In this document: positions 1 through 64,000 of the stretch, in pieces | Layout of the letters: the number at the start of each line of letters is the position of its first letter | Position numbering within the stretch: position 1 is the first letter of the stretch | DNA from: a virus | Length of the DNA stretch: 64,000 bases | Virus record (IMG/VR): IMGVR_UViG_3300043399_000877 | Coordinates: 62,001-126,000 of that record | Reading direction: 5' to 3' (one strand) | Notes under the pieces: generated by a model | What the model was told of the DNA's origin: nothing | The model's database searches: none | The model's input: the letters and a program-made list of their open reading frames with translations, nothing else | Position numbers and translations under genes: made by a program

Positions 1-2359
1 CTTCGATAGCATATGTTGCAGATTTGTCGGGATCTTCTTTTATTTTTTCTTCGCCTGCTGGTATCCTAACATCGAAATACTTTGCATATCTCATATAATT
101 GCGTGTATTTTTTGCTATAGCTGCTTCGCCCTTTTCAAATCTCTTACCCAGCACATGTATCGCATACCAGGTTGCCTCTTCTGAATCAGTTGCAAGTGCG
201 GCTTCGCCTTCGGGGAAACTGTGAGCATCATGATCGAACGTCTGCAAATAATATTTTGCAAGTCCAGCGTTGTCGGCAAAACGCATACGCATCTTTTTAA
301 AGTCATAACCGACATCAAAATACGCTGCACTCTCGGCGGCGTTCATTAGGTCACTTATTTTAGAATTTGGATCTTTTACCAGCTTATCTAGATTGTCTCG
401 AATTTCTTTCTTAACTGTTGGTGAAATACTTGCAAGTTTGGTAGCCCATTCTTTACTGCGCTTTATAAGTGCCATTTGCAATTTGGGTGATGCAAGTTCA
501 AGACTACCGTCTTCGTAGTCCCACACCCGCTGATTCTTGAGGTTCTTCTTAAACCAACGCTCGAATGCCACCCGGTCGTAAGACTTTCCGGGACCGATTT
601 GTTTTGGTAAAACTGGAGCATTTTCAGAGCGGTTGCGTTCGCTGTTGTATATTTTTTCAATTGGAACAATGTACTTCCCGGAAAAGAACACAGCCTGGTG
701 TGGTTCGTTGCTGTGTATAACACCGGCGCCCCGACTATCGGTTGCGTACTCGTACCCGAGTATTCGCATAATGCGATTCCATTCAACTGTTTTTTTAGGT
801 GCAGGCTTGCTGCGTCCTTTTTGCCATTCAGTGATCATGTTTTGTACTGGGTCTGCTGATTCTTTTATCTCAATTCCCATTGCTGCGGCTTTTGATATAA
901 ATTGTTCAACATCATCGGCTGAAACATTATCAGCTGGAAATGCTGCGTCAAGCTCAGCGTATGTTATAACTCCGGTTTGTTTGCCTTTTTTAAGTAACTC
1001 GTTCTTTTTGTCGACACCGGGTGCCGCCGGAGCGGCGGGGGTGTTGCCCAACGGTTCAAACTCAGTCTCCGGTGGTTCTGGTGCTGTTGGGGTGTTAGGT
1101 GCGTAATCCGGATTAGCTTTATAAAAGATCGCAAACGGTCGTTTTAACACGGTGCCATTTTCTTTATTTTTAAGAACAACACCATCCTTCTCGATACCGA
1201 TAACAGTAAAAAGTTTCTTGCCTTTTGGGCTGGTCGCGTTGGCATCATCACCGATTTTAAATTTTAATCCGGTTGTGTCTTTGACGTCGTTTCCGTAATC
1301 TTTGTTGGGATCATACAACTCAACATCTCCGTATGTTAAATCGAAGACCTCAGGGCCGTTATCCATGTCAATTTCTAAAGAACCCGATGATTTATATGCA
1401 TAAGAAACCGTTCCGGTTTTTTTATAATATTCATGACCGGGTTTTGTCACTATAACTTTATCACCATGGTGTATTAACTCCGTTTTTGGTAGGTTTTTTG
1501 GAGGCGCAGTCTTTTTCAGGTATTTGAGCGGTACCTCGATGTAATTGCTTTTAGGAGAACCAACCAAAGCCACTGATGCATGTGGCTGATCCATGTTATA
1601 GTCGTTGCCGTCAAAATGCATGCTCACAACCTTAGCCACAACTTTATCCGGTGCTTGGCTGTTGGACCAAGGTTTACTGTAATCCGTAAAAGCTGGGTTT
1701 ATTTCAACAAAATCACCCTTGCCAAAGTCGACCTTTATATCGCCCATTTTTTTCTTCTTGGCTAATTCCGCACCCATTACGCGAGTCACGTTCCACAACT
1801 TTGATATGTCAGGCCCGGCCTTGTCTTCTTCAAAACTAAATGCATTACTTAATGCTTCTTTTTCGATACGACTATATTCTTCTGGATCAAAGCCCTGTGA
1901 CGTCATATACTGACGCAATTTAGCCATATCGCGTTTGAACTGTTGTTCGGTATATCTTGCAATATCCAGTCCTGCATTGGCGTTACGCGGTGTAAACACC
2001 CATACGAACGGTAAGTCGCCCATGTATTCAACTGCGCTCGCATTACCGGTATTTTTAATTACTCTGAGAACATGCGATAGCGGATAGCTATAAACACCCA
2101 GGGGTGTATCGTATCCGCTGCGTGGGTTTACACCGATCTTTTCTATACCAGTGTAACTCACATAAAGGTCTTCCACCGGTGGATATGTTCTACCACGACT
2201 GTCAGATGATCCGGCCAACCGTTCGTATTTTAATAATTCTTCAGCAGTGTTTTCCTGATACTTTTTTAATTCATCATAATCTGCGGACCTCTGATCTAAT
2301 CTTGGTTGGCCCTTCTCACTGCGGCGGCGCTCTACAATTCGGATATCACGATATTTCAT
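1..2359 (-). CDS. Giant modular late protein with sigma-70 region 1.1-like segment (partial, C-terminus off window)
   Basis: Open from ATG at 2359 to the window edge, at least 786 residues with no stop. The start MKYRDIRIVERRRSEKG matches the starts of the two downstream paralogs and overlaps the stop of the 2356-4968 gene (ATGA). Residues about 50-110 hold the shared module (SYTGIEKIGVNPRSGYDTP). Two SH3/KOW-like stretches with lysine-rich linkers follow. Residues about 450-498 (GKQTGVITYAELDAAFP, then MGIEIKES) resemble sigma-70 region 1.1, the DNA-mimicking domain of RpoD. Next come the shared NEPHQAVFFSGKY module and WPxGE-type repeats (SFPEGEAALA, RFEKGEAAIA). The function is unknown; late expression suggests a virion or injected protein. 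No membrane segment is seen. Confidence 0.85.
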   Translation of the reverse strand, partial: MKYRDIRIVERRRSEKGQPRLDQRSADYDELKKYQENTAEELLKYERLAGSSDSRGRTYPPVEDLYVSYTGIEKIGVNPRSGYDTPLGVYSYPLSHVLRVIKNTGNASAVEYMGDLPFVWVFTPRNANAGLDIARYTEQQFKRDMAKLRQYMTSQGFDPEEYSRIEKEALSNAFSFEEDKAGPDISKLWNVTRVMGAELAKKKKMGDIKVDFGKGDFVEINPAFTDYSKPWSNSQAPDKVVAKVVSMHFDGNDYNMDQPHASVALVGSPKSNYIEVPLKYLKKTAPPKNLPKTELIHHGDKVIVTKPGHEYYKKTGTVSYAYKSSGSLEIDMDNGPEVFDLTYGDVELYDPNKDYGNDVKDTTGLKFKIGDDANATSPKGKKLFTVIGIEKDGVVLKNKENGTVLKRPFAIFYKANPDYAPNTPTAPEPPETEFEPLGNTPAAPAAPGVDKKNELLKKGKQTGVITYAELDAAFPADNVSADDVEQFISKAAAMGIEIKESADPVQNMITEWQKGRSKPAPKKTVEWNRIMRILGYEYATDSRGAGVIHSNEPHQAVFFSGKYIVPIEKIYNSERNRSENAPVLPKQIGPGKSYDRVAFERWFKKNLKNQRVWDYEDGSLELASPKLQMALIKRSKEWATKLASISPTVKKEIRDNLDKLVKDPNSKISDLMNAAESAAYFDVGYDFKKMRMRFADNAGLAKYYLQTFDHDAHSFPEGEAALATDSEEATWYAIHVLGKRFEKGEAAIAKNTRNYMRYAKYFDVRIPAGEEKIKEDPDKSATYAIE

Positions 2360-4968
2360 TGTTTGTATTTACCCACGTAATGTTTTAAATCTTGTACTTC
2401 AACTTCAGAATGATCACCATACACCCCATATGAAACTATTGCAACTCCGGGTTTCGGGAAAGACGTTATATAACCGGTAAACTTTTCAAGGCTGGTGCCA
2501 TCTCCCCACCAATCTGTGCTGAATTCAACAATATCCCCTAACGAGAAATTCGAAGGTTTTTTGTATGTAGATGAATTAAATTCAAAAACTTCACTAGCCT
2601 TTACTTTCAATGTTTTATTATTGATTAAAAATATATATTCGTAGCTCTCTTCGATGCCTACCAACATACCGGTATCACCGTTTTTGTTTACTTTGTATTT
2701 TTCACCCAACTTGAAACCATACCGATTTGGTTTTATTGGAGCGATAAATTCCGGTGCAGTCTCATCAAGTTCACCACCACGGTGCATGTCATGAATTTGA
2801 ATACGTTTGTTGTTCTCGGGAGTATTAGCTATCATTACAAGTTTCTGTAAACCGCTCATAACTTCTGCATACATGTCTCCGGGTTTAAACTTGCTCAGGT
2901 CATCATATAACGGAAACTTTTTCCTATATCTACGAATGGCCGAGGACTTCAACGCCATAACATCTTCGGCCTCCGGCCAAGGGCGTTGAAGAACGTTGAT
3001 TGCGTAATCTGCCGCATTGTCAGGACTTAGTTGAATTTGTGGTTCGCCCTTGGGGAATGCTTCATGCAAGACGTTGGCTGCATAATTATATGCGGTTTCC
3101 GGGTCTTTACTGATAGCCTCCTCGCCAGCCGGCCAAGGTTTACGCAAAATACGAGAAGCATACCTGTATGCTCGCCATGAATCATCGGCTATGGCAGATT
3201 CGGCGGCCGGCCACGGCCCCTTCTTTATCTGCTCTATGTATTCCATGATATGTTTGGGGTTTTTCAAAAACGCTTCGTCGGACACTTGTATGTCTTTAGG
3301 GTCACCGGTGTAAGCACTTTCCAAATCACGTATAGCTCGGTTAATGTCATATTCATCTTCGCCGCTGTTTACTAACTTGGCCAAACGATTTGCCTTGGCC
3401 TTTACCACAAGGTAACCGTATTTGCTGCTGGCGCCGTCGATTATGGACAACCAAAGGTCGTTGTCTACCACCAACTTATTAATAAGTTTTTCTGATTGTA
3501 TCTTAACAGTATCCGAATACAGTCCATGTATTTGGTCGTAGTTCTTGTAATGCACTTTTAACCAACGTTCAAATGTTATCGGGTCGTATTTTCCGCTGTT
3601 TATTTGATCAGTTGTATAAGGTGGTCTCACTCTGATATTTCTCGCAGTATTGCGAATCTTGCCGATAGGGGTAAAATAGGCACCGGATAGGAATACAGCC
3701 TGTGTTTCTTCACTGGGATGGATTAGTCCGCTGTCATTACGATCTACGATGAAATCATACCCGGCGACTCTCATCAAACGGTTCCATTCGATAATACTGG
3801 TCTTGGCTCTGGTATTTAAGTTGCTTTCTTCGCGTATTATGGATTCTTTTGGAAATGTAAAATATGGGTCTGGTTCCGGTTCAAATTCTAAATCATCAAT
3901 AACATCAAAATCTACAATATTATCATCAGAGGCGTCGGGTTCTTTTTTTGGTTCAGCGGCCGGTGATTTTAGCACTTTTAAGTATTCTGGTGGCAAGTCC
4001 TTTACTTTCGTCGCTTTTCCAAATATACTGATGCTGAGTTCGAAGGTTTGCCCGACTTTGTTTACAACCTCGCCTTCAAATCCTTCAAACGGTCCCTTGA
4101 CAACCTCAACAGTGTCACCAATTTTAGGCATAGCCTCTATATTAAAAGAGGGTTTCGATTTTTCGGCAGGAACATAATCTACCGGAACGCTTGTTTTTTT
4201 TAAATCGTTCAACGGAAGGCCCTGTAATGGGTAACTGTTAAAATTACCAGATCCCGAATATATTTTTACATCAGCAGTGGTTTCAGTTTTGGTTACCACC
4301 ATCCCCACAGTGTCGCTCCAACCGGTGTACTCGGGTAATTCAACAAAGTCACCCAGTTTTATATTGGAGGGGCCGGAGATTTTCGAAGCGTTTTTAAAAC
4401 TTCCAAAGTCTTTGCCTAACACTCGAGTTGCATTCCAGAACATAGACGCATATATGGTTGAGCCACTGGTTTGTTTGGCTGATGACCAAGCTTCTTGTAT
4501 TTTCTGATCGATAAACTCTTCAGTCAATCCCTGTTTTGATAAGAAAGATCTGATCTTTTCCATATCCTCAAGAAGCTGTTCTTCCGTATAGGTCGCAAGT
4601 TCCAATCCGCGTTCGGGATTCTTAGGTGTAAACAACCAAATATACGGTTGCTTGCCCATATACGGAACGTCACTCGGGTCATTAGATGCCTTCATACGCT
4701 TCAAAGCATATTCAAGAGGATAGCAATAAACACCGATAGGAGTATTATACCCGCTCACTGGATTGATGCCAATTTTGTCTAATCCAGTATAGCTTATATA
4801 CAGGTCGCGCATATCTATACCTGAGTCAAGGGCCATACGTTCCAAATCTTTTACAGCGTTTTCACGAAACTGATCTAAATCATCACTGCTGGCCCTGTCT
4901 TTGTGAACTCTGGGTACACCTTTTTCGCTTCTGCGACGTTCTACAATTAATAAATCACGATATCTCAT
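2356..4968 (-). CDS. Giant modular late protein, paralog 2
   Basis: The start is placed at the ATG giving MRYRDLLIVERRR because paralogs start identically and a GATAAATA late promoter lies just upstream. About 870 residues. Modules in order: the SYTGLDKIGINPVSGYNTP domain (about 50-110), a KOW-like loop (IGDTVEVVKGPFEGFEGEVV, about 290), an acidic linker, the HPSEETQAVFLSGAYF module, three WPAGE-like repeats (GPWPAAESAIA, KPWPAGEEAIS, RPWPEAEDVM), and a C-terminal KOW/SH3-like pair. It ends in a 4-nt overlap with the next gene, implying coupled translation. Function is not recognised; it is probably a structural or injected protein. Confidence 0.85.
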   Translation of the reverse strand: MRYRDLLIVERRRSEKGVPRVHKDRASSDDLDQFRENAVKDLERMALDSGIDMRDLYISYTGLDKIGINPVSGYNTPIGVYCYPLEYALKRMKASNDPSDVPYMGKQPYIWLFTPKNPERGLELATYTEEQLLEDMEKIRSFLSKQGLTEEFIDQKIQEAWSSAKQTSGSTIYASMFWNATRVLGKDFGSFKNASKISGPSNIKLGDFVELPEYTGWSDTVGMVVTKTETTADVKIYSGSGNFNSYPLQGLPLNDLKKTSVPVDYVPAEKSKPSFNIEAMPKIGDTVEVVKGPFEGFEGEVVNKVGQTFELSISIFGKATKVKDLPPEYLKVLKSPAAEPKKEPDASDDNIVDFDVIDDLEFEPEPDPYFTFPKESIIREESNLNTRAKTSIIEWNRLMRVAGYDFIVDRNDSGLIHPSEETQAVFLSGAYFTPIGKIRNTARNIRVRPPYTTDQINSGKYDPITFERWLKVHYKNYDQIHGLYSDTVKIQSEKLINKLVVDNDLWLSIIDGASSKYGYLVVKAKANRLAKLVNSGEDEYDINRAIRDLESAYTGDPKDIQVSDEAFLKNPKHIMEYIEQIKKGPWPAAESAIADDSWRAYRYASRILRKPWPAGEEAISKDPETAYNYAANVLHEAFPKGEPQIQLSPDNAADYAINVLQRPWPEAEDVMALKSSAIRRYRKKFPLYDDLSKFKPGDMYAEVMSGLQKLVMIANTPENNKRIQIHDMHRGGELDETAPEFIAPIKPNRYGFKLGEKYKVNKNGDTGMLVGIEESYEYIFLINNKTLKVKASEVFEFNSSTYKKPSNFSLGDIVEFSTDWWGDGTSLEKFTGYITSFPKPGVAIVSYGVYGDHSEVEVQDLKHYVGKYKQ

Positions 4969-4991
4969 TATAGTTCCCAAATTAGTTAGTG

Positions 4992-4999
4992 TATTTATC
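4992..4999 (-). promoter_or_regulatory. T4-type late promoter GATAAATA
   Basis: The minus strand reads GATAAATA, one base from the T4 late consensus TATAAATA, 24 nt upstream of the ATG at 4968. The same octamer is placed similarly before the 7697 and 27888 starts. Confidence 0.7.
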
Positions 5000-5008
5000 A
5001 ACACAGGC

Positions 5009-5037
5009 TTGACAAGCACCTTTGTTGACGTTAGTAT
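5009..5037 (+). promoter_or_regulatory. Early promoter for 5066 gene
   Basis: TTGACA (5009-5014), 17-nt spacer, TAGTAT (5032-5037). A second TTGACG lies at 5025. It is divergent from the late promoter at 4992. Confidence 0.55.
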
Positions 5038-5065
5038 ATGCTAGACCCCGCTGTTGGTATATCAT

Positions 5066-5371
5066 ATGCATAGAAGCTATATCGGAACATTTCGTTACGA
5101 CCCAAACAACTTATGGAAGAAGATGAGTTTGACCTCTCGCGAGGACGTCTTCAGTCGGCTATCTGATGTACAGCAGCGTTGGTTGGAAAACAATGCGCCA
5201 GACTGGAAGTTTTGGCATGACGAATTCCGACGACTGCATTACCATATCTACTCCGAAACTCCGATATCAGACAGTCGTTTGACTATGGCTGGAATGATAT
5301 TCTATCAGGAAATTCCCAGCCATCCGCCGTTGGGTGAAGAAGCATTGTGGGTTGATGTTTTTAAGAGTTAA
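5066..5371 (+). CDS. Small protein of the Q-x-x-W-L family
   Basis: The ATG at 5066 gives MHRSYIGTFRYD, 101 residues. It contains SDVQQRWLENNAPDWKFW, which resembles the helix seen in the 8107, 8381, 9066 and 9579 products, followed by predicted beta strands and IFYQEI. There is no clear Shine-Dalgarno; the GACCCCGCTGTTG repeat (5044-5056) sits in the leader instead. Its 3' end overlaps the convergent 5361-7697 gene by 11 nt. Function unknown. Confidence 0.65.
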   Translation: MHRSYIGTFRYDPNNLWKKMSLTSREDVFSRLSDVQQRWLENNAPDWKFWHDEFRRLHYHIYSETPISDSRLTMAGMIFYQEIPSHPPLGEEALWVDVFKS

Positions 5372-7697
5372 ATGGTTCAACAGTAAAAGCGTCATCGCCA
5401 TATTCGTCAACTGCATCCTGGTAATCCTGTTGCGTTAACGCTTGTCCGAAGTTCAATCCTGTCAGTCCCGGTTCATCAACAATATATTGGTATTGTTTTA
5501 GTACATTGTAAAACAATGGGTCCAAATTTTTAATCCTAGTCGCCCAACTGGGGTTTTTCTGTATGAGTTTTTGTTGAATATTAGTGGGTGCTACTATTGA
5601 TTTTCTGTCATACTTTGCCGGATTCGGATTTGTTTTGAGAATGTAATCTAGCAGATCTGCGGGCTTGAATTTTTCAGGATCGGCTTCCAGTTCGCGGCTG
5701 TAAGCATCGGCATTGCGTATTTTTTCAACTACAGTGAATGCGGCCTTGCTGAAGAATACCGCCTGAGTGGGTTCATTTTCGTGTATGGTTCCGCTATCGA
5801 AATCAACGGCGTAATCATATTTTAGCACATTTCTCATTAACCAGTTCCATGCAACTGGTGTTCTGGAATTTAACTCGAGGTGACGTGCAGCAAACATTCT
5901 GGTGACATTCCATATTTGGCTGGAGAAAGTTTCTTCATATGCTTGTCCGGCATATTGTTCTACTCTAAAATGAAAATCTTTCTCGTCCATGTAATCGCCG
6001 TTTACGAAGAATTTTTCCATCTTCCAAACGTCGAGTTCATAGTCATCTTTGGTATAATAGTTGGAGCCCAACCACATTGCCTTATCTGGATTGTTGGCTT
6101 TTAACACCCATATAAACGGACTCATGCCGGCAAACGGCACAGCCGCGGCGGTCTTGTAGTCATACATATTTTTGTATATTTCTTTGGTCAACGGGTATGT
6201 ATAAATCCCAATAGGAGTGTCAAACTGACTTCTGGGATTAATTCCTATTTTGTCAACTTTTGTATAACTTATGTAGTAGAATTCGTCTTGGTTTACATAC
6301 TTTTCCAGACTGTCCAGCGCATATGACCTAGGATTCTTGTCAGGATTTCTTCTCGCTTCCGGGACAGATTTGGTCGTGTTTTCAGACAATCCAAAATGTC
6401 GTTGATATTCCTTCCAGATATACGGACTCTGTTTTATAGCTGCTTCACCTGCAGGCCACGGTTGTTTCAAAATCTTTTGGGCATACATCATGGCGGGCCA
6501 ACTGTCTTTTGCTATTGCTGGTTCACCCTTTTTAAATCTTTGCTGATTTAGTGAATGAAATGCATATAGATAAGCACTCATGCCATCTTTTGCTATAATG
6601 TCTTCCAAGTGCGGCGCTGGGCCTTTGTAGAATCGGGATGCTAGATCCTGCGCTGCTCTTGCTTCCCTAACTTCGTTGGAGTACAAAGAAACTTTTGGTT
6701 GACTTTTTATAAATGCTGTGTCAAATTCGTCTCGTTTTTTCTCATCTGACATTAAAATAGTTTTTACATCTGAACCGAGATGCTCCCCGGCTTTACGGTA
6801 ATAATACACTAACTCTTTTCCGTCGAGTTTCCAGAGTAAGAAAACAAAGTTGGCTTCAAGTGCCATTTCTTGACGATCTGTGGGGCCTGGGTCGTTGTAA
6901 TAGCCGTCTTCGTCGTCACCGGTTGGATCGCGTTCGGCATAATCTACTACTTCACCCAAAACTTCAAGCATGTTGTTTTGATTTTTGTCAAACAGCTTGG
7001 CAGTTACCGGATTTTGCTCCATAAAATATCGTGCGTCTTCAACTCCCAGTGGCTGGTCTTGAGAGTCCATAAATTGTCCGCTATCAAAATGGAACTGATA
7101 TTTTTGTTTGCGCTTTTTGTCGTGCCAGATATAAAGTGGACCGTATTTTGTATAATAATTATACATGTTTTTCTTTTCATCGGAGGCCGCCGTACACCAT
7201 TTGGTTCCGCTACCCAATGCACAACTGGCTTCACGAGTCTTGGGAACGGTAAGAATTCCCAGCGGACCGTTGTAAAGCACTTCCGCATCTTTAACTCCGG
7301 CGGCATCTGTATCAGCTGCACCAAGATCGGTATTGCTCAATTTGGCTGCAACATCAGCCAACGATCGCCAATTGTATTGATTTATATCACTATTGATGTT
7401 AAGGCGCTTGTGTTGTCCTTTGGTTTTAACGAATGTTTCGAGATCTGCCCGTAGTTTGTAGATGTCTTCGTATTTGAGCCCGTTCTTTATATATTGACGA
7501 ATTATCCAGACCACATACTGCTTGTTGGCAGTTGGGTCAGCTTCTTCTGCCGCCTGTAGCACTGCCTCCACCGGATCAGCACCCCGACTTTTTAAATATG
7601 CATCGGTCTTTGCCCGGTCAGCAATCGCATTGCTGAAGTTTGCAAGTGTTTTTGATCTGTCATATTCTAGGATTGTTTTGATTTCTTTATATCTCAT
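5361..7697 (-). CDS. Giant modular late protein, paralog 3 with WCTA-type domain
   Basis: The ATG giving MRYKEIKTILEYD is preceded by AAAGGAC and a GATAAATA late promoter, so the longer TTG start is not used. About 778 residues. The N-terminal domain (about 130-230) has GTKWCTAA, YYTKYGPLYIWHDK and KQKYQFHF, a motif set I know from many large phage proteins of unknown role. WPAGE repeats follow (KGPAPHLEDIIA, KQPWPAGEAAIK), then the shared ISYTKVDKIGINP and ENEPTQAVFFSKAAF modules found in both neighbours. It is probably a late structural or injected protein. Confidence 0.85.
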   Translation of the reverse strand: MRYKEIKTILEYDRSKTLANFSNAIADRAKTDAYLKSRGADPVEAVLQAAEEADPTANKQYVVWIIRQYIKNGLKYEDIYKLRADLETFVKTKGQHKRLNINSDINQYNWRSLADVAAKLSNTDLGAADTDAAGVKDAEVLYNGPLGILTVPKTREASCALGSGTKWCTAASDEKKNMYNYYTKYGPLYIWHDKKRKQKYQFHFDSGQFMDSQDQPLGVEDARYFMEQNPVTAKLFDKNQNNMLEVLGEVVDYAERDPTGDDEDGYYNDPGPTDRQEMALEANFVFLLWKLDGKELVYYYRKAGEHLGSDVKTILMSDEKKRDEFDTAFIKSQPKVSLYSNEVREARAAQDLASRFYKGPAPHLEDIIAKDGMSAYLYAFHSLNQQRFKKGEPAIAKDSWPAMMYAQKILKQPWPAGEAAIKQSPYIWKEYQRHFGLSENTTKSVPEARRNPDKNPRSYALDSLEKYVNQDEFYYISYTKVDKIGINPRSQFDTPIGIYTYPLTKEIYKNMYDYKTAAAVPFAGMSPFIWVLKANNPDKAMWLGSNYYTKDDYELDVWKMEKFFVNGDYMDEKDFHFRVEQYAGQAYEETFSSQIWNVTRMFAARHLELNSRTPVAWNWLMRNVLKYDYAVDFDSGTIHENEPTQAVFFSKAAFTVVEKIRNADAYSRELEADPEKFKPADLLDYILKTNPNPAKYDRKSIVAPTNIQQKLIQKNPSWATRIKNLDPLFYNVLKQYQYIVDEPGLTGLNFGQALTQQDYQDAVDEYGDDAFTVEPFNS

Positions 7698-7717
7698 ACT
7701 AACTAAGTCCTTTGGTA

Positions 7718-7725
7718 TATTTATC
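7718..7725 (-). promoter_or_regulatory. T4-type late promoter GATAAATA
   Basis: GATAAATA on the minus strand, 21 nt before the ATG at 7697, overlapping the region of the divergent early promoter at 7735. Confidence 0.7.
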
Positions 7726-7734
7726 AACAGACTG

Positions 7735-7763
7735 TTGACATGCTGGACAGCTGACTATATAGT
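7735..7763 (+). promoter_or_regulatory. Early promoter of the 7784-9818 gene string
   Basis: TTGACA (7735-7740), 17-nt spacer, TATAGT (7758-7763). It is followed by an AGGGG ribosome-binding site and the ATG at 7784. Confidence 0.8.
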
Positions 7764-7783
7764 ATGCGGGAATAGGGGTGAAC

Positions 7784-8110
7784 ATGTCTAAGTTTCAATT
7801 TGACAATGTAACGAAAACAACCAACATGGGCAGTCTAGGATTCAGATATGCCTTAACCGGTTGGTGTCTTAGAGATGAATACTTGGAGAAGATAAACATT
7901 CTTCGCGAGGTATTCGGTGAACCCAATCGTCGTCATCAGTTCGGTGGCATACAAAGATACGGACTCTGGTTGAGGGGCGGAAACGACCAGTTGGCGCGGT
8001 GGTTTGTGGGTCCGCGTAAATGGACTTCGCCACCGGGTAAAAATCGAGACCTCTACACTTTTGCATTTCGTTCAGAACGAGACAGACTACTGGCGAGCAT
8101 GATGATATGA
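7784..8110 (+). CDS. Small hypothetical protein
   Basis: The ATG at 7784 is chosen over the GTG at 7778 because AGGGG lies 7 nt upstream. 108 residues, basic and aromatic-rich, ending YTFAFRSERDRLLASMM, the strand-then-helix C-terminus shared by neighbouring small genes. It is first in an overlapping string under one early promoter and overlaps the next gene by ATGA. Function unknown. Confidence 0.75.
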   Translation: MSKFQFDNVTKTTNMGSLGFRYALTGWCLRDEYLEKINILREVFGEPNRRHQFGGIQRYGLWLRGGNDQLARWFVGPRKWTSPPGKNRDLYTFAFRSERDRLLASMMI

Positions 8111-8388
8111 AACGTCCTCAAACTGAAATCAGACCCATGGTGCGTATCGGCGCCGTAGACGCTGGCACTCGGTTTGCGAGCTATGTTTATAACGGTCGCA
8201 CCGGTGAAGCCCGAAAGGAGATCATGGCATCACTTACTGAAGCACAACGGGCTTGGCTTAAAGTTCGTCCCTGGGAGGCCCGTGTGGTTTCAGGAAATGG
8301 TACCAATGCGGTAATTTATGCTCGTATGGGGAAATACGGAAACTTTGAACGTGAAGAACTGATAGCACGGATATTGTTTAATGGATAA
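8107..8388 (+). CDS. Small Q-x-x-W-L family protein
   Basis: 93 residues. It starts in an ATGA overlap with the upstream gene. It contains LTEAQRAWLKVRPWEARVV, the helix motif shared with the 5066 and 9066 products, and a C-terminal EELIARILF helix. No signal or membrane segment. Function unknown. Confidence 0.75.
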   Translation: MKRPQTEIRPMVRIGAVDAGTRFASYVYNGRTGEARKEIMASLTEAQRAWLKVRPWEARVVSGNGTNAVIYARMGKYGNFEREELIARILFNG

Positions 8389-8668
8389 ACGAATCGGATC
8401 CGGTCCCAGGCCGGTAACCACAATCTGGGTCACGAATTACTCGCTAATGCCGTGTCTGGATGTCTTGAGTCATTATATGACACAGAGCGAGCATGAGTTT
8501 ATAAGAAAAAGACCGAACCGTGTGATTCAGTCTGAAAGAACTTTGGTGCGGATTGACGAAACGAGTGGTGTGCAACACCAATACTTTTTGTATGATATCT
8601 GGATGGACCTGACACAACACGAAATCACCCTGGTTGCCCTAAAGTTTGGGTGGCGGGTTCCGTCATGA
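8381..8668 (+). CDS. Small Q-x-x-W-L family protein
   Basis: 95 residues, overlapping the previous gene by 8 nt. TQSEHEFIRKRPNRVIQ aligns with the family helix, followed by strands and LTQHEITLVALKFGW. It is translationally linked to its neighbours. Function unknown. Confidence 0.7.
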   Translation: MDKRIGSGPRPVTTIWVTNYSLMPCLDVLSHYMTQSEHEFIRKRPNRVIQSERTLVRIDETSGVQHQYFLYDIWMDLTQHEITLVALKFGWRVPS

Positions 8669-8766
8669 CAAAACTGCTATTAGCACAACCAATAGCAGTT
8701 GAACAAGTATCGCTCCAGCAGCAATTAGGTTGGCTCGATCATAATCATTCATCGGATATTTACTGA
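8665..8766 (+). CDS. Microprotein (33 aa), coupled
   Basis: ATG at 8665 overlaps the stop of the 8381 gene (ATGA); 33 residues, glutamine-rich (SLQQQLGWLDH). It ends in a TGATG overlap with the next reading frame. The overlaps on both sides support translation or the remains of a split gene. A minus-strand alternative (8663-8752) is noted under rejected items. Confidence 0.4.
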   Translation: MTKLLLAQPIAVEQVSLQQQLGWLDHNHSSDIY

Positions 8767-8819
8767 TGACTCTCGAAGTTGTACCTTTATCCGAACGTTT
8801 AGCATTGTGTGCGAAATGA
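8766..8819 (+). CDS. Microprotein (17 aa), coupled
   Basis: MTLEVVPLSERLALCAK, start overlapping the previous stop (TGATG) and stop overlapping the next ATG (ATGA). It may serve only to pass ribosomes on to 8816, or be a fragment of a formerly longer gene. Confidence 0.3.
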   Translation: MTLEVVPLSERLALCAK

Positions 8820-9073
8820 TATACGAATACAAAAACTGCCAGTATATGAATGGTCGGGTAAATCGGAAACGAATTAGAGACTTCTATGACCCCGCTGTTG
8901 AGTTTACAAGTCACAGCTATCATCCGATCTGGGGTAAAGAGTCTAAACATTTCATAATAATTAACTTTGCCAGCGAGTATCATCAACAAATATTCGAGCT
9001 AGAGTTTGGCAGAGCTGATCTAACCGAACTTGACGCTATTCCGGATATGGAGGCAGTAGGTAACTATGGATAA
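8816..9073 (+). CDS. Small hypothetical protein with DPAV repeat
   Basis: The ATG at 8816 overlaps the preceding TGA, so it is preferred over the GTG at 8807. 85 residues. It contains FYDPAVEF, encoded by the dispersed GACCCCGCTGTTG repeat, and ends HFIIINFASEYHQQIFELEFG, the family strand-helix pattern. Function unknown. Confidence 0.65.
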   Translation: MIYEYKNCQYMNGRVNRKRIRDFYDPAVEFTSHSYHPIWGKESKHFIIINFASEYHQQIFELEFGRADLTELDAIPDMEAVGNYG

Positions 9074-9323
9074 AGACCCCGCTGTTAGTTGTAAATTCTC
9101 TCGTGAAACATTTCATATACGCGATGGACTAACTCTACCGCAAATGAACTATCTACGCAAATACATCAATCGCGGATTGGTGCATGTTGAATATTCGTTT
9201 GGCAGATCCAGAGGTAGAAACATTTACAGTGCTGACCGAGTATACATAGTAAGTGTAGACCCCGCTGTTGGGGAAGTTGTTTTAACTGCAATACGACTTT
9301 TGTTGAGTGAGAACCTATTATGA
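9066..9323 (+). CDS. Small Q-x-x-W-L family protein with two DPAV repeats
   Basis: 85 residues, start MDKDPAVSC. The repeat GACCCCGCTG occurs twice in frame (9075 and 9258). LTLPQMNYLRKYINRGLVHVEY matches the family helix. It overlaps both neighbours (8 nt and ATGA). Function unknown. Confidence 0.7.
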   Translation: MDKDPAVSCKFSRETFHIRDGLTLPQMNYLRKYINRGLVHVEYSFGRSRGRNIYSADRVYIVSVDPAVGEVVLTAIRLLLSENLL

Positions 9324-9604
9324 AAGACCCCGCTGCTGACTGGAGGGAGAGTGTAATCGTTCCAAAAAGGCGTCGTATTATGTTTAGGTTGAAGGCGCCA
9401 TTTAACCGATTTCAAACCGACTTCGTACATCAGCGTATGAAACGTCTTGATTATGATCAGCATCCCCTGGCATCTGGTGGTTATGTTCTGGCATTTTGGC
9501 GGCCGCTTTCAGATCAGGAATTAACCACTCTCATGCTTTTACTGGCTGATACGATAACAGACATACTATATCCGGAAAATGCGAATGAGCCCGAAAACCC
9601 TTAA
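9320..9604 (+). CDS. Small hypothetical protein with DPAA repeat
   Basis: 94 residues, start MKDPAADW in an ATGA overlap. Basic N-terminus (PKRRRIMFRLK), then YVLAFWRPLSDQELTTLMLL, the family strand-helix end. Function unknown. Confidence 0.7.
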   Translation: MKDPAADWRESVIVPKRRRIMFRLKAPFNRFQTDFVHQRMKRLDYDQHPLASGGYVLAFWRPLSDQELTTLMLLLADTITDILYPENANEPENP

Positions 9605-9818
9605 AGTAGCATATCGTACCAATACAGTATTGCCGATGCTTCTTAGCGGGCCTGCCCTCCGTGACTGGGTCATAGATACTGCAAAACCGGAACAACTGAG
9701 ATTTTTGAATAGAACTGATTGGATCGTTATATACGATTATACTGATCGATCAGCATACTTGCTTATTGATGTATTTTCCGAAAAACAAGCCACACTGGCA
9801 AATATATATTTCGGTTAA
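9579..9818 (+). CDS. Small Q-x-x-W-L family protein
   Basis: 79 residues; it overlaps the previous gene by 26 nt. KPEQLRFLNRTDWIVIYDY matches the family helix-strand core. A second in-frame ATG at 9585 is possible. Last of the overlapping string. Function unknown. Confidence 0.65.
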   Translation: MRMSPKTLKVAYRTNTVLPMLLSGPALRDWVIDTAKPEQLRFLNRTDWIVIYDYTDRSAYLLIDVFSEKQATLANIYFG

Positions 9819-9832
9819 AACGCAGATAGCTG

Positions 9833-9861
9833 TTGACTTCACTACTGTTAGAGCATACTGT
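9833..9861 (+). promoter_or_regulatory. Early promoter for 9889
   Basis: TTGACT, 17-nt spacer, TACTGT. Confidence 0.5.
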
Positions 9862-9888
9862 TAAGGTGTCGCTGAGCAGGGGCAGAAG

Positions 9889-10194
9889 ATGTATCATTAT
9901 GGAACCATTCATCCCTTGCCAAAAGGGATAACCGTAAACCAGAGATTTATCTGTGTTAAGGCCTATAAACGGCTATGGATACAGGATGTGATCTCCGGTT
10001 ATTTGATTTACACCTATCCGGATTTTTTGAGACCCACGGACCGGACTCTCATGACCGAATTGGCTCGGAGGGCGAGTCTTCGCGGTCATTTGGATATTGC
10101 TGACATAATGGTATTCGAAGCCAAAACTCCACGCGCCCCGGGGTATCGTAAAAGACCCCCCGAGCACGAACCAGATTGGGAGCCATTACCATGA
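9889..10194 (+). CDS. Small hypothetical protein
   Basis: 101 residues with a proline/basic C-terminus (APGYRKRPPEHEPDW). No recognised domain. Its end overlaps the next ATG (ATGA at 10191). Function unknown. Confidence 0.65.
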   Translation: MYHYGTIHPLPKGITVNQRFICVKAYKRLWIQDVISGYLIYTYPDFLRPTDRTLMTELARRASLRGHLDIADIMVFEAKTPRAPGYRKRPPEHEPDWEPLP

Positions 10195-10469
10195 GAGTGA
10201 TAAAACTGGATCATCGATATACTATGTCCAAATACGGATTTACTCACGCAATCGAATGGACCAATATAACGAAATTGCGGCCCAATTCCAAGCCCTATAA
10301 AGACTTTTTTCGAATATCAGATATATGTCGATCTCAATTCGGTGAGAGTTGGTATCGATATCTTGGGACTGACGGTCGCTGGAGTGCCCAACGTGAAAAC
10401 GGTCGATCATTTGCCCGCATATACTTCAAAAGCGAGCGGATGATAACAATGGTTCAACTCTTGCTCTAA
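10191..10469 (+). CDS. Small hypothetical protein
   Basis: The ATG at 10191 (MRVIKLDH) has GGGAG upstream; the longer TTG start is not needed. 92 residues, ending FARIYFKSERMITMVQLLL as in the neighbouring family. Function unknown. Confidence 0.65.
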   Translation: MRVIKLDHRYTMSKYGFTHAIEWTNITKLRPNSKPYKDFFRISDICRSQFGESWYRYLGTDGRWSAQRENGRSFARIYFKSERMITMVQLLL

Positions 10470-10475
10470 TCCTGC

Positions 10476-10504
10476 TTGACACGGGCGGCCGTGTATAGTA
10501 GTCA
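10476..10504 (+). promoter_or_regulatory. Early promoter for 10526
   Basis: TTGACA (10476-10481) followed by a GC-rich spacer with CACGG/CCGTG arms. The -10 is either TAGTCA at 17 nt or TATAGT at 12 nt. Confidence 0.6.
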
Positions 10505-10525
10505 GGGGGCAGGAGGACAGGCAGC

Positions 10526-10816
10526 ATGGGCTATCAGCTAACAGACGAGCAGACGCGACGTGTCGCCGAGGGTGTGTTCAAATCCCTTTATTGGGATGAG
10601 TTCACCGGTGATCGTGATCGTTCTCCCTATGAGCCCTATACGGTTGAGGAATGCCGTGCGGGGGCCGAAGAACGACTCGACTGGATTCATAGCCATTGCA
10701 AGGATGGGTTCGGCGAACTGGAATCGTTCGCCAACTTTTTCTATGCTGCTGCTGACTATGATCGGGTAACCGATATGTGCAATGAAATGCTGAAACAAAA
10801 CTGGAAATGGGGATAA
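10526..10816 (+). CDS. Small hypothetical acidic protein
   Basis: 96 residues starting MGYQLTDEQTRRVAEGVF, mostly helical, with AGGAGG upstream. It is followed 1 nt later by the 10818 gene. No known domain recognised. Confidence 0.75.
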   Translation: MGYQLTDEQTRRVAEGVFKSLYWDEFTGDRDRSPYEPYTVEECRAGAEERLDWIHSHCKDGFGELESFANFFYAAADYDRVTDMCNEMLKQNWKWG

Positions 10817-10817
10817 C

Positions 10818-11000
10818 ATGACCGAGCTCGTTGTTGAAAAAGTATCGCAAGTCGATCTTGAACCCACCTGGGAAGAAATCGAGATCCATGCTCACGATGA
10901 GGCGGTTTGGCAATCTCTGGAGTTCGACAGTCATTCCGACTGGGTTAACTTTTGCTGCATGATCGAAAACAACATGCGCCGCGAACGCGGCCTGATTTAA
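10818..11000 (+). CDS. Small hypothetical protein
   Basis: 60 residues, acidic. It follows the 10526 gene directly and probably shares its transcript. Function unknown. Confidence 0.65.
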   Translation: MTELVVEKVSQVDLEPTWEEIEIHAHDEAVWQSLEFDSHSDWVNFCCMIENNMRRERGLI

Positions 11001-11012
11001 CCGAAAGACTGT

Positions 11013-11041
11013 TTGACAATGCTGACGCCAGCACATATAAC
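11013..11041 (+). promoter_or_regulatory. Early promoter for 11068
   Basis: TTGACA, 17-nt spacer containing TGCTG/CAGCA arms, TATAAC. Confidence 0.85.
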
Positions 11042-11067
11042 TGGTGGACAAGACGAGGAGCAACGTC

Positions 11068-11802
11068 ATGAAAGCTGAATTTCACGGCCGGCTAATCATC
11101 GCGGGCGGTAATGCAAAAACCATCAAAGGTGATGGGCAAGGCTATCTTACGGCCATCATGTATCTGCGCCCGTGGCGCAACACGATCGACGGTGAGAGCC
11201 GCAATGTCTGCGCCAACGCCGAACTGGCTCAGTGCCATGTGGGCTGTTTGAACACCGCCGGTCGCGGCAAACAGAATAATGTCCAGAACTGGCGCATGGG
11301 CAAGACCGAACGTTTCTGGAAGGACCGCGACGGGTTTATGGCTGACCTCATTAACGACCTTCGAGTGTTCCAGAACAAGTGTCGGAAACTGGGTCTGCAA
11401 CCGTGCGTGAGGCTGAACGGCACCAGCGATATTCGCTGGGAGCTCATCCGTTTCAACGGACTGACGGTGTTTGAGCATTATCCGGACATTCAGTTTTACG
11501 ACTACACCAAGATCGCGAACCGTAAGACTGACTCAATCCCCAACTACGATCTCACGTTCAGTTATAGCGGCGCGAGTTCGGCATACCTTCGACAGGTGGA
11601 GATTGCGCGGGCGCGTGGTATGAACATCGCTGTGGTGTTCCGCAATCGCAAACAGATCCCCACCGAGTTTCTGGGACTGCCGGTTGTGGACGGTGACCGT
11701 GACGACCTGCGGTTTCTGGATCCCAAACAATCGGTCGTGGCACTGTATGCCAAAGGTCGTGCCAAACAAGATCAAACTGGATTCGTGGTGGACGTCAAAT
11801 GA
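11068..11802 (+). CDS. Gp88-like phage protein
   Basis: ATG at 11068 with GAGGAG upstream; 244 residues. It resembles the phage Gp88 family (named from mycobacteriophage L5 gp88): a four-cysteine-containing CANAELAQCHVGCLNTAGRG segment (about 48-67), then NWRMGKTERFW and RLNGTSDIRWE. The family's biochemical role is not established; the clustered cysteines suggest metal or iron-sulfur binding. It overlaps the following gene by 4 nt. Length is typical for the family. Confidence 0.85.
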   Translation: MKAEFHGRLIIAGGNAKTIKGDGQGYLTAIMYLRPWRNTIDGESRNVCANAELAQCHVGCLNTAGRGKQNNVQNWRMGKTERFWKDRDGFMADLINDLRVFQNKCRKLGLQPCVRLNGTSDIRWELIRFNGLTVFEHYPDIQFYDYTKIANRKTDSIPNYDLTFSYSGASSAYLRQVEIARARGMNIAVVFRNRKQIPTEFLGLPVVDGDRDDLRFLDPKQSVVALYAKGRAKQDQTGFVVDVK

Positions 11803-12197
11803 GCGTAGAACCCTGCTGTCAGGACGAGAAAAACTGGATTCACATTCGGAGTCCGCAATGTTTCGAAACTGCGGAACACTTCGAACGAGATGTTCAGGAA
11901 GATGATTATCACTTCTACTTTTATCTCGAAATCCACTATTGCCGCGAGTGCGGCCGTGTCCTGCGACCGATGCGAGCGGAACTGTTCGAAACCGAGTATG
12001 TTGAGGACATCATCAGCACCGCAGAAGAACGCATGGCTGAGATCGAAAATCATCTAGACTGGGTGGACACCCATGTTCAGTCCATGCCGATTCCCGAGGG
12101 AAACCAGAAGTTGACCTACAATCTTCACAATCGGATTAACGAATTAAGTGAAACAATTCGTGACGAGTTAACCGACTTAGGTATTTTACGGGCTTGA
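11799..12197 (+). CDS. Small putative zinc-binding protein
   Basis: 132 residues. CC near the N-terminus and HYCRECGRVLRP at about 49-60 look like a treble-clef or zinc-ribbon pair. The rest is acidic and helical. It is coupled to the Gp88-like gene by ATGA. Function unknown. Confidence 0.75.
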   Translation: MSVEPCCQDEKNWIHIRSPQCFETAEHFERDVQEDDYHFYFYLEIHYCRECGRVLRPMRAELFETEYVEDIISTAEERMAEIENHLDWVDTHVQSMPIPEGNQKLTYNLHNRINELSETIRDELTDLGILRA

Positions 12198-12222
12198 CAC
12201 TGTCCTGCACTTCTGCTAGACC
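12194..12222 (+). promoter_or_regulatory. Early promoter for 12248
   Basis: TTGACA, 17-nt spacer, TAGACC; it begins in the last codons of the upstream gene. Imperfect arms CCTGCAC/GTGCTGG flank the -10. Confidence 0.8.
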
Positions 12223-12247
12223 GTGCTGGTAACAACGGAGAAGACAG

Positions 12248-12520
12248 ATGGCAGCTTATGTGATCTATCACCGCGACACCACTCGGCTGGCACGGCGCGC
12301 CAACGGTGACGAATATTTTGCATCCGAGGCGGCAGCCAAGCGGCACCGCACTCGCTACCTGAATGACCAGGACTACCTGATCAGTGAGGCAGTCAACTTT
12401 CACGACAACATCGAACAGGTTGTGGCCCGGGTCAACATCCGGACCGGACAGACCTACATGGAGCCGGTCAATACTCCGAACTATATGAGCCCGGCTTCGG
12501 AAGCATATTGGCAAATGTGA
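12248..12520 (+). CDS. Small hypothetical protein
   Basis: 90 residues starting MAAYVIYHRDTTRLAR, with GGAG upstream. It resembles small phage proteins that begin with a strand MxxYVIYxxxTTR, but no function is known. Confidence 0.75.
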   Translation: MAAYVIYHRDTTRLARRANGDEYFASEAAAKRHRTRYLNDQDYLISEAVNFHDNIEQVVARVNIRTGQTYMEPVNTPNYMSPASEAYWQM

Positions 12521-12526
12521 GGACCG

Positions 12527-12877
12527 ATGGGATATTATACCGATTACACTGTTGAAGCCCGTGGCTTCAAAAAACAAGACGAAGCCGAATTTTTCGCCTT
12601 CAAACTGGTGCAGAAAGGCGTTGTCAACAGTTCCACGCGGTTTCATTATGGCCAACTGGGTTCAGATTTTTCGGCTCAGTTCGAAGTTCACGAAACCAAA
12701 TGGTATGACTACGCGGATGACCTCCGGACTGCCAGCCTCTGGTTCCCGCACATCACGATCGATGTCGAAGGGTCCGGAGAGGAGAACGGCGATCAATGGC
12801 GCCACCGTTTCAGAAACGGTGAACACGAGCGGGTCGAGGCGGTCATCAGCTTTCCGGACTTTAAGGTGATCCGGTGA
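12527..12877 (+). CDS. Conserved phage protein, MGYYTDYTVE family
   Basis: 116 residues. The N-terminal MGYYTDYTVEARG, central TKWYDYADDLRTAS and C-terminal GEENGDQWRHRFRNG are hallmarks of a small protein family I know from many phages. Its role is unknown. It overlaps the next gene (GTGA). Confidence 0.8.
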   Translation: MGYYTDYTVEARGFKKQDEAEFFAFKLVQKGVVNSSTRFHYGQLGSDFSAQFEVHETKWYDYADDLRTASLWFPHITIDVEGSGEENGDQWRHRFRNGEHERVEAVISFPDFKVIR

Positions 12878-13104
12878 GCGACTATCGTGTAAGAAAATTC
12901 CAATACGACGAACCGGACGGGTTTTGCCGTATGGTTTGGGTTCGCTGGGGCAGGACCCAGGAAGAGGCTGATCGTATTGTGCGAGAGGACACCGGAGCAG
13001 ACCCCGAGTGGACTGTCCAGGTTGATGAGTATCGTGGTCCATACTGGCAGCACCGAACCGGGCTTGATGAGTTCGATCTCAAAAAATTTAGTTCGGTAGT
13101 TTAA
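12874..13104 (+). CDS. Small hypothetical protein
   Basis: 76 residues, GTG start in a 4-nt overlap with the upstream gene, so translation is probably coupled. Tryptophan-rich. Function unknown. Confidence 0.65.
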   Translation: MSDYRVRKFQYDEPDGFCRMVWVRWGRTQEEADRIVREDTGADPEWTVQVDEYRGPYWQHRTGLDEFDLKKFSSVV

Positions 13105-13124
13105 CAAAAAAACCAAAATAGTTG

Positions 13125-13153
13125 TTGACGGCAAGAACGTTAGATGCTATAAA
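13125..13153 (+). promoter_or_regulatory. Early promoter for 13186
   Basis: TTGACG, 17-nt spacer, TATAAA in a TGCTATAAAC context. Confidence 0.85.
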
Positions 13154-13185
13154 CAACTGGTAAACAACGCAAAACAGGAAAGCAA

Positions 13186-13362
13186 ATGCAAGGTTACAAG
13201 ATCGTTTTTGAAAACACGGCTGGCGCGGCTGTCGACGAGCTGGACTTCGGAAACATCCGCAAGGCCCGCGAAGTTTTTGAAGCCCTGGTGCTGAAAGACT
13301 TTGCTCGGGCGATCCTGATGCAGGAGGACGGCACCACGCTGGACTCCAAGGTGCGGGCATAA
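13186..13362 (+). CDS. Small hypothetical protein (58 aa)
   Basis: MQGYKIVFENTAG start with AGGA upstream and a strong promoter. One strand pair, then a helix (KAREVFEALVLKDFARAI). Its stop lies in a GCGGGC/GCCCGC hairpin. It immediately precedes the tRNA cluster. Function unknown. Confidence 0.75.
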   Translation: MQGYKIVFENTAGAAVDELDFGNIRKAREVFEALVLKDFARAILMQEDGTTLDSKVRA

Positions 13363-13370
13363 CGCCCGCC
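13354..13370 (+). terminator. Hairpin before tRNA cluster
   Basis: GCGGGC-ataac-GCCCGC overlapping the stop codon, followed only by ATTT. It may be a weak terminator or a processing site ahead of tRNA-Met. Confidence 0.4.
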
Positions 13371-13374
13371 ATTT

Positions 13375-13451
13375 GGGGGATTAGCTCAATTGGTTAGAGC
13401 GCCGGACTCATAATCCGTAGGTTGCTGGTTCAAGTCCTGCATCCCCTACCA
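13375..13451 (+). tRNA. tRNA-Met (CAT), CCA encoded
   Basis: 77 nt. Acceptor GGGGGAT pairs with ATCCCCT; D-loop TAGCTCAATTGGTTAGAGC; anticodon loop CTCATAA; encoded ACCA. There is no initiator-type 1-72 mismatch, so it is elongator Met, though a lysidine-modified Ile tRNA also reads CAT before modification. One mismatch each in the anticodon and T stems. Confidence 0.9.
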
Positions 13452-13455
13452 AAAT

Positions 13456-13538
13456 GGCCCCGTGGTGGAATGGTAGACACTGAAGACTTAAAATCTTCTG
13501 CCAATGGCGTGCCGGTTCGAGTCCGGCCGGGGCTACCA
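13456..13538 (+). tRNA. tRNA-Leu (TAA), CCA encoded
   Basis: 83 nt with the long variable arm typical of class II tRNAs. Acceptor GGCCCCG/CGGGGCT, anticodon loop CTTAAAA, T arm GCCGG-TTCGAGT-CCGGC, encoded ACCA. It follows tRNA-Met by 4 nt. Confidence 0.92.
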
Positions 13539-13624
13539 TGTCTTTGACGATCACATCAGTCTTCGACGGAGGATCTTCAAAATAAAGTAAATATTGAAGC
13601 CCGTGGTGTGATCTTCTAAGACAT
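13538..13624 (+). other. Structured non-coding element between tRNAs
   Basis: Two nested complementary pairs, ATGTCTT/AAGACAT and GATCACA/TGTGATC, close an 87-nt segment that also holds CTTC/GAAG. It has no reading frame of note. It could be a processing structure in the tRNA transcript or the scar of an insertion. Confidence 0.45.
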
Positions 13625-13626
13625 TC

Positions 13627-13655
13627 GGTTCCTTAGCTCAGCTGGATAGAGCAAC
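13627..13655 (+). pseudogene. Broken tRNA, 5' half only
   Basis: GGTTCCTTAGCTCAGCTGG and the following GAGCAAC form the acceptor strand and full D-arm of a tRNA. The sequence then switches to a late-promoter octamer with no anticodon arm or 3' half. It looks like a truncated tRNA. Confidence 0.7.
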
Positions 13656-13657
13656 TA

Positions 13658-13665
13658 GATAAATA
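13658..13665 (+). promoter_or_regulatory. T4-type late promoter GATAAATA
   Basis: The octamer lies directly after the broken tRNA and upstream of tRNA-Arg and the 13764 endonuclease gene. Confidence 0.55.
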
Positions 13666-13674
13666 CTTTAAGAC

Positions 13675-13749
13675 GCCTCCGTGGTGAAAGGGATATCACA
13701 CGGGTCTTCTAAACCCAGGTTAGAGGTTCGAATCCTCTCGGGGGCGCCA
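13675..13749 (+). tRNA. tRNA-Arg (TCT), CCA encoded
   Basis: 75 nt. Acceptor GCCTCCG/CGGGGGC, anticodon stem-loop GGGT-CTTCTAA-ACCC, T arm AGAGG-TTCGAAT-CCTCT, encoded GCCA. It would read AGA codons, which are rare in GC-rich hosts. Confidence 0.92.
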
Positions 13750-13763
13750 ATTAAAGTATTAGT

Positions 13764-14564
13764 ATGAAAAAAGAAATATGTATTAAATGTGGTGGTCAGT
13801 TTTCGTTAAAAGGTGGAAACTTTTCTAGACATGTGAAATCCTGCAATGGCGTTAAAAAGGCCACTGTTCCAAAAGGAACCTGCGTCCATTGTTTTGAGGT
13901 TTTTGATTTAATTGATAAGCCCAAAGGTTGGATGGCAAACCATACCAGATGGTGTTCAAAAAATCCAAAACGAGAAGCGTATGTCGAAGCATTGATTTCG
14001 GGCAGCGGTAAAAACAATGTTACTCTCATGAACGAAAGCCGTAAACGGTCTGGCATCGTGAATCAATATGCAAAAGCAAAACTTTTAGGAAAACCGATAC
14101 CAGAAAACCCCGGAAAGGGAAAACCCGGGGTTCTTGGAAGAAGACATTCTGATAAAACTCGCGCCATCATTAGCCAAAAAGCCTTAGCTTCGAAACACCG
14201 ACGGTTAAAAAAGAATACTATATGGTATAATGGAGTTCTTTTGGATTCATCTTGGGAAGTCGAACTAGCCAAGAGACTGGACTACCTGGGTATCCGATGG
14301 ACTAGGCCCGATCCAATCCGGTGGACAGACGGAGACGAGGTCGAACACAACTACTTTCCGGACTTTTATTTGCCGGATTATGATTTATATCTAGATCCTA
14401 AAAACCCGCAAGCGATGAAAAGCCAACAGGAAAAACTGAAATACCTGTTGACGCAACACAAGAACGTCGTTATATTGCGAACATTAGGCGAGTGCAGGAG
14501 TTTTAGCCTGCAGGGACCGCCACCGTCATATCCCCACTTGTGCGTGGAAGGGGGTATGGTTTAA
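13764..14564 (+). CDS. Putative homing endonuclease, PD-(D/E)xK-like with zinc fingers
   Basis: 266 residues. Two N-terminal C-x2-C...H-x3-C units (about 5-27 and 40-65) suggest DNA-binding zinc fingers. A basic linker holds GRRHSDKTRA. The C-terminal part has SSWEVELAKRLDYLG, then HNYFPDFYLPDYDLYLDPK; the E...D...D-x-K spacing fits the restriction-like fold seen in phage free-standing homing endonucleases. It sits right after tRNA-Arg and the broken tRNA, is AT-richer than its neighbours and is preceded by a late octamer. The exact family is uncertain. Confidence 0.7.
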   Translation: MKKEICIKCGGQFSLKGGNFSRHVKSCNGVKKATVPKGTCVHCFEVFDLIDKPKGWMANHTRWCSKNPKREAYVEALISGSGKNNVTLMNESRKRSGIVNQYAKAKLLGKPIPENPGKGKPGVLGRRHSDKTRAIISQKALASKHRRLKKNTIWYNGVLLDSSWEVELAKRLDYLGIRWTRPDPIRWTDGDEVEHNYFPDFYLPDYDLYLDPKNPQAMKSQQEKLKYLLTQHKNVVILRTLGECRSFSLQGPPPSYPHLCVEGGMV

Positions 14565-14634
14565 CAGAAACGCTCTGTGACTCCGACCTTTGCCAGTTAT
14601 AGGATGTCGCATAAAGGTTGAAACTTGGCTTAAT

Positions 14635-14666
14635 AAGAAGGTGGTATGGCAACATACCACCTTCTT
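14635..14666 (+). terminator. Strong hairpin after endonuclease gene
   Basis: Perfect 14-bp stem (AAGAAGGTGGTATG) with a GCAA tetraloop. It is followed by CCTT rather than a long T run, and by the -35 of the next promoter. The gap 14565-14634 holds no reading frame. Confidence 0.7.
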
Positions 14667-14668
14667 CC

Positions 14669-14697
14669 TTGACTCGCATGTCTACGTCTGCTAAGAT
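14669..14697 (+). promoter_or_regulatory. Early promoter for 14728
   Basis: TTGACT, 17-nt spacer, TAAGAT, abutting the upstream hairpin. Confidence 0.75.
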
Positions 14698-14727
14698 GAC
14701 AGAACAGACACAACCCAAGAGGACAGA

Positions 14728-15339
14728 ATGTCTAAGAAAAAGATGACCGGGCTGCACACTGGGACCATCGAACGTTGGATGAAACAGTTTGCTGGTGATC
14801 TGGATCTCGAGCCTCATTTTGAGAAGTTTCGGACGCTGTCCGAAACTCGTGCGCGACACGCTCGTGAAATCCATGCACTGGATACCGAATACTCACAAGG
14901 TGATATGACCAAACGCGAATACCGTGAACGCAAGAATCCGTTGGACTCGGTTATGAAGGGCATCAAGCCTCGTATGCGAAAACAATTTGACGTCATGGTC
15001 TCGCATATCCTGCTCAAAGGCATCGATTGCCGTTGCTATATTTGCGGTGACCGACTACAGGGTGACGAACCGCACAACCGTGATCATGTGTTTCCCAAAG
15101 TGATGGGCTTCGGCATCGGCGGAAATATGATGCCGGCCCATTATGAATGCAACCAGAACAAAGACAGCCGCTTCCCGTATGAATATGAAGTGGAATTGGC
15201 GGTTGCAGCATATGAGCATGCCGGGATGCCGTTTCATCCGCGTATGGGGCGGCGGAGTATTGCTGAATACGATCAGCGATACTGGGACATCATTCGTCGG
15301 CAAACCAGCTTCGAATACATTCATAGGATTGTGGAATAA
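14728..15339 (+). CDS. HNH endonuclease
   Basis: 203 residues. The C-terminal half has CYICGDRL (about 99-106), then RDHVFPKVMGFG and HYECNQNKDSR, a C-x2-C HNH zinc finger with the RDHVFPK catalytic strand. The N-terminus is charged and helical. In this location it may be a homing endonuclease or a packaging-associated nuclease. It overlaps the next small membrane-protein gene by TAATG. Confidence 0.85.
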   Translation: MSKKKMTGLHTGTIERWMKQFAGDLDLEPHFEKFRTLSETRARHAREIHALDTEYSQGDMTKREYRERKNPLDSVMKGIKPRMRKQFDVMVSHILLKGIDCRCYICGDRLQGDEPHNRDHVFPKVMGFGIGGNMMPAHYECNQNKDSRFPYEYEVELAVAAYEHAGMPFHPRMGRRSIAEYDQRYWDIIRRQTSFEYIHRIVE

Positions 15340-15497
15340 TGGAAATTCTCATCGGACTGATCGTTGTGCTGGTATTGGTCGGTATCTTCGGATACATGAT
15401 CAAGATGGTTATCAATTTTTTCTGGCTGTTGATCAGCAGCCCCATGGTGTGGTTGATTCTGATTATCATTGCCTTGCTGATGTCACATTTTGTCTAA
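15339..15497 (+). CDS. Small membrane protein (52 aa)
   Basis: The ATG overlaps the HNH stop. Two hydrophobic segments (LIGLIVVLVLVGIFGYM and MVWLILIIIALLM) with a short loop make a two-helix membrane protein. Function unknown; a holin-like role is possible but not supported by its neighbours. Confidence 0.65.
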   Translation: MEILIGLIVVLVLVGIFGYMIKMVINFFWLLISSPMVWLILIIIALLMSHFV

Positions 15498-15515
15498 GGC
15501 AACCAAAGAAAGCCG

Positions 15516-15544
15516 TTGACATTGTCAGTGACAGAGCGTATAAG
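15516..15544 (+). promoter_or_regulatory. Early promoter for 15570
   Basis: TTGACA, 17-nt spacer with the TGTCA-g-TGACA palindrome, TATAAG. Confidence 0.85.
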
Positions 15545-15569
15545 AACAGGACACAAGATAGGAGACAAC

Positions 15570-16634
15570 ATGACGAAGATCCGTTTCAACCACGGTGAGT
15601 TTACGCATCGCGGCCAACATCTGAACCTTGCCGGTGTTGTGGCTACGATGACCAAGCCTTTCACTGTGGGCGTCAATGGGGCCTATGTGACTGTTGACGG
15701 CAGTCAGCTTCCGGGCTATCCGGAGCGCAACATTCGCATTCGCGTAAACGGCCGCGAAGATTATGAAGTTATCGAGGGCGTCGAGCCCGTGCGTGTGGGC
15801 GCTGCACCGGCGGCTGTAATGGCGTTCACTGCCGCAGAGCCCGTCGAACCGCCGCGTGTTGAGACCGATGACGAGATCATCGATCGTATGCGTCGTCGTT
15901 TCGAAGAGCTTACTGAAATGACCAAAGCTATCAAGCGCGGCGATGTGCGCGGACTGATCGTGTCGGGGCCGCCCGGCGTGGGCAAGTCGCACGGCATTGA
16001 AGAAGTCCTTGAGCGTTATGACGTCGTCGCTGCCCTGGGGCATCAGCCGCCCGTCTACGAGGTCGTCAAGGGTGCGACGAGTGCGTTGGGCCTCTACTGT
16101 AAGCTCTACGAGTTCAGCGCCCCGGACAACGTCGTGGTGTTCGATGACTGCGACAGCGTCTTGTTTGACGAAGTCGGTCTCAACATTCTCAAGGCGGCGC
16201 TGGACAGCAAGCGGACTCGCCGACTCAGCTGGAATACCGACAGCAACAAACTCCGGACCGAAGGCATTCCCAACAGCTTCGAGTTCCAGGGCTCGGTGAT
16301 CTTTGTTACCAACATCAAGTTCGACTCGGTGCGTAGCAACCGGCTTCGTGATCACTTGATGGCGCTCGAGTCGCGCTGCCACTACATTGACCTGACTATC
16401 GATACCACTCGCGAGAAGATGCTGCGTATCCGGCAAGTGGTGGGCGACGGCATGCTCAGTGACTACCGACTGTCGCAGGACACCAAGGACGCGATTGTCG
16501 AGTTCGTGGACACCAACAAGGATCGGCTGCGCGAGGTTAGCTTGCGGACCGTTTGCAAGGCTGCGGACTTGGCGCAGGCGTTCCCGAACAATTGGCAGAG
16601 CATGGCTGAGACCACGCTTATGCGGCGGGGGTGA
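15570..16634 (+). CDS. AAA-family ATPase
   Basis: The ATG at 15570 has AGGAG upstream; 354 residues. The N-terminal 100 residues form a separate domain with a proline-rich linker. Walker A GPPGVGKS is at 133-140 and Walker B VVVFDDCD at about 188-195; VIFVTNIKF looks like sensor 1. This fits a phage single-ring AAA ATPase of unknown substrate, like those annotated in many phages. It has its own promoter. A second, different AAA ATPase is at 30849. Confidence 0.85.
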   Translation: MTKIRFNHGEFTHRGQHLNLAGVVATMTKPFTVGVNGAYVTVDGSQLPGYPERNIRIRVNGREDYEVIEGVEPVRVGAAPAAVMAFTAAEPVEPPRVETDDEIIDRMRRRFEELTEMTKAIKRGDVRGLIVSGPPGVGKSHGIEEVLERYDVVAALGHQPPVYEVVKGATSALGLYCKLYEFSAPDNVVVFDDCDSVLFDEVGLNILKAALDSKRTRRLSWNTDSNKLRTEGIPNSFEFQGSVIFVTNIKFDSVRSNRLRDHLMALESRCHYIDLTIDTTREKMLRIRQVVGDGMLSDYRLSQDTKDAIVEFVDTNKDRLREVSLRTVCKAADLAQAFPNNWQSMAETTLMRRG

Positions 16635-16642
16635 AAAAGTGT

Positions 16643-16671
16643 TTGACATGCCTGCCTTCTTCAACTATACC
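16643..16671 (+). promoter_or_regulatory. Hairpin-embedded early promoter of cca
   Basis: TTGACA, 17-nt spacer, TATACC. Inverted-repeat arms CATGCCTGCC (16647-16656) and GGCAGGCATG (16686-16695) enclose the -10; the right arm includes part of the AGGAGG site and the ATG. Confidence 0.85.
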
Positions 16672-16692
16672 ACAGACAAATAGGAGGCAGGC

Positions 16693-17922
16693 ATGAAGAC
16701 ATACTTAGTAGGTGGGGCTGTCAGAGACATGCTGATGGGCATGGACCCCAAAGATCGTGACTATGTGGTGGTGGGCGCATCGGCTGCACAGATGATTGCC
16801 GATGGTTTTGAGCGCGTGGGCGCAGAGTTTCCGGTGTTCCTGCATCCCGGAACCGGCGAGGAATATGCGCTGGCAAGAACCGAGCGCAAGACCGGTTCCG
16901 GCTACACGGGCTTCTCGACGGAGTTCGGTCCAGACGTGACGCTGGAGCAAGACCTGGCGCGGCGTGACCTGACCATCAACAGCATTGCCTATGACGTGTC
17001 CGGTTACGGCGGATATATCGATCCGTTCGGTGGCGAAGATGACATCCGGAATCGTATGCTGCGGCATACTTCGGATGCCTTCGCAGAAGATCCGGTTCGT
17101 GTGCTGCGGCTGGCGCGTTTTCGTGCCAGACTGGGGCCGACCTGGGTCATTGCACCCGAGACAGTTGAACTGATCTCCAAGATGGCCAAGAGCGGTGTGC
17201 TGACAGAGCTGACTGCTGAACGCGTCTGGAAGGAAATGAGCCGAGCGCTGATGGAACCGTATGCGCGTCTGTTCTTCGATACGCTGATGGAGACCGATTC
17301 GCTGCATGTGATCTTTCCGGAAGTGTATCGACTGAAGACTGCTCTGGAAGCGCGTCGTTGGCATCCGGAAGGTGACGCTTACGAGCATACCATGCTGGTG
17401 CTGTCGCAGGCTGTGGAGTTTGGATTCGATCTCGAGACTCGTATGGCTGCACTGGTTCACGATTTCGGCAAGGCAGCAACTCCGCGAGATCGGTTGCCCC
17501 GACATCACGGGCACGAGGTCACAGGTGTTCCGATTGTTGAAAACTTCTGCAAGCGGCTGCGGGTGCCCAGCACCATGCAGACCAGACTGCCGCGAGTGAC
17601 CAGATACCATATGCACATGCATCGTCTGGATGAGCTGAAATCGTCTACCGTTGTTGACATGTTCGAACGGATGGACGCCTTCCGGGATCTTCCGGTAGTC
17701 ACTCTGCTGTGGCAACTGGCTATCTGCGACGAGCGTGGCAGACTGGGTTCGGAGAATGCCGAGTTCGGACAGCTGTCCCAGATCCTTTACATGCAAGACG
17801 CAGCCCGTTCTGTTCGGTTTGTGGACGTGTTCCCTAGCGGTGAACCGGATCACACAAAAATCCGATCCGGTATGCACCGAGTCCGTGTGGCGGCTGTCCA
17901 AAATCAACGAAACTCCAAATAA
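16693..17922 (+). CDS. cca: CCA-adding tRNA nucleotidyltransferase
   Basis: 409 residues, almost the length of E. coli Cca (412) and colinear with it. It adds or repairs the 3' CCA of tRNAs from CTP and ATP. Visible motifs: LVGGAVRD (5-12), KDRDYVVVG with the catalytic DxD at 21/23, EEYALARTERK, RRDLTINS (nucleotide-binding), EDPVRVLRLARF, and an HD domain (LVHDFGKA, RHHGHE). All key residues are seen, so it is probably active. A complete bacterial-type Cca is unusual in a phage. The start codon is inside a hairpin arm. Three phage tRNAs lie 3 kb upstream. Confidence 0.95.
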   Translation: MKTYLVGGAVRDMLMGMDPKDRDYVVVGASAAQMIADGFERVGAEFPVFLHPGTGEEYALARTERKTGSGYTGFSTEFGPDVTLEQDLARRDLTINSIAYDVSGYGGYIDPFGGEDDIRNRMLRHTSDAFAEDPVRVLRLARFRARLGPTWVIAPETVELISKMAKSGVLTELTAERVWKEMSRALMEPYARLFFDTLMETDSLHVIFPEVYRLKTALEARRWHPEGDAYEHTMLVLSQAVEFGFDLETRMAALVHDFGKAATPRDRLPRHHGHEVTGVPIVENFCKRLRVPSTMQTRLPRVTRYHMHMHRLDELKSSTVVDMFERMDAFRDLPVVTLLWQLAICDERGRLGSENAEFGQLSQILYMQDAARSVRFVDVFPSGEPDHTKIRSGMHRVRVAAVQNQRNSK

Positions 17923-17934
17923 GAGAACACCGGA

Positions 17935-18150
17935 ATGAAATGGAATTCTCCAATCCGTTCTGACATAACGGTTAAAAGAAAATACGCATGGATTCCAACA
18001 CGGATGGATGATGGCACCTTCTTGTGGTTCGAATACTACTACGAGCGTTGGGTGTTTCATCTGCTCCCAATGGATCGTAGTTTTTGGGAAGTGGCCGGCA
18101 GAACTGTCGACCACCCTAATGATCCCGGAACTGGTAGCAAAACGTCATAA
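17935..18150 (+). CDS. Small hypothetical protein
   Basis: 71 residues, aromatic-rich (FLWFEYYYERWVFHLL). It starts 12 nt after cca and probably shares its transcript. Function unknown. Confidence 0.65.
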   Translation: MKWNSPIRSDITVKRKYAWIPTRMDDGTFLWFEYYYERWVFHLLPMDRSFWEVAGRTVDHPNDPGTGSKTS

Positions 18151-18153
18151 CCT

Positions 18154-18181
18154 CCAGCGTCAAAAAACATCTTGACGCTGG
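18154..18181 (+). terminator. Hairpin overlapping the next -35
   Basis: CCAGCGTCAA-aaaacatc-TTGACGCTGG, 10-bp perfect stem. Its right arm contains the -35 of the 18172 promoter. There is no T tract after it. Confidence 0.5.
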
Positions 18182-18200
18182 CTGACAGACAGCGTATAAG
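18172..18200 (+). promoter_or_regulatory. Early promoter for 18228
   Basis: TTGACG, 17-nt spacer, TATAAG. Confidence 0.85.
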
Positions 18201-18227
18201 AGCTGGAGAACAACGGGAGACAAGGCT

Positions 18228-18440
18228 ATGAGCTACGACATGCGACACGGCGGCCCTTACGACAGGGGCTCTGCTGACAGTTACTATCGGCGCAGCCCGG
18301 AACCGCACTACTACCGTGGCGGCGCGGGCAGGTGGGAAATGGTGCCTGAAGCCCAAATGACGGCGGCTGAAATCGAAGCCTACCTGGCCGGTTACCGTGA
18401 AAACGACGACTTCAAGGACTGGGGTCGTGATGAAGACTAA
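18228..18440 (+). CDS. Conserved small phage protein (MRHGGPYDRGSADSYYRR)
   Basis: 70 residues. HGGPYDRGSADSYYRR followed by PHYYRGG and MTAAEIEAYLAGY is a pattern I know from many phage genomes as a small conserved protein of unknown function. It overlaps the next start by 11 nt. Confidence 0.8.
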   Translation: MSYDMRHGGPYDRGSADSYYRRSPEPHYYRGGAGRWEMVPEAQMTAAEIEAYLAGYRENDDFKDWGRDED

Positions 18441-18654
18441 CACGGTGTTCCGTATAATCAACCGAGAGACTGGGGAAGTCGATGTTTGCACTTCGGCGGC
18501 AGAGGTGGTGGAGCGGATGCTGGGTCGGCGGTATAAACAGTATATCGTGATCAAAAGTGAAGAAGACGAACACAGAGAGCGAATTCGTGACGTGCTGGTT
18601 CCGATAACCAGTCCAGACGTTCGATATCTTGAACTGCAACTGAACATTCTGTAA
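18430..18654 (+). CDS. Small hypothetical protein
   Basis: The ATG at 18430 gives MKTNTVFRIINRETGEVDV, 74 residues; it overlaps the upstream gene, suggesting coupling. Function unknown. Confidence 0.65.
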   Translation: MKTNTVFRIINRETGEVDVCTSAAEVVERMLGRRYKQYIVIKSEEDEHRERIRDVLVPITSPDVRYLELQLNIL

Positions 18655-18665
18655 AGGAGAAGACT

Positions 18666-19136
18666 ATGGGTCTTGACATGTATCTGAACGCCAGCCGTTT
18701 CCTCTGGGACCTGGGTGATGATCCGGATGTGAAACTGGCCGTTGATATCGGCGCCATGTTTCCGGAACTCAAGGGCAAGCGGGCTCGTGAGGTCAGCACC
18801 GAACTGTTCTACTGGCGCAAGGCCAACGCAATCCACAAATGGTTCGTGGATACCGTCCAGGAAGGGCGAGACGACTGCGGCTACTATCCGGTCGAGCTCG
18901 AGCAGTTGGCCACCTTGCGGGACCTTTGCCGGCTCGTGCTGGGGAACCCGGACAGCGCCAGTCGTCTGTTGCCCACGCAGGGCGGGTTCTTTTTTGGCGG
19001 GACCGACTACGACGAATATTATTTCCAGGATCTGGAACGAACCGTCCAGTTCTTGGATGAATTCCTTCCTGAATATACCGATGATGCGAGCAGCCCTTGG
19101 CGGCGCTGGCAAATAGAATATCACTCCAGCTGGTGA
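18666..19136 (+). CDS. Conserved phage protein, MGLDMYL family
   Basis: 156 residues. MGLDMYLNAS, FYWRKANAIHKWFV, DDCGYYPV and GGFFFGGTDYDEYYFQD mark a widespread phage family that is sometimes annotated as phosphoglycerate kinase with no kinase motif behind it. No ATP-binding motif is visible here. Function unknown. GGAGAAG precedes the ATG. Confidence 0.85.
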   Translation: MGLDMYLNASRFLWDLGDDPDVKLAVDIGAMFPELKGKRAREVSTELFYWRKANAIHKWFVDTVQEGRDDCGYYPVELEQLATLRDLCRLVLGNPDSASRLLPTQGGFFFGGTDYDEYYFQDLERTVQFLDEFLPEYTDDASSPWRRWQIEYHSSW

Positions 19137-19154
19137 CAATCATCGGTGGCGGGC

Positions 19155-19183
19155 TTGACACTGGCTGTTGAGCCCGCTATAAG
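19155..19183 (+). promoter_or_regulatory. Early promoter for 19207
   Basis: TTGACA, 17-nt spacer, TATAAG. Arms GCGGGCT (19149-19155) and AGCCCGC (19171-19177) enclose most of the spacer. Confidence 0.85.
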
Positions 19184-19206
19184 CAGATGAACAACAGGAG
19201 ACGCAG

Positions 19207-19650
19207 ATGGGAACTCGAAGCCTAACTCGATTCATGGAGGACGGCAAACCGATTGTTTGCCTTTACGGCCAGTATGATGGGTATATTACCGGTCACGGGC
19301 GTGAGCTTGCCAACGTCCTGCGTGACGGTCGTATGGTGAACGGCCTTCGCGGTGGCACGGAAAAAGTGTTTAACGGTGCCGGCTGTCTCGCTGCCCAGGT
19401 GACGGCAGCATTCAAAGACGGTCCCGGCGGATATTACCTTCACTCACCGGATTCGGAAGACGAGGAATACACCTACGACCTTGAGGTCCGTATGACACCG
19501 GGCCGTTTTGGTCCCGAGCCCCAGCCGGAGATCCAGGTGTCGGTCCGTTCTTACGGTGACCTCTTGTTTACCGGACCGCACAGTGAGTTCGTTCAATGGG
19601 CATTTTTGGAGGAGAGCGATGATGAAGAAGACACTGAAGAAAATCGGTGA
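19207..19650 (+). CDS. Conserved phage protein, MGTRSLTRF family
   Basis: 147 residues beginning MGTRSLTRFMEDGKPIVCLYGQYDGY, with ITGHG and YYLHSP, known from many phages. The acidic tail EESDDEEDTEE overlaps another reading frame at 19619. It is related in its start to the 27171 fragment and the 27977 gene. Function unknown. Confidence 0.8.
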   Translation: MGTRSLTRFMEDGKPIVCLYGQYDGYITGHGRELANVLRDGRMVNGLRGGTEKVFNGAGCLAAQVTAAFKDGPGGYYLHSPDSEDEEYTYDLEVRMTPGRFGPEPQPEIQVSVRSYGDLLFTGPHSEFVQWAFLEESDDEEDTEENR

Positions 19651-19705
19651 TGCCGTGTGGTGGGTGTTGACACTGGCCTACTACTCTGCTATGATGCTGG
19701 TGTGA
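19619..19705 (+). CDS. Membrane microprotein (28 aa)
   Basis: MMKKTLKKIGDAVWWVLTLA then a hydrophobic tail. A GGAGGAG site lies 5-8 nt upstream. It overlaps the end of the 19207 gene in another frame and contains the next gene's promoter inside its coding sequence. Translation is plausible but unproven. Confidence 0.45.
   Translation: MMKKTLKKIGDAVWWVLTLAYYSAMMLV
19667..19695 (+). promoter_or_regulatory. Early promoter for 19707
   Basis: TTGACA, 17-nt spacer, TATGAT. It starts transcripts almost at the ATG of 19707, so that gene would have a very short leader. Confidence 0.7.
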
Positions 19706-19706
19706 C

Positions 19707-19892
19707 ATGCATCATTTGGTAAACTTGCTTGCAGAGGCAGGCGTGACGCGACCCGAGCATGTTCGCTCAATCGCGCAAGTGATCCTGATGTCACAAATGG
19801 ACCGCAGTCTGGTTGAAGCTGCTGAAGAAATCAGCAACGCCGCAGACGGCGATATCATCAAAATCTGGCAACAGGTTTTTGGAGGAAACTGA
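19707..19892 (+). CDS. Small helical protein
   Basis: 61 residues, all-helical pattern (LVNLLAEAG, SLVEAAEEISNAA). It overlaps the next gene by 1 nt. Function unknown. Confidence 0.6.
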   Translation: MHHLVNLLAEAGVTRPEHVRSIAQVILMSQMDRSLVEAAEEISNAADGDIIKIWQQVFGGN

Positions 19893-20149
19893 TGAGCGAT
19901 ATCGATCCTAACAACGTCTATTCCGATGTGGAAATCACCCTGCGGCTTCCGCGTGTGATCACTGCACTCGACTATCACGAGTTTGGAGAAATCCAACGAA
20001 TGATTGAGGAGAAGCTGGGCGTCACGGGTGTTTACGTCACCGAAGTAGGATTCATGGCACCGGAGTATGTGGGCCTAATCCACGTGAATACCGAAAGCCA
20101 CAATCAGCTGGTGATGGAACTGGAACGGTATTACCAGGAACAGGAATAA
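19892..20149 (+). CDS. Small hypothetical protein
   Basis: 85 residues with GGAGG upstream, alternating strands and a helix (EIQRMIEEKLGV), possibly ferredoxin-like. Function unknown. Confidence 0.65.
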   Translation: MSDIDPNNVYSDVEITLRLPRVITALDYHEFGEIQRMIEEKLGVTGVYVTEVGFMAPEYVGLIHVNTESHNQLVMELERYYQEQE

Positions 20150-20153
20150 CGGG

Positions 20154-20411
20154 ATGCGGACCTACTACTTCAATCAGTGGGGGCACCATGTCCCCACTGA
20201 GGTAGGTCATTATCGTATGATTCCGGAATGGATCGACGTCGACAACCAGATGTGGAGCGAGCCCTACCATTTGTATGGTGACTTGGATACCGGGATACCC
20301 GTAAACAGTCCGCAGCACTTTATGCATCTGAGATCGATAAAACTATTGACAGAGCTCTGCAATCTTGCTAGGGCTCAAGAGCAACAAAAGGAAACAGCCA
20401 TATGCGTTTGA
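20154..20411 (+). CDS. Small hypothetical protein
   Basis: 85 residues. The promoter of rIIA (20346) lies inside its 3' end and it overlaps the rIIA start by 10 nt. Function unknown. Confidence 0.6.
   Translation: MRTYYFNQWGHHVPTEVGHYRMIPEWIDVDNQMWSEPYHLYGDLDTGIPVNSPQHFMHLRSIKLLTELCNLARAQEQQKETAICV
20346..20374 (+). promoter_or_regulatory. Early promoter for rIIA-like gene
   Basis: TTGACA, 17-nt spacer, TAGGGC (weak -10). Confidence 0.55.
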
Positions 20412-22534
20412 ATACTGCGCCCGAAAATCCCGTCACGATGGGAGGCGTTACTCATGTCAAAGAGTTTGGCATTCGTAACAGCGCCAAAGCCTTCTCGATC
20501 CTGTCGAGCGGCCTCTATGCCAACAAAATCCGAGCAATCATTCGTGAACTCGGCTGCAACGCCCGTGACAGTCATGTGGATGCCGGCCGTGCCGATCTAC
20601 CGTTTGATGTTCACTTGCCTACCAGCTTGGGCCCTTACTTTGCCATCCGCGATTACGGGACCGGTCTCACGCACGACCAGGTGTGCAAAATCTACACCAC
20701 CTATTTCGAGAGCACCAAGACCGAAAGTGACGACTTTATCGGCGCGCTGGGCTTGGGCAGCAAAAGCCCGTTCAGTTACACCGACAACTTCACCGTGACC
20801 GCCATCCGTGACGGCATCAAGGGCATCTATTCGGCATTCATCAACGACACTGGTGTGCCCAGCGTGGCGCTGATGCTGCAAGAGCCCACGGATGAACCCA
20901 CTGGCGTTGAAGTTCGTTTCGCGGTTGAAAACCGGTATGATTTCCGCGAGTTCATTAACGAAGCGAGCGAAGTGTTCGTTCACTTCGCTGTCCAGCCGAA
21001 CTTCACCGGCGCAGAATGCAATGTGGCGGTCCACAGTTACGAAAACCGTGACATTATCCCGGGGGTCCATTCCCGCCTGCACGGTCGCAGCAATGTGGCG
21101 GTGATGGGCACTATCGAATATCCGATCGATTTGCCCAACTACTCGGGCCCGCTGAACGATTTGCAGCATATCGATCGCATGGGTCTCGAAATCCACTTTG
21201 CAATCGGCGAGATCGACTTTCAGGCAAGCCGTGAGGGTTTGCAATACACCAAAGAAACGGTGTCGGCTATCACTGCAAAATATCAGCAGGTGGCTGCGGT
21301 GCTGGATCGGTTACTGGCCGAACACCTTGCCCAGTTTACCAACGTATGGGAACAGCGCCGGGCGATTATCGAACGTAGCCGCAGCACGGTGTGGAGCAGC
21401 TCGATTAACCGCTGGCTGAAAACCAACTCGAATCCGCTGATTGACCGTAGCCATTATGGCAGCATCTACAGCCGAGACATTGAAATCACACCGCAGAAAT
21501 TGCGCGACGATTACAATATGGAAGTCCGCGGTTTCGTTTACGACACCTATCCGCGGCGTGCTCGCGATCACAATCCGGTCAACTACGACGGCAACATTGT
21601 GTTCCGTCCTGACTATCAGATGATGCTGGTGCCCAATCGCAAAAACGAAAAGATCCAGCAACGGTTGAAAAACCATATGAAGGAATCCGGCGGCGACGAG
21701 CGCAAGAACATCTTCTTGTTCACTCCCGCAGATCCGGAGAAGGAGATGGGTTTTGAACGGTTCCTGACCACGGTGCTGTTGGACCCGCCGGCTGACACGG
21801 TTGTCGAAGGTTCGGCTATTCCCAAGGTTGTGCGCCAGGCTCGCGCCAAGTCCGAACCCATCAACATCATGCAGCTTCGCATGGATCAGAATCGCCGGCA
21901 CCAGAGCTACACTTCGGCGATCAGCTGGCAACCGCTGGTGGTTCCGGACATTACCCAGCTGGATCAGAATCAAAAGTTCTACTACCTGAACCTCAAAGGG
22001 TTCGAGGCGTCCATGCAGAGCGGTGACTTGGTCGCTGCAAAGGAAGTCTACCACTATATGCTGAATACCGAATTGGCTGTGCTGAGTGGTGCGCGAGTGT
22101 TTGGCGTTCGCAAAGGCGACATCGAGGCTGTCCGGGCACAGGCGAACTGGATTCCGTTGGAGGACTTGATCAGCGAGACCATCAACGGACTCAGCACCGG
22201 TAAGTTCGTTACTGGCATCATAAAAAGCCTTGACAGCAATGCCCGGAGCGTATATACTCGGGACATTGCAGCCAAGATCGACATCAACAGCCCGTTCCGT
22301 AAGGCTGTTGAGAGTATGGACGTGAGTGAAAACTTCAATGTCTATTACTTGCAGAAACTGGCAAGCATGTTTAACCTCAAACTGGATCTGGAAAAGATGC
22401 AGGCTGATGCGACAAAAGTGATTCGGGAGGTAAACGAGCGTTATCCCCTTATTCGACACCTACGGTATGGCTTCGACGAGGCCGCTGTGGCGGAATACAT
22501 CAACATCGTCGACAACTCGAAGCAAGACATCTAA
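20402..22534 (+). CDS. rIIA: rIIA-like GHKL ATPase-domain protein
   Basis: 710 residues, close to T4 rIIA (about 725). The GHKL nucleotide-binding fold is visible: N-box RELGCNARDSH (48-58), DYGTGL (84-89) and the lid GALGLGSKSPF (114-124). In T4, rIIA and rIIB are membrane-associated proteins that counter lambda Rex exclusion and affect lysis timing. Its adjacency to rIIB confirms the identity. There is no transmembrane segment. An internal promoter at 22230 may drive rIIB separately. Confidence 0.92.
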   Translation: MRLNTAPENPVTMGGVTHVKEFGIRNSAKAFSILSSGLYANKIRAIIRELGCNARDSHVDAGRADLPFDVHLPTSLGPYFAIRDYGTGLTHDQVCKIYTTYFESTKTESDDFIGALGLGSKSPFSYTDNFTVTAIRDGIKGIYSAFINDTGVPSVALMLQEPTDEPTGVEVRFAVENRYDFREFINEASEVFVHFAVQPNFTGAECNVAVHSYENRDIIPGVHSRLHGRSNVAVMGTIEYPIDLPNYSGPLNDLQHIDRMGLEIHFAIGEIDFQASREGLQYTKETVSAITAKYQQVAAVLDRLLAEHLAQFTNVWEQRRAIIERSRSTVWSSSINRWLKTNSNPLIDRSHYGSIYSRDIEITPQKLRDDYNMEVRGFVYDTYPRRARDHNPVNYDGNIVFRPDYQMMLVPNRKNEKIQQRLKNHMKESGGDERKNIFLFTPADPEKEMGFERFLTTVLLDPPADTVVEGSAIPKVVRQARAKSEPINIMQLRMDQNRRHQSYTSAISWQPLVVPDITQLDQNQKFYYLNLKGFEASMQSGDLVAAKEVYHYMLNTELAVLSGARVFGVRKGDIEAVRAQANWIPLEDLISETINGLSTGKFVTGIIKSLDSNARSVYTRDIAAKIDINSPFRKAVESMDVSENFNVYYLQKLASMFNLKLDLEKMQADATKVIREVNERYPLIRHLRYGFDEAAVAEYINIVDNSKQDI
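22230..22258 (+). promoter_or_regulatory. Internal promoter within rIIA
   Basis: TTGACA, 17-nt spacer, TATACT, 289 nt upstream of the rIIB ATG. It is a better consensus than the promoter in front of rIIA. Confidence 0.6.
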
Positions 22535-22546
22535 AAGGAGTTACCA

Positions 22547-23401
22547 ATGTCTTACCCATATCTGATCCAAGGATCAAACATCGTTGTCGTGATTGACAAC
22601 AAGAGCCACACGGTCACCAAGAGCCATATGGCTTACGAAAAGATCAAAGAAGCCATCCGCGTTGGTGACTGGGAAACCGTCCGCGGTATCGTCGATCCGG
22701 TCAAGACGGTGCTCAACTACGGTGCCGGTCATGTCAGCGTCCAGGGCGAGAAGGTGTTCTGGAAGGGCCAGCTGATGAACAACGGTCTCACCCGCCGTAT
22801 GCTGCAAATGTATGAAGAAGGCTTTCCGATCGAACCGCTGGTTCGCTTCATGGAAAACCTCATGCAGAACCCCAGCTTCCGTGCGGTGAACGAACTGTAT
22901 GGCTTCCTGGAAAAGAACAACCTTCCGATCACGCCGGATGGTCACTTCCTGGCTTACAAGAAGGTGCGTGACGACTATCTGGACGTCCATTCCGGAACCA
23001 CGCCCAACCGGTTGGCTGACACCTGGACTGTGGAAGAACTGGCGTCGATGCCGATCACTGCCGGTGCAAAGAACGAGGTTCAGATCTCGGTTGTGGACGG
23101 TGTGACGGTGGTGGAAATGCCGCGCAACGCGGTCAACGATGACCAGAACAACACCTGTTCCGAAGGCTTGCACTTCTGCTCGGAATACTACCTGAGCCAC
23201 TTCGGCGGTGCCCGGACTGTGATCCTCAAGATCAACCCGGCTGATGTCGTGAGCATCCCGACCGATTACAACAACAGCAAGGGCCGGACCTGCCGTTATG
23301 CTGTGGTAGGAGAGCTTGGCGTCAGCGCGGGGGATGCGTTTACCCAAGCGGTGCAAGCAGGCGCCAACACGGCTGCTGACACGCTCGCAGACAACGTCTA
23401 A
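22547..23401 (+). CDS. rIIB: rIIB-like protein
   Basis: 284 residues. It matches T4 rIIB in its central and C-terminal parts: PLVRFMENLMQNPS, HFLAYKKVRDDYLDVHSG, VNDDQNNTCSEGLHFCS and DVVSIPTDYNNSKGRTCRY. The N-terminal helix-turn-helix of T4 rIIB is absent. It starts 12 nt after rIIA with AAAAGGAG. Confidence 0.92.
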   Translation: MSYPYLIQGSNIVVVIDNKSHTVTKSHMAYEKIKEAIRVGDWETVRGIVDPVKTVLNYGAGHVSVQGEKVFWKGQLMNNGLTRRMLQMYEEGFPIEPLVRFMENLMQNPSFRAVNELYGFLEKNNLPITPDGHFLAYKKVRDDYLDVHSGTTPNRLADTWTVEELASMPITAGAKNEVQISVVDGVTVVEMPRNAVNDDQNNTCSEGLHFCSEYYLSHFGGARTVILKINPADVVSIPTDYNNSKGRTCRYAVVGELGVSAGDAFTQAVQAGANTAADTLADNV

Positions 23402-23407
23402 GAGCAC

Positions 23408-23436
23408 TTGACAAGGCTAGGTGCCCCTGCTATATG
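23408..23436 (+). promoter_or_regulatory. Hairpin-embedded early promoter for 23465
   Basis: TTGACA, 17-nt spacer, TATATG. Perfect arms GGTGCCCC (23420-23427) and GGGGCACC (23439-23446) flank the -10. Confidence 0.85.
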
Positions 23437-23464
23437 TGGGGGCACCAGCATGAGAGGACACGAG

Positions 23465-23662
23465 ATGCCAAAGATTGTTCACGAAGGCCTACTGGACGCA
23501 ACTTACGAAGACAGTGGTGCGGCTGTGATTGCCGAAATTGTTGACGACATCACTGGGCCGGAGTTTTTCCGATTCCAGAGCTGGGACACATCCAAACGGC
23601 ACGTTGGCATCAACCAGTTCATCGGACGCACGGTCCGAATCACCATCGAAACCCTTAACTAA
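23465..23662 (+). CDS. Small hypothetical protein
   Basis: 65 residues from the ATG at 23465 (MPKIVHEGLLDATYEDSG) with GAGAGG upstream. Beta-rich. Function unknown. Confidence 0.7.
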   Translation: MPKIVHEGLLDATYEDSGAAVIAEIVDDITGPEFFRFQSWDTSKRHVGINQFIGRTVRITIETLN

Positions 23663-23674
23663 GAGGACCACACA

Positions 23675-23839
23675 ATGGAATTCAAATGGCTTATGATCTG
23701 CGTCGCAGTCAGCATCGTTGGCATTTCAGCCGGTGCGAGTGTTTCGGAATGGTCGCGACATCAGAGTGACGCCGAATGTCGTATCAATTACGCCAACACT
23801 GATCGCACCGCAGACGAAATCGAACAGATTTGCGGTTAA
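23675..23839 (+). CDS. Small membrane-anchored protein (54 aa)
   Basis: N-terminal hydrophobic segment (WLMICVAVSIVGISAG), then a charged tail with two cysteines (AECRI, EQICG) likely outside the membrane. AGAGG precedes the ATG. Function unknown. Confidence 0.65.
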   Translation: MEFKWLMICVAVSIVGISAGASVSEWSRHQSDAECRINYANTDRTADEIEQICG

Positions 23840-23851
23840 CCGTATCCGTGA

Positions 23852-23880
23852 TTGACACGGCTCTGGCAGTCTGTTAGTCA
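23852..23880 (+). promoter_or_regulatory. Early promoter for 23909
   Basis: TTGACA, 17-nt spacer, TAGTCA. Confidence 0.65.
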
Positions 23881-23908
23881 TAGCATACAGAAACAGCAGG
23901 AGGCTACG

Positions 23909-24175
23909 ATGGCCACGATTACTGTTCGACCCGGAAGTATCAATCCGGATGTCACGTTCGAGCGCACCTTCTATGGCGAGTCGGATGAGCGCCAGGTCCG
24001 GGAGATTGTCGAAACCTGGACTCGCATAACCGGACTGAACTTTGCTGCCATGCCCCGAGAGTGGAAAGTTATCGATGTTACTGGTGAAGAATACCTTTGG
24101 GTCAGCATTGTCCATCCGCTGGACAACCGGTCTGATGTGACCATGTTTTGGCTCCGTGAAACCAAGGAGAAATGA
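23909..24175 (+). CDS. Small hypothetical protein
   Basis: 88 residues, MATITVRPGS start with AGGAGG upstream. Mixed alpha/beta. The next ATG follows 1 nt after its stop. Function unknown. Confidence 0.7.
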   Translation: MATITVRPGSINPDVTFERTFYGESDERQVREIVETWTRITGLNFAAMPREWKVIDVTGEEYLWVSIVHPLDNRSDVTMFWLRETKEK

Positions 24176-24176
24176 G

Positions 24177-24398
24177 ATGAAAAATATCCTGGATCTGATG
24201 TCGACGGTCACCGAAGAAGTCGAAACTGCACATGAACTCCGGGTGCGTGTCAACGCTAACGGAACCTGGACTGCACGAGTCGTCGATTCGGCCAGCGGGC
24301 TGACGCTGCTGGACCGCGAGGGTGATCGTTATTTGGTTGCCAGCTCGGCGCTGGATGCTGGCGACGTTATCCGAGAACTCAACCAACTCTGTGCTTGA
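24177..24398 (+). CDS. Small hypothetical protein
   Basis: 73 residues starting MKNILDLMSTVTEEVETAHE; strand-rich middle and C-terminal helix. It shares the transcript of 23909. Function unknown. Confidence 0.65.
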   Translation: MKNILDLMSTVTEEVETAHELRVRVNANGTWTARVVDSASGLTLLDREGDRYLVASSALDAGDVIRELNQLCA

Positions 24399-24423
24399 CT
24401 GCACTGGCGGCAGATGCTAGACA
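24395..24423 (+). promoter_or_regulatory. Early promoter for 24448
   Basis: TTGACT overlaps the stop of the upstream gene; 17-nt spacer, TAGACA. Confidence 0.75.
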
Positions 24424-24447
24424 GTATGGGCAACAAGGGAGGACACG

Positions 24448-24645
24448 ATGGCACGGATGTTTAATGTATACGGTGTTCGTGACGGTGTCGAAACCTTTGT
24501 GGAAACTGTCAGCAATGCCGCCGAAGGCAAGGCCGCGCACCAGCGTATGAAACTGGCCGGTGTTTACGAATACATCCGGTGCCGCGACGTGCTGGGCGGG
24601 TTGCGCTTCGAGTATAATCTGGAAACTGGCCGCAAGACGGCATGA
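24448..24645 (+). CDS. Small hypothetical protein
   Basis: 65 residues, MARMFNVYGVRDG start with GGAGG upstream; beta-alpha-beta pattern. First of a run of five close genes to 25572. Function unknown. Confidence 0.7.
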   Translation: MARMFNVYGVRDGVETFVETVSNAAEGKAAHQRMKLAGVYEYIRCRDVLGGLRFEYNLETGRKTA

Positions 24646-24658
24646 GAGGATACTGACC

Positions 24659-24811
24659 ATGGAAGATGAAGGCCGAGTGATCGAAATCGTCGTTGCGCTT
24701 CGTGTTCGCGAAGATGCCGACGTGGCTGAGATTGTCAGCGAAATGGATTACAGCTTCGCCCACGCTGACATCATCGACACCGAAATCCGCGATATTATCA
24801 CTGAAATCTGA
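24659..24811 (+). CDS. Small acidic protein (50 aa)
   Basis: MEDEGRVIEIVVALRVREDA; predicted strand-helix-strand, acidic. GAGG lies upstream. Function unknown. Confidence 0.55.
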   Translation: MEDEGRVIEIVVALRVREDADVAEIVSEMDYSFAHADIIDTEIRDIITEI

Positions 24812-24821
24812 GGAGAGAAAC

Positions 24822-24938
24822 ATGACCAACCCCATCCAGCGTTACATCGATACCCCCAAACCCGGGCACCTTCCGCCGCAACCGAACCGTGATCTTGCTG
24901 TGACGCGCTTGGTTATGCGACTGCTCGGTCTGCGGTAA
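24822..24938 (+). CDS. Microprotein (38 aa)
   Basis: MTNPIQRYIDTPKPGHLPPQ then a basic helix (AVTRLVMRLLGLR). AGGAGAG lies upstream. Function unknown. Confidence 0.5.
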   Translation: MTNPIQRYIDTPKPGHLPPQPNRDLAVTRLVMRLLGLR

Positions 24939-24943
24939 TCGTC

Positions 24944-25204
24944 GTGCCGCGGCACATCATCCACGTGAACCGGCAGCATATTGCCATGAATGCGAAAGAC
25001 GGGGCTAACCGTCCCGTCTACACGATCAAAACCGGTTCACAGGTTCGCTATGCTCGCGAAGTGGAAATTGCAGGTCCTAGCCGTATGATATACGACGGGC
25101 GGCAATTGAGCTGCGGGGCGCGGGCTTGGATCGAAACCGACAGCGACATTCATCTCGTCGACGAGATGACATTTCAGGAAGCGAGGACGGTCGATGACCG
25201 ATGA
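24944..25204 (+). CDS. Small hypothetical protein
   Basis: 86 residues from a GTG at 24944; beta-rich. It overlaps the next gene by 11 nt. Function unknown. Confidence 0.6.
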   Translation: MPRHIIHVNRQHIAMNAKDGANRPVYTIKTGSQVRYAREVEIAGPSRMIYDGRQLSCGARAWIETDSDIHLVDEMTFQEARTVDDR

Positions 25205-25403
25205 CGAAGTCCGAAACCTACCGTTAGGTGTCTACCGTTTGCACTGGAACAGTGGCGGCAGTTCGGTTGCCTCAGTGGGACAACTGCACGACGGAACCCG
25301 ATGGATTGCCCCGGCTAACTGGACAAGCCGGGAACCCCAAACCATGGGAACCATCGATTGGTGGGAACACATCAATCGCGTGGAACTGATCACAACTCAA
25401 TAA
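25194..25403 (+). CDS. Small hypothetical protein
   Basis: 69 residues, MTDDEVRNLPLGVYRLHW; small beta-barrel-like pattern with many tryptophans. Function unknown. Confidence 0.6.
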   Translation: MTDDEVRNLPLGVYRLHWNSGGSSVASVGQLHDGTRWIAPANWTSREPQTMGTIDWWEHINRVELITTQ

Positions 25404-25413
25404 GGAAAATCCG

Positions 25414-25572
25414 ATGAAAACTTTTGATGTCTACCTCAACGACGAACGAATCGATCGTGTGTTTTTCCGCTCTGATGACGTGGAGGAAGTCCGCGACTCG
25501 CTGATTCGGTGGGACAACTATGACCCCGCAATTGTGGTGAAACTGTTCGAACGAGACGCACAACCTGCTTGA
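25414..25572 (+). CDS. Small hypothetical protein (52 aa)
   Basis: MKTFDVYLNDERIDRVFF start with AAGGA upstream. It contains NYDPAIVVKLFE, whose DNA is a partial copy of the GACCCCGCTG repeat. The promoter of the next gene begins at its stop. Function unknown. Confidence 0.6.
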   Translation: MKTFDVYLNDERIDRVFFRSDDVEEVRDSLIRWDNYDPAIVVKLFERDAQPA

Positions 25573-25597
25573 CACGGGCGGCGGCGCCTGCTAGAAA
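25569..25597 (+). promoter_or_regulatory. Early promoter for 25629
   Basis: TTGACA, 17-nt GC-rich spacer, TAGAAA. Confidence 0.75.
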
Positions 25598-25628
25598 CTG
25601 ACTGTAACAGAAACAAAGGACGACGCAA

Positions 25629-26219
25629 ATGCCGAATTGGTGCTCCAACTCCCTCTATGTCACCGGCCCGACCCAGGTGATCAAAGACATGGCCGCTGCC
25701 GCCGAGAAGGGCGAGCTGCTGCAATTCGTATGTCCGGTTCCGCAGGAACTGACTGACACGGTGTCCGGCAGTTTCGGCGACACCGAAAAGCAGGCGGCGC
25801 TGGAAGCGAAACAATCCGCCAATGTGGAAAAATATGGCTACGCCACCTGGTATGACTTCTGCGTCAACGAGTGGGGCACCAAGTGGGACATCGGTGGCGA
25901 AGACTGTCATATGGAAGTCACTGATGTGGGTGACGGTTCCGGCAACAGCACCCTGAAGATCAGCTTCGACAGCGCCTGGGCCCCGCCGATTGCGGCCTAC
26001 GAGAAGATGGAGGGCCTGGGTCTTGAGGTTCGCGCCTTCTACTACGAACCCGGCATGGCGTTCTGCGGTCAGTTCTTCGAAGGCGAAGACGCTTACTGGA
26101 ACATCACCGGCAACAGTGACTGGGTTTCGGAAAACATCCCAGACGAAATCGACACTGAAATGAACATCAGCGAGTCGATGGCTGAATGGGAAACGGACGA
26201 AGAAACCGACGAAGCCTAA
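25629..26219 (+). CDS. DUF1281/Api92-like protein
   Basis: 196 residues. MPNWCSNSLYVTG, YDFCVNEWGTKWD and SFDSAWAPP are the signature of the DUF1281-type ferredoxin-like family found in phages and plasmids (Api92, YubB-like). Role unknown. Very acidic C-terminus. It has its own promoter. Confidence 0.85.
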   Translation: MPNWCSNSLYVTGPTQVIKDMAAAAEKGELLQFVCPVPQELTDTVSGSFGDTEKQAALEAKQSANVEKYGYATWYDFCVNEWGTKWDIGGEDCHMEVTDVGDGSGNSTLKISFDSAWAPPIAAYEKMEGLGLEVRAFYYEPGMAFCGQFFEGEDAYWNITGNSDWVSENIPDEIDTEMNISESMAEWETDEETDEA

Positions 26220-26228
26220 GGAATCTGC

Positions 26229-26257
26229 TTGACTCCTGGGTTGGCTGAGCATATATT
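26229..26257 (+). promoter_or_regulatory. Hairpin-embedded promoter masking the RBS of 26282
   Basis: TTGACT, 17-nt spacer, TATATT. Arms CTCCTGGGTT (26233-26242) and AACCCAGGAG (26266-26275) pair perfectly over 10 bp; the right arm covers most of the AGGAGG ribosome-binding site. Confidence 0.85.
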
Positions 26258-26281
26258 GCACTGGTAACCCAGGAGGACAAG

Positions 26282-26431
26282 ATGAAGATGCAGATCAAAC
26301 AATCGGACCTGAATCATCGCAATCCCGTCGCCCGTGCGATGGCCCGGGATGCAGCTCAATTCCGCTCTCGCGTCGTGCGGGATCGCACCAAATACTCCCG
26401 CAAGGCCAAACATAAAAAAGGAGAGTGGTGA
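26282..26431 (+). CDS. Conserved small basic phage protein (49 aa)
   Basis: MKMQIKQSDLNHRNPVARAM, then VVRDRTKYSRKAKHKKG. This short basic protein with HRNPVA and K-x-KYSRK is repeatedly seen in unrelated phages; role unknown, nucleic-acid binding likely. Its stop overlaps the next ATG (TGATG). Confidence 0.8.
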   Translation: MKMQIKQSDLNHRNPVARAMARDAAQFRSRVVRDRTKYSRKAKHKKGEW

Positions 26432-26640
26432 TGAAGCAATACATCGACGTCGAAACTGGGATCGGTAAGTTCACTGTTGAACTCGTGATGGATGACGACA
26501 TGAACTTCCCCTATTCTATCTGGGATGACCAAGGCGCTGTGGTGGCTGACGGAACCATCAGTGTCGCTTTCGATAGCCTGCGCGATGTCGCAGAGGCGGC
26601 GGTAGGTCGCTATATCCGTGAACTGGATCTTGTGGACTGA
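26431..26640 (+). CDS. Small hypothetical protein
   Basis: 69 residues; ATG at 26431 overlaps the upstream stop. Acidic, beta-rich then a helix. Function unknown. Confidence 0.65.
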   Translation: MKQYIDVETGIGKFTVELVMDDDMNFPYSIWDDQGAVVADGTISVAFDSLRDVAEAAVGRYIRELDLVD

Positions 26641-26651
26641 AGGAGAACAAG

Positions 26652-26948
26652 ATGGAAACCATGACTCGTGTTACGAGTGAGACTGACCTCGAAGGCATCC
26701 TGAAGGTGGCCCGGGAGTGGCTCGGAGATCGAGTGCAGAAAAATCTGCGCATCTTTGTCAAATCCGGCGACATCCGCCTGGAGATGCCGGATGCCGATCT
26801 CACGCAGGATACCTGGGACGGCACTCTGCTGATCCACTTCAATCGTGACTTTTCGGCAGCCGACCTCGTCAACTACATCGTAGGTGGCGTTCAGGTTGAC
26901 GAAATGAGTTTCATTGAACCGCGCACCCTGCGGCTTTGGTGGGACTAA
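26652..26948 (+). CDS. Small hypothetical protein
   Basis: 98 residues with AAGGAG upstream; mixed alpha/beta ending in EPRTLRLWWD. Co-transcribed with 26282. Function unknown. Confidence 0.65.
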   Translation: METMTRVTSETDLEGILKVAREWLGDRVQKNLRIFVKSGDIRLEMPDADLTQDTWDGTLLIHFNRDFSAADLVNYIVGGVQVDEMSFIEPRTLRLWWD

Positions 26949-26960
26949 CCGACAAAGCCG

Positions 26961-26989
26961 TTGACACGGCCAGGAAGACTTGCTAGACA
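26961..26989 (+). promoter_or_regulatory. Early promoter, now facing a broken gene
   Basis: TTGACA, 17-nt spacer, TAGACA, with arms ACTTGC/GCAAGT around the -10. Downstream is only an 8-codon frame (27032-27058) and then the 27171 fragment. Confidence 0.75.
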
Positions 26990-27170
26990 AGGCAAGTAAA
27001 CAGAAACGCTAACGGTTCAACAGAGGATACGATGCCCCGACCTCGAGACTCGCCCTAGCCGGGCATGCCAGAGACGCCCTGGAATAATTAGATAAAATTT
27101 TAGATTGATGGAGGTCCTGGGTATGACCGCCGCTTAAAAACTGCCCAACCCTCGCAACAAGGAGCCAAAT

Positions 27171-27227
27171 ATGGGAACCAGGTCAATGATCGGTGTCCGC
27201 AACACGGACGGAACCATCACCATTTGA
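27171..27227 (+). pseudogene. 5' fragment of an MGTR-family gene, interrupted
   Basis: Preceded by AAGGAG, it reads MGTRSMIGVRNTDGTITI then stop. The first 16 codons match the start of the intact 27977 gene (MGTRGMIGIKNADGTI). The homing endonuclease gene ends exactly here from the other strand, so the fragment appears to be a paralog cut off by the endonuclease insertion. Confidence 0.75.
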
Positions 27228-27888
27228 CTTTACCGCGACCCTGAATAAAATCCGGTCCCGGTTGATTAACGCTCCGTATGCACTGAACTCCGTTGTTCCA
27301 CCATTTTAGTTTGGAAACACCTTCCGAGTTCTTTTTTCGCCAGTCAGCATCTTGATTGATGCCTTTGTTTATACCTACAATTTCCCCAGTATTCCATCTT
27401 GGATCATTTGGTGATACTTTTATTTTTTCACCTGTTGATACTAGCTTTGCTGGTATTGAAGTAAATTCCGGATTGCGATTTTGTTTGCGTCCCTTTTGTG
27501 ATGGTGGAGATATTCCTAAAAGCAAATTTCGATCTCTTACTTTTTGTTTTGCTTCTTCATTCCATCCCCTATTTCCGTCACCACCGTCTGTTTGGTTTGT
27601 TAGGACGCCGGTCCCCAAATCCCGTCTACCATAAGTCGATATAAGTTCTATCTCAAGGCCAGTGGCTTGTTCACGAGTAAGGTTGTTGTGAACTATCTCG
27701 ATTAAAGGATCTTTTCCTTCTTCTAATAGTTTTCGAATTGCGTTGAGTTTGTGTTGGCCCGACTCGGGAATTGGATTTAGTTTTGCCTCTTTTAAGTGAG
27801 CAAATCGACGACGACCTTTACCCATTCCTACATAAAAGGGTTCTAGCGTGTCAGGGTTTCGATATAGGTATGTATAATAATTGTTCAT
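27217..27888 (-). CDS. GIY-YIG homing endonuclease
   Basis: ATG at 27888 (MNNYYTYLYRNPDT); 223 residues. The GIY-YIG core appears as YYTYLY...PFYVGMGKGRR, followed by the catalytic-region arginine/glutamate helices. The C-terminal part is a basic DNA-binding region (SPPSQKGRKQNRNPEF) with a NUMOD-like look. It is AT-rich, on the opposite strand to all neighbours, with its own GATAAATA late promoter and its end inside a truncated gene: a mobile insertion. Confidence 0.85.
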   Translation of the reverse strand: MNNYYTYLYRNPDTLEPFYVGMGKGRRRFAHLKEAKLNPIPESGQHKLNAIRKLLEEGKDPLIEIVHNNLTREQATGLEIELISTYGRRDLGTGVLTNQTDGGDGNRGWNEEAKQKVRDRNLLLGISPPSQKGRKQNRNPEFTSIPAKLVSTGEKIKVSPNDPRWNTGEIVGINKGINQDADWRKKNSEGVSKLKWWNNGVQCIRSVNQPGPDFIQGRGKVKW

Positions 27889-27892
27889 ATTG

Positions 27893-27900
27893 TATTTATC
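27893..27900 (-). promoter_or_regulatory. T4-type late promoter GATAAATA
   Basis: Minus-strand octamer 5 nt before the 27888 ATG. If used, the leader is almost nil. Confidence 0.5.
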
Positions 27901-27925
27901 GAACAATTATTTTTCGGATGGCTAC

Positions 27926-27954
27926 TTGACAATAGGCGCTGGTTGCGCTATACA
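27926..27954 (+). promoter_or_regulatory. Early promoter for 27977
   Basis: TTGACA, 17-nt spacer, TATACA. Confidence 0.85.
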
Positions 27955-27976
27955 CTAGGAAACAAAGGAGACACAC

Positions 27977-28432
27977 ATGGGAACGCGCGGAATGATTGGC
28001 ATCAAGAATGCCGATGGAACCATCGATGCGATTTATTGTCATTGGGACTCGTATCCGGAACACAATGGTCGTATCCTGAGCGAACACTACCAGGACGAAT
28101 CCAAAGTTCGTGAACTAATCGGTCTCGGCGACATCAGCTCGCTGCGTGAAGAGATCGGTGAACAGCATCCCTTCGACACCTACCACCTGAAAAAAGAAGA
28201 TATGGATCCCAGATGGGATCGCTGGACCGTAGCATACGGTCGTGACCGAGGCGAGACCGGCATTGAAGCCAAGAACTACCACAACGAAACCTTCTTTGTG
28301 GGCGGGGCTAAATCGTGCGGTGCCGAATACGCATACCTTTTCGATAATGGCGAGTGGGGCGTGGTTGGAATCGGAATCCCGCGCCGGCCCACGTTCAGCA
28401 AACTCGAAGCGGTTCTTCAAGACAGTGATTGA
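27977..28432 (+). CDS. MGTR-family conserved phage protein
   Basis: 151 residues: MGTRGMIGIKNADGT, then YCHWDSYPEHNGRIL. This family occurs in many phages with no known role. It is the intact relative of the 27171 fragment and is distantly related to the 19207 protein by its start. Confidence 0.8.
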   Translation: MGTRGMIGIKNADGTIDAIYCHWDSYPEHNGRILSEHYQDESKVRELIGLGDISSLREEIGEQHPFDTYHLKKEDMDPRWDRWTVAYGRDRGETGIEAKNYHNETFFVGGAKSCGAEYAYLFDNGEWGVVGIGIPRRPTFSKLEAVLQDSD

Positions 28433-28457
28433 CACGCCAGCCAGCCCGTGCTAGACG
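28429..28457 (+). promoter_or_regulatory. Hairpin-embedded early promoter for 28482
   Basis: TTGACA, 17-nt spacer, TAGACG. Perfect arms CAGCCCGT (28442-28449) and ACGGGCTG (28455-28462) with the -10 in the loop. Confidence 0.8.
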
Positions 28458-28481
28458 GGCTGACGAAACGGAGGGCAGCGA

Positions 28482-28844
28482 ATGTTCAAAAAAGCGATTG
28501 CACTGTCTCTGGCTGTGATGCTGGCAGCATGTGAAGTTCCGGAATCCCCGCGAGTGTGGGACGACTATCTGGATCCGTATATGAGTGCCCGTGGATACAC
28601 CATTGACGTGGATGGAAAAACCATTCTCAAGAATGGGTTTCCGGTGTGGGTGGACGAGCCGTGTTTCGGACGCGGGTGCCGTGGCAGTTATCCGATTGTC
28701 ACTCGTGAACTAGCCGAGGCGGTGCGTTTGGACCTTTTGGCTGCAATCGATGCTGCTCAAGACGAGTATGTTGCTGATATTTCCGAGGTTATCGGTCTCG
28801 AGCCGGTCGTGGATGAACCGGAAAAAACCGAGCAACTGCCTTGA
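28482..28844 (+). CDS. Small lipoprotein
   Basis: 120 residues. It has a signal peptide (KKAIALSLAVML) and lipobox LAAC at about 14-17, so it is predicted to be lipid-anchored and periplasmic. Two further cysteines (CFGRGC). Function unknown; candidates are exclusion or envelope modification. Confidence 0.75.
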   Translation: MFKKAIALSLAVMLAACEVPESPRVWDDYLDPYMSARGYTIDVDGKTILKNGFPVWVDEPCFGRGCRGSYPIVTRELAEAVRLDLLAAIDAAQDEYVADISEVIGLEPVVDEPEKTEQLP

Positions 28845-28869
28845 CAGCCGTTCGCGTTGATGCTATAAC
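28841..28869 (+). promoter_or_regulatory. Early promoter for 28896
   Basis: TTGACA, 17-nt spacer, TATAAC. Confidence 0.85.
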
Positions 28870-28895
28870 CTACTGACAGACACAGGAGGAACGTC

Positions 28896-29513
28896 ATGGC
28901 ACGTGAGACTCGCAAGATTACCAACCGGATTTATGACGCTGTCGACGAAGGCACGCTCAGCTGGGAACAAGTGGCCAAAGGCGCTCTCAGCTACATGAGC
29001 GAATATGACATTGCCGAAATGGCGCATAACGAAGAATTCTTCCTTTACGAAGATGAACTCGAGGATGAAGATGATGAAGACGATTCCGATGACGATGATG
29101 ACGATCATCGTGGCACCCGTGGTGAAGTAAACGATATGGACGCCACTCGGCCGGGTTATTTCGCAATGTTCAGCACCGACGGCAACCGTCGTGTCCAGCA
29201 GATCCTTGACGACACGATCCGGATTGCGCCGGGCTTGACCGATGATGAAATTTGGCAATATTCCTACAGCCGACTGGAACTGCTGAGCCGTGAAGACGGT
29301 TTCGGAGAAGCAACTGACACCGAAGTGCGCGAGAACCTTTGGGGTGCGCTGATTGATGGCAGGCACTTCCAAAGCTGGAAATCGGTCAATTACTGGTTCT
29401 ATGTGGACTGGATCCTTGAACTTTCGAACAAAGACATCAAACGTGACCGTTTTCAGGAAACGGTCGATCTCAGGACGGTCAAGACTGATTTGGCGGTTGA
29501 CAGCGGCCGCTGA
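28896..29513 (+). CDS. Conserved phage protein with acidic linker
   Basis: 205 residues. The N-terminal MARETRKITNRIYDAVDEG and ALSYMSEYDIAEMA form a small helical module known from many phages. An extremely acidic stretch (about 50-70, mostly D/E) then leads to a C-terminal helical domain. The acidic run could mimic DNA. Function unknown. Confidence 0.75.
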   Translation: MARETRKITNRIYDAVDEGTLSWEQVAKGALSYMSEYDIAEMAHNEEFFLYEDELEDEDDEDDSDDDDDDHRGTRGEVNDMDATRPGYFAMFSTDGNRRVQQILDDTIRIAPGLTDDEIWQYSYSRLELLSREDGFGEATDTEVRENLWGALIDGRHFQSWKSVNYWFYVDWILELSNKDIKRDRFQETVDLRTVKTDLAVDSGR

Positions 29514-29525
29514 GTCAGCTATAAA
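29497..29525 (+). promoter_or_regulatory. Early promoter for 29555
   Basis: TTGACA, 17-nt spacer, TATAAA; the CAGCGGCCGCTG palindrome (29501-29512) overlaps the spacer. Confidence 0.85.
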
Positions 29526-29554
29526 AACAGGACAAGGCAACAGAGGAAGACACA

Positions 29555-29812
29555 ATGGAAAAGTTTCCGCACGTTGAAGATCGGCAGATCCGTGACCTGC
29601 TGGAGTTTGGCTGGAACGGTGACGAAGACGAGATTTGTCAGGCGCTGACCAAAACTCGTCGCGCGTTCAACGAAGACGAACAGAACGAAATGATTCCCGG
29701 TCCGGTTATTGCCGCTCGCGAGTCAGCAATCGACGATGCCGAGGGCTGGTGGAACGAAGAAGGCGACGGGTTCCGCGCCGCCGAGTCGCTGCGCGATTAC
29801 TGGAAGGTGTGA
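29555..29812 (+). CDS. Small acidic protein
   Basis: 85 residues, MEKFPHVEDRQIRDLLEFGW, acidic, helical. Followed 1 nt later by the 29814 gene. Function unknown. Confidence 0.7.
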   Translation: MEKFPHVEDRQIRDLLEFGWNGDEDEICQALTKTRRAFNEDEQNEMIPGPVIAARESAIDDAEGWWNEEGDGFRAAESLRDYWKV

Positions 29813-29813
29813 T

Positions 29814-30059
29814 ATGCAGATGATCGAAATCAGCCGTGCAACCGAACAAGCGATCGTCAGCACCTGGGACAGTATCGCCTCGGACGCCTACGACCTCTGC
29901 GAAGGCGACAACAGCATCGCGATGGAAATGGTGTTGGACGCAAACCGAATGACGTTTGCCGGTTTTGAAGCCAGCGACCGGGAAATCCGGGCCCTGTGTC
30001 TGGAACACGGGTTCGGGTTGGTTTGTGATGTGCTGAGTCGAAGGATCCAGCTTCTTTAG
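29814..30059 (+). CDS. Small hypothetical protein
   Basis: 81 residues from the ATG at 29814 (MQMIEISRATEQAIV), helical. Co-transcribed with 29555. Function unknown. Confidence 0.6.
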   Translation: MQMIEISRATEQAIVSTWDSIASDAYDLCEGDNSIAMEMVLDANRMTFAGFEASDREIRALCLEHGFGLVCDVLSRRIQLL

Positions 30060-30060
30060 G

Positions 30061-30089
30061 TTGACAGGGCCCCAGGGCCCTGCTATAAC
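30061..30089 (+). promoter_or_regulatory. Early promoter for 30116
   Basis: TTGACA, 17-nt spacer containing CAGGGCCC twice, TATAAC. Confidence 0.85.
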
Positions 30090-30115
30090 GCTCGCAAGAC
30101 AACCGGGAGACAGTG

Positions 30116-30391
30116 ATGAACTCGACCATGGCGGCACTGGACTATCTGCTCTACTACGACGAAGATCAAGACATTGACGAATCGGGGATGACCGAGTTCA
30201 GTCCGGTTGAGGCTGCTCATGTGCGCGAGCTCGTAGAGCGCGGTCTCCTGAAATCCGGAGAAGTGTTCAGCCACAAGGGCTGGCACCACGTTCTGTATAA
30301 CGAAGACAGCCAGTGGTGGGGGTGCATGTGGGATGGTCCCACCGGTGATGAGCGCCGCTACGATTCCAGATACAATGAATGGGAACAGTGA
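30116..30391 (+). CDS. Small hypothetical protein
   Basis: 91 residues (MNSTMAALDYLLYYDEDQD), with a helix-turn-helix-like SPVEAAHVRELVERGLL followed by tryptophan-rich strands. GGGAG upstream. Function unknown. Confidence 0.65.
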   Translation: MNSTMAALDYLLYYDEDQDIDESGMTEFSPVEAAHVRELVERGLLKSGEVFSHKGWHHVLYNEDSQWWGCMWDGPTGDERRYDSRYNEWEQ

Positions 30392-30401
30392 GGTCCGGCA
30401 G

Positions 30402-30587
30402 ATGCGACTTTCCGAGTTTATCGACCGACTGGAGTGGCTCAAAGCCGCACACGGTGATGTGGAGATCGGAGTGCTGGAGGGCATAACCATCTACGGCATC
30501 ATTCTGCAGACCCAACAACTGGGCAACGACGACACCACAGTGACCCACGTCAGTATCCTGAGTGATGACGATGTGGTGATTTACTGA
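30402..30587 (+). CDS. Small hypothetical protein
   Basis: 61 residues from the ATG at 30402 (MRLSEFIDRLEWLKAAHGD), resembling small phage proteins of the form L-x-E-F-I-x-x-L. An upstream ATG at 30375 is possible. Function unknown. Confidence 0.6.
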   Translation: MRLSEFIDRLEWLKAAHGDVEIGVLEGITIYGIILQTQQLGNDDTTVTHVSILSDDDVVIY

Positions 30588-30604
30588 CAGGAACGAACTA
30601 ACTG

Positions 30605-30633
30605 TTGACAGAAGAGTCTGCCGACAGTATAAA
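30605..30633 (+). promoter_or_regulatory. Early promoter for 30662/30849
   Basis: TTGACA, 17-nt spacer, TATAAA. Confidence 0.85.
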
Positions 30634-30661
30634 CACGACACGCAAGCGAGAGAAGAACACG

Positions 30662-30838
30662 ATGTATTCCATCCTACGATACACCCAAACCACTGTTGAA
30701 ATCATCGAAGGGTTCGATGACAAGCAAGTGGCACTCGATTGGGCCAAGGCCAACTGTGGACTTGACCCGCGCTGGTCGTTGATCGAAACACCGAACGGTG
30801 TTCCGACAATCACCGTCCGTCCTGCCCCCAAGAACTGA
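30662..30838 (+). CDS. Small hypothetical protein (58 aa)
   Basis: MYSILRYTQTTVEIIEGFDD start; strand-helix-strand. It lies 10 nt before the AAA ATPase and probably shares its transcript. Function unknown. Confidence 0.65.
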   Translation: MYSILRYTQTTVEIIEGFDDKQVALDWAKANCGLDPRWSLIETPNGVPTITVRPAPKN

Positions 30839-30848
30839 AAGAGAGAAA

Positions 30849-31925
30849 ATGACCTTCTATATCAAGAACAACTCCAGCTACCGTGTTTCCGACAATCCGG
30901 GCGCCGAGGTTTACGATCATCTTCCGGTCGGAACCTACATCATCGACCAGGATCAGTTCGGTAACTTTTACCTGAATCTGATCGACGACTTCGTCCAGCC
31001 CGGCAAGATTTACGGCAACACCCTGCGTCATGCCGATCGAATCCTGCGGACGTTCATGGATCGCCCCAACAGCACCGGTGTGATGCTGGCTGGTGAGAAA
31101 GGTTCCGGCAAGAGCTTGCTGGCCAAGACGCTCAGCACCAACGCTCGCGAGCAGGGCGTGAGCACCATCGTGATCAACCGTCCCTGGTCGGGCGACAACT
31201 TCAACAAGCTGATGCAGGATATCCAGCAACCGGTCATCGTGCTGTTCGACGAGTTCGAGAAGGTCTACGGCGACGGCGACCAGGAAGCGATCCTTACCCT
31301 GTTCGACGGCATGTTCCCCACCAAGAAACTGTTCGTTCTGACCACCAACGACAAGTGGCGTATCGACCGTCACATGCGGAACCGTCCGGGTCGGATCTAC
31401 TACATGCTGGAATTCAAAGGCCTGGAACCGGACTTTATCCTGGAATACTGCCAAGAAAATCTGCGGAACAAGGACCACATCGACGGCGTGCTGAAGATCA
31501 GCACCCTGTTCAGCGAGTTCAACTTCGACATGCTCAAGGCCATGGTGGAAGAAATGAACCGCTACAACGAGACCGCGCAGGAAGTGATGGCCATGCTGAA
31601 CACCAAGCCGGAATACTCGGAATCGGTGGAATACGAATTGCAGATGACTGTTGACGGTGTTCCGGTTGAAGACGATGACCTGGGCGATCGTCGCTGGCGC
31701 GGTAATCCGATGGTGCAGCAGATCAACACCAGCTTCTATAAGGTCACTGGCAAGGATGACGATGGCGATGACAACGGTGACTGGGAGCCGGTGAACATGA
31801 CGCCCAAACACCTGAAGTCGGTGGACGGCAAGAGCGGTCGCTTTGTGTTCCAGAACGGCCGGGCTTGCATTGTGCTGACGCGCAAGCAACCGGAAGTCTA
31901 CAACTACAGCCAGATGGACTTCTAA
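30849..31925 (+). CDS. AAA-family ATPase
   Basis: 358 residues from the ATG at 30849 (AGAGAGA upstream). Walker A GEKGSGKS at 82-89, Walker B VIVLFDEFEK at about 128-137, sensor 1 FVLTTNDKWR, and RNRPGRIYY as a likely arginine-finger region. It belongs to a family of phage AAA ATPases often found with rII-type genes. The substrate is unknown. Distinct from the 15570 ATPase. Confidence 0.85.
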   Translation: MTFYIKNNSSYRVSDNPGAEVYDHLPVGTYIIDQDQFGNFYLNLIDDFVQPGKIYGNTLRHADRILRTFMDRPNSTGVMLAGEKGSGKSLLAKTLSTNAREQGVSTIVINRPWSGDNFNKLMQDIQQPVIVLFDEFEKVYGDGDQEAILTLFDGMFPTKKLFVLTTNDKWRIDRHMRNRPGRIYYMLEFKGLEPDFILEYCQENLRNKDHIDGVLKISTLFSEFNFDMLKAMVEEMNRYNETAQEVMAMLNTKPEYSESVEYELQMTVDGVPVEDDDLGDRRWRGNPMVQQINTSFYKVTGKDDDGDDNGDWEPVNMTPKHLKSVDGKSGRFVFQNGRACIVLTRKQPEVYNYSQMDF

Positions 31926-31941
31926 GAGTCCGACTCGGCTG

Positions 31942-31970
31942 TTGACAACCCGCCCGTGCCCGTGTTAAGT
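31942..31970 (+). promoter_or_regulatory. Hairpin-embedded promoter/terminator before 32004
   Basis: TTGACA, 17-nt spacer, TTAAGT (weak -10). Arms GCCCGTGCC (31952-31960) and GGCACGGGC (31975-31983) form a 9-bp stem followed by TTTT, so read-through RNA from the ATPase gene could terminate here. Confidence 0.7.
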
Positions 31971-32003
31971 CACTGGCACGGGCTTTTAACGGGAGTAAAC
32001 ATC

Positions 32004-32708
32004 GTGGAAATCCAACCTATTCAGCTAACCCTGGGCCAGGCCCGTCTCTTTGCCCGGGCACCGGAGCCGCTGGACTACTGGCTGCCGGAACCGCTGGAAT
32101 CGGAACTGCGACAGTCGGGTGTGGAGGCTAGCCGCGTGGAATGGCCGGCCGGTCGTCTCAGTGAAACCGTTCTGTTCGAATACAACTTCAGCAGCGACGA
32201 AACCGCCACGGCCCGCATTTACAGCCTGGACGGCCGGGAATTTCTCCTAGCCGAAAAATATGGCGATCGCTCGGACTGGATCACCCGATTCCTGGATCCG
32301 GACACCTTCCGCGAGTTCGTTCAGGAAAGCGCACGTTTGGCCCTGGAGCAGAGTCTGGCCGACGTCGGCACGGAACCGGATACCGAAACGATCCCGCTGG
32401 GCGGCTATCAGCAGAACTTCAACGGTTATGTGGCTTTTAGCCGAACTCCGGAAGGTTCGGCTGTCCACCTGCTCAGCCCCAAATGGGGCAACTATCAGTG
32501 GATGTTCCGGGACCATCCGGCTCGTTATGAGGGTGAACCGGTGGAGTTCGTCCGCTGGGTGGATGATCGACCCAGCTGGCGGATCCGTGCTGACGAAGCT
32601 GACGTGGTGCTACGCTGGCAGGACGGCACGGAGCGCGCCGTAGCGGGCTGGAGAACTGCCTTCCTGCTGAGCCCCAGCCCCGGCACACACTCGCAGAACC
32701 CCAGCTGA
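32004..32708 (+). CDS. Hypothetical protein
   Basis: The GTG at 32004 is chosen because GGGAG lies 8 nt upstream; about 234 residues. Acidic, beta-rich with many tryptophans, no known motif. First of a run of genes to about 35.6 kb with unusual leucine/arginine-rich GC codon use. Function unknown. Confidence 0.65.
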   Translation: MEIQPIQLTLGQARLFARAPEPLDYWLPEPLESELRQSGVEASRVEWPAGRLSETVLFEYNFSSDETATARIYSLDGREFLLAEKYGDRSDWITRFLDPDTFREFVQESARLALEQSLADVGTEPDTETIPLGGYQQNFNGYVAFSRTPEGSAVHLLSPKWGNYQWMFRDHPARYEGEPVEFVRWVDDRPSWRIRADEADVVLRWQDGTERAVAGWRTAFLLSPSPGTHSQNPS

Positions 32709-32747
32709 CCTGCTCGCAGACTGCCGGCAGTGAGACCGAAACACCTG

Positions 32748-32776
32748 TTGACACTGACGCTGCCGGCTGCTATATA
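32748..32776 (+). promoter_or_regulatory. Early promoter for 32799-35405 string
   Basis: TTGACA, 17-nt spacer, TATATA. GCCGGCAG (32723-32730) and CTGCCGGC (32760-32767) enclose the -35. Confidence 0.85.
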
Positions 32777-32798
32777 CAACGCAACAAGGAGAACACGA

Positions 32799-32969
32799 AT
32801 GCAAGAAGAGATTGTTTTGGTGCCGGCTGACGACCACAGCTATCGCGAGGCGACGGTTCGTATGCAATCGGTGGTGTGGAACGCGCAGACCCGCACCTAT
32901 TCGGAATACGCTGGCGATGACTATTTGGAACCGGGCGAAACCGTGGTCCAGCGAATGGTAGCAGACTGA
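32799..32969 (+). CDS. Small hypothetical protein (56 aa)
   Basis: MQEEIVLVPADDHSYREATV with AAGGAG upstream; beta-rich, acidic. First of a long overlapping string. Function unknown. Confidence 0.65.
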   Translation: MQEEIVLVPADDHSYREATVRMQSVVWNAQTRTYSEYAGDDYLEPGETVVQRMVAD

Positions 32970-32980
32970 GGGGATCGGAC

Positions 32981-33169
32981 ATGACTCGCAAGCAACTTTT
33001 GATTCAGGTTCTGGAGCAACTGGAAACCAGCATTCAGCTGATGGACGAACACCCGGAGCGCCCGGACGATTCGGACACCCTCTACGAACTGGTGGACATA
33101 GCCCGCGAACACGCAGAGTCTGAACTGAACCAGATCCTGTTCAGCGAACTCAGTTCGGTGCTGCGATGA
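32981..33169 (+). CDS. Small helical protein
   Basis: 62 residues, MTRKQLLIQVLEQLETSIQL, wholly helical and probably coiled-coil forming. Overlaps the L7/L12-like gene start (ATGA). Function unknown. Confidence 0.65.
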   Translation: MTRKQLLIQVLEQLETSIQLMDEHPERPDDSDTLYELVDIAREHAESELNQILFSELSSVLR

Positions 33170-33558
33170 CAGCGCCCACGGATCGAGTGCTGCACCTCGC
33201 AGACGAACTGATCAGAATCAGCGTGACCGACTGGACCGTGGAGGAAGCCGAACGGTTCCTGGAAGCACTGAACCCCAGCATCCGGCGACACCTGCTGCTG
33301 AGAAAACTACGCGGAGTCGGCACCACCCTGGTGCTGGATCGCACGGCACCGGAGCGCAACAAGATCTCGGCCATCAAGGAGATTCGTGCGGCCACCGGCC
33401 TGGGATTGCGGGAAGCCAAGGATCTGGTGGAACTGGCCGAAGCCGCACTGAGCGGAGTGGACATTCAGAGCGAACTGCCGGAGCGTCGTCGCCTCAGTCA
33501 GGAACGATTGAGCGATCTCGGCGAACGCCTGCGCGGCACCGGTTGGAGGCTGGAATGA
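33166..33558 (+). CDS. Protein with ribosomal L7/L12 C-terminal-like domain
   Basis: 130 residues. Residues about 65-130 align with the C-terminal domain of bacterial L7/L12: IRAATGLGLREAKDLVE corresponds to the conserved helix that contacts translation factors, and LSDLGERLRGTGWRLE to the final helix-strand. The N-terminal 60 residues form a separate helical part; the L12 hinge and dimerisation region are not evident. Phage-borne bL12-like domains are known. It may modify host ribosome factor recruitment. Coupled by ATGA to both neighbours. Confidence 0.75.
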   Translation: MTAPTDRVLHLADELIRISVTDWTVEEAERFLEALNPSIRRHLLLRKLRGVGTTLVLDRTAPERNKISAIKEIRAATGLGLREAKDLVELAEAALSGVDIQSELPERRRLSQERLSDLGERLRGTGWRLE

Positions 33559-33899
33559 GCGAACTGGGCCAGTGGCAACCGATCAGCCGGGTGCGGGCTC
33601 GGGGCCGGGCCCAGTATGAACTACTGTTCATCGACAGACGGAATCAGATCTGCACCATGACCGTCACCGGCCGGGAACTCACCGAACTCAGCCCGGAGAT
33701 CGAACCGGTAGCTGCGCGACTGACCGAACCGGCACCGGCCGCGGTCCAGTGGCTGGGCACCGTGCTGTGGGATTATGTGCGGGGCCGGGTGGTGCGACAA
33801 GCCCGGCCGGCGGATCCGGTGGTGTGGGCTGACATCGGCTGCACCCCGGCGGGAGAACCCCGCATACGATACCGACCCCGAACCGGAGAACAAAAGTGA
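33555..33899 (+). CDS. Small hypothetical protein
   Basis: 114 residues, MSELGQWQPISRVRARGRAQ; ATGA overlap with the upstream gene. Basic and proline-rich C-terminus. Function unknown. Confidence 0.65.
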   Translation: MSELGQWQPISRVRARGRAQYELLFIDRRNQICTMTVTGRELTELSPEIEPVAARLTEPAPAAVQWLGTVLWDYVRGRVVRQARPADPVVWADIGCTPAGEPRIRYRPRTGEQK

Positions 33900-34375
33900 A
33901 GCACCCGCAGATCGCTATACCCATCACCGTCCAGGTGTCATCCAGCATATACCGGGAAGTGGCCGAAAGCATCCTGGAAGACCAACCCCTGGACCACGAA
34001 CTGTTGAACACCGACTGGGACACCATGTGTGACCGTCTGGCAGCCGGGGCAGAATTCCAGCGAACGGTTCAGGAACACATCCGGGATCGACTGAACACGG
34101 ACTGGCGCCCGGAGGTCTGGGATTTCATAGACGTGGGCGAGTTGGAACAGATCGCACTCAGTGACCGCATGACCGAAACCGCCTGGCTGACCGAAGCCAT
34201 CGCGTTGAGCGAACAGCACTGGGAGGCGGTGGAACACCAGCGCCGGCTCTTGCAGGAAGCCGAGGCCGAGGAACGAATCACCAGCCAGCGAGCGATAAAT
34301 CAGCATCTGGTGGAACAATTGCGCGCCCAAGGCTATGTGGTCTACGAGAAACCCCGGAGGCGAAAGAAACGATGA
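33896..34375 (+). CDS. Helical hypothetical protein
   Basis: 159 residues, GTG start in a GTGA overlap. Long helices, coiled-coil-like in the C-terminal half (RRLLQEAEAEERITSQ), basic tail PRRRKKR. Possibly nucleic-acid binding. Function unknown. Confidence 0.65.
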   Translation: MKHPQIAIPITVQVSSSIYREVAESILEDQPLDHELLNTDWDTMCDRLAAGAEFQRTVQEHIRDRLNTDWRPEVWDFIDVGELEQIALSDRMTETAWLTEAIALSEQHWEAVEHQRRLLQEAEAEERITSQRAINQHLVEQLRAQGYVVYEKPRRRKKR

Positions 34376-34635
34376 AGCGATTAAAAAAAATTGCCGAGAT
34401 TGAACCGCGCACGGCACCACCGGTATACCGAAGACGGCCGGGACAGAGTCCGCAACTGGTTCGGTGGTTGACTGAAACCGAACTGTCCGCCGCCCAACAA
34501 CGCATAGCAGAACGATATCGGGATCATCTGGTAGCACGTTTGCACCCGCGCTGGGCACTGGTGGAACTATACATAGACCCCGCTGTTGTTCCGGAATCGG
34601 AATGGACCATCATTAACATACTGTTCAAACAATGA
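34372..34635 (+). CDS. Small hypothetical protein with DPAV repeat
   Basis: 87 residues in an ATGA overlap. Basic N-terminus; ends ELYIDPAVVPESEWTIINIL, with the GACCCCGCTGTTG repeat in frame. The C-terminus resembles the 7.8-9.8 kb family. Function unknown. Confidence 0.65.
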   Translation: MKRLKKIAEIEPRTAPPVYRRRPGQSPQLVRWLTETELSAAQQRIAERYRDHLVARLHPRWALVELYIDPAVVPESEWTIINILFKQ

Positions 34636-35045
34636 TCTACACTCCACCCATCCGAATCTATCGGAGAAATGATCCGATCTCCGAACCGCAACTCCAGCAA
34701 TTGCGGACCATTCTGGGCCGTCAGAGCCGGGCGGCGGGAGTGATTAGCCAAGAACAATACGGCAACGACTTACAGTATTGGGTGGTGATATTCAATTGGC
34801 ATCTCGTAGAGGAGTCACGTCAATTGATGGTTGAACAGATAATAGACCCCGCTGCTGGCCGACCTCAACGGCCGGTGGATCTCCAAAGTTGGATTCGTTC
34901 ATATATAAAATTTTGTGATAAGATTGGTGGGTCTACAACTGACGACGATTTTAGATCGATGATGGAGTCCGAGCGTCAACGCTGGAGCACGATTCTCAGT
35001 CGAGTAAAGAAATTTGAAAAAATAACGTCAGAGTCCATACTTTAA
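34632..35045 (+). CDS. Hypothetical protein with DPAA repeat
   Basis: 137 residues, ATGA overlap. The middle YWVVIFNWHLVEESRQLM matches the strand-helix pattern of the 7.8-9.8 kb family, then IIDPAAGRP (repeat in frame), then a lysine-rich helical tail. Function unknown. Confidence 0.65.
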   Translation: MIYTPPIRIYRRNDPISEPQLQQLRTILGRQSRAAGVISQEQYGNDLQYWVVIFNWHLVEESRQLMVEQIIDPAAGRPQRPVDLQSWIRSYIKFCDKIGGSTTDDDFRSMMESERQRWSTILSRVKKFEKITSESIL

Positions 35046-35060
35046 AGGAAAGCGGTCGGA

Positions 35061-35405
35061 ATGCTATACACAACCAGTGAAAATCACCAATACAGACCGG
35101 GCGCGGGTCCGGTTCCCAAAAAATGGATAGAAACAGATCAGAGCCCGGAGGACGCCATACTGGACTATCTAGAACGTCGAGTAAGAGTCTGGGATGCAGA
35201 TCGTGCCGGTGACCGGACTGTGGACTTCCGGTTCGAGGACGGATCGGACTGGCGTCTACACTATGACTGGAGTGTAAATGATACCGGCTGGTATACTGAT
35301 GAGTCGGGTGAACAACCGTGGATAGTGGACGAATACCGTATAGAACGGATCAGTCCAGAACAGAGCCAGATCCGGGATCGAACACCCGGACGTGACTGGA
35401 TGTAA
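35061..35405 (+). CDS. Hypothetical protein
   Basis: 114 residues, MLYTTSENHQYRPGAG, AAGGA upstream. Aspartate- and tryptophan-rich. Function unknown. Confidence 0.6.
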   Translation: MLYTTSENHQYRPGAGPVPKKWIETDQSPEDAILDYLERRVRVWDADRAGDRTVDFRFEDGSDWRLHYDWSVNDTGWYTDESGEQPWIVDEYRIERISPEQSQIRDRTPGRDWM

Positions 35406-35492
35406 CCGACGGTGACTGACCGGCGGGGAACCACTGACGGAGTATCGGAAAACCCCGGAAAGATCCGAAAACCATTGAAGGAGTATTTGACT

Positions 35493-35612
35493 ATGCCTGT
35501 GGTTCGTCCGGTCTTCATTTCTGGCAGAAACCCACAGCGTCCGCTGGTGCGTAGGCTGTCCACCGGTCTGACCGGCAGATCCGGTGTGGCGTCCGTCACA
35601 CACCCGAGATGA
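35493..35612 (+). CDS. Small basic protein (39 aa)
   Basis: ATG at 35493 (MPVVRPVFISGRNPQRPLVR) with AAGGAG 10 nt upstream; a longer GTG start at 35412 exists. Very basic. Function unknown. Confidence 0.45.
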   Translation: MPVVRPVFISGRNPQRPLVRRLSTGLTGRSGVASVTHPR

Positions 35613-35707
35613 ATTTCGTATTTCAGCCTATTTATACTTGACATCCTGTGATGTTGGACAGCCTGTCTAGCAGCCCTAGAAAACTTTGTCTAACGGTGAA
35701 AAACCAC

Positions 35708-35736
35708 TAGACATGCCGGCCTGGGTCGTGTATACG
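35708..35736 (+). promoter_or_regulatory. Early promoter for 35775
   Basis: TAGACA, 17-nt spacer, TATACG. The preceding 35613-35707 stretch holds no gene; it has a TTGACA at 35638 without a good partner. Confidence 0.55.
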
Positions 35737-35774
35737 TGACGACATGACGTAACACACGGCAGAGGAGATACACC

Positions 35775-36071
35775 GTGGAACATGAAAAGGAAATTCGTGA
35801 GGCCATCCAGGCCATCGGCCGTGCGTGTGACCGTGCCGTGGAGAGCTTCGACCGTATGACTGCCGAAGGCGGCATGGCCGTGGCGCTGGAAGCGGCCGAA
35901 GATGTGTCGGCCATCGGCGTTCGGTATCAGCGCCTGCACGAGATCCTTCAGGCTCAGGCTGCTCGCTCGATCGAACGCATCCTGAACGAGCTGGGGATCC
36001 GGGACCAGCAGTCGGACCGGGAACTGGAGGCCGATGGGAATGTGGTGACCTTCCCGGGTCGGCTCAACTAA
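35775..36071 (+). CDS. Helical hypothetical protein
   Basis: 98 residues, GTG start with AGAGGAG upstream. Alanine/glutamate-rich helices, possibly coiled coil. Its TAA is followed immediately by a copy of the GACCCCGCTGCTG repeat. Function unknown. Confidence 0.7.
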   Translation: MEHEKEIREAIQAIGRACDRAVESFDRMTAEGGMAVALEAAEDVSAIGVRYQRLHEILQAQAARSIERILNELGIRDQQSDRELEADGNVVTFPGRLN

Positions 36072-36120
36072 GACCCCGCTGCTGGGTATCTGACCGTATC
36101 GATCTCTAACCCCGCTGCTG
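36072..36120 (+). repeat. Two copies of the GACCCCGCTG repeat
   Basis: GACCCCGCTGCTG at 36072-36084 and AACCCCGCTGCTG at 36108-36120, both outside coding sequence, 36 nt apart. Other exact or near copies are at 5044, 8888, 9075, 9258, 9326, 34576, 34846, 44613 and (variant) 46433 and 46844. Confidence 0.8.
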
Positions 36121-36132
36121 GTGTTTTTGCTA

Positions 36133-36161
36133 TTGACACTGGCGCGGGGGCCTGCTATAAC
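36133..36161 (+). promoter_or_regulatory. Early promoter for 36190
   Basis: TTGACA, 17-nt spacer, TATAAC. Confidence 0.85.
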
Positions 36162-36189
36162 AGTCGGGTAATGCAAGGGAGCAACTGAC

Positions 36190-36699
36190 ATGGACTATGA
36201 GACTGCGCGACGTGTATTCGGTTCGCTGGCTGGCGGAACGTTCGTGGGTATCGATACGCTCACCGATGTTAAGCTCACCGGTGGCCGGTCGAACCCGCAA
36301 CAGGGTCGCGTCCGTAAACGGATGACCGGTGCCCAGGTGATGGTGTTCAGCAACCTTCAGACCAATGCCTATGAGGCGATGGTGCGCCGCCGTCTGGCCG
36401 AAGAAGGACGTGATCCGGATTCGTTTGAATTGGGGCCCAGGGCCTGGGGCACTCGCGTCGCCGGCACGCCGTTCGTGGAGCACCGTGGCCAGTATTATCT
36501 GGAAACCATTTTCCTCCGAGCGGGATCGGTCCAGTATGAACTGGATGGTGAACCGATTGATCCCGAAGACATTCAGGGACTGCCCGAACGTCGCGAATCG
36601 GAGGCGGGTCAGGCCGGACTGGAACGTCGGGTGGTGATCCGGACTTTTGCGCTGGACTCGATCATCGGATTGCGAGCGCACGGGGTGCAATGGCCCTGA
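36190..36699 (+). CDS. Conserved phage protein (TFVGIDTLTDVKLTGG family)
   Basis: 169 residues. GTFVGIDTLTDVKLTGG, NPQQGRVRKRMTG, FELGPRAWGTRV and PFVEHRGQYYLE identify a conserved family seen in many phages and without assigned function. No cofactor or nuclease motif is visible. Confidence 0.85.
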   Translation: MDYETARRVFGSLAGGTFVGIDTLTDVKLTGGRSNPQQGRVRKRMTGAQVMVFSNLQTNAYEAMVRRRLAEEGRDPDSFELGPRAWGTRVAGTPFVEHRGQYYLETIFLRAGSVQYELDGEPIDPEDIQGLPERRESEAGQAGLERRVVIRTFALDSIIGLRAHGVQWP

Positions 36700-36732
36700 A
36701 CCGGTTCTGGGTTCGGGACTGATTGAACTGAC

Positions 36733-36761
36733 ACTATAACTGGGGCTGGCAGGGTTGTCAA
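36733..36761 (-). promoter_or_regulatory. Antisense promoter in hairpin after 36190 gene
   Basis: Minus strand: TTGACA, 17-nt spacer, TATAGT, pointing back into the 36190 gene. Arms AACTGGGGCT (36738-36747) and AGCCCCAGTT (36761-36770) also make a plus-strand hairpin that could terminate the sense transcript. Confidence 0.6.
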
Positions 36762-36770
36762 GCCCCAGTT
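36738..36770 (+). terminator. Hairpin after 36190 gene
   Basis: 10-bp perfect stem, 13-nt loop, followed by AATCCATTTT. It overlaps the minus-strand promoter. Confidence 0.55.
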
Positions 36771-36784
36771 AATCCATTTTCTGA

Positions 36785-36846
36785 TATAGGTCTTTTCACT
36801 CAGACCTCCGTGCCCTCCCCTCCCGGCGCTCCTAAGCCGGTCGTCC
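36785..36846 (-). ncRNA. Small RNA candidate, copy 1
   Basis: It lies downstream of a minus-strand promoter (36852-36880). About 60 nt: stem CCGGC/GCCGG with an 8-nt loop, then GGAGGGGAGGGCACGGAGG, then a final hairpin AGGTCT/AGACCT. A second copy at 37676 keeps the stem by changing both strands (CGGGT/ACCCG). There is no reading frame. The GGA runs recall CsrA-binding RNAs, but this is only a resemblance. Confidence 0.65.
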
Positions 36847-36851
36847 AGTCC

Positions 36852-36880
36852 TGTCTAGCATATGCTGTCGGGCGTGTCAA
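36852..36880 (-). promoter_or_regulatory. Promoter of small RNA copy 1
   Basis: Minus strand: TTGACA, 17-nt spacer, TAGACA in a TGCTAGACA context. Divergent from the plus promoter at 36914 across an AT-rich tract. Confidence 0.8.
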
Positions 36881-36913
36881 TAGGAAAAAAGTCGGTTTTC
36901 TATAAAAAACCTC

Positions 36914-36942
36914 TTGCAATGCTGGCCGGCCTCCGCTATAAG
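36914..36942 (+). promoter_or_regulatory. Upstream plus promoter, copy 1
   Basis: TTGCAA, 17-nt spacer, TATAAG. Only a 12-codon frame (36958-36996) lies before the next promoter. Confidence 0.65.
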
Positions 36943-37010
36943 GGTGGAGTGTTGAGGATGATGCGACAGACGGTGCTGCAAAATAAAACGCCGTAAACGC
37001 AAAAAAACAC

Positions 37011-37039
37011 TTGACACTGTCCAAACCCCGCGTTATACA
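37011..37039 (+). promoter_or_regulatory. Early promoter for 37067
   Basis: TTGACA, 17-nt spacer, TATACA. Confidence 0.85.
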
Positions 37040-37066
37040 TAACGCACCGCAACAAGGAGCAAGGCA

Positions 37067-37603
37067 ATGAGCGTTAACAATAACTTTTCGGTCGTCGGCG
37101 TGTCGCGTCAGTTCGGCAAACTGAAGATCCGTATGGCGAACGACCGTGCGTGGCGTGAGTTCATGCTGACCAAAGAGGGTCACGTGGATATCCAGCTGCT
37201 GGACCTCGGCACTGTGATGCCCAAGGAACGGGCGATCGAGCTGGCGATGGCTGCAACTGCCATCCAGGAGGACGGCTCGCTGGCGCCGGTGTTTGGCGAA
37301 GAAGCGCAGGAGGTGTTCCGCGCTTACTTGATCAGCAAGGGCATCATCGAGCGCCCGAAGCGCAAGCGCGGCCGCCCGGCGAAGGCTGCTGACGAGCCCG
37401 TGACGAGCGAGGCTGAGGCGCCCCAGCAGGAGCCCGTGGCTGAGCTGCCCGAGCAGGAGACGCCCGCTGAAGAGCCCGCAGCGCCGGCGCTGACCGTGGA
37501 CGACATGCCCAAACGCGACGAGAAAGGCCGGCTGCTGAGCCGTGCGGCGCGTGAGGCGCTGCTGGCGGAGCGGCTGGGGGTGACGGAGGGGGAGGTGGCG
37601 TAA
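37067..37603 (+). CDS. AT-hook protein, paralog A
   Basis: 178 residues. The N-terminal half (to about 95) is shared with the 37992 product (FKLRMA-like KLKIRMAND, AYLISKGIIE). An AT-hook follows (RPKRKRGRPAKA; core RGRP), which binds the minor groove of AT-rich DNA. The C-terminal half is alanine/glutamate/proline-rich with RAAREALLAERLGV. Together with its small RNA and promoters it is one unit of a tandem duplication. Role unknown; a DNA-binding regulator is likely. Confidence 0.8.
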   Translation: MSVNNNFSVVGVSRQFGKLKIRMANDRAWREFMLTKEGHVDIQLLDLGTVMPKERAIELAMAATAIQEDGSLAPVFGEEAQEVFRAYLISKGIIERPKRKRGRPAKAADEPVTSEAEAPQQEPVAELPEQETPAEEPAAPALTVDDMPKRDEKGRLLSRAAREALLAERLGVTEGEVA

Positions 37604-37616
37604 GCCCCAACCCACC

Positions 37617-37645
37617 GACATAACACAACAGGACAGCGGTGTCAA
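37617..37645 (-). promoter_or_regulatory. Antisense promoter in the terminator of 37067 gene
   Basis: Minus strand: TTGACA in the terminator loop, 17-nt spacer, TATGTC. It points into the 37067 gene. Confidence 0.5.
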
Positions 37646-37662
37646 GCGCCGCTGTCCTTTTT
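37631..37662 (+). terminator. Intrinsic terminator after 37067 gene
   Basis: GGACAGCGG/CCGCTGTCC 9-bp stem followed by TTTTTC. Confidence 0.85.
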
Positions 37663-37675
37663 CTTTCTGTTCTTC

Positions 37676-37737
37676 AGTAGATCTTTTCAGGCAGACCTCC
37701 GTGCCCTCCCCTCCGGGTGCTAGTAAACCCGTCGTCC
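37676..37737 (-). ncRNA. Small RNA candidate, copy 2
   Basis: Same layout as copy 1: a minus promoter at 37743-37771, stem CGGGT/ACCCG (changed on both sides relative to copy 1), the conserved GGAGGGGAGGGCACGGAGG single-stranded stretch, and a terminal hairpin AGGTCT/AGATCT with one G-U pair. The paired changes support a folded RNA. Confidence 0.65.
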
Positions 37738-37742
37738 AGTTC

Positions 37743-37771
37743 TGTCTAGCAGATCGTCAGGGCCATGTCAA
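37743..37771 (-). promoter_or_regulatory. Promoter of small RNA copy 2
   Basis: Minus strand: TTGACA, 17-nt spacer, TAGACA. Confidence 0.8.
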
Positions 37772-37805
37772 TAACAAAAAGTTCGGTTTTTCTATAAAAA
37801 AGCTG

Positions 37806-37834
37806 TTGACTTGCTGGCCAGGGTTCAGTATAAG
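37806..37834 (+). promoter_or_regulatory. Upstream plus promoter, copy 2
   Basis: TTGACT, 17-nt spacer, TATAAG, preceded by the tract TTTTTCTATAAAAAA shared with copy 1. A 27-codon frame starts at 37841, at the expected transcript start. Confidence 0.7.
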
Positions 37835-37927
37835 GACGGCATGGAAGCAACGAAACACGGACGACGCTGCAAAGCAACGCTGCACAAAATAAATGCGCTG
37901 GCAATGCAAACTGTCCTAAATTAGTTG

Positions 37928-37956
37928 TTGACATATTGAACCCCAGGTGCTATACA
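37928..37956 (+). promoter_or_regulatory. Early promoter for 37992
   Basis: TTGACA, 17-nt spacer, TATACA. Confidence 0.85.
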
Positions 37957-37991
37957 GACAGCACTGCAACACACAGAGAGAGGACTACAAG

Positions 37992-38426
37992 ATGACCAAG
38001 ATTTACAACGCCGCCGGTGTTTCCCGTGTCCGTGCTGACCAGCCGTTCAAGCTGCGTATGGCCACCGACATCGAATGGCGCCGGTTCGACCTGGCCCGCG
38101 GGCAGCACGTGGATGTGACGCTGGTCACGCTGCCCGAGTCGATGGACAAGATCCAGGCTGTCCAGTTCCTGCAGACGGCGCCGGAGTTTGTGGACAACGC
38201 CGAAGCGCAGGCCGTGTTCACTGCCTACTTGATGAGCAAGGGCGTGATCGAAAAGCCCAAGAAGAAGCGCGGCCGCCCGGCCAAGGCGAAGGTGGAGGAG
38301 GCTGCTGGCACCGAGGCGCCGGCTGCTGACGGGCTCGGCGACGAGCTGGTTGACGCTGCTGCCGAGACGCCGGCCGTGCAGGCGGTGGTGGAAGAGAACA
38401 CCGCCGAGTTCGAGCCCGAGCACTGA
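37992..38426 (+). CDS. AT-hook protein, paralog B
   Basis: 144 residues. The N-terminal half parallels the 37067 product (AGVSRVRADQPFKLRMA, AYLMSKGVIEKPKKKRGRPAKA). The AT-hook is at about 98-108, followed by an alanine/glutamate-rich tail that is shorter than in paralog A. Second unit of the tandem duplication. Confidence 0.8.
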   Translation: MTKIYNAAGVSRVRADQPFKLRMATDIEWRRFDLARGQHVDVTLVTLPESMDKIQAVQFLQTAPEFVDNAEAQAVFTAYLMSKGVIEKPKKKRGRPAKAKVEEAAGTEAPAADGLGDELVDAAAETPAVQAVVEENTAEFEPEH

Positions 38427-38434
38427 TGCAGGCA

Positions 38435-38458
38435 GGGGCGGCATTATAGTGCCGCCCC
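38435..38458 (+). terminator. Hairpin after 37992 gene
   Basis: GGGGCGGCA/TGCCGCCCC, 9-bp stem, 6-nt loop that is the -10 of a minus-strand promoter. No T run follows. Confidence 0.5.
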
Positions 38459-38471
38459 ACCCACTTGTCAA
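38443..38471 (-). promoter_or_regulatory. Perfect-consensus antisense promoter
   Basis: Minus strand: TTGACA, 17-nt spacer, TATAAT, exact consensus, with the -10 in a 9-bp hairpin. It points into the 3' end of the 37992 gene; there is no minus-strand gene to serve. Confidence 0.75.
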
Positions 38472-38495
38472 TAGCAAGAAAAAACTTTTTTGTTA

Positions 38496-38524
38496 TTGAC
38501 AGTTGGGAACGGTTGCAGTATACA
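38496..38524 (+). promoter_or_regulatory. Early promoter for 38552
   Basis: TTGACA, 17-nt spacer, TATACA; A/T-tract (AAAAAACTTTTTT) just upstream. Confidence 0.85.
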
Positions 38525-38551
38525 GATGGAACTGTAACACAGGAGCACACG

Positions 38552-38932
38552 ATGGCACAGGACGACGAAGTTAAGACGATCCACAACCGCCCGGCCGGCA
38601 ACTATAACGCTCGCTGGGATGCAATCGCCCGCAGCCGCGAGGCGCTGGATCAGCACGCCGACTTCTTCAGCGACCCCGAGCACCAGCGCCGCGTCGACGC
38701 CGTTCGCGCTGTCCTCGACGACTTCTTGCCGATCCGCAAGGAGCTCTACGTGAATCGGCGCGGGCTCAACACGAAGAAGCCGCGCACGGTGATCAAAGTG
38801 GAGTCGCCGCAGTTCCCCAACCACCTGCCGCGCAGCGAGCGTGAGGCTCGCTATCACAAGCCCCTGCGAGACCTGGGCGTTGAGATCAAGCTCAGCGTCA
38901 ACACCAACAGTTATTTGTATTCGATCGCATAA
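38552..38932 (+). CDS. Hypothetical protein
   Basis: 126 residues, MAQDDEVKTIHNRPAGNYNA, AGGAG upstream. Charged helical N-terminus, basic middle (RRGLNTKKPRTVIK). Function unknown. Confidence 0.7.
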   Translation: MAQDDEVKTIHNRPAGNYNARWDAIARSREALDQHADFFSDPEHQRRVDAVRAVLDDFLPIRKELYVNRRGLNTKKPRTVIKVESPQFPNHLPRSEREARYHKPLRDLGVEIKLSVNTNSYLYSIA

Positions 38933-38939
38933 AAGTGCT

Positions 38940-38968
38940 TGACACTGGTGCCGGCGGCTGCTATGTTG
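38940..38968 (+). promoter_or_regulatory. Hairpin-embedded early promoter for 38995
   Basis: TTGACA, 17-nt spacer, TATGTT. Arms TGCCGGC (38950-38956) and GCCGGCA (38969-38975). Confidence 0.8.
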
Positions 38969-38994
38969 CCGGCATACAGACAGAGGAGACAACG

Positions 38995-39195
38995 ATGGCG
39001 ATGAAACAAAACAAGTTCACGACCCGCAAGTTCGACGGTGATAGCCAGGGATCCTGGGCTGTGTTCCGCAAGGCGGATGTGAAGGGCATCCGCGGCGTGG
39101 TGTTCTATGGGCAGGCCCGTCCGATTGTATGTGGGCTGACGAAGCGCGAGGCAGATTACTATCGCTCGCGCTGTGATGAAGGGCATTACCTCTAA
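38995..39195 (+). CDS. Small hypothetical protein
   Basis: 66 residues, MAMKQNKFTTRKFDGDSQGS, beta-rich, basic, GAGGAG upstream. Function unknown. Confidence 0.65.
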   Translation: MAMKQNKFTTRKFDGDSQGSWAVFRKADVKGIRGVVFYGQARPIVCGLTKREADYYRSRCDEGHYL

Positions 39196-39203
39196 AATAA
39201 GTG

Positions 39204-39232
39204 TTGACACGGGCCACGGCCCGTGTTACTAC
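39204..39232 (+). promoter_or_regulatory. Early promoter with spacer hairpin for 39266
   Basis: TTGACA, 17-nt spacer, TACTAC. ACACGGGC-cacg-GCCCGTGT fills the spacer as an 8-bp hairpin. Confidence 0.75.
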
Positions 39233-39265
39233 ACTGACACAACGGCAAAACAAGGAGCAAATTAC

Positions 39266-39556
39266 ATGGACGAGCGTCAGAAGGCAGCGATGGAGTTCCT
39301 GGCCGAGGAACTCAGCCGCGAGCTGGAGTTCCAACAGTCAGACGAGTATCTGGGCGACGACATCGTGCCGTTGCTTCGCGAGATGCAGGAGCGCATCGAA
39401 CGCAACGACATTCCCACGCTGGCAGAGCTCGAGGCGTGGAGCCTGCGGGTGTATGATGTGACACGCGGCGACGCGATGTATGGCGACACTGACATGGCGG
39501 ACGGGCTCGTGGAGGGGCTGGCGGCGGCGCTGGAGTTGACTGAAGAAACTGCTTGA
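39266..39556 (+). CDS. Small acidic helical protein
   Basis: 96 residues, MDERQKAAMEFLAEELSREL, AAGGAG upstream. Strongly acidic, helical. Function unknown. Confidence 0.65.
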   Translation: MDERQKAAMEFLAEELSRELEFQQSDEYLGDDIVPLLREMQERIERNDIPTLAELEAWSLRVYDVTRGDAMYGDTDMADGLVEGLAAALELTEETA

Positions 39557-39581
39557 CACTGACGCCCAGTCCTGCTATTGA
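39553..39581 (+). promoter_or_regulatory. Hairpin-embedded early promoter for 39611
   Basis: TTGACA, 17-nt spacer, TATTGA. Arms GCCCAGTCC (39564-39572) and GGACTGGGC (39586-39594), 9 bp. Confidence 0.8.
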
Positions 39582-39610
39582 TGTGGGACTGGGCAACACA
39601 GGAGGCTGGC

Positions 39611-39868
39611 ATGCGCTACTATCGAGTGAGAGCAGAGCACGTTCGGCAGCTGGCAATCGGGCTGGCTGCTGAGCAGATGGAGGAGATCCCGGGCGTGATC
39701 CTCATGGCGGCCGGGGCGGATGAGGTGTTCGATCGTCAGGCAATCTGGGTGCTGGCAAGCGAGCTGGCGCTGGGCAATCAGCTTCAGGACATCGTGTGGC
39801 GCTATAACGGCGGCAACTGGTGCGAGGTGGCTGAGATCGACGAGGAGACTGCTGAAGGCTTTTGTTGA
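39611..39868 (+). CDS. Small hypothetical protein
   Basis: 85 residues, MRYYRVRAEHVRQLAIGLAA, AGGAGG upstream. Alanine-rich helices. Function unknown. Confidence 0.65.
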   Translation: MRYYRVRAEHVRQLAIGLAAEQMEEIPGVILMAAGADEVFDRQAIWVLASELALGNQLQDIVWRYNGGNWCEVAEIDEETAEGFC

Positions 39869-39877
39869 AAAAAGTGG

Positions 39878-39906
39878 TTGACACTGGCTCTGGCTGATGC
39901 TATAAC
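39878..39906 (+). promoter_or_regulatory. Early promoter for 39934
   Basis: TTGACA, 17-nt spacer, TATAAC. Confidence 0.85.
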
Positions 39907-39933
39907 TGGAGCATGGAAACAACGGAGGCGACG

Positions 39934-40275
39934 ATGACGCTGACAAGGGAACAGGTTGTGGCGCTGGTGACCCGGACCGATGCGGTGGCGATGCATGCCA
40001 TCGGCCGTGCGCTGGTGCACTTGTTGAACCGTCAGACGCGCGAGGAGAGCCGCGATAATGTGACGCGCAACCTCAACGACGTGGGCTTCACGCCCGCCGA
40101 TGCGCGCATGGGTTGCATCCACGCCAAATGCTACATCAAGCGCGGCGAGCTCGAGGAATGGCAGGTTCGCTACTGGCAGCGGCCCAACGCCAAAGGCGTA
40201 CCGCGTATCGCCAAGTATTGGCGACAGCTGGCCGAGGAAGCGGCGCGGAAAGCGGTTGCAAGGGCGGCCGCTTGA
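39934..40275 (+). CDS. Hypothetical protein
   Basis: 113 residues from the ATG with GGAGG upstream (MTLTREQVVALVTRTDAVAM). Basic C-terminus (WRQLAEEAARKAVARAA). The next gene's promoter starts inside its last codons. Function unknown. Confidence 0.65.
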   Translation: MTLTREQVVALVTRTDAVAMHAIGRALVHLLNRQTREESRDNVTRNLNDVGFTPADARMGCIHAKCYIKRGELEEWQVRYWQRPNAKGVPRIAKYWRQLAEEAARKAVARAAA

Positions 40276-40284
40276 TGCTATACT
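40256..40284 (+). promoter_or_regulatory. Early promoter for 40310
   Basis: TTGCAA, 17-nt spacer, TATACT. Confidence 0.75.
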
Positions 40285-40309
40285 GGTCGGGCAACACGAG
40301 GAGACACCG

Positions 40310-40660
40310 ATGGAACTAGATATCGCCGAGATCGTCGCCGCCCTGCAAGCTCACCTCCAGACGGCCACTGTGGTCAACGGCTGGCGCTATCCGGTCGAGC
40401 AGGTCATCTGCGCGGACGGCGCCCGCTTCAGCGTCCAGGCCAGCCGGTATACCTACTGCCAGCCGCGCAACGATGTCGGGCCCTGGACGCACGTCGAGGT
40501 GATGACCATCACCGATGGGGTCACGCCCAGCTGCTGGACTCACGACGCCGGGGACAATCTGGCCGGCTATGTGCCGATCGAAGCCGTTGCGAAAGAAATT
40601 TGGCTTCGTGGAAAAAAGCTCTTGACTGGCACTGACATTCCTGCTATCACGTGTGAGTAG
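40310..40660 (+). CDS. Hypothetical protein
   Basis: 116 residues, MELDIAEIVAALQAHLQTAT, GAGGAG upstream. Mixed alpha/beta. The next promoter (40622) lies in its 3' end. Function unknown. Confidence 0.65.
   Translation: MELDIAEIVAALQAHLQTATVVNGWRYPVEQVICADGARFSVQASRYTYCQPRNDVGPWTHVEVMTITDGVTPSCWTHDAGDNLAGYVPIEAVAKEIWLRGKKLLTGTDIPAITCE
40622..40650 (+). promoter_or_regulatory. Early promoter for 40680
   Basis: TTGACT, 17-nt spacer, TATCAC. Confidence 0.7.
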
Positions 40661-40679
40661 GCAACAAGGAGCAACGACG

Positions 40680-40871
40680 ATGAAAGTGACGCGCAAAAAT
40701 CCGTTCACCGGCCAGATGCTGACCCGTGAGATCCCCGTGACCGAGGAGCAACTGATGGCCTGGCAGGATGGGGAGCTGATCCAGAATGCCATGCCCAACA
40801 TCAGCGCGGAAGACCGCGAGTTCATCAAGAGCGGCATCACGGCCGAGCAATGGGAAGAAATGTTCGGCTGA
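40680..40871 (+). CDS. Small hypothetical protein
   Basis: 63 residues, MKVTRKNPFTGQMLTREIPV. It resembles short phage proteins with PFTG...PVT-x-E-Q...W, two helices. Function unknown. Confidence 0.65.
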   Translation: MKVTRKNPFTGQMLTREIPVTEEQLMAWQDGELIQNAMPNISAEDREFIKSGITAEQWEEMFG

Positions 40872-40885
40872 CGGCAAAATAACGG

Positions 40886-40914
40886 TTGACTCCCGGAAGG
40901 GAGTCAGCTATACC
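40886..40914 (+). promoter_or_regulatory. Palindromic-spacer promoter, copy 1
   Basis: TTGACT, 17-nt spacer, TATACC. GACTCCC-ggaa-GGGAGTC (40888-40905). Nearly identical copies are at 41118 and 41440. Confidence 0.85.
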
Positions 40915-40940
40915 ACTGACATGGAAAACAGGAGAGCAAG

Positions 40941-41108
40941 ATGTTCGGATACAAGAAAGTCGGAACGGTCAAGACCTTCGAAGCCACGGTGCGGGCCGGG
41001 ATGGCGCTCACCAAAGTGACTGTCAATGCCGACAGCACCTATGCGGCGCGCAAGCAATTGGAGGGCATCTACGGTGCCAACAACGTCAAGAGTGTTCGCC
41101 AACTCTGA
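40941..41108 (+). CDS. Small hypothetical protein (55 aa)
   Basis: MFGYKKVGTVKTFEATVRAG; basic, strand-rich then helix. GGAGAG upstream. Function unknown. Confidence 0.65.
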   Translation: MFGYKKVGTVKTFEATVRAGMALTKVTVNADSTYAARKQLEGIYGANNVKSVRQL

Positions 41109-41117
41109 AGAAAGTGG

Positions 41118-41146
41118 TTGACTCCCGGAAGGGAGTCAGCTATACC
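41118..41146 (+). promoter_or_regulatory. Palindromic-spacer promoter, copy 2
   Basis: TTGACT, 17-nt spacer, TATACC; same GACTCCC/GGGAGTC hairpin. Confidence 0.85.
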
Positions 41147-41173
41147 ACTGACATGGAAGCAAGGAGCAACGAG

Positions 41174-41431
41174 ATGGACACTGGTTGGAGACTGGCCACC
41201 AAGGAAGAGATCCGGGAGATGCAGGATCTCCCTGGCGCGCCGCATGTGACTTTCGGCTGCACCTGCTGCGGCATGGTGAACTGGACTGCCAAGAACCTCG
41301 CGCTGAACAGCGACGGTCGCTACACCGGAGCTCGCAACATCTTCGTGAGCGACTGGACTCGCGGCGAGTGTGAGTGCCCCAGCACCCACCTGCGGGCCGT
41401 GGTGCGGGAAAAAGAATCCGTCCTGGCCTAA
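41174..41431 (+). CDS. Small putative zinc-finger protein
   Basis: 85 residues. CTCCGM and ECECPSTH provide CxC/CxxC-like cysteine sets, suggesting a small metal site. GGAGCAAC upstream. Function unknown. Confidence 0.65.
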   Translation: MDTGWRLATKEEIREMQDLPGAPHVTFGCTCCGMVNWTAKNLALNSDGRYTGARNIFVSDWTRGECECPSTHLRAVVREKESVLA

Positions 41432-41439
41432 GAAAGTGG

Positions 41440-41468
41440 TTGACTCCCGGAAGGGAGTCAGCTATAAC
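41440..41468 (+). promoter_or_regulatory. Palindromic-spacer promoter, copy 3
   Basis: TTGACT, 17-nt spacer, TATAAC; same hairpin. Confidence 0.85.
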
Positions 41469-41495
41469 ACTGACATGGAAGCAAGGAGCAACGAG

Positions 41496-41861
41496 ATGAC
41501 CGACACTGTGAACCCGGAACTGAAGCCCGTCACCGAGATCCGTGACGAGATGCTGGCCGCGGCGCGTGATGCCGCCAACCGCAAGTTCGCCGAGATCGGC
41601 GGCGACCGCTACGCCTGCGGCTTTGCGTGGGTGACTGTTTACCCCAAACACAAGGGCAACACGCGGGCGGGCCGCGCCGAGCGCGAGACGCTGCGGGCGA
41701 TGGGCTTTGAGCTGGACTACACCGGCAAGGCGTTCCAGCTCTGGAACCCCAGCAACCACTCCTGTCAGAACGTGGACACCAAGGAGGCCGGCGCACAGGC
41801 TGCGGCTTCGGTGCTGCGCCGCTACGGGATCGAGGCCTGGGCGGGGTCGCGACTGGACTGA
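41496..41861 (+). CDS. Hypothetical protein
   Basis: 121 residues. DRYACGFAWVTVYPKHKGNT, then LRAMGFELDY and a small C-terminal alpha/beta. Similar proteins occur in phages (CGFAWV motif). Function unknown. Confidence 0.7.
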   Translation: MTDTVNPELKPVTEIRDEMLAAARDAANRKFAEIGGDRYACGFAWVTVYPKHKGNTRAGRAERETLRAMGFELDYTGKAFQLWNPSNHSCQNVDTKEAGAQAAASVLRRYGIEAWAGSRLD

Positions 41862-41870
41862 AAATAACTG

Positions 41871-41899
41871 TTGACACGGGCTCCATGCAGTGCTATAAG
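41871..41899 (+). promoter_or_regulatory. Hairpin-embedded early promoter for 41927
   Basis: TTGACA, 17-nt spacer, TATAAG. Arms TCCATGCAG (41882-41890) and CTGCATGGA (41902-41910), 9 bp. Confidence 0.85.
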
Positions 41900-41926
41900 T
41901 GCTGCATGGAAACAACGGAGGCACGG

Positions 41927-42211
41927 ATGCGCGCTTACGATCCCCGAGACGGTTACTTTACCTACAACCCCCAGACCCGGACCTTCAGCGCCGATGCCAG
42001 CGACCTCGCCTGGCCCGCGGGTTCGGCCTGCTATGAGTTCCAGCTCAAGAGCGAGCTCACCGGCACGTTCGTCAACATGGAGCGCATCGATCCCACGCGG
42101 AATGCCGAGGGCGAGATCCTGTGGTTCAACTACCGCAGCCGGTGCATCACCAGCGAAGATCCCACAGTGGATCTCCATCAGACCTATTATGCGAGGGTGT
42201 TCAACGACTGA
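41927..42211 (+). CDS. Small hypothetical protein
   Basis: 94 residues, MRAYDPRDGYFTYNPQTRTF, beta-rich, GGAGG upstream. Function unknown. Confidence 0.65.
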   Translation: MRAYDPRDGYFTYNPQTRTFSADASDLAWPAGSACYEFQLKSELTGTFVNMERIDPTRNAEGEILWFNYRSRCITSEDPTVDLHQTYYARVFND

Positions 42212-42220
42212 AGAAAGTGG

Positions 42221-42249
42221 TTGACATCCAGGTCGGCATCCGCTAGGGT
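42221..42249 (+). promoter_or_regulatory. Hairpin-embedded early promoter for 42276
   Basis: TTGACA, 17-nt spacer, TAGGGT. Arms GTCGGCA (42232-42238) and TGCCGAC (42249-42255). Confidence 0.75.
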
Positions 42250-42275
42250 GCCGACATACAACGAGGAGCAGACGG

Positions 42276-42614
42276 ATGGACGAGTTCATGACAGAGTTGG
42301 TGCCGGTTGCTGAGTGGGAATGGTGGTTGTGGCGCGTGACCTATAGGAGCGAATTCGGCGACAGTCAATCGTTTTTTGTGGTCAGCACCGAAGATCATCT
42401 GGACCTCGAAGTCGAGGACCGTTGGCCCAGCGATTGGTTCACCGAATACACATACGAGAAGATGTCGCGCTGTGGCGCTCCCCGGCAGCTCTGGTGTGCT
42501 GCTCGCAAGTGCCGGTATCCGGAATACGCCTGGGACGCTGGTGCCCGCGAGGCCGCTCGTCTCGGCTTCCAGATCACCGACCCGCAGCCGGAGATTTATG
42601 CCGAACTGGCATAA
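42276..42614 (+). CDS. Hypothetical protein
   Basis: 112 residues, MDEFMTELVPVAEWEWWLWR; tryptophan-rich, two cysteines (CAARKC). GAGGAG upstream. Function unknown. Confidence 0.65.
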   Translation: MDEFMTELVPVAEWEWWLWRVTYRSEFGDSQSFFVVSTEDHLDLEVEDRWPSDWFTEYTYEKMSRCGAPRQLWCAARKCRYPEYAWDAGAREAARLGFQITDPQPEIYAELA

Positions 42615-42621
42615 AAAACTG

Positions 42622-42650
42622 TTGACAGCTGGCAGACGGTCAGCTATACA
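42622..42650 (+). promoter_or_regulatory. Early promoter for 42681
   Basis: TTGACA, 17-nt spacer, TATACA. Confidence 0.85.
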
Positions 42651-42680
42651 CATGACATGGAAGCAAAGAGGAGCAACAAG

Positions 42681-43124
42681 ATGCGACCAGTGATTATGAA
42701 AGCCGGCACCTACTACATCGGTGACCTGTGCTATGTGCTGCACGACAGCTGGGATGAAGTTTGCAGCCTGATTATTCAGGGGCAGGCGGTGCTGGAGGGC
42801 CACTTCACCCTCAAAGACGGCCGCGAGTTCGCCATGTTCAACACCGCCTACGGCGATGGCACCTACACCGACAACCTGGGCGGGCGCTATCCGGTGGACG
42901 CCGGCAACATCGGCTGCATCTTGCTGGAGTCGGTGGACCGCTCGGATCAGGACGACGTCACGTTGGGCGTGACGCACACCTTCGATGCGGACTTTGTCTG
43001 CGACACCGACGGGCGCACCATCGAGTTCGGCAGTATCCGGATCCCAACCGCAGACGACGAGGACGACTGGGAAGATGACGACCTTTACGACGACTGGGAA
43101 GAAGATTTGTTCGACGAGCCCTGA
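42681..43124 (+). CDS. Conserved phage protein (GDLCYVLHDSWDEVC family)
   Basis: 147 residues. YYIGDLCYVLHDSWDEVC, DGREFAMFNTAYGDGTY and DAGNIGCI mark a conserved beta-rich phage family of unknown role. Acidic tail of about 20 D/E/W/Y residues. Confidence 0.8.
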   Translation: MRPVIMKAGTYYIGDLCYVLHDSWDEVCSLIIQGQAVLEGHFTLKDGREFAMFNTAYGDGTYTDNLGGRYPVDAGNIGCILLESVDRSDQDDVTLGVTHTFDADFVCDTDGRTIEFGSIRIPTADDEDDWEDDDLYDDWEEDLFDEP

Positions 43125-43130
43125 TTCTGC

Positions 43131-43159
43131 TTGACACTGTTGCCGGCAACTGTTATGTT
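43131..43159 (+). promoter_or_regulatory. Hairpin-embedded early promoter for 43182
   Basis: TTGACA, 17-nt spacer, TATGTT. Arms TGCCGGCAAC (43141-43150) and GTTGCCGGCA (43157-43166), 10 bp, with the -10 in the loop. Confidence 0.85.
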
Positions 43160-43181
43160 GCCGGCACACAGGGAGGACGTG

Positions 43182-43307
43182 ATGGACGAACAAGACGACT
43201 ACTTTTCCGAGACTACCGAAGGTCGCTGGACTGCCGGTTGGTGGATCGTGCCCAGTGTGATCCTGGGGGTAGTGATGCTGGTCGGACTCGGCTGGTGGAT
43301 AGCGTAA
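43182..43307 (+). CDS. Small membrane protein (41 aa)
   Basis: Acidic N-terminus (MDEQDDYFSE), then one transmembrane segment (WWIVPSVILGVVMLVGLGWW). AGGGAGG upstream. It precedes the cell-wall hydrolase; a lysis role is possible but unproven. Confidence 0.6.
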   Translation: MDEQDDYFSETTEGRWTAGWWIVPSVILGVVMLVGLGWWIA

Positions 43308-43338
43308 GCGACTTTCCGCTTACTCACCCAACTAACTG

Positions 43339-43366
43339 TTGACATACAGGCTGAGGCTGCTATAAG
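43339..43366 (+). promoter_or_regulatory. Early promoter for 43396
   Basis: TTGACA, 16-nt spacer, TATAAG. Confidence 0.75.
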
Positions 43367-43395
43367 TAACATACAACGACAAAAGGAGAAAACCA

Positions 43396-44016
43396 ATGAA
43401 GATGCGAACCATCCTCGGCGGTGTTGCTTCCTCAGCCGTGATTGGTGCTATGGCAGTGATTTACATAACGGCGGGCGAAGAGGCATACGCCGCCATAGAC
43501 CCAACAGAACTGATGATCCCGAGCCCGACTTATGATAGCGAGCGAATGATCGCCCTAGAGCCCGAGCTCACCAGTTCTGTTGCAACAATCCGACCGAGGC
43601 CGCGACCCGTAGGACTGGAGCGTCTGCCAGAATCGGCGAACAACCAGGACGAACAATACTGCCTAGCGCAGAACATCTATTTCGAAGCACGAGGCGAGGG
43701 CAGAATTGGCCAGGAGGCCGTTGCATGGGTCACGCTCAATCGCGTAATGGACCCGCGCTGGCCGGACACGATCTGCCGGGTCGTGTGGCAGGATAACCAG
43801 TTTAGCTGGACACACGACGGGCGGGGCGACACGCCGCGCGCCGGTGACATGTGGGATCAGGCCCGGGCGATTGCTGCACGAGTGACCGCCGAATACAATC
43901 CGGATCTCGATCCCACCGAAGGCAGTGTAATGTTTCACGCTGACTATGTCAACCCCGAATGGGAAGACAACTTCGTTCGGGTAGTGCAGATTGATGCTCA
44001 CATTTTTTACAGATAG
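43396..44016 (+). CDS. Cell-wall hydrolase, SleB/CwlJ type
   Basis: 206 residues. The N-terminal hydrophobic segment (VASSAVIGAMAVIYITAG) looks like a signal anchor. The C-terminal Hydrolase_2 domain (about 85-206) has CLAQNIYFEARGEG with the catalytic glutamate, AVAWVTLNRVMD, QFSW and the final VMFHADYV. This family cleaves peptidoglycan. With the following lipoprotein and membrane protein it may form the lysis cassette, although an early-type promoter drives it. Confidence 0.85.
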   Translation: MKMRTILGGVASSAVIGAMAVIYITAGEEAYAAIDPTELMIPSPTYDSERMIALEPELTSSVATIRPRPRPVGLERLPESANNQDEQYCLAQNIYFEARGEGRIGQEAVAWVTLNRVMDPRWPDTICRVVWQDNQFSWTHDGRGDTPRAGDMWDQARAIAARVTAEYNPDLDPTEGSVMFHADYVNPEWEDNFVRVVQIDAHIFYR

Positions 44017-44019
44017 TGA

Positions 44020-44048
44020 TTGACACACACCTCCCGTCTTGTTATACG
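44020..44048 (+). promoter_or_regulatory. Hairpin-embedded promoter masking the RBS of 44074
   Basis: TTGACA, 17-nt spacer, TATACG. Arms CTCCCGTCTTG (44031-44041) and CAAGACGGGAG (44056-44066), 11 bp perfect; the right arm is the GGGAG ribosome-binding site. Confidence 0.85.
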
Positions 44049-44073
44049 ATACTGGCAAGACGGGAGATACACA

Positions 44074-44202
44074 ATGCGGCGCGAAACGATCCAGAATTTG
44101 TTGATTGCTGCCATCGAAGACGACGACGTCGAGACGGCCGAAGAGTGGCAGGCCATGCTGGACCTGATGGACGCGAACGGTTGGCTGGTGATAGAAGTTT
44201 GA
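44074..44202 (+). CDS. Small acidic helical protein (42 aa)
   Basis: MRRETIQNLLIAAIEDDDVE; two helices. GGGAG at 7 nt. Function unknown. Confidence 0.6.
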   Translation: MRRETIQNLLIAAIEDDDVETAEEWQAMLDLMDANGWLVIEV

Positions 44203-44210
44203 AATAACTG

Positions 44211-44239
44211 TTGACACGGGCAGGACTGTCTGCTATAAC
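44211..44239 (+). promoter_or_regulatory. Early promoter for 44263
   Basis: TTGACA, 17-nt spacer, TATAAC. Confidence 0.85.
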
Positions 44240-44262
44240 ACTGGCAACAAGGAGCAAACGAT

Positions 44263-44439
44263 ATGAAATACGCGATGATTTTGGCCACCCTGCTGCTGTC
44301 GGCTTGCGCGGACACTCCGCGACTCACCAGCCCGGCGGAGGCGCTGGCTGACCGTGCAGCACACGATGCCTACCTGGCCGGCAAGTATGATCCCGAACTC
44401 GTGGCTGACTGCGCCTACTATGATCTGGAGGAATGCTGA
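44263..44439 (+). CDS. Small lipoprotein (58 aa), possible o-spanin
   Basis: Signal MKYAMILATLLLSAC with lipobox LSAC (12-15), then a short periplasmic part. The next gene's ATG overlaps its stop. Small lipoproteins next to an endolysin are often outer-membrane spanins; this is inferred from context only. Confidence 0.6.
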   Translation: MKYAMILATLLLSACADTPRLTSPAEALADRAAHDAYLAGKYDPELVADCAYYDLEEC

Positions 44440-44612
44440 TGAACATCGCACAAATGGTCCGTGACTTCAGCATCGCCATTCTGGCCATGCTGGTGGTGAT
44501 GTTGCTGCTGTGGGCCCGCTGGTACCCGGCGGAATACGGCCGCTGGCTGCAACAGATCGACACTGCCCGGTTCGAGATGCTGGACTGCGACTGCACCGAA
44601 CCGCTGGAGTAA
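44439..44612 (+). CDS. Small membrane protein (57 aa), possible i-spanin or holin
   Basis: Start overlaps the lipoprotein stop (TGATG). One transmembrane segment (IAILAMLVVMLLLWA), then a 30-residue tail with CDC. N-in/C-out topology is plausible. Its stop is followed directly by a GACCCCGCTGTTG repeat. Function uncertain. Confidence 0.55.
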   Translation: MNIAQMVRDFSIAILAMLVVMLLLWARWYPAEYGRWLQQIDTARFEMLDCDCTEPLE

Positions 44613-44699
44613 GACCCCGCTGTTGGGTGTGGCACGGACCGACTGTTGGTGCCCCGCCCGCAAAGATCACGACGGCAGGCTGCGACAACGAAATAGAGC

Positions 44700-44728
44700 T
44701 TGACGCTGTGACACGGGACTGCTATAAC
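44700..44728 (+). promoter_or_regulatory. Early promoter for 44799
   Basis: TTGACG, 17-nt spacer, TATAAC. Confidence 0.85.
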
Positions 44729-44798
44729 ACTGGCAACAGACACGGACACCACCGGACACTGACGGTGGACCGGAGCGGGCCGACACGGAGGACAGGAC

Positions 44799-45089
44799 GT
44801 GAACCAGACAACTGAACAGAAAGATACGGCAGAGGCCGAGGCGGCGCAATACCGCTGGTTGACGGTGAGCGGAATACTCCGCACCGGCGGCGACTGGGTC
44901 ACTATCTTCGAGCAGCGGACTGACCGCCCGCTGACCCCGGAGGAAGTGACGGCTGCCCGAGGTGAACTGCGGCCGCTGCTGGAATCCGTCAGCGAAAGTT
45001 TTCGAGACGATCGGCAGGCGACGCTGACCTTCGACAGTGTTCGAGTTCATGTGCAGAGCTGGGCTGCGATCCGTATCGAATTGAGATAA
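44799..45089 (+). CDS. Small hypothetical protein
   Basis: 96 residues, GTG start with GGAGG upstream. Acidic helical N-terminus, then strands. Function unknown. Confidence 0.6.
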   Translation: MNQTTEQKDTAEAEAAQYRWLTVSGILRTGGDWVTIFEQRTDRPLTPEEVTAARGELRPLLESVSESFRDDRQATLTFDSVRVHVQSWAAIRIELR

Positions 45090-45160
45090 CATACCGGGAA
45101 CCGATCCCGATACAGAACCTCCGTCACTGCGGGTTTGCTCCCCCCGGGCGACGGAGTGTC

Positions 45161-45247
45161 GGTGCTGGTGGTGTGTTGCGTTGATTGTGTTGGGTGCGTT
45201 TGCTCCCGCGCCCCGCGCTGTCCGCCGCCACCAGCACCCATTTTTTT
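45161..45247 (+). terminator. Long-loop terminator
   Basis: GGTGCTGGTGG pairs with CCACCAGCACC across a 56-nt loop, followed by CA and seven Ts. The flanking 45090-45360 stretch holds no gene. Confidence 0.5.
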
Positions 45248-45366
45248 CAGTGCCAGCCGCGCCGTCTCCAGTCGCCACCGCCGCCGTCTCCAGTCGCGCC
45301 ATCAAACGCCACCAGTCATTCAACGCCATAGCACACAACATGCACACCAATACGGCAGTTTGTCAA

Positions 45367-45413
45367 GTAACGATTTGTTACAAAGCACGTTTCAAACTGT
45401 AACATTTTGTTAC
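45367..45413 (+). promoter_or_regulatory. Twin operator GTAAC-N5-GTTAC
   Basis: Two palindromes, 45367-45381 and 45399-45413, 32 nt centre to centre. The second abuts the -35 of the 45414 promoter. A third copy is at 47600 in the same position relative to the converging promoter. Confidence 0.75.
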
Positions 45414-45442
45414 TTGACGTGCGCTGCACAGACTGCTATAAA
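45414..45442 (+). promoter_or_regulatory. Early promoter for 45474
   Basis: TTGACG, 17-nt spacer, TATAAA. Confidence 0.85.
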
Positions 45443-45473
45443 CAGCTTGTAAGCAACGCAGAGGAGCAACTGC

Positions 45474-45677
45474 ATGTATAACAGTTTTTACGTTGTTGTG
45501 CGTAACGCTGCAAACAAGCGCAGCGTTGTAGGGCAGGACTGTGGAACGCTTGAGTATGCAACGCTGATGGCGGTAGCAGAGCGCAAGCGCACGGGGCGTG
45601 AGGTGTGGGTGCGCGAATACGAGCAAGAGGGCGTGTTTGGCAAGCGCAAGCTGCTGAGGGAACATGCAGTAGCATAA
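45474..45677 (+). CDS. Small hypothetical protein
   Basis: 67 residues, MYNSFYVVVRNAANKRSVVG, basic. GAGGAGCAAC upstream as in its module partners. DNA is dominated by GCA/TGC words unlike the flanks. Function unknown. Confidence 0.65.
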   Translation: MYNSFYVVVRNAANKRSVVGQDCGTLEYATLMAVAERKRTGREVWVREYEQEGVFGKRKLLREHAVA

Positions 45678-45691
45678 CACAGAAAAAACGG

Positions 45692-45741
45692 CAATGCAAG
45701 CGCATTTTGTGCTTGCATTGTGCTGCGCATAGTGCTATAAA
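45692..45741 (+). promoter_or_regulatory. Hairpin-35 promoter, module copy 1
   Basis: CAATGCAAGC-gcattttgt-GCTTGCATTG contains TTGCAT (-35, 45713-45718); 17-nt spacer, TATAAA. Similar elements are at 46068 and 46367. Confidence 0.8.
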
Positions 45742-45772
45742 CAGTTTGTAAGCAACGCAGAGGAGCAACGCA

Positions 45773-46060
45773 ATGCAATACGCTACTGTTTACAAACACA
45801 AAAACAACGCAATTTACAACGTAAACGCTGTTGTAAAATACAAATACGACGAGAGCGACGTGCTGCGTGTGCTTGTGCGCAAAGAGCGTGTGTATGTTGT
45901 GTGCTGCGGGGAGCTGGGGGAAATTACAAGCAAGTGTGCAAACTTGCTGCGCGTGTTTGCAAAAGTGCTTGCTGCACTTGGGCTGCACAACTGCAAACAG
46001 TTGCATACGGGCAACTACGGGACAAAAGACGGGGGAACGTTTGTAGTTTTTGCACGTTAA
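45773..46060 (+). CDS. Small hypothetical protein
   Basis: 95 residues, MQYATVYKHKNNAIYNVNAV; beta-rich N-terminus, then ITSKCANLLRVFAKVLAALG helix. GCA/TGC-rich DNA. Function unknown. Confidence 0.65.
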   Translation: MQYATVYKHKNNAIYNVNAVVKYKYDESDVLRVLVRKERVYVVCCGELGEITSKCANLLRVFAKVLAALGLHNCKQLHTGNYGTKDGGTFVVFAR

Positions 46061-46067
46061 AAAAAAT

Positions 46068-46118
46068 GCAGTGCAAGTGCATTTTGTGCTTGCACTGCGT
46101 CGCATAAACTGCTATACA
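46068..46118 (+). promoter_or_regulatory. Hairpin-35 promoter, module copy 2
   Basis: GCAGTGCAAG/CTTGCACTGC stem contains TTGCAC (-35); 17-nt spacer, TATACA. Confidence 0.8.
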
Positions 46119-46148
46119 CGACTTGTAAGCAAATAGAGGAGCAACTAA

Positions 46149-46352
46149 ATGCTTAACATGCGTAAACGTATTGCTGCTGCACATGCGCGCTATGCGCAAA
46201 AACAAGAGCAAAGCGCACAATTGCGCGCTGCAATTGCAACAGGGGGCAGCTATGCGCTGTGGCGTGCTGCAATTGCAGAGGAGGACGCTGCAAAGCAACG
46301 GCTGCAACGGCTGTATGCTGAGGCAGGCTATGCTGACGCGGTTGTAGACTAA
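46149..46352 (+). CDS. Small alanine-rich helical protein
   Basis: 67 residues, MLNMRKRIAAAHARYAQKQE, helical and basic with coiled-coil character. GAGGAGCAAC upstream. Function unknown. Confidence 0.6.
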   Translation: MLNMRKRIAAAHARYAQKQEQSAQLRAAIATGGSYALWRAAIAEEDAAKQRLQRLYAEAGYADAVVD

Positions 46353-46366
46353 CACAAAAACAAATG

Positions 46367-46416
46367 CAGTGCAAGCGCATTTTGTGCTTGCACTGTGTTG
46401 TGCAGTGTGCTATAAG
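46367..46416 (+). promoter_or_regulatory. Hairpin-35 promoter, module copy 3
   Basis: CAGTGCAAGC/GCTTGCACTG stem contains TTGCAC (-35); 17-nt spacer, TATAAG. A variant GACCCCGCTG repeat follows at 46433. Confidence 0.8.
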
Positions 46417-46457
46417 TAAGTGACCGGGGGCAGACCCCGCTGCCCAGGAGAGACCGG

Positions 46458-46838
46458 ATGACCAGAATTCGCCGCACCAGCCACACCAACGGTGGCACAC
46501 GACACACAACCACCCTCACCAGCACGGGCAGGCTGACGCAGAGCACCAGCCAGCGCACCGGCACCGGGCGCATCACACACACTGTGGACAACGAAGGTCG
46601 CAGCTATACAACCCGCACAACCCGTTTCGCTGACGGCAGTTGGGAACGGGAACGCCTGGGTGCGAAGACCCCGGTGCAGAACGGGCGCAGAAACACCCGG
46701 GGTCTCCAGGGTGTGTCCCGGGACTGGACTGCGCCGGAGCGGACGGGTGGGCCCAGCGACACAGCCTTGCAGGTGCTGGGTTGGATTGGCATCGTATTTG
46801 TGGTGCTGTGGGTGCTGGGACTGCTGCTGGGTGCTTAG
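46458..46838 (+). CDS. Tail-anchored membrane protein
   Basis: 126 residues. Thr/Ser/Arg-rich N-terminal two thirds (TRIRRTSHTNGG, GRLTQSTSQRTGTGR) and one C-terminal transmembrane segment (LGWIGIVFVVLWVLGLLLG). Function unknown. Confidence 0.65.
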   Translation: MTRIRRTSHTNGGTRHTTTLTSTGRLTQSTSQRTGTGRITHTVDNEGRSYTTRTTRFADGSWERERLGAKTPVQNGRRNTRGLQGVSRDWTAPERTGGPSDTALQVLGWIGIVFVVLWVLGLLLGA

Positions 46839-46906
46839 GGAAAGACCCCGGTGCTGCCCACCAGTGAGAGAAGAACAGGACAGAACAGACACGGCAGATA
46901 GGCGGA

Positions 46907-46931
46907 GGGGGCGCACTGACAGTGCGCCCCC
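46907..46931. terminator. Bidirectional hairpin between converging operons
   Basis: GGGGGCGCACT-gac-AGTGCGCCCCC, 11-bp stem, placed between the plus operon (ends 46838) and the minus operon (ends 46940). Confidence 0.7.
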
Positions 46932-46939
46932 TGGTGTTG

Positions 46940-47248
46940 TTACGCGGGTTGTTGCACGTCCCCGGGCCAATCCTCCGTATACAGCACACCGCCGATCGTC
47001 ACCGTGGCAGTGTCCTCGAACAGCACCTCGTACAAGTCCTCGTCCGCGCCCTCGCCGTAAATTTCCCTGTGCCGCTCCGCCACAAGCGCCCGCAGCTCGG
47101 GGTTGCTGAGCAGTATGTCGAGGAACGCTGTGTGTGCGTACCACTGCATCTCGCTCACCGTGCCGTCCTCCACGGGCCGGGCGAGTTGCTGCCACAGCTC
47201 GTTGCGCCGGATGAAGTTCAGCAAGTCTCTGTATGTAACAATCTGCAT
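46940..47248 (-). CDS. Small acidic protein
   Basis: 102 residues, MQIVTYRDLLNFIRRNELWQ, acidic, helical then strands. GGGAGCAGAC upstream. Second gene of the minus-strand operon. Function unknown. Confidence 0.7.
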   Translation of the reverse strand: MQIVTYRDLLNFIRRNELWQQLARPVEDGTVSEMQWYAHTAFLDILLSNPELRALVAERHREIYGEGADEDLYEVLFEDTATVTIGGVLYTEDWPGDVQQPA

Positions 47249-47263
47249 GTCTGCTCCCGTGTG

Positions 47264-47512
47264 TTAGCGATTTGCTTGCAGTGCTGCCTGCAGGTGCTCT
47301 TGCATGGTTGCACTGTCCTCGTCGTTCAGTGCTGCCATGTATAGCCTGTCATAGCCGCGACGCTCGTACTCCGCCGCGTTGTCGGTCAGCAAGCTGTCTG
47401 CGTCCAGCGCCTGCAACAAGTTTTCAGCCAGCGCCGCCGCCAGCTGGTGCGCTTGCAATAGCGCCTGCGCAGCGCGCACGATTGCACTGTGGTGGTCATT
47501 TGTGGTCTGCAT
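47264..47512 (-). CDS. Small helical protein
   Basis: 82 residues, MQTTNDHHSAIVRAAQALLQ, alanine/leucine-rich helices. GGAGCAAAC upstream. First gene of the minus operon. Function unknown. Confidence 0.7.
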   Translation of the reverse strand: MQTTNDHHSAIVRAAQALLQAHQLAAALAENLLQALDADSLLTDNAAEYERRGYDRLYMAALNDEDSATMQEHLQAALQANR

Positions 47513-47570
47513 GTTTGCTCCTGCAGTTGTTACGTTACACGCACAACACGCACTAGCTACTTACACAACA

Positions 47571-47599
47571 CTTATAGCACACAGCACTAGCTAATGCAA
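47571..47599 (-). promoter_or_regulatory. Promoter of the minus operon
   Basis: TTGCAT, 17-nt spacer, TATAAG; its -35 touches the operator at 47600. Confidence 0.8.
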
Positions 47600-47614
47600 G
47601 TAACAAATTGTTAC
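47600..47614 (-). promoter_or_regulatory. Operator GTAAC-N5-GTTAC
   Basis: Same palindrome and same spacing to the -35 as at 45399-45413. Confidence 0.75.
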
Positions 47615-47669
47615 AGTGTGTTACAACTGCTACTAGCTACTGCGTTACTGCTTACTTGCTACAGTTACG

Positions 47670-47699
47670 TTTATAGCACAGCGCGCACACGGGCGTCAA
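47670..47699 (-). promoter_or_regulatory. Second upstream promoter of the minus operon
   Basis: TTGACG, 18-nt spacer, TATAAA. Confidence 0.6.
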
Positions 47700-48100
47700 G
47701 CAAAAAATGCGCGACTTTATTGCGTTGTTGTGTGTGCTGGCGCAATTTTATTACTGTTGCATGCGTGCAACGTGCGTGCGTTTTTTTATTTTTTTGCTTG
47801 ACAGGCTGGGGTGGCGTGTATATAATAACAAATTTTTTTCTGCGACGCGTTGCGACGAGCCAAATCCTTTTTCGCAAATCTTTTTCTTCTTCTTTCTTCT
47901 TCTTTTTTAAAACCGTTAAAACCCCCAAGTACCCTGGGGGAAACCCGTACCCTGAATCCCTAAGTACTTGTATAAAAAAAATTGCGCGAGCTGATCAGCG
48001 CAGCGCAGGAGCCCCCGGGGGCTCCGAAACCACCGGGCCAGATCTGTAAGTACTTGCTAAAAAATTTTCGCCGTCAGAATTTTTTATCCTGCAGAAGCCC
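47700..48100 (+). other. Non-coding region, candidate origin of replication
   Basis: No credible gene in about 400 nt. It holds a perfect promoter (47798-47826), a C/T-only tract around 47877-47907, palindrome GGAGCCCCCGGGGGCTCC (48009-48026 area), two TAAGTACTTG copies each followed by an A/T run, and AAAAAATTTTC. It lies beside the helicase and primase genes. Origin function is inferred. Confidence 0.45.
47798..47826 (+). promoter_or_regulatory. Perfect-consensus promoter into non-coding DNA
   Basis: TTGACA, 17-nt spacer, TATAAT. The next gene is 310 nt away and has its own promoter. Confidence 0.85.
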
Positions 48101-48101
48101 G

Positions 48102-48130
48102 TTGACAAACCCCCGCCCATAGTGTATACA
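48102..48130 (+). promoter_or_regulatory. Early promoter for 48137
   Basis: TTGACA, 17-nt spacer, TATACA. The transcript would start at or next to the ATG, so translation may be nearly leaderless. Confidence 0.75.
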
Positions 48131-48136
48131 GCTGGC

Positions 48137-48400
48137 ATGAGTAGGTTACAAACACATCACAGTTGGAACATTCGTGTACGGGCGTCAGCGCCCATCGGCA
48201 CCGGCTGGGCAGTTTTCCGGATGCTCAACAGTCTACGAGACCGTGGATTCACCTGGGAACATCAACCGTTGAACTCCAGCACTCGTGTCATAGTACGACA
48301 CCGTGCCGGCAGTGCCGGCACCTTGCTGCGTCTCAGTGTTCCCGACAGCATCGCACAGTACATCACCATAGAGGACTCACCCACATGCACACTTGGCTAG
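48137..48400 (+). CDS. Small hypothetical protein
   Basis: 87 residues, MSRLQTHHSWNIRVRASAPI, basic, beta-rich. No Shine-Dalgarno fits between promoter and ATG. It overlaps the next gene by 16 nt. Function unknown. Confidence 0.6.
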   Translation: MSRLQTHHSWNIRVRASAPIGTGWAVFRMLNSLRDRGFTWEHQPLNSSTRVIVRHRAGSAGTLLRLSVPDSIAQYITIEDSPTCTLG

Positions 48401-48651
48401 TAAGAATCACCGGTGCACCGGTCAGCCGCAGTCAGGGTTGGCAGGTGCGAGCCAGTTTCCGTCAGGCTGGATTTACCATCCGTGAACATTTCGATGATCG
48501 TTTGGGCATGAGTCCGGCACGATGGTTCTGGGCCGATCACAGTAACGAAAGTGCCATCACACTCTGGTTGCTCCAGAGATTACCAGTGTTGGAGGGCACG
48601 GTGCTGGACCCACGTCAAACGGTTAGCCTGGAGGAGATCGAACTTGGATAA
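48385..48651 (+). CDS. Small hypothetical protein
   Basis: 88 residues, MHTWLVRITGAPVSRSQGWQ, GAGGA upstream. It resembles 48137 in its strand-rich layout (WQVRASFRQAGFTIREH versus WAVFRMLNSLRDRGFTWEH), so the two are probably paralogs. Function unknown. Confidence 0.6.
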   Translation: MHTWLVRITGAPVSRSQGWQVRASFRQAGFTIREHFDDRLGMSPARWFWADHSNESAITLWLLQRLPVLEGTVLDPRQTVSLEEIELG

Positions 48652-48919
48652 ACTGTATCGATCGATTTCGGTATCCCCCCAGGAACGTCTGGCACTGCGT
48701 GAACTGTTCAGTCGTTTGGGTCTGGATCCTATATTCACCACGGCCAGTGGCCGTACTGTGGTGCTGGCTAGCGAACGTCAGTTTACGTACATCAGCCTCG
48801 GGCTCAGTACTGTACGGGTTCACGATCTCGATGCTTATGAACAGTCTCGGCTAGACTATTATCTGGCACGGGCTGCGCGTCGTGAGTCCTGGCGGGCTTT
48901 GTATAATGTACAGCTATAA
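48644..48919 (+). CDS. Small hypothetical protein (TTG start)
   Basis: 91 residues from a TTG with GGAGGAG upstream, overlapping the previous gene by 8 nt. SPQERLALRELFSRLGLDP resembles the helix of the small-gene family at 5-10 kb. Function unknown. Confidence 0.55.
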   Translation: MDKLYRSISVSPQERLALRELFSRLGLDPIFTTASGRTVVLASERQFTYISLGLSTVRVHDLDAYEQSRLDYYLARAARRESWRALYNVQL

Positions 48920-48974
48920 TTTCTAAAAATCTTTTCTACCGCACCGCTTCGCGGCTTCGGGGCCCGTTGCCCCG

Positions 48975-50384
48975 TCAGCCGGTTCCGAGATTGTTTAGGA
49001 ACTGTCGCAGTCTGCTGCCGTCTACTTCAGCTGCGGGGGCCGCCTGCGGTTTTGCACTGTTGGTGGGACCGCTGTTGTTGCCGGTGCGTCGTAGGTTGTT
49101 CATAACCTGGCTGGGAGTCTGATCGGACTCGGCTTCGCTTCCCTGTTCGGCATCGGTGATCCTCAGTGTGTCCACGTCAAATTCCAGATCGATCTTGCTG
49201 CCCACACCCGAACTCGAACGTGTTTTCATCAGCTGTATCTGATATCTGCCGCGTTCTCGCATCGCACGACTGGTAAAGATACCGATCACGTTGTCGGCTG
49301 TCTGGATCTTACTCAAACCACCCGAGATATGACTGTGGTCAAACTCGATCTCTTCCACCGCTGATCGGTTCAGCTGGCTGGCTGTAACAGTAATAGTATT
49401 GAGTTCCATTGCAAGGTCTCTCAATTCTTCACTCACATACTTGTCTTTGACGAACAGGTTCTCGGCGCTGACCTTCACACGCATGGGCATCATAAGATCC
49501 AGATAATCTATCAGCAGTACGTCGATTTTTCTGCCTGTCTTGATCTCGTATTCTTTTACATAGCTGCGTAGGTCATTCGCGTTCTTGCCCGATGGCATGT
49601 ATTTGACCTGGAAGCTACCCGAGTTGCGTCCGATCATTCGAACCTTGAGTTCTACGTCGTCGATGTTCTTAAAAATGTCACGCGTCGTAATTCCGGTAAC
49701 CATACTGTCAATACGCATACTCACTAGGTTTTCACTAAGTTCGAATGTCAGGTACAGTACGTTCAAACCCATCAGCGCCCAGTTGACTCCGAGGTTTGCT
49801 AGGAACAGGCTCTTGCCGGCACCGCTACCGCCGGCAAATATGTTGAGTTCGCCGCGGTTAAATCCGCCAAACAGTCGACTGTCCAGTGCCTGCCAGCCGG
49901 TGCTTACCTGCCCGTTGCGGCTCTTGATGGCTTCTAGACGCTCACGAGGGTTGGCAAAGTAGTCGGTGCCCAGGTCCTTTTGTAGGCCTATCTGCACAGC
50001 ACGTTTAACCAGATCTTCAACCGGACCGTATTCACCCTTCTCCAACAGGTCAGCACTTTTCAAGATTGCTGCTTCCAGTGCTTTGTGTCTCGCAAAGGTC
50101 TCAAACTCGTCCATCAGCCAATCGTAGTGCGCATCCACCATGTCTCCGGGATGCCGTAGATCCACGTGAGCGGCTGCGTTGACCATTTCAAACGTGGGCA
50201 TTGTGTTATACTGATTTACATACTTGAGAATGAATTCGGCTGCGGGCTGTAGGCGGCGCTCAAAGCTGTGAGGGTCGAACACACTCTGACAGCGCACAAA
50301 TGTCTGTGCATCAGTCAGCATAATCTCCAGATAGACCTTCTGGATATCATATCCGTAATCGACGTTTTGTTTTGCCTTGCTCAT
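48975..50384 (-). CDS. Replicative DNA helicase, DnaB/gp41-like
   Basis: 469 residues from the ATG at 50384, which overlaps the primase stop (ATGA). RecA-type core with Walker A AGGSGAGKS (184-192), Walker B IDVLLIDYLDL, and LNRSAVEEIEFDHSHISGG as the DnaB-loop region. The N-terminal helical domain resembles T4 gp41. It unwinds the lagging-strand template 5' to 3' and works with the adjacent primase. Proline/alanine-rich C-terminal tail. Confidence 0.92.
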   Translation of the reverse strand: MSKAKQNVDYGYDIQKVYLEIMLTDAQTFVRCQSVFDPHSFERRLQPAAEFILKYVNQYNTMPTFEMVNAAAHVDLRHPGDMVDAHYDWLMDEFETFARHKALEAAILKSADLLEKGEYGPVEDLVKRAVQIGLQKDLGTDYFANPRERLEAIKSRNGQVSTGWQALDSRLFGGFNRGELNIFAGGSGAGKSLFLANLGVNWALMGLNVLYLTFELSENLVSMRIDSMVTGITTRDIFKNIDDVELKVRMIGRNSGSFQVKYMPSGKNANDLRSYVKEYEIKTGRKIDVLLIDYLDLMMPMRVKVSAENLFVKDKYVSEELRDLAMELNTITVTASQLNRSAVEEIEFDHSHISGGLSKIQTADNVIGIFTSRAMRERGRYQIQLMKTRSSSGVGSKIDLEFDVDTLRITDAEQGSEAESDQTPSQVMNNLRRTGNNSGPTNSAKPQAAPAAEVDGSRLRQFLNNLGTG

Positions 50385-51364
50385 CTTTCGTACCACCGTT
50401 TCATTCTTAATCTTATTTTTAATGCCGAACTCTCGGCAGCCTGTAATATTGAATACAGTGTATATAGTCGGCCGTATCTTTTAACAGCATCTCCTGGATC
50501 TTTTATGTCCGGGTCCCAATCCGGCATGCTAACCATCCAGCCCTGGTCTATTGCTGGTTCGATTAGTTTCTGTCCCGCGGGATCACGGTCCGGTACCACT
50601 ATCACAGTTTTTCTATACTGATTTATCAACAATGCCTGCTGCTCACTAAACTCACTACCTAAAAATGCACTGGCGCCGATCGGCAGTGCGTCTATGGGTC
50701 CTTCGGTAAGGATCATGTATTCTCTGTCATCCGATTGGCGATCCAAATTAAAAACATAGCCGGGCTGCTGTTCTGAAAGATACTTTGGTGTACCCGTGTC
50801 CGTGTGTCGTGAAGTCCAACCCACGGTTTGTCCGCGATACTTGAAAGGTATTATCAGTCGATCGCGATATGCAACGCTGTTGTTCCAGTAAAAATCTCCA
50901 TCTTCAAAATACAGAGAACGAGCTTGCATGTAGCGCAGGACACGCTCAAGGTGTTGATTTACCGGACCGGAGTAGGTGTTTAAATGCACCGTATTTTCCG
51001 GAAGTGGCATACTAACAAAGTTTGGAAGTTCTATCGATCGTTGTTTTACTACAACGCCTTCGTTTAACTTCATAACATTCAATGCTAGCTGAGTTATTTC
51101 AGAATCCGGAACCGACAACCATCCCAACAACTTTTTAAACTTGGGCGCGAGCTGACGGCCCGGTTGCCAGCTTGCCTTAAACCCACAATTAAAGCAATGA
51201 TAGGTTACAATATCGCCGTTTTCTAAGACGCCACCGCGCTGGCGCTTGTCGGGATTCTGTCCGTTATGCTGGCAACAGACAGCGTTGAAGCTAACCCACC
51301 CGCTGGGCGTAGTTTTCCTCTTAACGGGCAAATGTTTTATCAACAGCTCAGATACTATGCTCAT
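50381..51364 (-). CDS. DNA primase, gp61-like
   Basis: 327 residues. Zinc-binding domain with C30/C31, H33 and C57-x2-C60 (HCFNCG), then a Toprim fold: TEGPIDALP with the catalytic glutamate, and VIVVPDRDPAG with DxD. Length close to T4 gp61 (342). It makes primers for lagging-strand synthesis; the coupled helicase gene follows. Confidence 0.92.
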   Translation of the reverse strand: MSIVSELLIKHLPVKRKTTPSGWVSFNAVCCQHNGQNPDKRQRGGVLENGDIVTYHCFNCGFKASWQPGRQLAPKFKKLLGWLSVPDSEITQLALNVMKLNEGVVVKQRSIELPNFVSMPLPENTVHLNTYSGPVNQHLERVLRYMQARSLYFEDGDFYWNNSVAYRDRLIIPFKYRGQTVGWTSRHTDTGTPKYLSEQQPGYVFNLDRQSDDREYMILTEGPIDALPIGASAFLGSEFSEQQALLINQYRKTVIVVPDRDPAGQKLIEPAIDQGWMVSMPDWDPDIKDPGDAVKRYGRLYTLYSILQAAESSALKIRLRMKRWYER

Positions 51365-51399
51365 AGTTTAATATAGCATAATTCTATGAAAAAGTCAAA

Positions 51400-52170
51400 T
51401 TAGTTTCGTATTACAACTCGTCTTATCAAATTTTCAGGATCAGTACTTGTTCTGATTCTTAAGTTTTGATAAACGCCGTTGAAGTTTACACACACCGGCG
51501 CAGTGTCCGATGGTGATACTGCGACTGTTGCCACAGTAAACCAGTTGAGACCTATAGAACTTTCTAAGGTTGCTTCTATAACCACATCGCCGGAGTATCC
51601 GTTGTTGTACACCACCGCAGTATAACTTCCGCCGGGATTGGTGTTTAATGCTGATGTGGCATTCACAGTAGCATACCAGTTTTGATTTATTTTGTAAAAG
51701 TTATCAAACACTAGATTTTCTTTAGTGTCCGGGTAACTCTGACCGTCTACATAAATAATTCCAGAGCTAGTAAAATCAGTATTTGTATATGTAATATTTC
51801 TTTTTCCAGTATTGTCTAAGATATATACATTATACTTTAAATATTGTTGTGGAATATCAAGGAGATCAGTATCTGTAATAGTAACTGTAAAATTGCCCAA
51901 GGTAGCACGGGTGGAGCCGTCGTCAATAACTTCACAGGGTTTTTCAATAATACGCCGTTGCTGATCATCAAATGCAACAAAATACGGAGTTCCGGTTATT
52001 GGAACAGCCTTTTGATCAGCGTTAAGCAATCTAAAATATATCAAATTGTCAATTCCACGAGTTATGCGAATATTTCTTTGAAACACGGGTCTATACTCCA
52101 CTCCGAGACCGGCATGGTTGGAAATAATGTCAACTTGATTTTTTACTAAATATCTAGGTGTTAATTGCAT
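51400..52170 (-). CDS. Putative late virion protein
   Basis: 256 residues, starts MQLTPRYLVKNQVDIIS. It has a textbook TATAAATA late promoter. Beta-rich with asparagine/threonine repeats (NTNPGGSYTAVVYNNG), like tail or fibre accessory proteins; related sequences occur in T4-like marine phages. Exact role unknown. Confidence 0.75.
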   Translation of the reverse strand: MQLTPRYLVKNQVDIISNHAGLGVEYRPVFQRNIRITRGIDNLIYFRLLNADQKAVPITGTPYFVAFDDQQRRIIEKPCEVIDDGSTRATLGNFTVTITDTDLLDIPQQYLKYNVYILDNTGKRNITYTNTDFTSSGIIYVDGQSYPDTKENLVFDNFYKINQNWYATVNATSALNTNPGGSYTAVVYNNGYSGDVVIEATLESSIGLNWFTVATVAVSPSDTAPVCVNFNGVYQNLRIRTSTDPENLIRRVVIRN

Positions 52171-52186
52171 GCCATACTCTTTTAAG

Positions 52187-52194
52187 TATTTATA
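52187..52194 (-). promoter_or_regulatory. T4 late promoter TATAAATA
   Basis: Exact T4 late consensus on the minus strand, 17 nt before the ATG at 52170. Confidence 0.85.
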
Positions 52195-52200
52195 TAGAAA

Positions 52201-52572
52201 ATGTTATTGAAGGATATAGAAGAAAACTTTCCATTTATAAGCGTAGTAGCTTACGGTGGTAACGAATATGTTGGTATAATAAGTAACCAGGATCAGTATG
52301 TTACCTGTATGTATGTCTACGAGATTTTGAAATCACAAGAACACAAACAGTTATTATTAAGTTTAGGAAATATATGGTGGTGGGAATCAAATAGAATGAT
52401 TCCCATTAATATTTTTTTAAGGAAAGAAATAGAACCACTAAAGTATGCGTTAATGAGTATGAACAGTAAAGATGTGCGCATATGTATAGGGCCAACTGTA
52501 AACTTAAACAATCTTGCGCTCAAGCGAATCAAAAAAAAAAGTGTACAGTTGGTAATAAAAAAGAATGACTAA
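52201..52572 (+). CDS. Conserved T4-like phage protein
   Basis: 123 residues. FPFISVVAYGGNEYVGII, IWWWESNRMIPINIFL and KDVRICIGPTVNL form a conserved pattern I recognise from T4-like marine phages; no function assigned. It is divergent from the 52170 gene and its 3' end overlaps the convergent 52569 gene by 4 nt. Confidence 0.75.
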   Translation: MLLKDIEENFPFISVVAYGGNEYVGIISNQDQYVTCMYVYEILKSQEHKQLLLSLGNIWWWESNRMIPINIFLRKEIEPLKYALMSMNSKDVRICIGPTVNLNNLALKRIKKKSVQLVIKKND

Positions 52573-53126
52573 CCAGCGTACGATTCACAAATAAGATTCA
52601 TATGAACTATAACAGCGTGTGCATAAGATATGGCATGCGACTTTTTAAAATAATAATCGTCACCCACAGGTTTAACCCATATCTCTCTCATAACAGTGTC
52701 CCAGTCTTTCCCAATTAGGTGACGTTTTGCCGGACGTATCATAGCCAAAACTGCTGCAAGTTGCTCTACACTTTTGGGACGCATCTGCTTTAATATATCG
52801 CTGTGTCCATTTATGTGAAAAACCTGATCCACAAATTCAGCATGTTCCAATAACTCCCATATCGGTTCACGTTCCACTAATTCTTGCAAATGCTGATTAT
52901 CTTTTACATCGCGGTATATGCTTACGTTGAGGCAGTCCACTTTAAAATAACCCAGTTGCTCAGCATCTTTGTAATTTATATTAGACAGATTGGTTATGGG
53001 ATTATACGGAATTTCTGAAAAGTAAACCCCGGTCAAGTGGGGTTTACCGTTTTCCAATGCGGCTGTGCGATGTTTAAGTAAGTTTAATAATCTTGATCTG
53101 TCCGGAAAGTCAATATCAATGTCCAT
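52569..53126 (-). CDS. Miniature Pol III alpha-like protein
   Basis: 185 residues. MDIDIDFPDR matches the two-aspartate strand of DNA polymerase III alpha; LGYFKVDCLNVSIY resembles the KFDFLGL strand carrying the third aspartate; QVFHINGHSDILKQMRPKS and VEQLAAVLAMIRPAK resemble the fingers; FKKSHAISYAHAVIVH resembles FNKSHAxAYA. PHP, thumb, beta-binding and OB domains are missing, so it cannot be a normal polymerase. The start overlaps the upstream stop (TAATG). Role unknown. Confidence 0.7.
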   Translation of the reverse strand: MDIDIDFPDRSRLLNLLKHRTAALENGKPHLTGVYFSEIPYNPITNLSNINYKDAEQLGYFKVDCLNVSIYRDVKDNQHLQELVEREPIWELLEHAEFVDQVFHINGHSDILKQMRPKSVEQLAAVLAMIRPAKRHLIGKDWDTVMREIWVKPVGDDYYFKKSHAISYAHAVIVHMNLICESYAG

Positions 53127-53800
53127 TATAGACCTGCCTGTTTTACTACCTGTTTTACCAGTTCCATGTCCGCTGGGTGTTTTTTAAACTTTATACTCCA
53201 CTTTTGCGGATCCATTACCTTGTACACCATAGTCAATTGCTCGTCACTCAATTGCTGTAACATGTTTTTTCCGGTCTCGCAGTTTAGTATAAGCCATGGA
53301 CTTATTTTCCCATCGCGAATATGCCATACTGCTCGATTATGATTTACATATCTAAAATAATGATTCCAAACACTGCCGTTCTCCTCCGCCCACTCAGTCA
53401 TGGTTGTAATAGAACGTTCTAATGCTGTCTCTAAATCTTCTTTAAAAATAAGTTCAAGAACATATCGCTCATAAAGATCATCATTACTCCACTTGTCAAT
53501 CTTTTCACCACTCCTTACAATCCAGTCAATGTACTTGTCAGGATACAGTGGCCTAACATTGCTCATAAAACTTCCGAATTTAACAAATGCATTGTAAAAT
53601 TGGCTTTTGCAAAATTCGTCATACGTCTTGATTCCGCGATAGTTTGCACTGAGTTGATAAAATCTCACAAAAGTTTGATAGCCAAATTGTACACGCTTTT
53701 CATTCTTTTGCAAGTGTCTGCGCTTTTGTTCACATATGTGAACTTGCAACGTGTTTTCTTTTGCAAAACTTTTGCTGCAATATTCACAAGTAAACGGCAA
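53126..53800 (-). CDS. C2H2 zinc-finger phage protein
   Basis: Start uncertain: a TTG at 53800 lies close to the upstream stop; a TTG at 53878 would overlap that gene by 68 nt. About 225 residues. The N-terminal finger TCEYCSKSFAKENTLQVHIC has C-x2-C...H-x3-C spacing. The remainder is a conserved domain (VRFYQLSANYRGIKTYDEFC) seen in T4-like marine phages. Probably DNA-binding; function unknown. Confidence 0.75.
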   Translation of the reverse strand: MPFTCEYCSKSFAKENTLQVHICEQKRRHLQKNEKRVQFGYQTFVRFYQLSANYRGIKTYDEFCKSQFYNAFVKFGSFMSNVRPLYPDKYIDWIVRSGEKIDKWSNDDLYERYVLELIFKEDLETALERSITTMTEWAEENGSVWNHYFRYVNHNRAVWHIRDGKISPWLILNCETGKNMLQQLSDEQLTMVYKVMDPQKWSIKFKKHPADMELVKQVVKQAGL

Positions 53801-53810
53801 TTTTTTTACC

Positions 53811-54281
53811 TTAGCTGAGGACTGGGTTGTGGATTTCTTCGAGTTGTTTAAGTTCTTCTTTTGTAAGTATTCCAGCAAGTAACTCTACCTCATCTCGTTT
53901 CATATTTGGATAAATGCCTTCCAAAAACTTGACAGTCTTACTGGCTGCCCGTTTGGTACCAATCCACTCGTGCCGTTCTTTTTTGCCAGTGTTGCCGCAC
54001 ATACACAACAATAGCCATTGTAACTTGGGATGCTTTGACCCCAAAACTGCCCAATTCTTATTGTAGTATTCGTTAGTTTTAATTACCGCAAGCGCAACGT
54101 CATCAACTGAATATTTTGAGTATTTGCTATCCGCCAAAGCACTCATGTATCTATTTAAATTCCACATGTCGGCTTTGATTTCTTTTTGGCCTTCTTCTCC
54201 AGCCACGTCCCACAAATCTCGCATGCCCAGGTCCAGAGCTGGGATCATCTCTTTGAATAAGTCTATATGTTTATTTGCCAT
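53811..54281 (-). CDS. Conserved T4-like phage protein
   Basis: The ATG at 54281 (MANKHIDLFKEMIPALDLGM) fits an AAGAG site and overlaps the HNH gene end; 156 residues. HPKLQWLLLCMCG and RHEWIGTKR are a conserved core I know from other T4-like phages. It sits among replication genes, so a replication accessory role is plausible, but no T4 counterpart is certain. Confidence 0.7.
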   Translation of the reverse strand: MANKHIDLFKEMIPALDLGMRDLWDVAGEEGQKEIKADMWNLNRYMSALADSKYSKYSVDDVALAVIKTNEYYNKNWAVLGSKHPKLQWLLLCMCGNTGKKERHEWIGTKRAASKTVKFLEGIYPNMKRDEVELLAGILTKEELKQLEEIHNPVLS

Positions 54282-54918
54282 TTTTACTCTTTGTTTGAAT
54301 GTTAACCGTGGAGTCACTTATGTATATATTATTAGTTATATTGGTTATTTTGTCACGAGTCTTACGACCCGGTGTCAAATGATCGCCATGTGTCACCGAC
54401 TTGACCGCGTGGCAATGCTTACATAAAGTCTGTAAATTGTTTGGGTCGTTATGGGTATAATCACCATCTATGTGATCTACCTCTAAAAACTGTTTTGGTT
54501 TCCAACCAGCTGCCCCCAATCCAACAGCATCAATCATTTCTTGAGTTGGTAATACAGTATTACACTTAAATCCAAGCCGTCCATCAATATTTTCACAATA
54601 ATCTTTACGATATTTAAGATACGGGTGTATACTGTTTTTGTACTCAATAACTGAATCAAATCCATGTCGCAGAGCAGTAAGATGTCCTGCAGACTTAACT
54701 CCATGTTTCTTGGCAGTATTTTCGTTATGATGATAATTACAGCAAAAGTTGTCAAAAGCATCCGGATACATTTCTTTAATCCAATTTGATCGACGGTATC
54801 TTGGGTACCTTGGGTGATCTTTTGCTAGGATGTTTGCTGCGAGATTTGTGCATCCGGGGACGCTACATTGTGGCCGCGTTTTTTCAATAAAATCAAAACT
54901 CATTACTTTCATAATCAA
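54271..54918 (-). CDS. HNH homing endonuclease
   Basis: 215 residues. N-terminal C-x4-C zinc site (CSVPGCTNLAA) and HNH core LEVDHIDGDYTHNDPNNL then CKHCHAVKS. The style is that of free-standing phage HNH homing enzymes. It lies next to a GIY-YIG gene (ATGA overlap), both between replication genes; insertion of mobile genes is likely. Confidence 0.85.
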   Translation of the reverse strand: MIMKVMSFDFIEKTRPQCSVPGCTNLAANILAKDHPRYPRYRRSNWIKEMYPDAFDNFCCNYHHNENTAKKHGVKSAGHLTALRHGFDSVIEYKNSIHPYLKYRKDYCENIDGRLGFKCNTVLPTQEMIDAVGLGAAGWKPKQFLEVDHIDGDYTHNDPNNLQTLCKHCHAVKSVTHGDHLTPGRKTRDKITNITNNIYISDSTVNIQTKSKNGK

Positions 54919-55445
54919 CTCTTTCCACTCATTTTTTCATCATTTCCAGATGGTTTACACATGCTTATCATTTCAGCTTCTATTTCGGGTGCCCATGACT
55001 TTGGACTAGGCTTATACATCATATACCAGTGTTCTCTATTAGGATCTTTGTTATACATTTTTCTAGCTATTACACTGTCAATTTGACTTGTTATCTTTGA
55101 TGGATTTTCTGAATCTGTGTAATATGAACAAGGATTTCCTTCATTTAAAAAAATAGATTTATGGTTTGCTCTTCTTTCAGATATGGTTCCTTGACCAATA
55201 TAAAACAATTCGGATGTTTTAAGATCGTCGTTAGAATAAAAAATAAAATAGGTTCCAGTCTTTCCAGTTATTCCTGGGTATTGATTTTTTTCATCTAATA
55301 AAAACTTCCTTAACGGACTCCAATCGAATTGAATCAGATTTGCCACCTCATCATCAATACTCTCGAGTTTTCTTTTATATTCTTGCTTTTTACGTTCGCC
55401 AACAGTTATTATTGCATGTTGCATAACTTCGTGGTAAGTTGCCAT
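54915..55445 (-). CDS. GIY-YIG-type endonuclease
   Basis: 176 residues. GTYFIFYSNDD, then LFYIGQGTISERRANHK, is the GIY-YIG motif (G-T-Y / Y-I-G) with the following conserved arginine; WAPEIEAEMI supplies the late glutamate. Second mobile-type nuclease in tandem. Role: homing or a defunct relative. Confidence 0.75.
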   Translation of the reverse strand: MATYHEVMQHAIITVGERKKQEYKRKLESIDDEVANLIQFDWSPLRKFLLDEKNQYPGITGKTGTYFIFYSNDDLKTSELFYIGQGTISERRANHKSIFLNEGNPCSYYTDSENPSKITSQIDSVIARKMYNKDPNREHWYMMYKPSPKSWAPEIEAEMISMCKPSGNDEKMSGKS

Positions 55446-55455
55446 TTAAACCCTC

Positions 55456-55962
55456 TTACAGTAGTTTACCAAAGTCTATTGTCTCCAACTGTCTGCTTAT
55501 ATCTTTAACAAAGAAAGCACACTGTGGGTTGTCGCCGTCTCGTATTGGAACACTCAGTAACTGTCCCGATTTCATTTTAGGAAAATACCATTTTACGTCG
55601 TTATAAAAATTAACTATTTCTATACGCTCAAAACCAGCAGTATAGCTGGTTAAAGGATTAAACAAGAACGCTTCAAATCCCCGATCATTCACGCTAGTTA
55701 ATGGTATTACTTCTAAGTCGCTGCCGGCTTCTTTACATCCGACGGCTATGCACCAATCTAATGGCATGGTTACTTCTCTCCCGCCTATATTCATGACAAT
55801 AGCAGGGCTATTAAAGCTCTCCAAAAATATCAGCGGTATAAAGAAAAAGTCCGGATTCTGTGGATCCGTGTTATCTAAAACTGAAAATCTAATAACATCT
55901 TCCATCTGATCCGGAATGTTGTTTAGTATAAAAGAACGATTGTCAAGTGTTAATATCCTCAT
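55456..55962 (-). CDS. Conserved T4-like phage protein
   Basis: 168 residues, beta-rich, ending SRQLETIDFGKLL. It overlaps the uvsW stop (ATGA). Similar proteins accompany uvsW in some T4-like marine phages; function unknown. Confidence 0.7.
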   Translation of the reverse strand: MRILTLDNRSFILNNIPDQMEDVIRFSVLDNTDPQNPDFFFIPLIFLESFNSPAIVMNIGGREVTMPLDWCIAVGCKEAGSDLEVIPLTSVNDRGFEAFLFNPLTSYTAGFERIEIVNFYNDVKWYFPKMKSGQLLSVPIRDGDNPQCAFFVKDISRQLETIDFGKLL

Positions 55963-57425
55963 TTTTTATTTTTCCAATCAACCTTTTCGATAGAAAAAGG
56001 ATAACTTGCGTCTGAATAAAACTTTTTCCTTTGTGTTAAATGTCGTTTTGCATATTTGCATGTACTAGTTATATCCCATATTTGAACAAAATCTTTATCA
56101 TTTGCTTTACGAATACCACGGCCAATACTTTGTATAACTCTAACAAAACTTTTTCCCGGTTCAAGCAAAACAACATTAAAGATTCTAGGTATGTTAATAC
56201 CCACTGCTGCAACACCGTATGTTGCAACGATTACTTTGTTTGTCGCCTCATTAATATCATTGTAGGCTTCTTTTCTGTCTTTTTCCTTCACTGCCCCGCG
56301 TACAAATGTTGAATCAGGTATTAGGCTGTTTAACAACTCTCCTGACGGAATTCTGTCTACAAGTACTAATGTATTTCCAGTAACTCTAACACGATTTACA
56401 AGAGTTGCAAGAAATTTTAACCGTTCCTCGTTTGTAACAAGATACTTTAATTCTTCTTGATAGTTTGTAAAGACTGGCTCATCATTTAGCTGTACTATGT
56501 TAACGTGACACTGACTAAGGATGCCTTTGTCCTGTAGTTCTTTTGCAGTCACTTGTCCAACCACAGGACCAAGGCTTGCTAATATTCCTTGAAACTCGTG
56601 GTCAGCTTTGGGGATAGTTCCGGTTAATCCCCAGCGGATAGGTGCATTGTTGAGATTTTTTGTGAGTATACTACGTAATACATCGGCTTTGGCCTGATGT
56701 ACTTCGTCAACTATAACTGTCTTTACGCCCTCTAAAAATTCTGCAAGTGTTAGAACGCTGTCTCCTGCTGCGCCTTTTTTGTCTAAGATATTAAGGCTTT
56801 GCCAAGTACAGATGGTATGAGTTTTGCCGAGCTCTTTTCGATCGCCGTAGTAAACACCAACATCTAATCCGCAGTTGCGATAATCATCTTCGGTTTGTGT
56901 TATAAGACTCTTATTTGGTACAATCACTAATGTCCTACCAAAATCTTCACATATTTTGCTGAGTGTAGCTGTTGTGATGGTTTTTCCAGCCCCAGTGCTC
57001 ACCTCCTGCAAGCTCTGCGGATTCTCTAAGAATCGATTGATTACCTCAACTTGGTCATCACGTAGCCGTATAGGTTGACCTTCAAAGCGATGACCTTTGG
57101 GCCAAGTTTTGTCGCCCCAAAAATCTTCAGCAATGGGCGCAAACTTTATCTCAAAAGGAATCCTACGATCATCTATCTCATCTACAGTGACGTCGTTGTC
57201 TTCTAATATCTGTAGTATCTTATCTAGGTGATTTAGATATCCGGACCCACCAATTCCAAAAAATGCTTGAGTGCCATCCCACCGCCCAAGTTTGTATTGT
57301 GGCATGTGGCGAGCATACGGAAGTTCAAACTTGAGAGCATTTACTATTTTTCTTCTAGTATCTACCGGAAGTCCTTCAAATTTTATATTAACTTCGTCTA
57401 AAATTACTAGCTTACATAATGACAT
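55959..57425 (-). CDS. uvsW: UvsW-like recombination helicase
   Basis: 488 residues, close to T4 UvsW (503). N-terminal double-psi-like domain (KFELPYARHMPQY), then SF2 motifs: QEVSTGAGKT (motif I, about 142), DEVHQAKAD (II), GLTGT (III), and VIQSIGRGIRK (VI). It unwinds branched DNA and R-loops and in T4 controls the switch from origin to recombination replication. Start overlaps the 57412 gene by 14 nt. Confidence 0.93.
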   Translation of the reverse strand: MSLCKLVILDEVNIKFEGLPVDTRRKIVNALKFELPYARHMPQYKLGRWDGTQAFFGIGGSGYLNHLDKILQILEDNDVTVDEIDDRRIPFEIKFAPIAEDFWGDKTWPKGHRFEGQPIRLRDDQVEVINRFLENPQSLQEVSTGAGKTITTATLSKICEDFGRTLVIVPNKSLITQTEDDYRNCGLDVGVYYGDRKELGKTHTICTWQSLNILDKKGAAGDSVLTLAEFLEGVKTVIVDEVHQAKADVLRSILTKNLNNAPIRWGLTGTIPKADHEFQGILASLGPVVGQVTAKELQDKGILSQCHVNIVQLNDEPVFTNYQEELKYLVTNEERLKFLATLVNRVRVTGNTLVLVDRIPSGELLNSLIPDSTFVRGAVKEKDRKEAYNDINEATNKVIVATYGVAAVGINIPRIFNVVLLEPGKSFVRVIQSIGRGIRKANDKDFVQIWDITSTCKYAKRHLTQRKKFYSDASYPFSIEKVDWKNKK

Positions 57426-58689
57426 TCACTGAATCTTTCTTGTACAATTTACTTATACTCGATATATAAGTGTCCTGATACAATACTAGATCGCAGTTGT
57501 TTTTAATAAACTCTTTAACCATAGTGTTTGAATTATCAGAAGTCAAACTTATACTCGTAATAGGTTTCCAGTTCCCAGTAACCAACAGTTTGGGAAGTCT
57601 GGATTTTTTAATATATACTACTTTTGTTTTTTCGTCAACCCAGTTGTTTAAGCTGTGCTCTTTGACATAATCGTTGACAGTATACGAATTAGGCACAGTG
57701 TCTACCCTAAATAGAACACTCTGTTCTAAAGAAGGATAATATTTTGCAAACTCAGTGTGTATTTTTCTGAGCTCGTCAAGAGAGTCCTCGTCACTCTTTG
57801 TATCATTTATAAGAACTAATATCGGGTTGCGCTGTAGCTCAACCAATGAAGATACTATTTTTTCTATAGAAACTGACGGATCTACCAATACTTCAGGATC
57901 GGTTCTTAGCGCCACTTTCTCAACTAGAGTATGTCCGGGTATTTCATAATCGAAGTATTCTAACCCGTATCTTATAGATCGATCACGATACAGTAGCCGG
58001 GTTTTGTAATTCACTTCACCCAACTCGCTCAACAGTTGTTGTTGGGCCGGCATGGGAATATTTTTTATTTGATCTTTAAATATACCCGGAACGTGCATCT
58101 CGGGATTCTTTTTTATTTCCTGTATGCGCTCGTATGCATCGATGAGATCCGGGTCTATATCAAATTCTTTTTTCCCAAAAACATCAATTATACGTTCTAC
58201 TATATTTTCAGTAAATCTTATAAAATGTTCGTGACTTCCTTTTTCGTGATAGTAATTTCCTTCACGAGAATTGTTTGACACGATCTCAGTTATTTTTGAT
58301 ATAGTTTTTTTGTTAAATGGAAATCTGATTTTAATCCATGTTTTGTGCATATACATGGATGCTATTCGACTTTCAATTTTAAATTCCGACCTATCAACGA
58401 TAGAAATATATCGACTTCTATCAATAGATCGCAATGGCAAAGAAATGTTCTCTAATATTTGATCAAGATCAAATATTCCATTTTTAACAAATGTATCTCG
58501 GTATTTGTCGATTTTATCTTTGGCAAGATAATACTGCTTATCAGTAAGCGGTACGCGACGTTTTAGCTGACGTGACATACTCAACAATATTTGATCATCC
58601 GGCAACTTAATTGCAAAATCAATTCCGGAATATGTTTTATCTGAGATACTGTGAATACAGTCCTCTATTGAAGTAATCTTGTGTTGCAT
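57412..58689 (-). CDS. Conserved hypothetical protein
   Basis: 425 residues, MQHKITSIEDCIHSISDKTY, charged, mixed alpha/beta, no recognised motif. LVLINDTKSDEDSLDELRKI could be a nucleotide-fold strand. It lies directly upstream of uvsW with overlapping ends, so co-transcription is likely. Function unknown. Confidence 0.75.
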   Translation of the reverse strand: MQHKITSIEDCIHSISDKTYSGIDFAIKLPDDQILLSMSRQLKRRVPLTDKQYYLAKDKIDKYRDTFVKNGIFDLDQILENISLPLRSIDRSRYISIVDRSEFKIESRIASMYMHKTWIKIRFPFNKKTISKITEIVSNNSREGNYYHEKGSHEHFIRFTENIVERIIDVFGKKEFDIDPDLIDAYERIQEIKKNPEMHVPGIFKDQIKNIPMPAQQQLLSELGEVNYKTRLLYRDRSIRYGLEYFDYEIPGHTLVEKVALRTDPEVLVDPSVSIEKIVSSLVELQRNPILVLINDTKSDEDSLDELRKIHTEFAKYYPSLEQSVLFRVDTVPNSYTVNDYVKEHSLNNWVDEKTKVVYIKKSRLPKLLVTGNWKPITSISLTSDNSNTMVKEFIKNNCDLVLYQDTYISSISKLYKKDSVNVIM

Positions 58690-58706
58690 ATGTCTACACT
58701 AACATG

Positions 58707-59537
58707 TTATATATAATTTGTCAATATTTTTAAAGGCATACCCATTTTTATCTCAGGTATAGTATATTCACTGGATAAAAATTGCTTAAACCATTCAGTC
58801 CTGTCCGGGGTTTCGGGATTTAGTATATTTTCAAAATCTTTATTACCAACAGGAGATGCAAAACTATCAGGTCCACAAAAAACCGGAACACCAGCGATTG
58901 CAGCATGTGGTCCCGCAGACCCGCTCCAGCTTATTACGCTGGCACATTTTTTAAAACTTATGTCAAAATCGTCGTATGTTTTTGGAATTTTTAAAGGAAT
59001 AGAATATTCTACATTTTTTAAATTTGCCTGTTTAATTACGCACCTTGGATGTTGCCGAACTATAATTTTTTTATCTGTGTGTTTTCTTATGATATCAACG
59101 CAATCGTTAATCCATACGTCTTGTTTTGGCATACCTTTCCAAAAATTGCTTTTGTCGTGTTGTCCGCAAATTAATATATGATCTCCCGAAGATTTCCATT
59201 TAGAAAGCTTTAATCCATAGGAATCAGTCTTTCTTATTTCATATATCAAATTATCTGGTTTTAAACCGTTTAGACCAATTTTCCATGTAACACCTCGCTT
59301 TACTGCGCCAACTTCTAAAATAATAACGTTTTTGTTTTGATTTCTAAAATGTTCCCAAACGCGAAGGTTATCATACATTCTTCCGTGCCAAATGTTGCTC
59401 CAAATAACTGCAACATCGGCATCATAGCTGTCGTCAACTACTTGATACCCAGCATTTGTTAAACTGTATTCAAAAGCTCTAAAAACTGGAAGGCTGTTTA
59501 ACGCCCCATATTTTTTAAATAAACTTACTTTTTCCAA
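58707..59537 (-). CDS. Capsule/LPS-type glycosyltransferase-like protein
   Basis: 276 residues, TTG start overlapping the upstream gene. The C-terminal half IIVRQHPRC...VISWSGSAGPHAAIAGVPVFCGPDSFA resembles the GT-B fold of Kps/Kdo-type transferases and matches the 60322 product. Probable sugar transfer to a surface or virion glycan. Confidence 0.7.
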   Translation of the reverse strand: MEKVSLFKKYGALNSLPVFRAFEYSLTNAGYQVVDDSYDADVAVIWSNIWHGRMYDNLRVWEHFRNQNKNVIILEVGAVKRGVTWKIGLNGLKPDNLIYEIRKTDSYGLKLSKWKSSGDHILICGQHDKSNFWKGMPKQDVWINDCVDIIRKHTDKKIIVRQHPRCVIKQANLKNVEYSIPLKIPKTYDDFDISFKKCASVISWSGSAGPHAAIAGVPVFCGPDSFASPVGNKDFENILNPETPDRTEWFKQFLSSEYTIPEIKMGMPLKILTNYI

Positions 59538-60325
59538 TAACTTTCGGTTCTTTCAACTACTAAGTCGGTCGGCTTACTCATTCCCAAGGTTTTTCTTTCA
59601 CCTTTTAAATGGTCTAAATATGCTCCCCATTCAGTATTAATAAGCGGGTGTCCTTCTCCATTTATTATTCCGGCACTCCAGCTTAGAGTTGCAGGATTTA
59701 TTTGTTTTCTAACTTCCTCAAAAACAAAGCTATCATGCCATTCATCCATCTTAAATATTCCGTTTTCAGCATCATCATACACACGCTTAAATGCTTTTAA
59801 GAACTTTTGAGTACCTTTGTTTTTTAGTGCCATGCTATAAAGTCCGCATTCTGGCCACTTATTGCCCCTTCCCAGATATCCTATATCTACAGTATCAGGA
59901 ATCAATCGCTCGATATCATCTATTGTGATCGGGCTGTGACAAAAGGTATCACCATCCATCCATATTAAAACGTCAGCGTCTGAATTTTTTGCGCAGTCAA
60001 AAATGCTGTACACTTTATGAGAAAATCTAACAGCGTCCCATTTAAATTTTTTGTGGTGGTCCCGGGGGCGCCGTTCTGGCCACGGACATATTCCGTTTGC
60101 TTTGGGGACATCTTTCCATTTATTTTTAAATCTTGTTAAATCTTTTACATCGCCTATGTTTCGTATAACAACATTTTCACTGTGTGAGATTGGCGTGCAG
60201 TCTTCTGCGTACACAAACAACGTCACACTTTTGGGCCAATTTTGAGAAAAACTATCAATCATTCTTTGACCATAGGTTGACAGTCCTGCTTGATTAAACG
60301 TTGTTACAACTGCAAATTTTCTCAT
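59525..60325 (-). CDS. Glycosyltransferase (GT-A-like)
   Basis: 266 residues from the ATG at 60325, overlapping the upstream stop (ATGA). FAVVTTFNQAGLSTYGQRMI start and LIWMDGDTFCH with a D-x-D metal motif. It probably transfers a sugar nucleotide. Same operon as 58707 and 60322. Confidence 0.7.
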   Translation of the reverse strand: MRKFAVVTTFNQAGLSTYGQRMIDSFSQNWPKSVTLFVYAEDCTPISHSENVVIRNIGDVKDLTRFKNKWKDVPKANGICPWPERRPRDHHKKFKWDAVRFSHKVYSIFDCAKNSDADVLIWMDGDTFCHSPITIDDIERLIPDTVDIGYLGRGNKWPECGLYSMALKNKGTQKFLKAFKRVYDDAENGIFKMDEWHDSFVFEEVRKQINPATLSWSAGIINGEGHPLINTEWGAYLDHLKGERKTLGMSKPTDLVVERTESYWKK

Positions 60326-61239
60326 ATATATTTCCTTATTATTCTCCAAGCTTCACCATCAGATAAATCTTTAAAATTGTAATGCGACATGGCAAGCCGC
60401 TCAACCCATTCTTGACGATCTGGCATATGCGGGTCTGCTATCATACTTAGATCTCTATTTCCAACTGCAAATGCTTGACTGTTTTCTGGAATTGGGTCGG
60501 TTATAAACACCGGGACCCCCAATAATGCACTCACTGCACCCGGGCTGCTGTTATATGTGACAGTCGCCCAGGCATCGCGAAGATCGTCAACAATATTTGC
60601 ATTTTTACTTATGTAAACCTTTTTGTGTATTTTTTTATCAATTACAAGATAATTTTTTGCAGCTCTATCTCCCGGATGCGGGCGAACTATAATGGGAAGT
60701 TTACTTACTGCTCGGATTTGTTGAATTGTAGAATTCAACCAATCCATTACATTCTTACCCTTCATGCTCCATCCGCCGTTTCTTTGAAGGCATACCAATA
60801 TATGTGTACCTTCGGTTCTCCATGGATATATGTCAAAGTTTAATGTACGTTTTATGTCACGCCAGCGTGATGGTTCTACTTCGGCTGTAAAATAATTTCC
60901 TGTTGTAGGGAAAATACCATTTAAACTGTATCTTAAATAGTTGAATTTTACTTCAGGATCTGCAAATTGAAATATGTTGCTATCTATGACTAAAATTTGA
61001 TTTCCAGTTTCAAATTGTTTCTCTATTACAGTTTTTCTAAATTTAAGATGCGTAGAGTGATTGTGCTCGTGCGCCCACCCTTGTATTACCGCAAGCCGAC
61101 TTTCTTTCCATTCAGGTTTGAATACTTCTTCGCTTGTTTCAGTAAAAACACCATTGTGAAAACGGTGTAACACTTCAGTTTTTTGTAAATTTTTATTTGT
61201 TGCTGGAATGCCAGCAAAGTACACACGAACGTCACTCAT
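60322..61239 (-). CDS. Capsule/LPS-type glycosyltransferase-like protein
   Basis: 305 residues. PIIVRPHPGDRAAKNY, then ATVTYNSSPGAVSALLGVPVFITDP: the GT-B nucleotide-sugar region shared with 58707 and with the C-terminus of 61232. It overlaps the upstream gene by 8 nt. Confidence 0.72.
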   Translation of the reverse strand: MSDVRVYFAGIPATNKNLQKTEVLHRFHNGVFTETSEEVFKPEWKESRLAVIQGWAHEHNHSTHLKFRKTVIEKQFETGNQILVIDSNIFQFADPEVKFNYLRYSLNGIFPTTGNYFTAEVEPSRWRDIKRTLNFDIYPWRTEGTHILVCLQRNGGWSMKGKNVMDWLNSTIQQIRAVSKLPIIVRPHPGDRAAKNYLVIDKKIHKKVYISKNANIVDDLRDAWATVTYNSSPGAVSALLGVPVFITDPIPENSQAFAVGNRDLSMIADPHMPDRQEWVERLAMSHYNFKDLSDGEAWRIIRKYI

Positions 61240-62929
61240 TTTCGTTTAATATTCTCCAAGCAGTACCATTTAACATTTCGGATGGACTAAACTGTGCGTA
61301 ACTTAAATGTGCAGCGAAGGCAATCATTTCATCCTTTGTGGGAATGTTTAGATTTTCAATTTCACTTATATTTTTGTTACACAGCATTTGTGCTGCATTT
61401 GGACCGAGGGCGATTGCCGGTTTACCAAAAAGCAGTGCTTCGGTTGCCGCTATGCTGTTAAATGTAACAACACAGTGAACATCGCTGGCTAATGCTTTAA
61501 ATATAGAACTATTGGTAACACGTTCATTCCTTGTTGGTTTTAATCTTACTTCAATAGGACGATCAGTGTATTTTTTTATTTCCTCAATAACGTTTGCAGT
61601 CCAAGTTTCTGGATCAGGTTGGTCCCATAACATCATAACCTTTTCAGAAGGGGGACAAATAAGAATTTTTCTTCCCGGCGTAAAGTTCTTAAAAGAATAT
61701 TTTAGCATAGCCAACCTATCGGTTGGGCGCTGTACTATTGGTCCGAGGTTTTGTAACGCATTTTTGGTAATTCTATGCCATAATTTTATTTTTTTATTTC
61801 CAAAATATCCGGTATCTATTGCATAGAATTCTCTACCAGTTTCCCAGCAATGCTTTATTGCCCGACGACTTCCACCGCCGAGACCGCGAATTACAAGAGT
61901 TTTATCTGAAAACTCTTCTTCTTCCCAGGAAGAAATTATACCGTTGCCACCAGCAACAAATTTTTCAAGAATAGGATCATAAGACAGATTCTTCTTATCA
62001 AGATCAACTTCGCTGGTGTCAATAGCTGCCACTTTGTTAAAAGTAATATTATCAAATTCTTTTAGTATAGAATCTTTTGTGACCCCATAGTATCTTCCCG
62101 TGGGGTCTACAAAATGTTTTGTGAGATTTTTAATTAACTTTTTTTTTTGATCCGACATTGGGATGTCGTCTACGTTAACGGATTTAATCTTTTCCAAATA
62201 AAGATCAGCATTTAGCCTTTCTACTTCTTTTTGCAAATATTGATATGCAACTTTGTACCAGTCAGTATTATATTCACAGTCTTGATATTCTTTAAACCAG
62301 GGACCGCCTTCGGTGTAATGTATTACTTTTGGCTTTCCGTTATCTGGTTCCTTATACCAATTAACCAGCCAATTCCATTCATGACTTACTGCACCAATCT
62401 CTGCATCTGTTAGCCATGTAAACCGATGAAAAAATGCTCCGGTTTTTTCCGGATCATTAACAAGAGCTTTTGTTAGGACTCGATTACTCGGATGCTCGCA
62501 ATTTATAAGCATCATACTAGACCAGTTTTTTCTAGGGTACTGCGTTTGTTTTTGCCCATCCATTTTTATACCTTCTGCGGGTGTATAATCGTGTTGAGCA
62601 CACATGATAGCATACTTGTCGTCTTTTAAATCAAACAACTTTGCAACATCTTCTACAAAAAGAAAGTCGCAATCTATAAACAAAGCCCAGCCCTTATATT
62701 CCACTAATTCAGGTATAAGATATCGTGTATACGTAAATTCTGTAGCCGCAAGTTTATCAATATCTCGCCAATACAGGCCCGCCTGCCTTAACTCATGCTG
62801 TTTTATTGGAATTATTTCAACTGGTACTGAAGCATGATCCAAGATGCTTTGTTTAGCAACTTGGTATGCAATGTCTTCTCTACTATCCCAACCAATAAAT
62901 ATTTTTAATGGCTTAGTCTCTTCGTTCAA
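61232..62929 (-). CDS. Bifunctional glycosyltransferase (GT8-like plus GT-B-like)
   Basis: A TTG start at 62929 has GGAGG 6 nt upstream (a GTG at 62956 is also open). About 565 residues. The N-terminal GT8-like domain: IFIGWDSREDIAYQV, FIDCDFLF with DxD. The C-terminal domain (VRLKPTRNERV, VVTFNSIAATEALLFGKPAI) matches 58707 and 60322. A fusion of two sugar transferases. Confidence 0.75.
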   Translation of the reverse strand: MNEETKPLKIFIGWDSREDIAYQVAKQSILDHASVPVEIIPIKQHELRQAGLYWRDIDKLAATEFTYTRYLIPELVEYKGWALFIDCDFLFVEDVAKLFDLKDDKYAIMCAQHDYTPAEGIKMDGQKQTQYPRKNWSSMMLINCEHPSNRVLTKALVNDPEKTGAFFHRFTWLTDAEIGAVSHEWNWLVNWYKEPDNGKPKVIHYTEGGPWFKEYQDCEYNTDWYKVAYQYLQKEVERLNADLYLEKIKSVNVDDIPMSDQKKKLIKNLTKHFVDPTGRYYGVTKDSILKEFDNITFNKVAAIDTSEVDLDKKNLSYDPILEKFVAGGNGIISSWEEEEFSDKTLVIRGLGGGSRRAIKHCWETGREFYAIDTGYFGNKKIKLWHRITKNALQNLGPIVQRPTDRLAMLKYSFKNFTPGRKILICPPSEKVMMLWDQPDPETWTANVIEEIKKYTDRPIEVRLKPTRNERVTNSSIFKALASDVHCVVTFNSIAATEALLFGKPAIALGPNAAQMLCNKNISEIENLNIPTKDEMIAFAAHLSYAQFSPSEMLNGTAWRILNENE

Positions 62930-63677
62930 TGTCTTCCTCCACGCACTGTTCACCATACTGTACTTCTAAAATATGACACGGAACATCTAGCGGGTTCGAT
63001 GTATGATGCCAGGTTCCTACTGGTATTACAAAAGTATCAGTTTCTGATAAGGTTACTGTATTTTTTACCCCATCCCATTCTGTATTTATAGAACATGAAC
63101 CTTTTAAAACAAACCAATGTTCACTTCTCTTAAAATGCCGTTGATCGCTAAGACTTTTTCCTGGCGTAATGACCAGCTCTTTAACTTTCATTCCGGGTTT
63201 TTCATCTAAAACTCGATACCAGCCCCACTGGCGCACAGTTTTTGGATTTTTCCAATCTTCAAGTATCCAGCTTGACGAGTTCTTTTTATCATCTCCGCCC
63301 ACACCCCATGCAAATTCCACCCAGGGAGAGTGCTTATATATAAATTCTGGACAGTTATCTGGTATACGATCACCACCGTTTGCAAATACCACGCGAGTAT
63401 CTGGGAACTTTTGCAAGCACTTGTATATTGCAAAATTCGCACTTCCGTCGTCGTCGTTAAAGTCGATAACTTCGTCAACAACTCCCAACTCTGCAATTAT
63501 AGCTGCTCTTTCATGCCATGGCATGAAAGGACGACCCTTCTTTCTAGTTAACCAAGCGTCGCTGTTAACACCAACAACGAGGTAATTTCCCAAAGCTTTT
63601 GCAGCTTTGAAGTATGCAATGTGTCCACTGTGAAGTGGATCAAATCCACCGGTAACAAGAACTACGTTTTTGGCCAT
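62913..63677 (-). CDS. Cytidylyltransferase-cupin fusion
   Basis: 254 residues. The N-terminal nucleotidyltransferase has VTGGFDPLHSGHIAYFKAAK (HxGH-type HSGH) and VGVNSDAW, as in glycerol-3-phosphate or heptose nucleotidyltransferases. The C-terminal cupin (HFKRSEHWFVLKG, GTWHHTSNP) resembles mannose-6-phosphate isomerase type II. It likely makes an activated sugar or polyol for the downstream transferases. AAAGGA upstream. Confidence 0.82.
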   Translation of the reverse strand: MAKNVVLVTGGFDPLHSGHIAYFKAAKALGNYLVVGVNSDAWLTRKKGRPFMPWHERAAIIAELGVVDEVIDFNDDDGSANFAIYKCLQKFPDTRVVFANGGDRIPDNCPEFIYKHSPWVEFAWGVGGDDKKNSSSWILEDWKNPKTVRQWGWYRVLDEKPGMKVKELVITPGKSLSDQRHFKRSEHWFVLKGSCSINTEWDGVKNTVTLSETDTFVIPVGTWHHTSNPLDVPCHILEVQYGEQCVEEDIERRD

Positions 63678-63789
63678 TTAAATTTTTCCTTTATAGGTTT
63701 AATGTAATTATTTAGATCTGTTTTGTAGATTTAAAAAAGCGGCTGTTCCTAATTATACAACATTTTTTGCTCCTATGCAATCTTTATTT

Positions 63790-63797
63790 GATAAATA
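63790..63797 (+). promoter_or_regulatory. Possible late promoter GATAAATA
   Basis: The octamer lies 5 nt before the ATG at 63803. The spacing leaves no leader, so it may be chance in AT-rich DNA. Confidence 0.3.
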
Positions 63798-63802
63798 TTT
63801 TT

Positions 63803-64000
63803 ATGAAAAGAATAGCCGTAATTTGCGCATACCCTAAACACAACCCCGGAATGTATAGTGTGGATCTGGGTTTGGGTAGCATCGTTAATACTTTAGAAAA
63901 AGTTAAAGTTACAAGATTTAACATACAAGATAATTATTCTATAAAATCTGATTTATACAAATTAAAATACAATTTGTTATATGATGCGGCTCAATTAGAA
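63803..64000 (+). CDS. N-terminal part of an unknown protein (runs off the window)
   Basis: 66 codons visible, MKRIAVICAYPKHNPGMYSV, open to the window end. The opening strand and glycine-rich turn could begin a glycosyltransferase fold, fitting the neighbours, but too little is visible. Divergent from the 63677 gene; the gap 63678-63802 shows no other feature. Confidence 0.6.
   Translation, partial: MKRIAVICAYPKHNPGMYSVDLGLGSIVNTLEKVKVTRFNIQDNYSIKSDLYKLKYNLLYDAAQLE

Follow-up and report, generated by a model that had tools for sequence, protein, structure and literature searches.

Genes at the locus

The window analyzed here is the whole 64,000-nucleotide stretch covering bases 62001-126000 of a 381,886-base record of a T4-like jumbo phage. 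The terminases of this phage and PA5oct share 57% identity, and the helicases closest to its own come from Sinorhizobium phage Phosso and the PA5oct group. Profile searches of the phage record retrieved neither an RNA polymerase beta subunit nor a sigma region 2 (PF04542), indicating that the phage depends on host RNA polymerase. Elsewhere in the window, three tRNA genes (Met, Leu, and Arg) are found at 13375-13749, and a 710-aa frame on the plus strand (20402-22534) has a GHKL-like N-box (IRELGCNARDSH) and appears rIIA-like by eye, with no Pfam match.

Gene A, the subject of this analysis, is a frame at the left edge of the window (2-2359) on the minus strand, as are all features of this locus given below. 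It opens with MKYRDIRIVERRRSEKG and continues past the edge, leftward to G000:C1:61345, so that the first 786 of its 1004 codons lie in the window; the complete gene (G000:C1:61345-64359, minus strand) encodes a protein of 1004 aa. The neighboring genes B (2356-4968; 870 aa, starting MRYRDLLIVE|) and C (5364-7697; 778 aa, starting MRYKEIKTILE|) encode paralogues of protein A, and the stop codon of B overlaps the start codon of A (ATGA). In C, the N-terminal domain has a relative in PA5oct EST35_0205, which is annotated as a structural (virion) protein by ESI-MS/MS. An alignment-based IMG/VR scan provided relatives of the same family at 22 loci from other phages.

Protein A is built on a conserved core, ADP-ribosyltransferase (ART)-like or ejection-related in fold, that is divided by an insert. 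The first half of the core (residues ~20-205; 1745-2302), delimited from family alignments and the model of a relative, contains the invariant S68 and Y90, and the second half (residues ~521-600; 560-799), which reads VEWNRIMRILGYEY...GVIHSNEPHQAVFF, contains the invariant Q555 of the family alignments. Between them lie ~315 residues (800-1744) that are absent in compact relatives and were delimited by comparison with the paralogues; they comprise a KOW/SH3-like stretch (by eye), a Pro/Ala-rich linker, and a small domain, or bead, matching region 1.1 of sigma-70 factors. Repeats of the [W/F]PxGE type, common to both paralogues, start at residue 716 (2-214). The flanks of A on either side of the bead resemble the paralogues, and the 1004 codons form one open frame.

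In B, a KOW module replaces region 1.1: the corresponding insert carries a KOW motif (residues ~293-348; Pfam 1.7e-4, slightly below the cut-off; PHROG transcription antiterminator, 2.8e-7) plus an acidic linker. The sister proteins A and B thus hold two RNA-polymerase-associated modules, region 1.1 and KOW, in the corresponding insert. Three other members of the same targeted family (L157, L159, and L164) have a C-terminal Nudix hydrolase domain instead. No region 1.1 match above the cut-off was found among the family records tested; since family members and paralogues do without the bead, the core does not require it.

A region 1.1 homologue without the rest of sigma

An initial annotation, made from the sequence alone, had placed a region 1.1-like domain in the edge protein at 865-1015 (residues 449-498) and had proposed a profile search and a structure comparison as checks. 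With hmmscan, residues 453-503 match Pfam Sigma70_r1_1 (PF03979) with an E-value of 5.7e-12 and 45.9 bits (gathering cut-off, 22.5 bits), or 8.1e-12 when full-length protein A is the query. The domain thus stands near the position first assigned, but the match covers 851-1003. It is the sole Pfam domain above the cut-off in protein A, and protein A holds the only Sigma70_r1_1 match of the whole 381,886-base record. A phmmer search against the PDB agrees with the profile, as the 20 sequences listed are RpoD/SigA without exception (best E 6e-4), and so does a shuffle test, in which the A domain and E. coli region 1.1 align locally with a score of 100, compared with a mean of 25.8 and a maximum of 55 for 2000 shuffled sequences. 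The sequence motif of region 1.1, GKQTGVITYAELDAAFP, is retained in the A domain, beyond fold alone.

The structure comparison pointed the same way. When an AlphaFold2 model of the A domain was submitted to Foldseek, the top five matches were sigma region 1.1 chains, the best being 5mww (1.8 A over 50 columns, prob 1.00); the alignment behind the model contained RpoD rows, and the fold match is therefore not fully independent of RpoD. The predicted order of elements, helix-strand-helix-helix-strand, is that of sigma region 1.1. Sigma regions 2, 3, and 4 have no Pfam match anywhere in full protein A, in line with the absence noted in the initial annotation. The RpoD proteins closest to the A domain in a GTDB scan with an alignment are ~36-44% identical to it, so the domain is not a stray host fragment. 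We conclude that the A domain is a genuine homologue of region 1.1, unaccompanied by sigma regions 2-4.

Region 1.1 outside sigma factors

Region 1.1 is usually regarded as private to primary sigma factors. A survey of 100 Pseudomonadota genomes gave 99 matches to region 1.1, of which 98 fall in frames of 505-840 aa, i.e. of RpoD size, and the remaining one in a frame of 101 aa. A solo 99-aa region 1.1 protein is encoded in a member of the Pseudomonadota (L174:5967-6272; G053:C1:2750092-2750265), apart from rpoD and directly upstream of what looks by eye like a class-II DAHP-synthase-like gene.

Searches for relatives of protein A by tblastn in 50,697 phage records returned none. In the same records, the domain matched rpoD alone, in prophage-like or mislabelled bacterial entries, apart from matches in Erwinia jumbo phages (E 2-3) that are not credible. 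Neither protein A nor the domain alone had a match in IMG/VR scans, and the domain alone had none in GTDB, where the scan with an alignment ranks gammaproteobacterial RpoD best. No orthologue of A carrying region 1.1 was found in the phage records or IMG/VR, and A is a single sequence.

With RpoD-containing alignments, the IMG/VR matches examined were nearly all host rpoD, located at contig ends or close to them; beyond these, three loci (L113, L117, and L118) constitute a second non-sigma viral case, a protein of up to ~1700 aa unrelated to A. In L113 (2664-7751), this protein combines region 1.1 with two FtsK_gamma matches, a HATPase, and a weak WLM metallopeptidase match, and its C-terminal part has no relative in the 50,697 phage records. 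The neighboring genes at the three loci encode a DNA ejection protein, a transglycosylase-like protein, and a DarB-like protein. The open-licence full-text literature searched contains no earlier report of region 1.1 in such phage proteins, and a jumbo-phage survey does not mention region 1.1.

Fold of the core

In the AlphaFold2 model of the relative L145, the core is a single domain, with pLDDT mostly above 90 at residues 20-236, preceded by 12 disordered residues. Its sole significant Foldseek match in the PDB is chain B of 9k3a, from the cyanophage A4 pre-ejectosome (E 2.3e-4, prob 1.00, 216 columns), with no match at the sequence level. Among viral models, the matches include a named PolyVal ADP-ribosyltransferase (E 6e-5). 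The invariant columns in alignments of 20 family sequences include a Ser, a Tyr, and a Gln (S68, Y90, and Q555 in A), which, judging from the model, would lie on the three strands where ADP-ribosyltransferases have H-Y-[EDQ]. Pfam ART models do not match the core, and no Pfam family name fitted it. Given the S-Y-Q in place of a canonical triad and the lack of a Pfam ART match, the core may be inactive or structural. Protein A presents a multidomain organization, late promoter elements, and a predicted ART-like fold. Outside the window, a frame at G000:C1:37993-38637 starts with MRFYEILFE|GRPGRQKTAIMYHGTS, an N-terminus of the targeting type, followed by what resembles by eye a PARP/KptA-type ART start.

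Predicted packaging signal and late promoter elements

The first ten residues of protein A, MKYRDIRIVE| (2330-2359), are a predicted capsid-targeting sequence ending in a prohead-protease-type (I/L/V)xE site. Family N-termini (MKTFNEFLFE, MKTFSSFLIE, and MKYNEFKIVE, next to MKYRDIRIVE and MRYRDLLIVE for A and B of this phage) are laid out like the T4 IPII/IPIII targeting peptide MKTYQEFIAE, with ~10 residues ending in (I/L)xE, and the Glu at the cleavage-type site is invariant in all 20 family sequences aligned. Targeting in T4 needs no more than the first 10 residues, of which residues 8 and 10 are important to processing (PMC9026906). The phage encodes a T4-type S77 prohead protease (gp21-type; PF03420, E 2.4e-26).

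A motif search placed a T4-like late promoter element, GATAAATA, ahead of B, and thus of the B-A operon (4992-4999), and another ahead of C (7718-7725); the exact TATAAATA is absent near the B-A operon, where this variant is present instead. In the stretches searched by motif, which make up roughly half of the phage genome (profile searches covered the rest), [TG]ATAAATA occurs 43 times, 29 of them directly ahead of open frames, among which are the terminase gene, gene C, and the B-A operon. Permuted control motifs are mostly rarer and less often ahead of open frames, with TAAATATA near equal. The initial annotation had called A a late, possibly injected protein. The promoter elements support late expression, and the targeting sequence, the S77 protease, the PA5oct relative, and the pre-ejectosome-like core support head packaging and ejection, so that protein A is probably both late and injected.

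Proposed role of the region 1.1 bead

The presence of this domain in A suggests that an injected protein seeks host RNA polymerase as infection starts. We see roughly even chances that A is a late, head-packaged, ejected polyvalent protein whose region 1.1 bead docks on host RNA polymerase. The 10-residue targeting peptide would send A into the prohead core, where it would be removed by the T4-type phage protease, and the remainder of A would enter the cell along with the DNA. There, the bead, carried on a flexible linker inside the insert splitting the ADP-ribosyltransferase-like core, would most likely dock on host RNA polymerase at the binding site of region 1.1 or close to it (clamp/downstream DNA channel). 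Docked A could hinder host promoter opening, or bring the core and the other modules to RNA polymerase, a recruitment comparable in logic to that of T4 Alt. RpoD's own region 1.1 already fills that site in the holoenzyme, which argues against docking. Within the holoenzyme, region 1.1 occupies the downstream-DNA channel; supplied as a separate domain, it acts in trans together with E. coli holoenzyme from which it is missing (PMC3778932).

It is less probable, though still worth weighing, that the bead is a generic winged-helix-like module unrelated to RNA polymerase, acting as a spacer, a core-core contact, or a DNA/protein adaptor. The bead of L113 stands among FtsK-gamma winged helices, in a protein where a HATPase is also present, and region 1.1 exists as a solo 99-aa gene in a bacterium. 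However, the bead of A has kept a sequence motif as well as a fold, and family members and paralogues without it indicate that it is dispensable for the core.

A role akin to that of T7 Ocr, with the bead as a DNA-mimicking plug that by itself obstructs the RNA polymerase cleft, seems improbable to us. Homology and the predicted fold of the A domain speak for such a plug, as does the precedent of Ocr, a phage DNA mimic that binds the RNA polymerase cleft (PMC7064336). The charge of the domain does not: over the 51 residues of the region 1.1 core, the net charge is -5 in A versus -9 in E. coli, the tail that follows is basic (+4 versus -10), and only 5 of the 15 acidic positions of E. coli region 1.1 are still acidic. 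The strongly acidic, DNA-mimicking surface and tail are thus not found in the A domain, which weakens the acidic DNA-mimic reading of the initial annotation and favors a role as an address tag for RNA polymerase rather than as a plug acting through charge. Moreover, A would contribute one small bead per 1004-aa virion protein, with presumably few copies entering the cell.

We regard it as quite unlikely that the bead is a decoy titrating a factor that recognizes region 1.1, such as a host regulator or a Gp2-like inhibitor of a rival phage. To our knowledge, no such factor is known for this host, and a low-copy virion protein would be a poor titrant, even if inhibition by T7 Gp2 requires region 1.1, including when it is supplied in trans (PMC3778932). 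That the domain is an artefact, by chance similarity or an assembly chimera with host rpoD, can practically be dismissed: A is a single member on a metagenomic contig, but the E-value of 5.7e-12, the single 1004-aa frame with paralogue-like flanks on both sides, and best RpoD matches only 36-44% identical oppose it.

If the bead docks on host RNA polymerase, as we propose, its occurrence in a predicted ejected phage protein and in an unrelated protein of a viral ejection gene cluster would make region 1.1 a portable RNA-polymerase targeting module. That phages repeatedly adopted it as an address tag directing ejected effectors to RNA polymerase is a tentative extension that we consider somewhat doubtful; if true, the tag brings an ART-like core here and a HATPase/FtsK-gamma protein in another virus, and the virion itself reprograms host transcription ahead of any phage gene expression. 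Such a tag would offer T4-like jumbo phages that encode no RNA polymerase a means of acting on host transcription from the very start of infection. Being small and open to testing in isolation, the bead also lends itself to the question of what region 1.1 does alone.

Comparison with known systems

The A domain shares its motif and predicted fold with region 1.1 at the N-terminus of RpoD/SigA (PF03979), but it is an internal bead that is much less acidic and has neither the acidic tail nor sigma regions 2-4. Like the polyvalent proteins of phages and conjugative elements (Iyer et al. 2017, PMC5512222), A is large and multidomain, with an ART-like core and predicted injection; its core differs from theirs in having no Pfam ART match and S-Y-Q instead of H-Y-D, and neither 'sigma' nor 'region 1.1' appears in the text of that paper. 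Chain B of the cyanophage A4 pre-ejectosome is similar to the core in fold and not in sequence.

T4 Alt and IPI-III have an N-terminal targeting peptide with a prohead protease site, as predicted for A, and are head-packaged and ejected, as A would be; Alt, moreover, acts on host RNA polymerase. T4 Alt is an R-S-E transferase, unlike the core of A, and we know of no description of region 1.1 in Alt or IPI-III. T7 Gp2 and Ocr, unlike A, are made after infection, have unrelated folds, and are not region 1.1 homologues; they are nevertheless phage proteins that act at the same RNA polymerase channel as the one proposed for A.

Follow-up and report, generated by a model that had tools for sequence, protein, structure and literature searches.

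The window analysed here, a 64-kb stretch of DNA corresponding to bases 62001-126000 of a 381,886-bp virus record, encodes rIIA/rIIB, a DnaB-type helicase and a tRNA nucleotidyltransferase. The nearest helicases to that of the window are from PA5oct-type Pseudomonas phages (53% identity), and comparison of a 14.5-kb stretch of the window with phage records gave no DNA-level match. The source is a giant bacterial virus (jumbo phage). We scanned the whole record for promoters with the pattern TTGAC[AGT]-N17-TA, accompanied by an SD and a start codon within 75 nt. This revealed 78 promoters, about 45-46 of them inside the window, with the consensus TTGACA-N14-TGC-TATAA, which has an extended -10 of the TGC-TATAA type. 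Transcription start sites were predicted from the sequence, the +1 being placed 12 nt past the first -10 base. In the compact early region, a typical unit would consist of a stop codon, 0-20 nt, a sigma70-type promoter, a leader of ~20 nt and a start codon.

The initial annotation had described eleven promoters with inverted repeats around the -10 box. All eleven arm pairs are indeed present on the + strand, with perfect complementarity over 7-11 bp and loops of 5 to 27 nt. At 16643-16695 (TTGACA-17-TATACC), the arms CATGCCTGCCT/AGGCAGGCATG (16647-16657/16685-16695) cover the SD and ATG of a cca-like gene (16693-17922). The SD also lies under the right arm at 26229-26275 (TTGACT-17-TATATT; CTCCTGGGTT/AACCCAGGAG, 26233-26242/26266-26275; gene start 26288) and at 44020-44066 (TTGACA-17-TATACG; CTCCCGTCTTG/CAAGACGGGAG, 44031-44041/44056-44066; gene start 44074). 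It is left uncovered at 23408-23446 (TTGACA-17-TATATG), where GGTGCCCC/GGGGCACC (23420-23427/23439-23446) surround the -10, and at 31942-31987, a weak promoter with a poor -10 (GTTAAG or TTAAGT) whose arms GCCCGTGCC/GGCACGGGC (31952-31960/31975-31983) are followed by TTTT. Both arms are upstream of the predicted +1 at 28429-28462 (TTGACA-17-TAGACG; CAGCCCGT/ACGGGCTG, 28442-28449/28455-28462), and the right arm ends at the predicted +1 at 43131-43166 (TTGACA-17-TATGTT; TGCCGGCAAC/GTTGCCGGCA, 43141-43150/43157-43166). The pair placed at 38950/38969 exists but was one base off; in the promoter at 38939-38974 (TTGACA-17-TATGTT), the arms TGCCGGC/GCCGGCA occupy 38949-38955/38968-38974, and the RNA stem is lengthened by G-U pairs. 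The hairpin at 42221-42255 (TTGACA-17-TAGGGT; GTCGGCA/TGCCGAC, 42232-42238/42249-42255) has a fold z of -6.1, its RNA stem extending to 10 bp including one U-G pair, with the loop GCUA. The remaining pairs are at 39553-39594 (TTGACA; GCCCAGTCC/GGACTGGGC, 39564-39572/39586-39594) and 41871-41910 (TTGACA-17-TATAAG; TCCATGCAG/CTGCATGGA, 41882-41890/41902-41910).

Hairpins were also found in other registers, namely in the spacer (promoters 40886, 41118, 41440, 39204 and 30061), over the -35 (18172 and 19155) and upstream of the -35 (14669); the -10-centred hairpins are one class among several. In the spacer class, TGACTCCC-GGAA-GGGAGTCA (40887-40906, + strand) has a GNRA loop, spans the -35 and spacer, and recurs at 41119-41138 and 41441-41460, while ACACGGGC/GCCCGTGT (39207-39226, + strand) lies between the -35 and -10 of promoter 39204. 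The right arm of CCAGCGTCAA/TTGACGCTGG (18154-18181, + strand) forms the -35 and the spacer start of promoter 18172. On the - strand, a perfect TTGACA-17-TATAAT promoter (38435-38471) carries GGGGCGGCA/TGCCGCCCC around its -10, which on the + strand reads as a hairpin past the stop codon of the gene at 37992-38426. The arm sequences are gene-specific, as had been claimed, and differ at almost every gene, with the exceptions of 40886/41118/41440 and 38939/43131. The hairpins at 38939 and 43131 look related.

Stems joining the spacer to the 38 nt that follow it were counted and compared with three kinds of control. Stems of at least 7 bp were present at 12 of the 78 promoters as compared to 1.8-2.4 after shuffling or permutation; for stems of at least 8 bp the count was 8 as compared to 0.4-0.8. 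Inverted repeats are in general excess across the window, at ~2.5-3x the level expected from shuffling, which makes natural promoter-free sequence from the same region the better control. Against it, 10 of 45 promoters had stems of at least 7 bp (1.87 expected, p=1e-5) and 8 of 45 had stems of at least 8 bp (0.55 expected, p=7e-8). The repeat centres cluster inside the -10 hexamer (7 vs 0.3 expected, for arms of at least 8). Promoter hairpins are thus a real and statistically strong feature. The description of this feature as genome-wide was too strong: beyond the early + strand region, unusually good folding was seen at only 4 of 33 promoters, and the feature is concentrated in one early region, where more than half of the promoters are without an unusual fold. 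Hairpin promoters did not have significantly weaker -10 boxes, as a cost of the stem (p=0.14).

Promoter early stem-loops (PeSLs) are known from the Krischvirus phages RB49/phi1 and from other T4-like phages (Arbiol et al. 2010, PMC2839356; Comeau et al. 2014, PMC4122927); this closest precedent was missed in the initial annotation, which had compared the hairpins with those of T4. We determined the geometry of the RB49 hairpins from its sequence. For arms of at least 7, RB49 has 8 stems centred on the -10 and 10 centred on the spacer, each against 0.4 expected, for example GGGAGTA-gTAAGA-TACTCCC and GGGGATC-GCGA-GATCCCC, and both geometries are stronger than in this phage. The RB49 arms are mostly kept across nine Krischvirus genomes. 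Among the orthologues, substitutions in the arms of promoters 42355 and 39130 preserve pairing through sense-strand G-U; one arm of an ECD7 orthologue is partly disrupted, and the loop is widened by some of the phi1-type changes. Close relatives in which orthologous covariation of the hairpins of this phage could be followed were not found. As in PeSLs, stem-loops are here fused to promoters, all 78 of which are sigma70-like early promoters, and they lie among small variable early genes. The published PeSLs are said to comprise two repeated motifs, similar enough for recombination that shuffles genes, whereas the arms here are gene-specific, hardly any stem has a T run and a small number of stems seal the SD as well. 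We therefore do not class these hairpins as PeSLs in the strict sense, the copies being too unlike to recombine and terminator function only putative. Similar promoter-hairpin elements have thus already been reported in T4-like phages. The lack of a repeated motif suggests that the hairpin itself has been selected, as opposed to a recombining cassette having spread.

Folding was compared between the two strands. At the window promoters, the sense fold was more stable than the antisense fold in 34 of 45 cases (p=0.0008), with a mean fold z against shuffled sequence of -1.87 for sense and -0.93 for antisense. The same preference was observed at 151 of 250 promoters of other phage contigs (relatives; p=0.001) and at 25 of 37 RB49 promoters. 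GNRA/UNCG loops were present in 7 of 29 sense tetraloop hairpins (arms of at least 6 bp, -35 to +1) and in none of the antisense equivalents (p=0.0003), although several cases come from one RB49 motif family and are not fully independent. Of 30 promoters lying no more than 30 nt from an upstream stop, 16 had a fold z below -2, as compared to 2 of 12 distant ones (p=0.01). The signal is thus strand-specific in the direction of read-through RNA and stronger where the upstream gene abuts the promoter, in agreement with the initial proposal. Counts of G-T vs A-C mismatches inside the stems gave no sense-strand (G-U) bias in this genome, the cases being too few. Together, the sense folding, the sense-only tetraloops and the dependence on an upstream stop point to a signal acting at the level of RNA rather than DNA.

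These observations bear on several other explanations. A DNA-level element with its centre on the -10, either a cruciform or a palindromic operator, which aids melting or binds a protein, could explain why the symmetry centre of the main class falls within or beside the -10 hexamer, but it is very improbable, given that the arm sequences differ, that registers in the spacer and over the -35 are in use too, and that strand asymmetry, RNA-type tetraloops and dependence on the upstream gene all argue against it. A shared repressor operator was rejected in view of the differing arms and the use of other registers. The general excess of inverted repeats in the window would be expected if template switching or gene conversion generated neutral repeats that survive in the sole non-coding DNA of a compact genome; this too is very unlikely, as promoters stand ~15-fold above natural background at arms of at least 8 bp and the sense-strand bias is left unexplained. 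It is unlikely that the hairpins are plain intrinsic terminators of the upstream gene overlapping the next promoter, as strict PeSLs would be. PeSL stems are reportedly effective terminators, and stems of the spacer class are followed by the AT-rich -10 box. Two Krischvirus records list the RB49-type hairpins as putative transcriptional terminators, and PeSLs are named promoter-terminator motifs in the title of a reference in PMC4503421. However, of the GC-rich stem and following T run that define an intrinsic terminator, the T run is seen only after the 31952 stem, with 0-1 T in the 8 nt past the stem at the other ten of the eleven sites. Canonical intrinsic termination is therefore not indicated by the sequence, whereas canonical T-run terminators are present elsewhere in the window (37630-37658 and 27876-27911). 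A RegB endonuclease cutting at the next SD was also considered as a partner and rejected, since no RegB was found in this phage by a search that finds T4 and RB49 RegB.

The initial annotation had proposed that every hairpin insulates its gene from upstream transcription. For this model, the hairpin would have to seal the downstream RBS in read-through RNA, translation then being possible only from the gene's own promoter. In T4, the RBS of e, soc, 49 and I-TevI is sealed in upstream-initiated RNA and freed in RNA whose promoter lies within the left arm (PMC3014915; PMC2988022). The left arms here likewise lie in the promoter, within the spacer and ahead of the predicted +1, and by these predicted starts would be lost from locally started RNA, as the annotation had claimed; local RNA at 28429, 38939, 42221 and 43131 would be without essentially both arms. 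As the predicted +1 falls at, inside or just after the 3' arm, the hairpin should be foldable only by upstream RNA. Similarity to T4 extends to the SD at 16643, 26229 and 44020, each covered by the right arm, and weakly to 10476. Opening the SD and start in read-through RNA was predicted to cost 12.1 kcal/mol at 16643 (2.6 shuffled, 0.8 native), 13.4 at 26229 (6.8 shuffled) and 11.3 at 44020 (5.8 shuffled, 1.7 native). Gains of 5-10 kcal/mol were confined to these three sites, 10476 gaining 1.6 kcal/mol (p=0.03). Unlike T4, where the promoters are late ones, the promoters here are of sigma70 type, and the majority of stems end before reaching the SD. Across the set, the opening cost exceeded that of spacer-shuffled controls at 5 of 78 promoters (p<=0.05; 3.9 expected), and several hairpins leave the SD equally or more open, those at 43131 and 28429 making it more so. 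Among relatives, unusually sealed starts showed a modest enrichment (29 of 250 promoters vs 12.5 expected), striking cases being 2501 of contig L041, with a 14-bp stem over the ATG, and 1920 of L071 and 2096 of L069, with the SD in the stem; relatives do not share the cca promoter hairpin. Thus, insulation by a sealed RBS fits three or four sites and is not supported as a general rule, and sealing at every gene is improbable. A further known parallel is seg43(25) of Aeromonas phage 25, a single case in which a stable hairpin lies directly upstream of an RBS that is not sequestered (PMC2988022).

We consider it somewhat more probable than not that these are PeSL-like but gene-specific boundary hairpins, which lie in the promoter of the next gene, are seen only by read-through RNA and serve to cap the upstream message or to attenuate it. 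The DNA of the promoter (spacer, -10 flanks and sometimes -35) would then double as the code for a hairpin. Polymerase arriving from the upstream gene would transcribe the promoter, and its RNA would fold the hairpin just past the upstream stop codon, while RNA started at the promoter itself would begin at or inside the 3' arm and could not form it. The hairpin would thus act only on upstream-derived RNA, as an end mark that attenuates transcription and/or blocks 3' exonucleases. In three or four cases, the RBS too would lie under the 3' arm, which would provide an extra translation lock of the T4 e/soc/I-TevI type. Since the non-sealing hairpins sit between the upstream stop and the SD, action on the upstream message, through attenuation or a 3' exonuclease block, is the more economical reading at those sites. 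The sequence shows the geometry of the hairpins, their enrichment and sense-strand bias, their dependence on an upstream gene close by and their occurrence in RB49; we infer the start sites, the read-through and an effect of the hairpin, be it termination, 3'-end protection or translation block.

A broader proposal, that the promoter of nearly every early gene holds a gene-specific RNA switch which only polymerases coming from upstream can read, and which marks the upstream 3' end and at some genes locks translation, and that unrelated large phages share this general design without a repeated motif, is a tentative one that we hold to be rather doubtful. If boundary hairpins of this kind operate, dozens of single-gene early promoters lying 50-70 nt apart would be kept separate without extra DNA, the promoter itself encoding the boundary, and the PeSL idea would extend from T4-like coliphages to a jumbo phage without any repeated motif.

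Two minus-strand promoters, TTGACA-17-TAGACA at 36880 and at 37771, make up a paralogous pair, each belonging to a putative small-RNA unit (36885-36761 and 37776-37641, respectively), and their sequences suggest that the transcript of each would be a structured small RNA. The two predicted RNAs have GGAGGGGAGGGCACGGAGGTCTG in common and share a similar fold, with a compensatory change in the first hairpin (CCGGC/GCCGG vs CGGGT/ACCCG). Neither matched Rfam at the gathering level, a third copy of the element was not found in the genome, and viral_contigs held zero exact matches to it. The two promoters adjoin a pair of neighbouring genes (37067-37603 and 37992-38426), translations of which are apparently paralogous.

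Between 36737 and 38501, the hairpins terminating plus-strand genes carry minus-strand promoters (36761, 37645 and 38471). The terminator hairpin at 37630-37658, for instance, has in its loop TGTCAA, the reverse of the -35 box of a minus-strand promoter. These three promoters would be expected to produce antisense RNA into the upstream genes.

Related hairpins of the TGCAAGC/GCTTGCA type were clustered at 45692-46395, between small genes. The recurrent element CCCCGCTG[CT]TGG was present on the plus strand at 5046, 9260, 34847, 36074, 36110 and 44615; across the whole record, this strand has these six copies, and all of them lie within the window.

Dozens of perfect TTGACA-17-TATAAT promoters with short hairpins inside their spacers were also observed in a 353-kb phage (G007, the record of locus L067), on the minus strand at about 324-347 kb and scattered elsewhere, with GGTAAAACC, GCGA and GAAA as recurring loops. 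The promoter-hairpin theme is common to the window phage and this distantly related jumbo phage.
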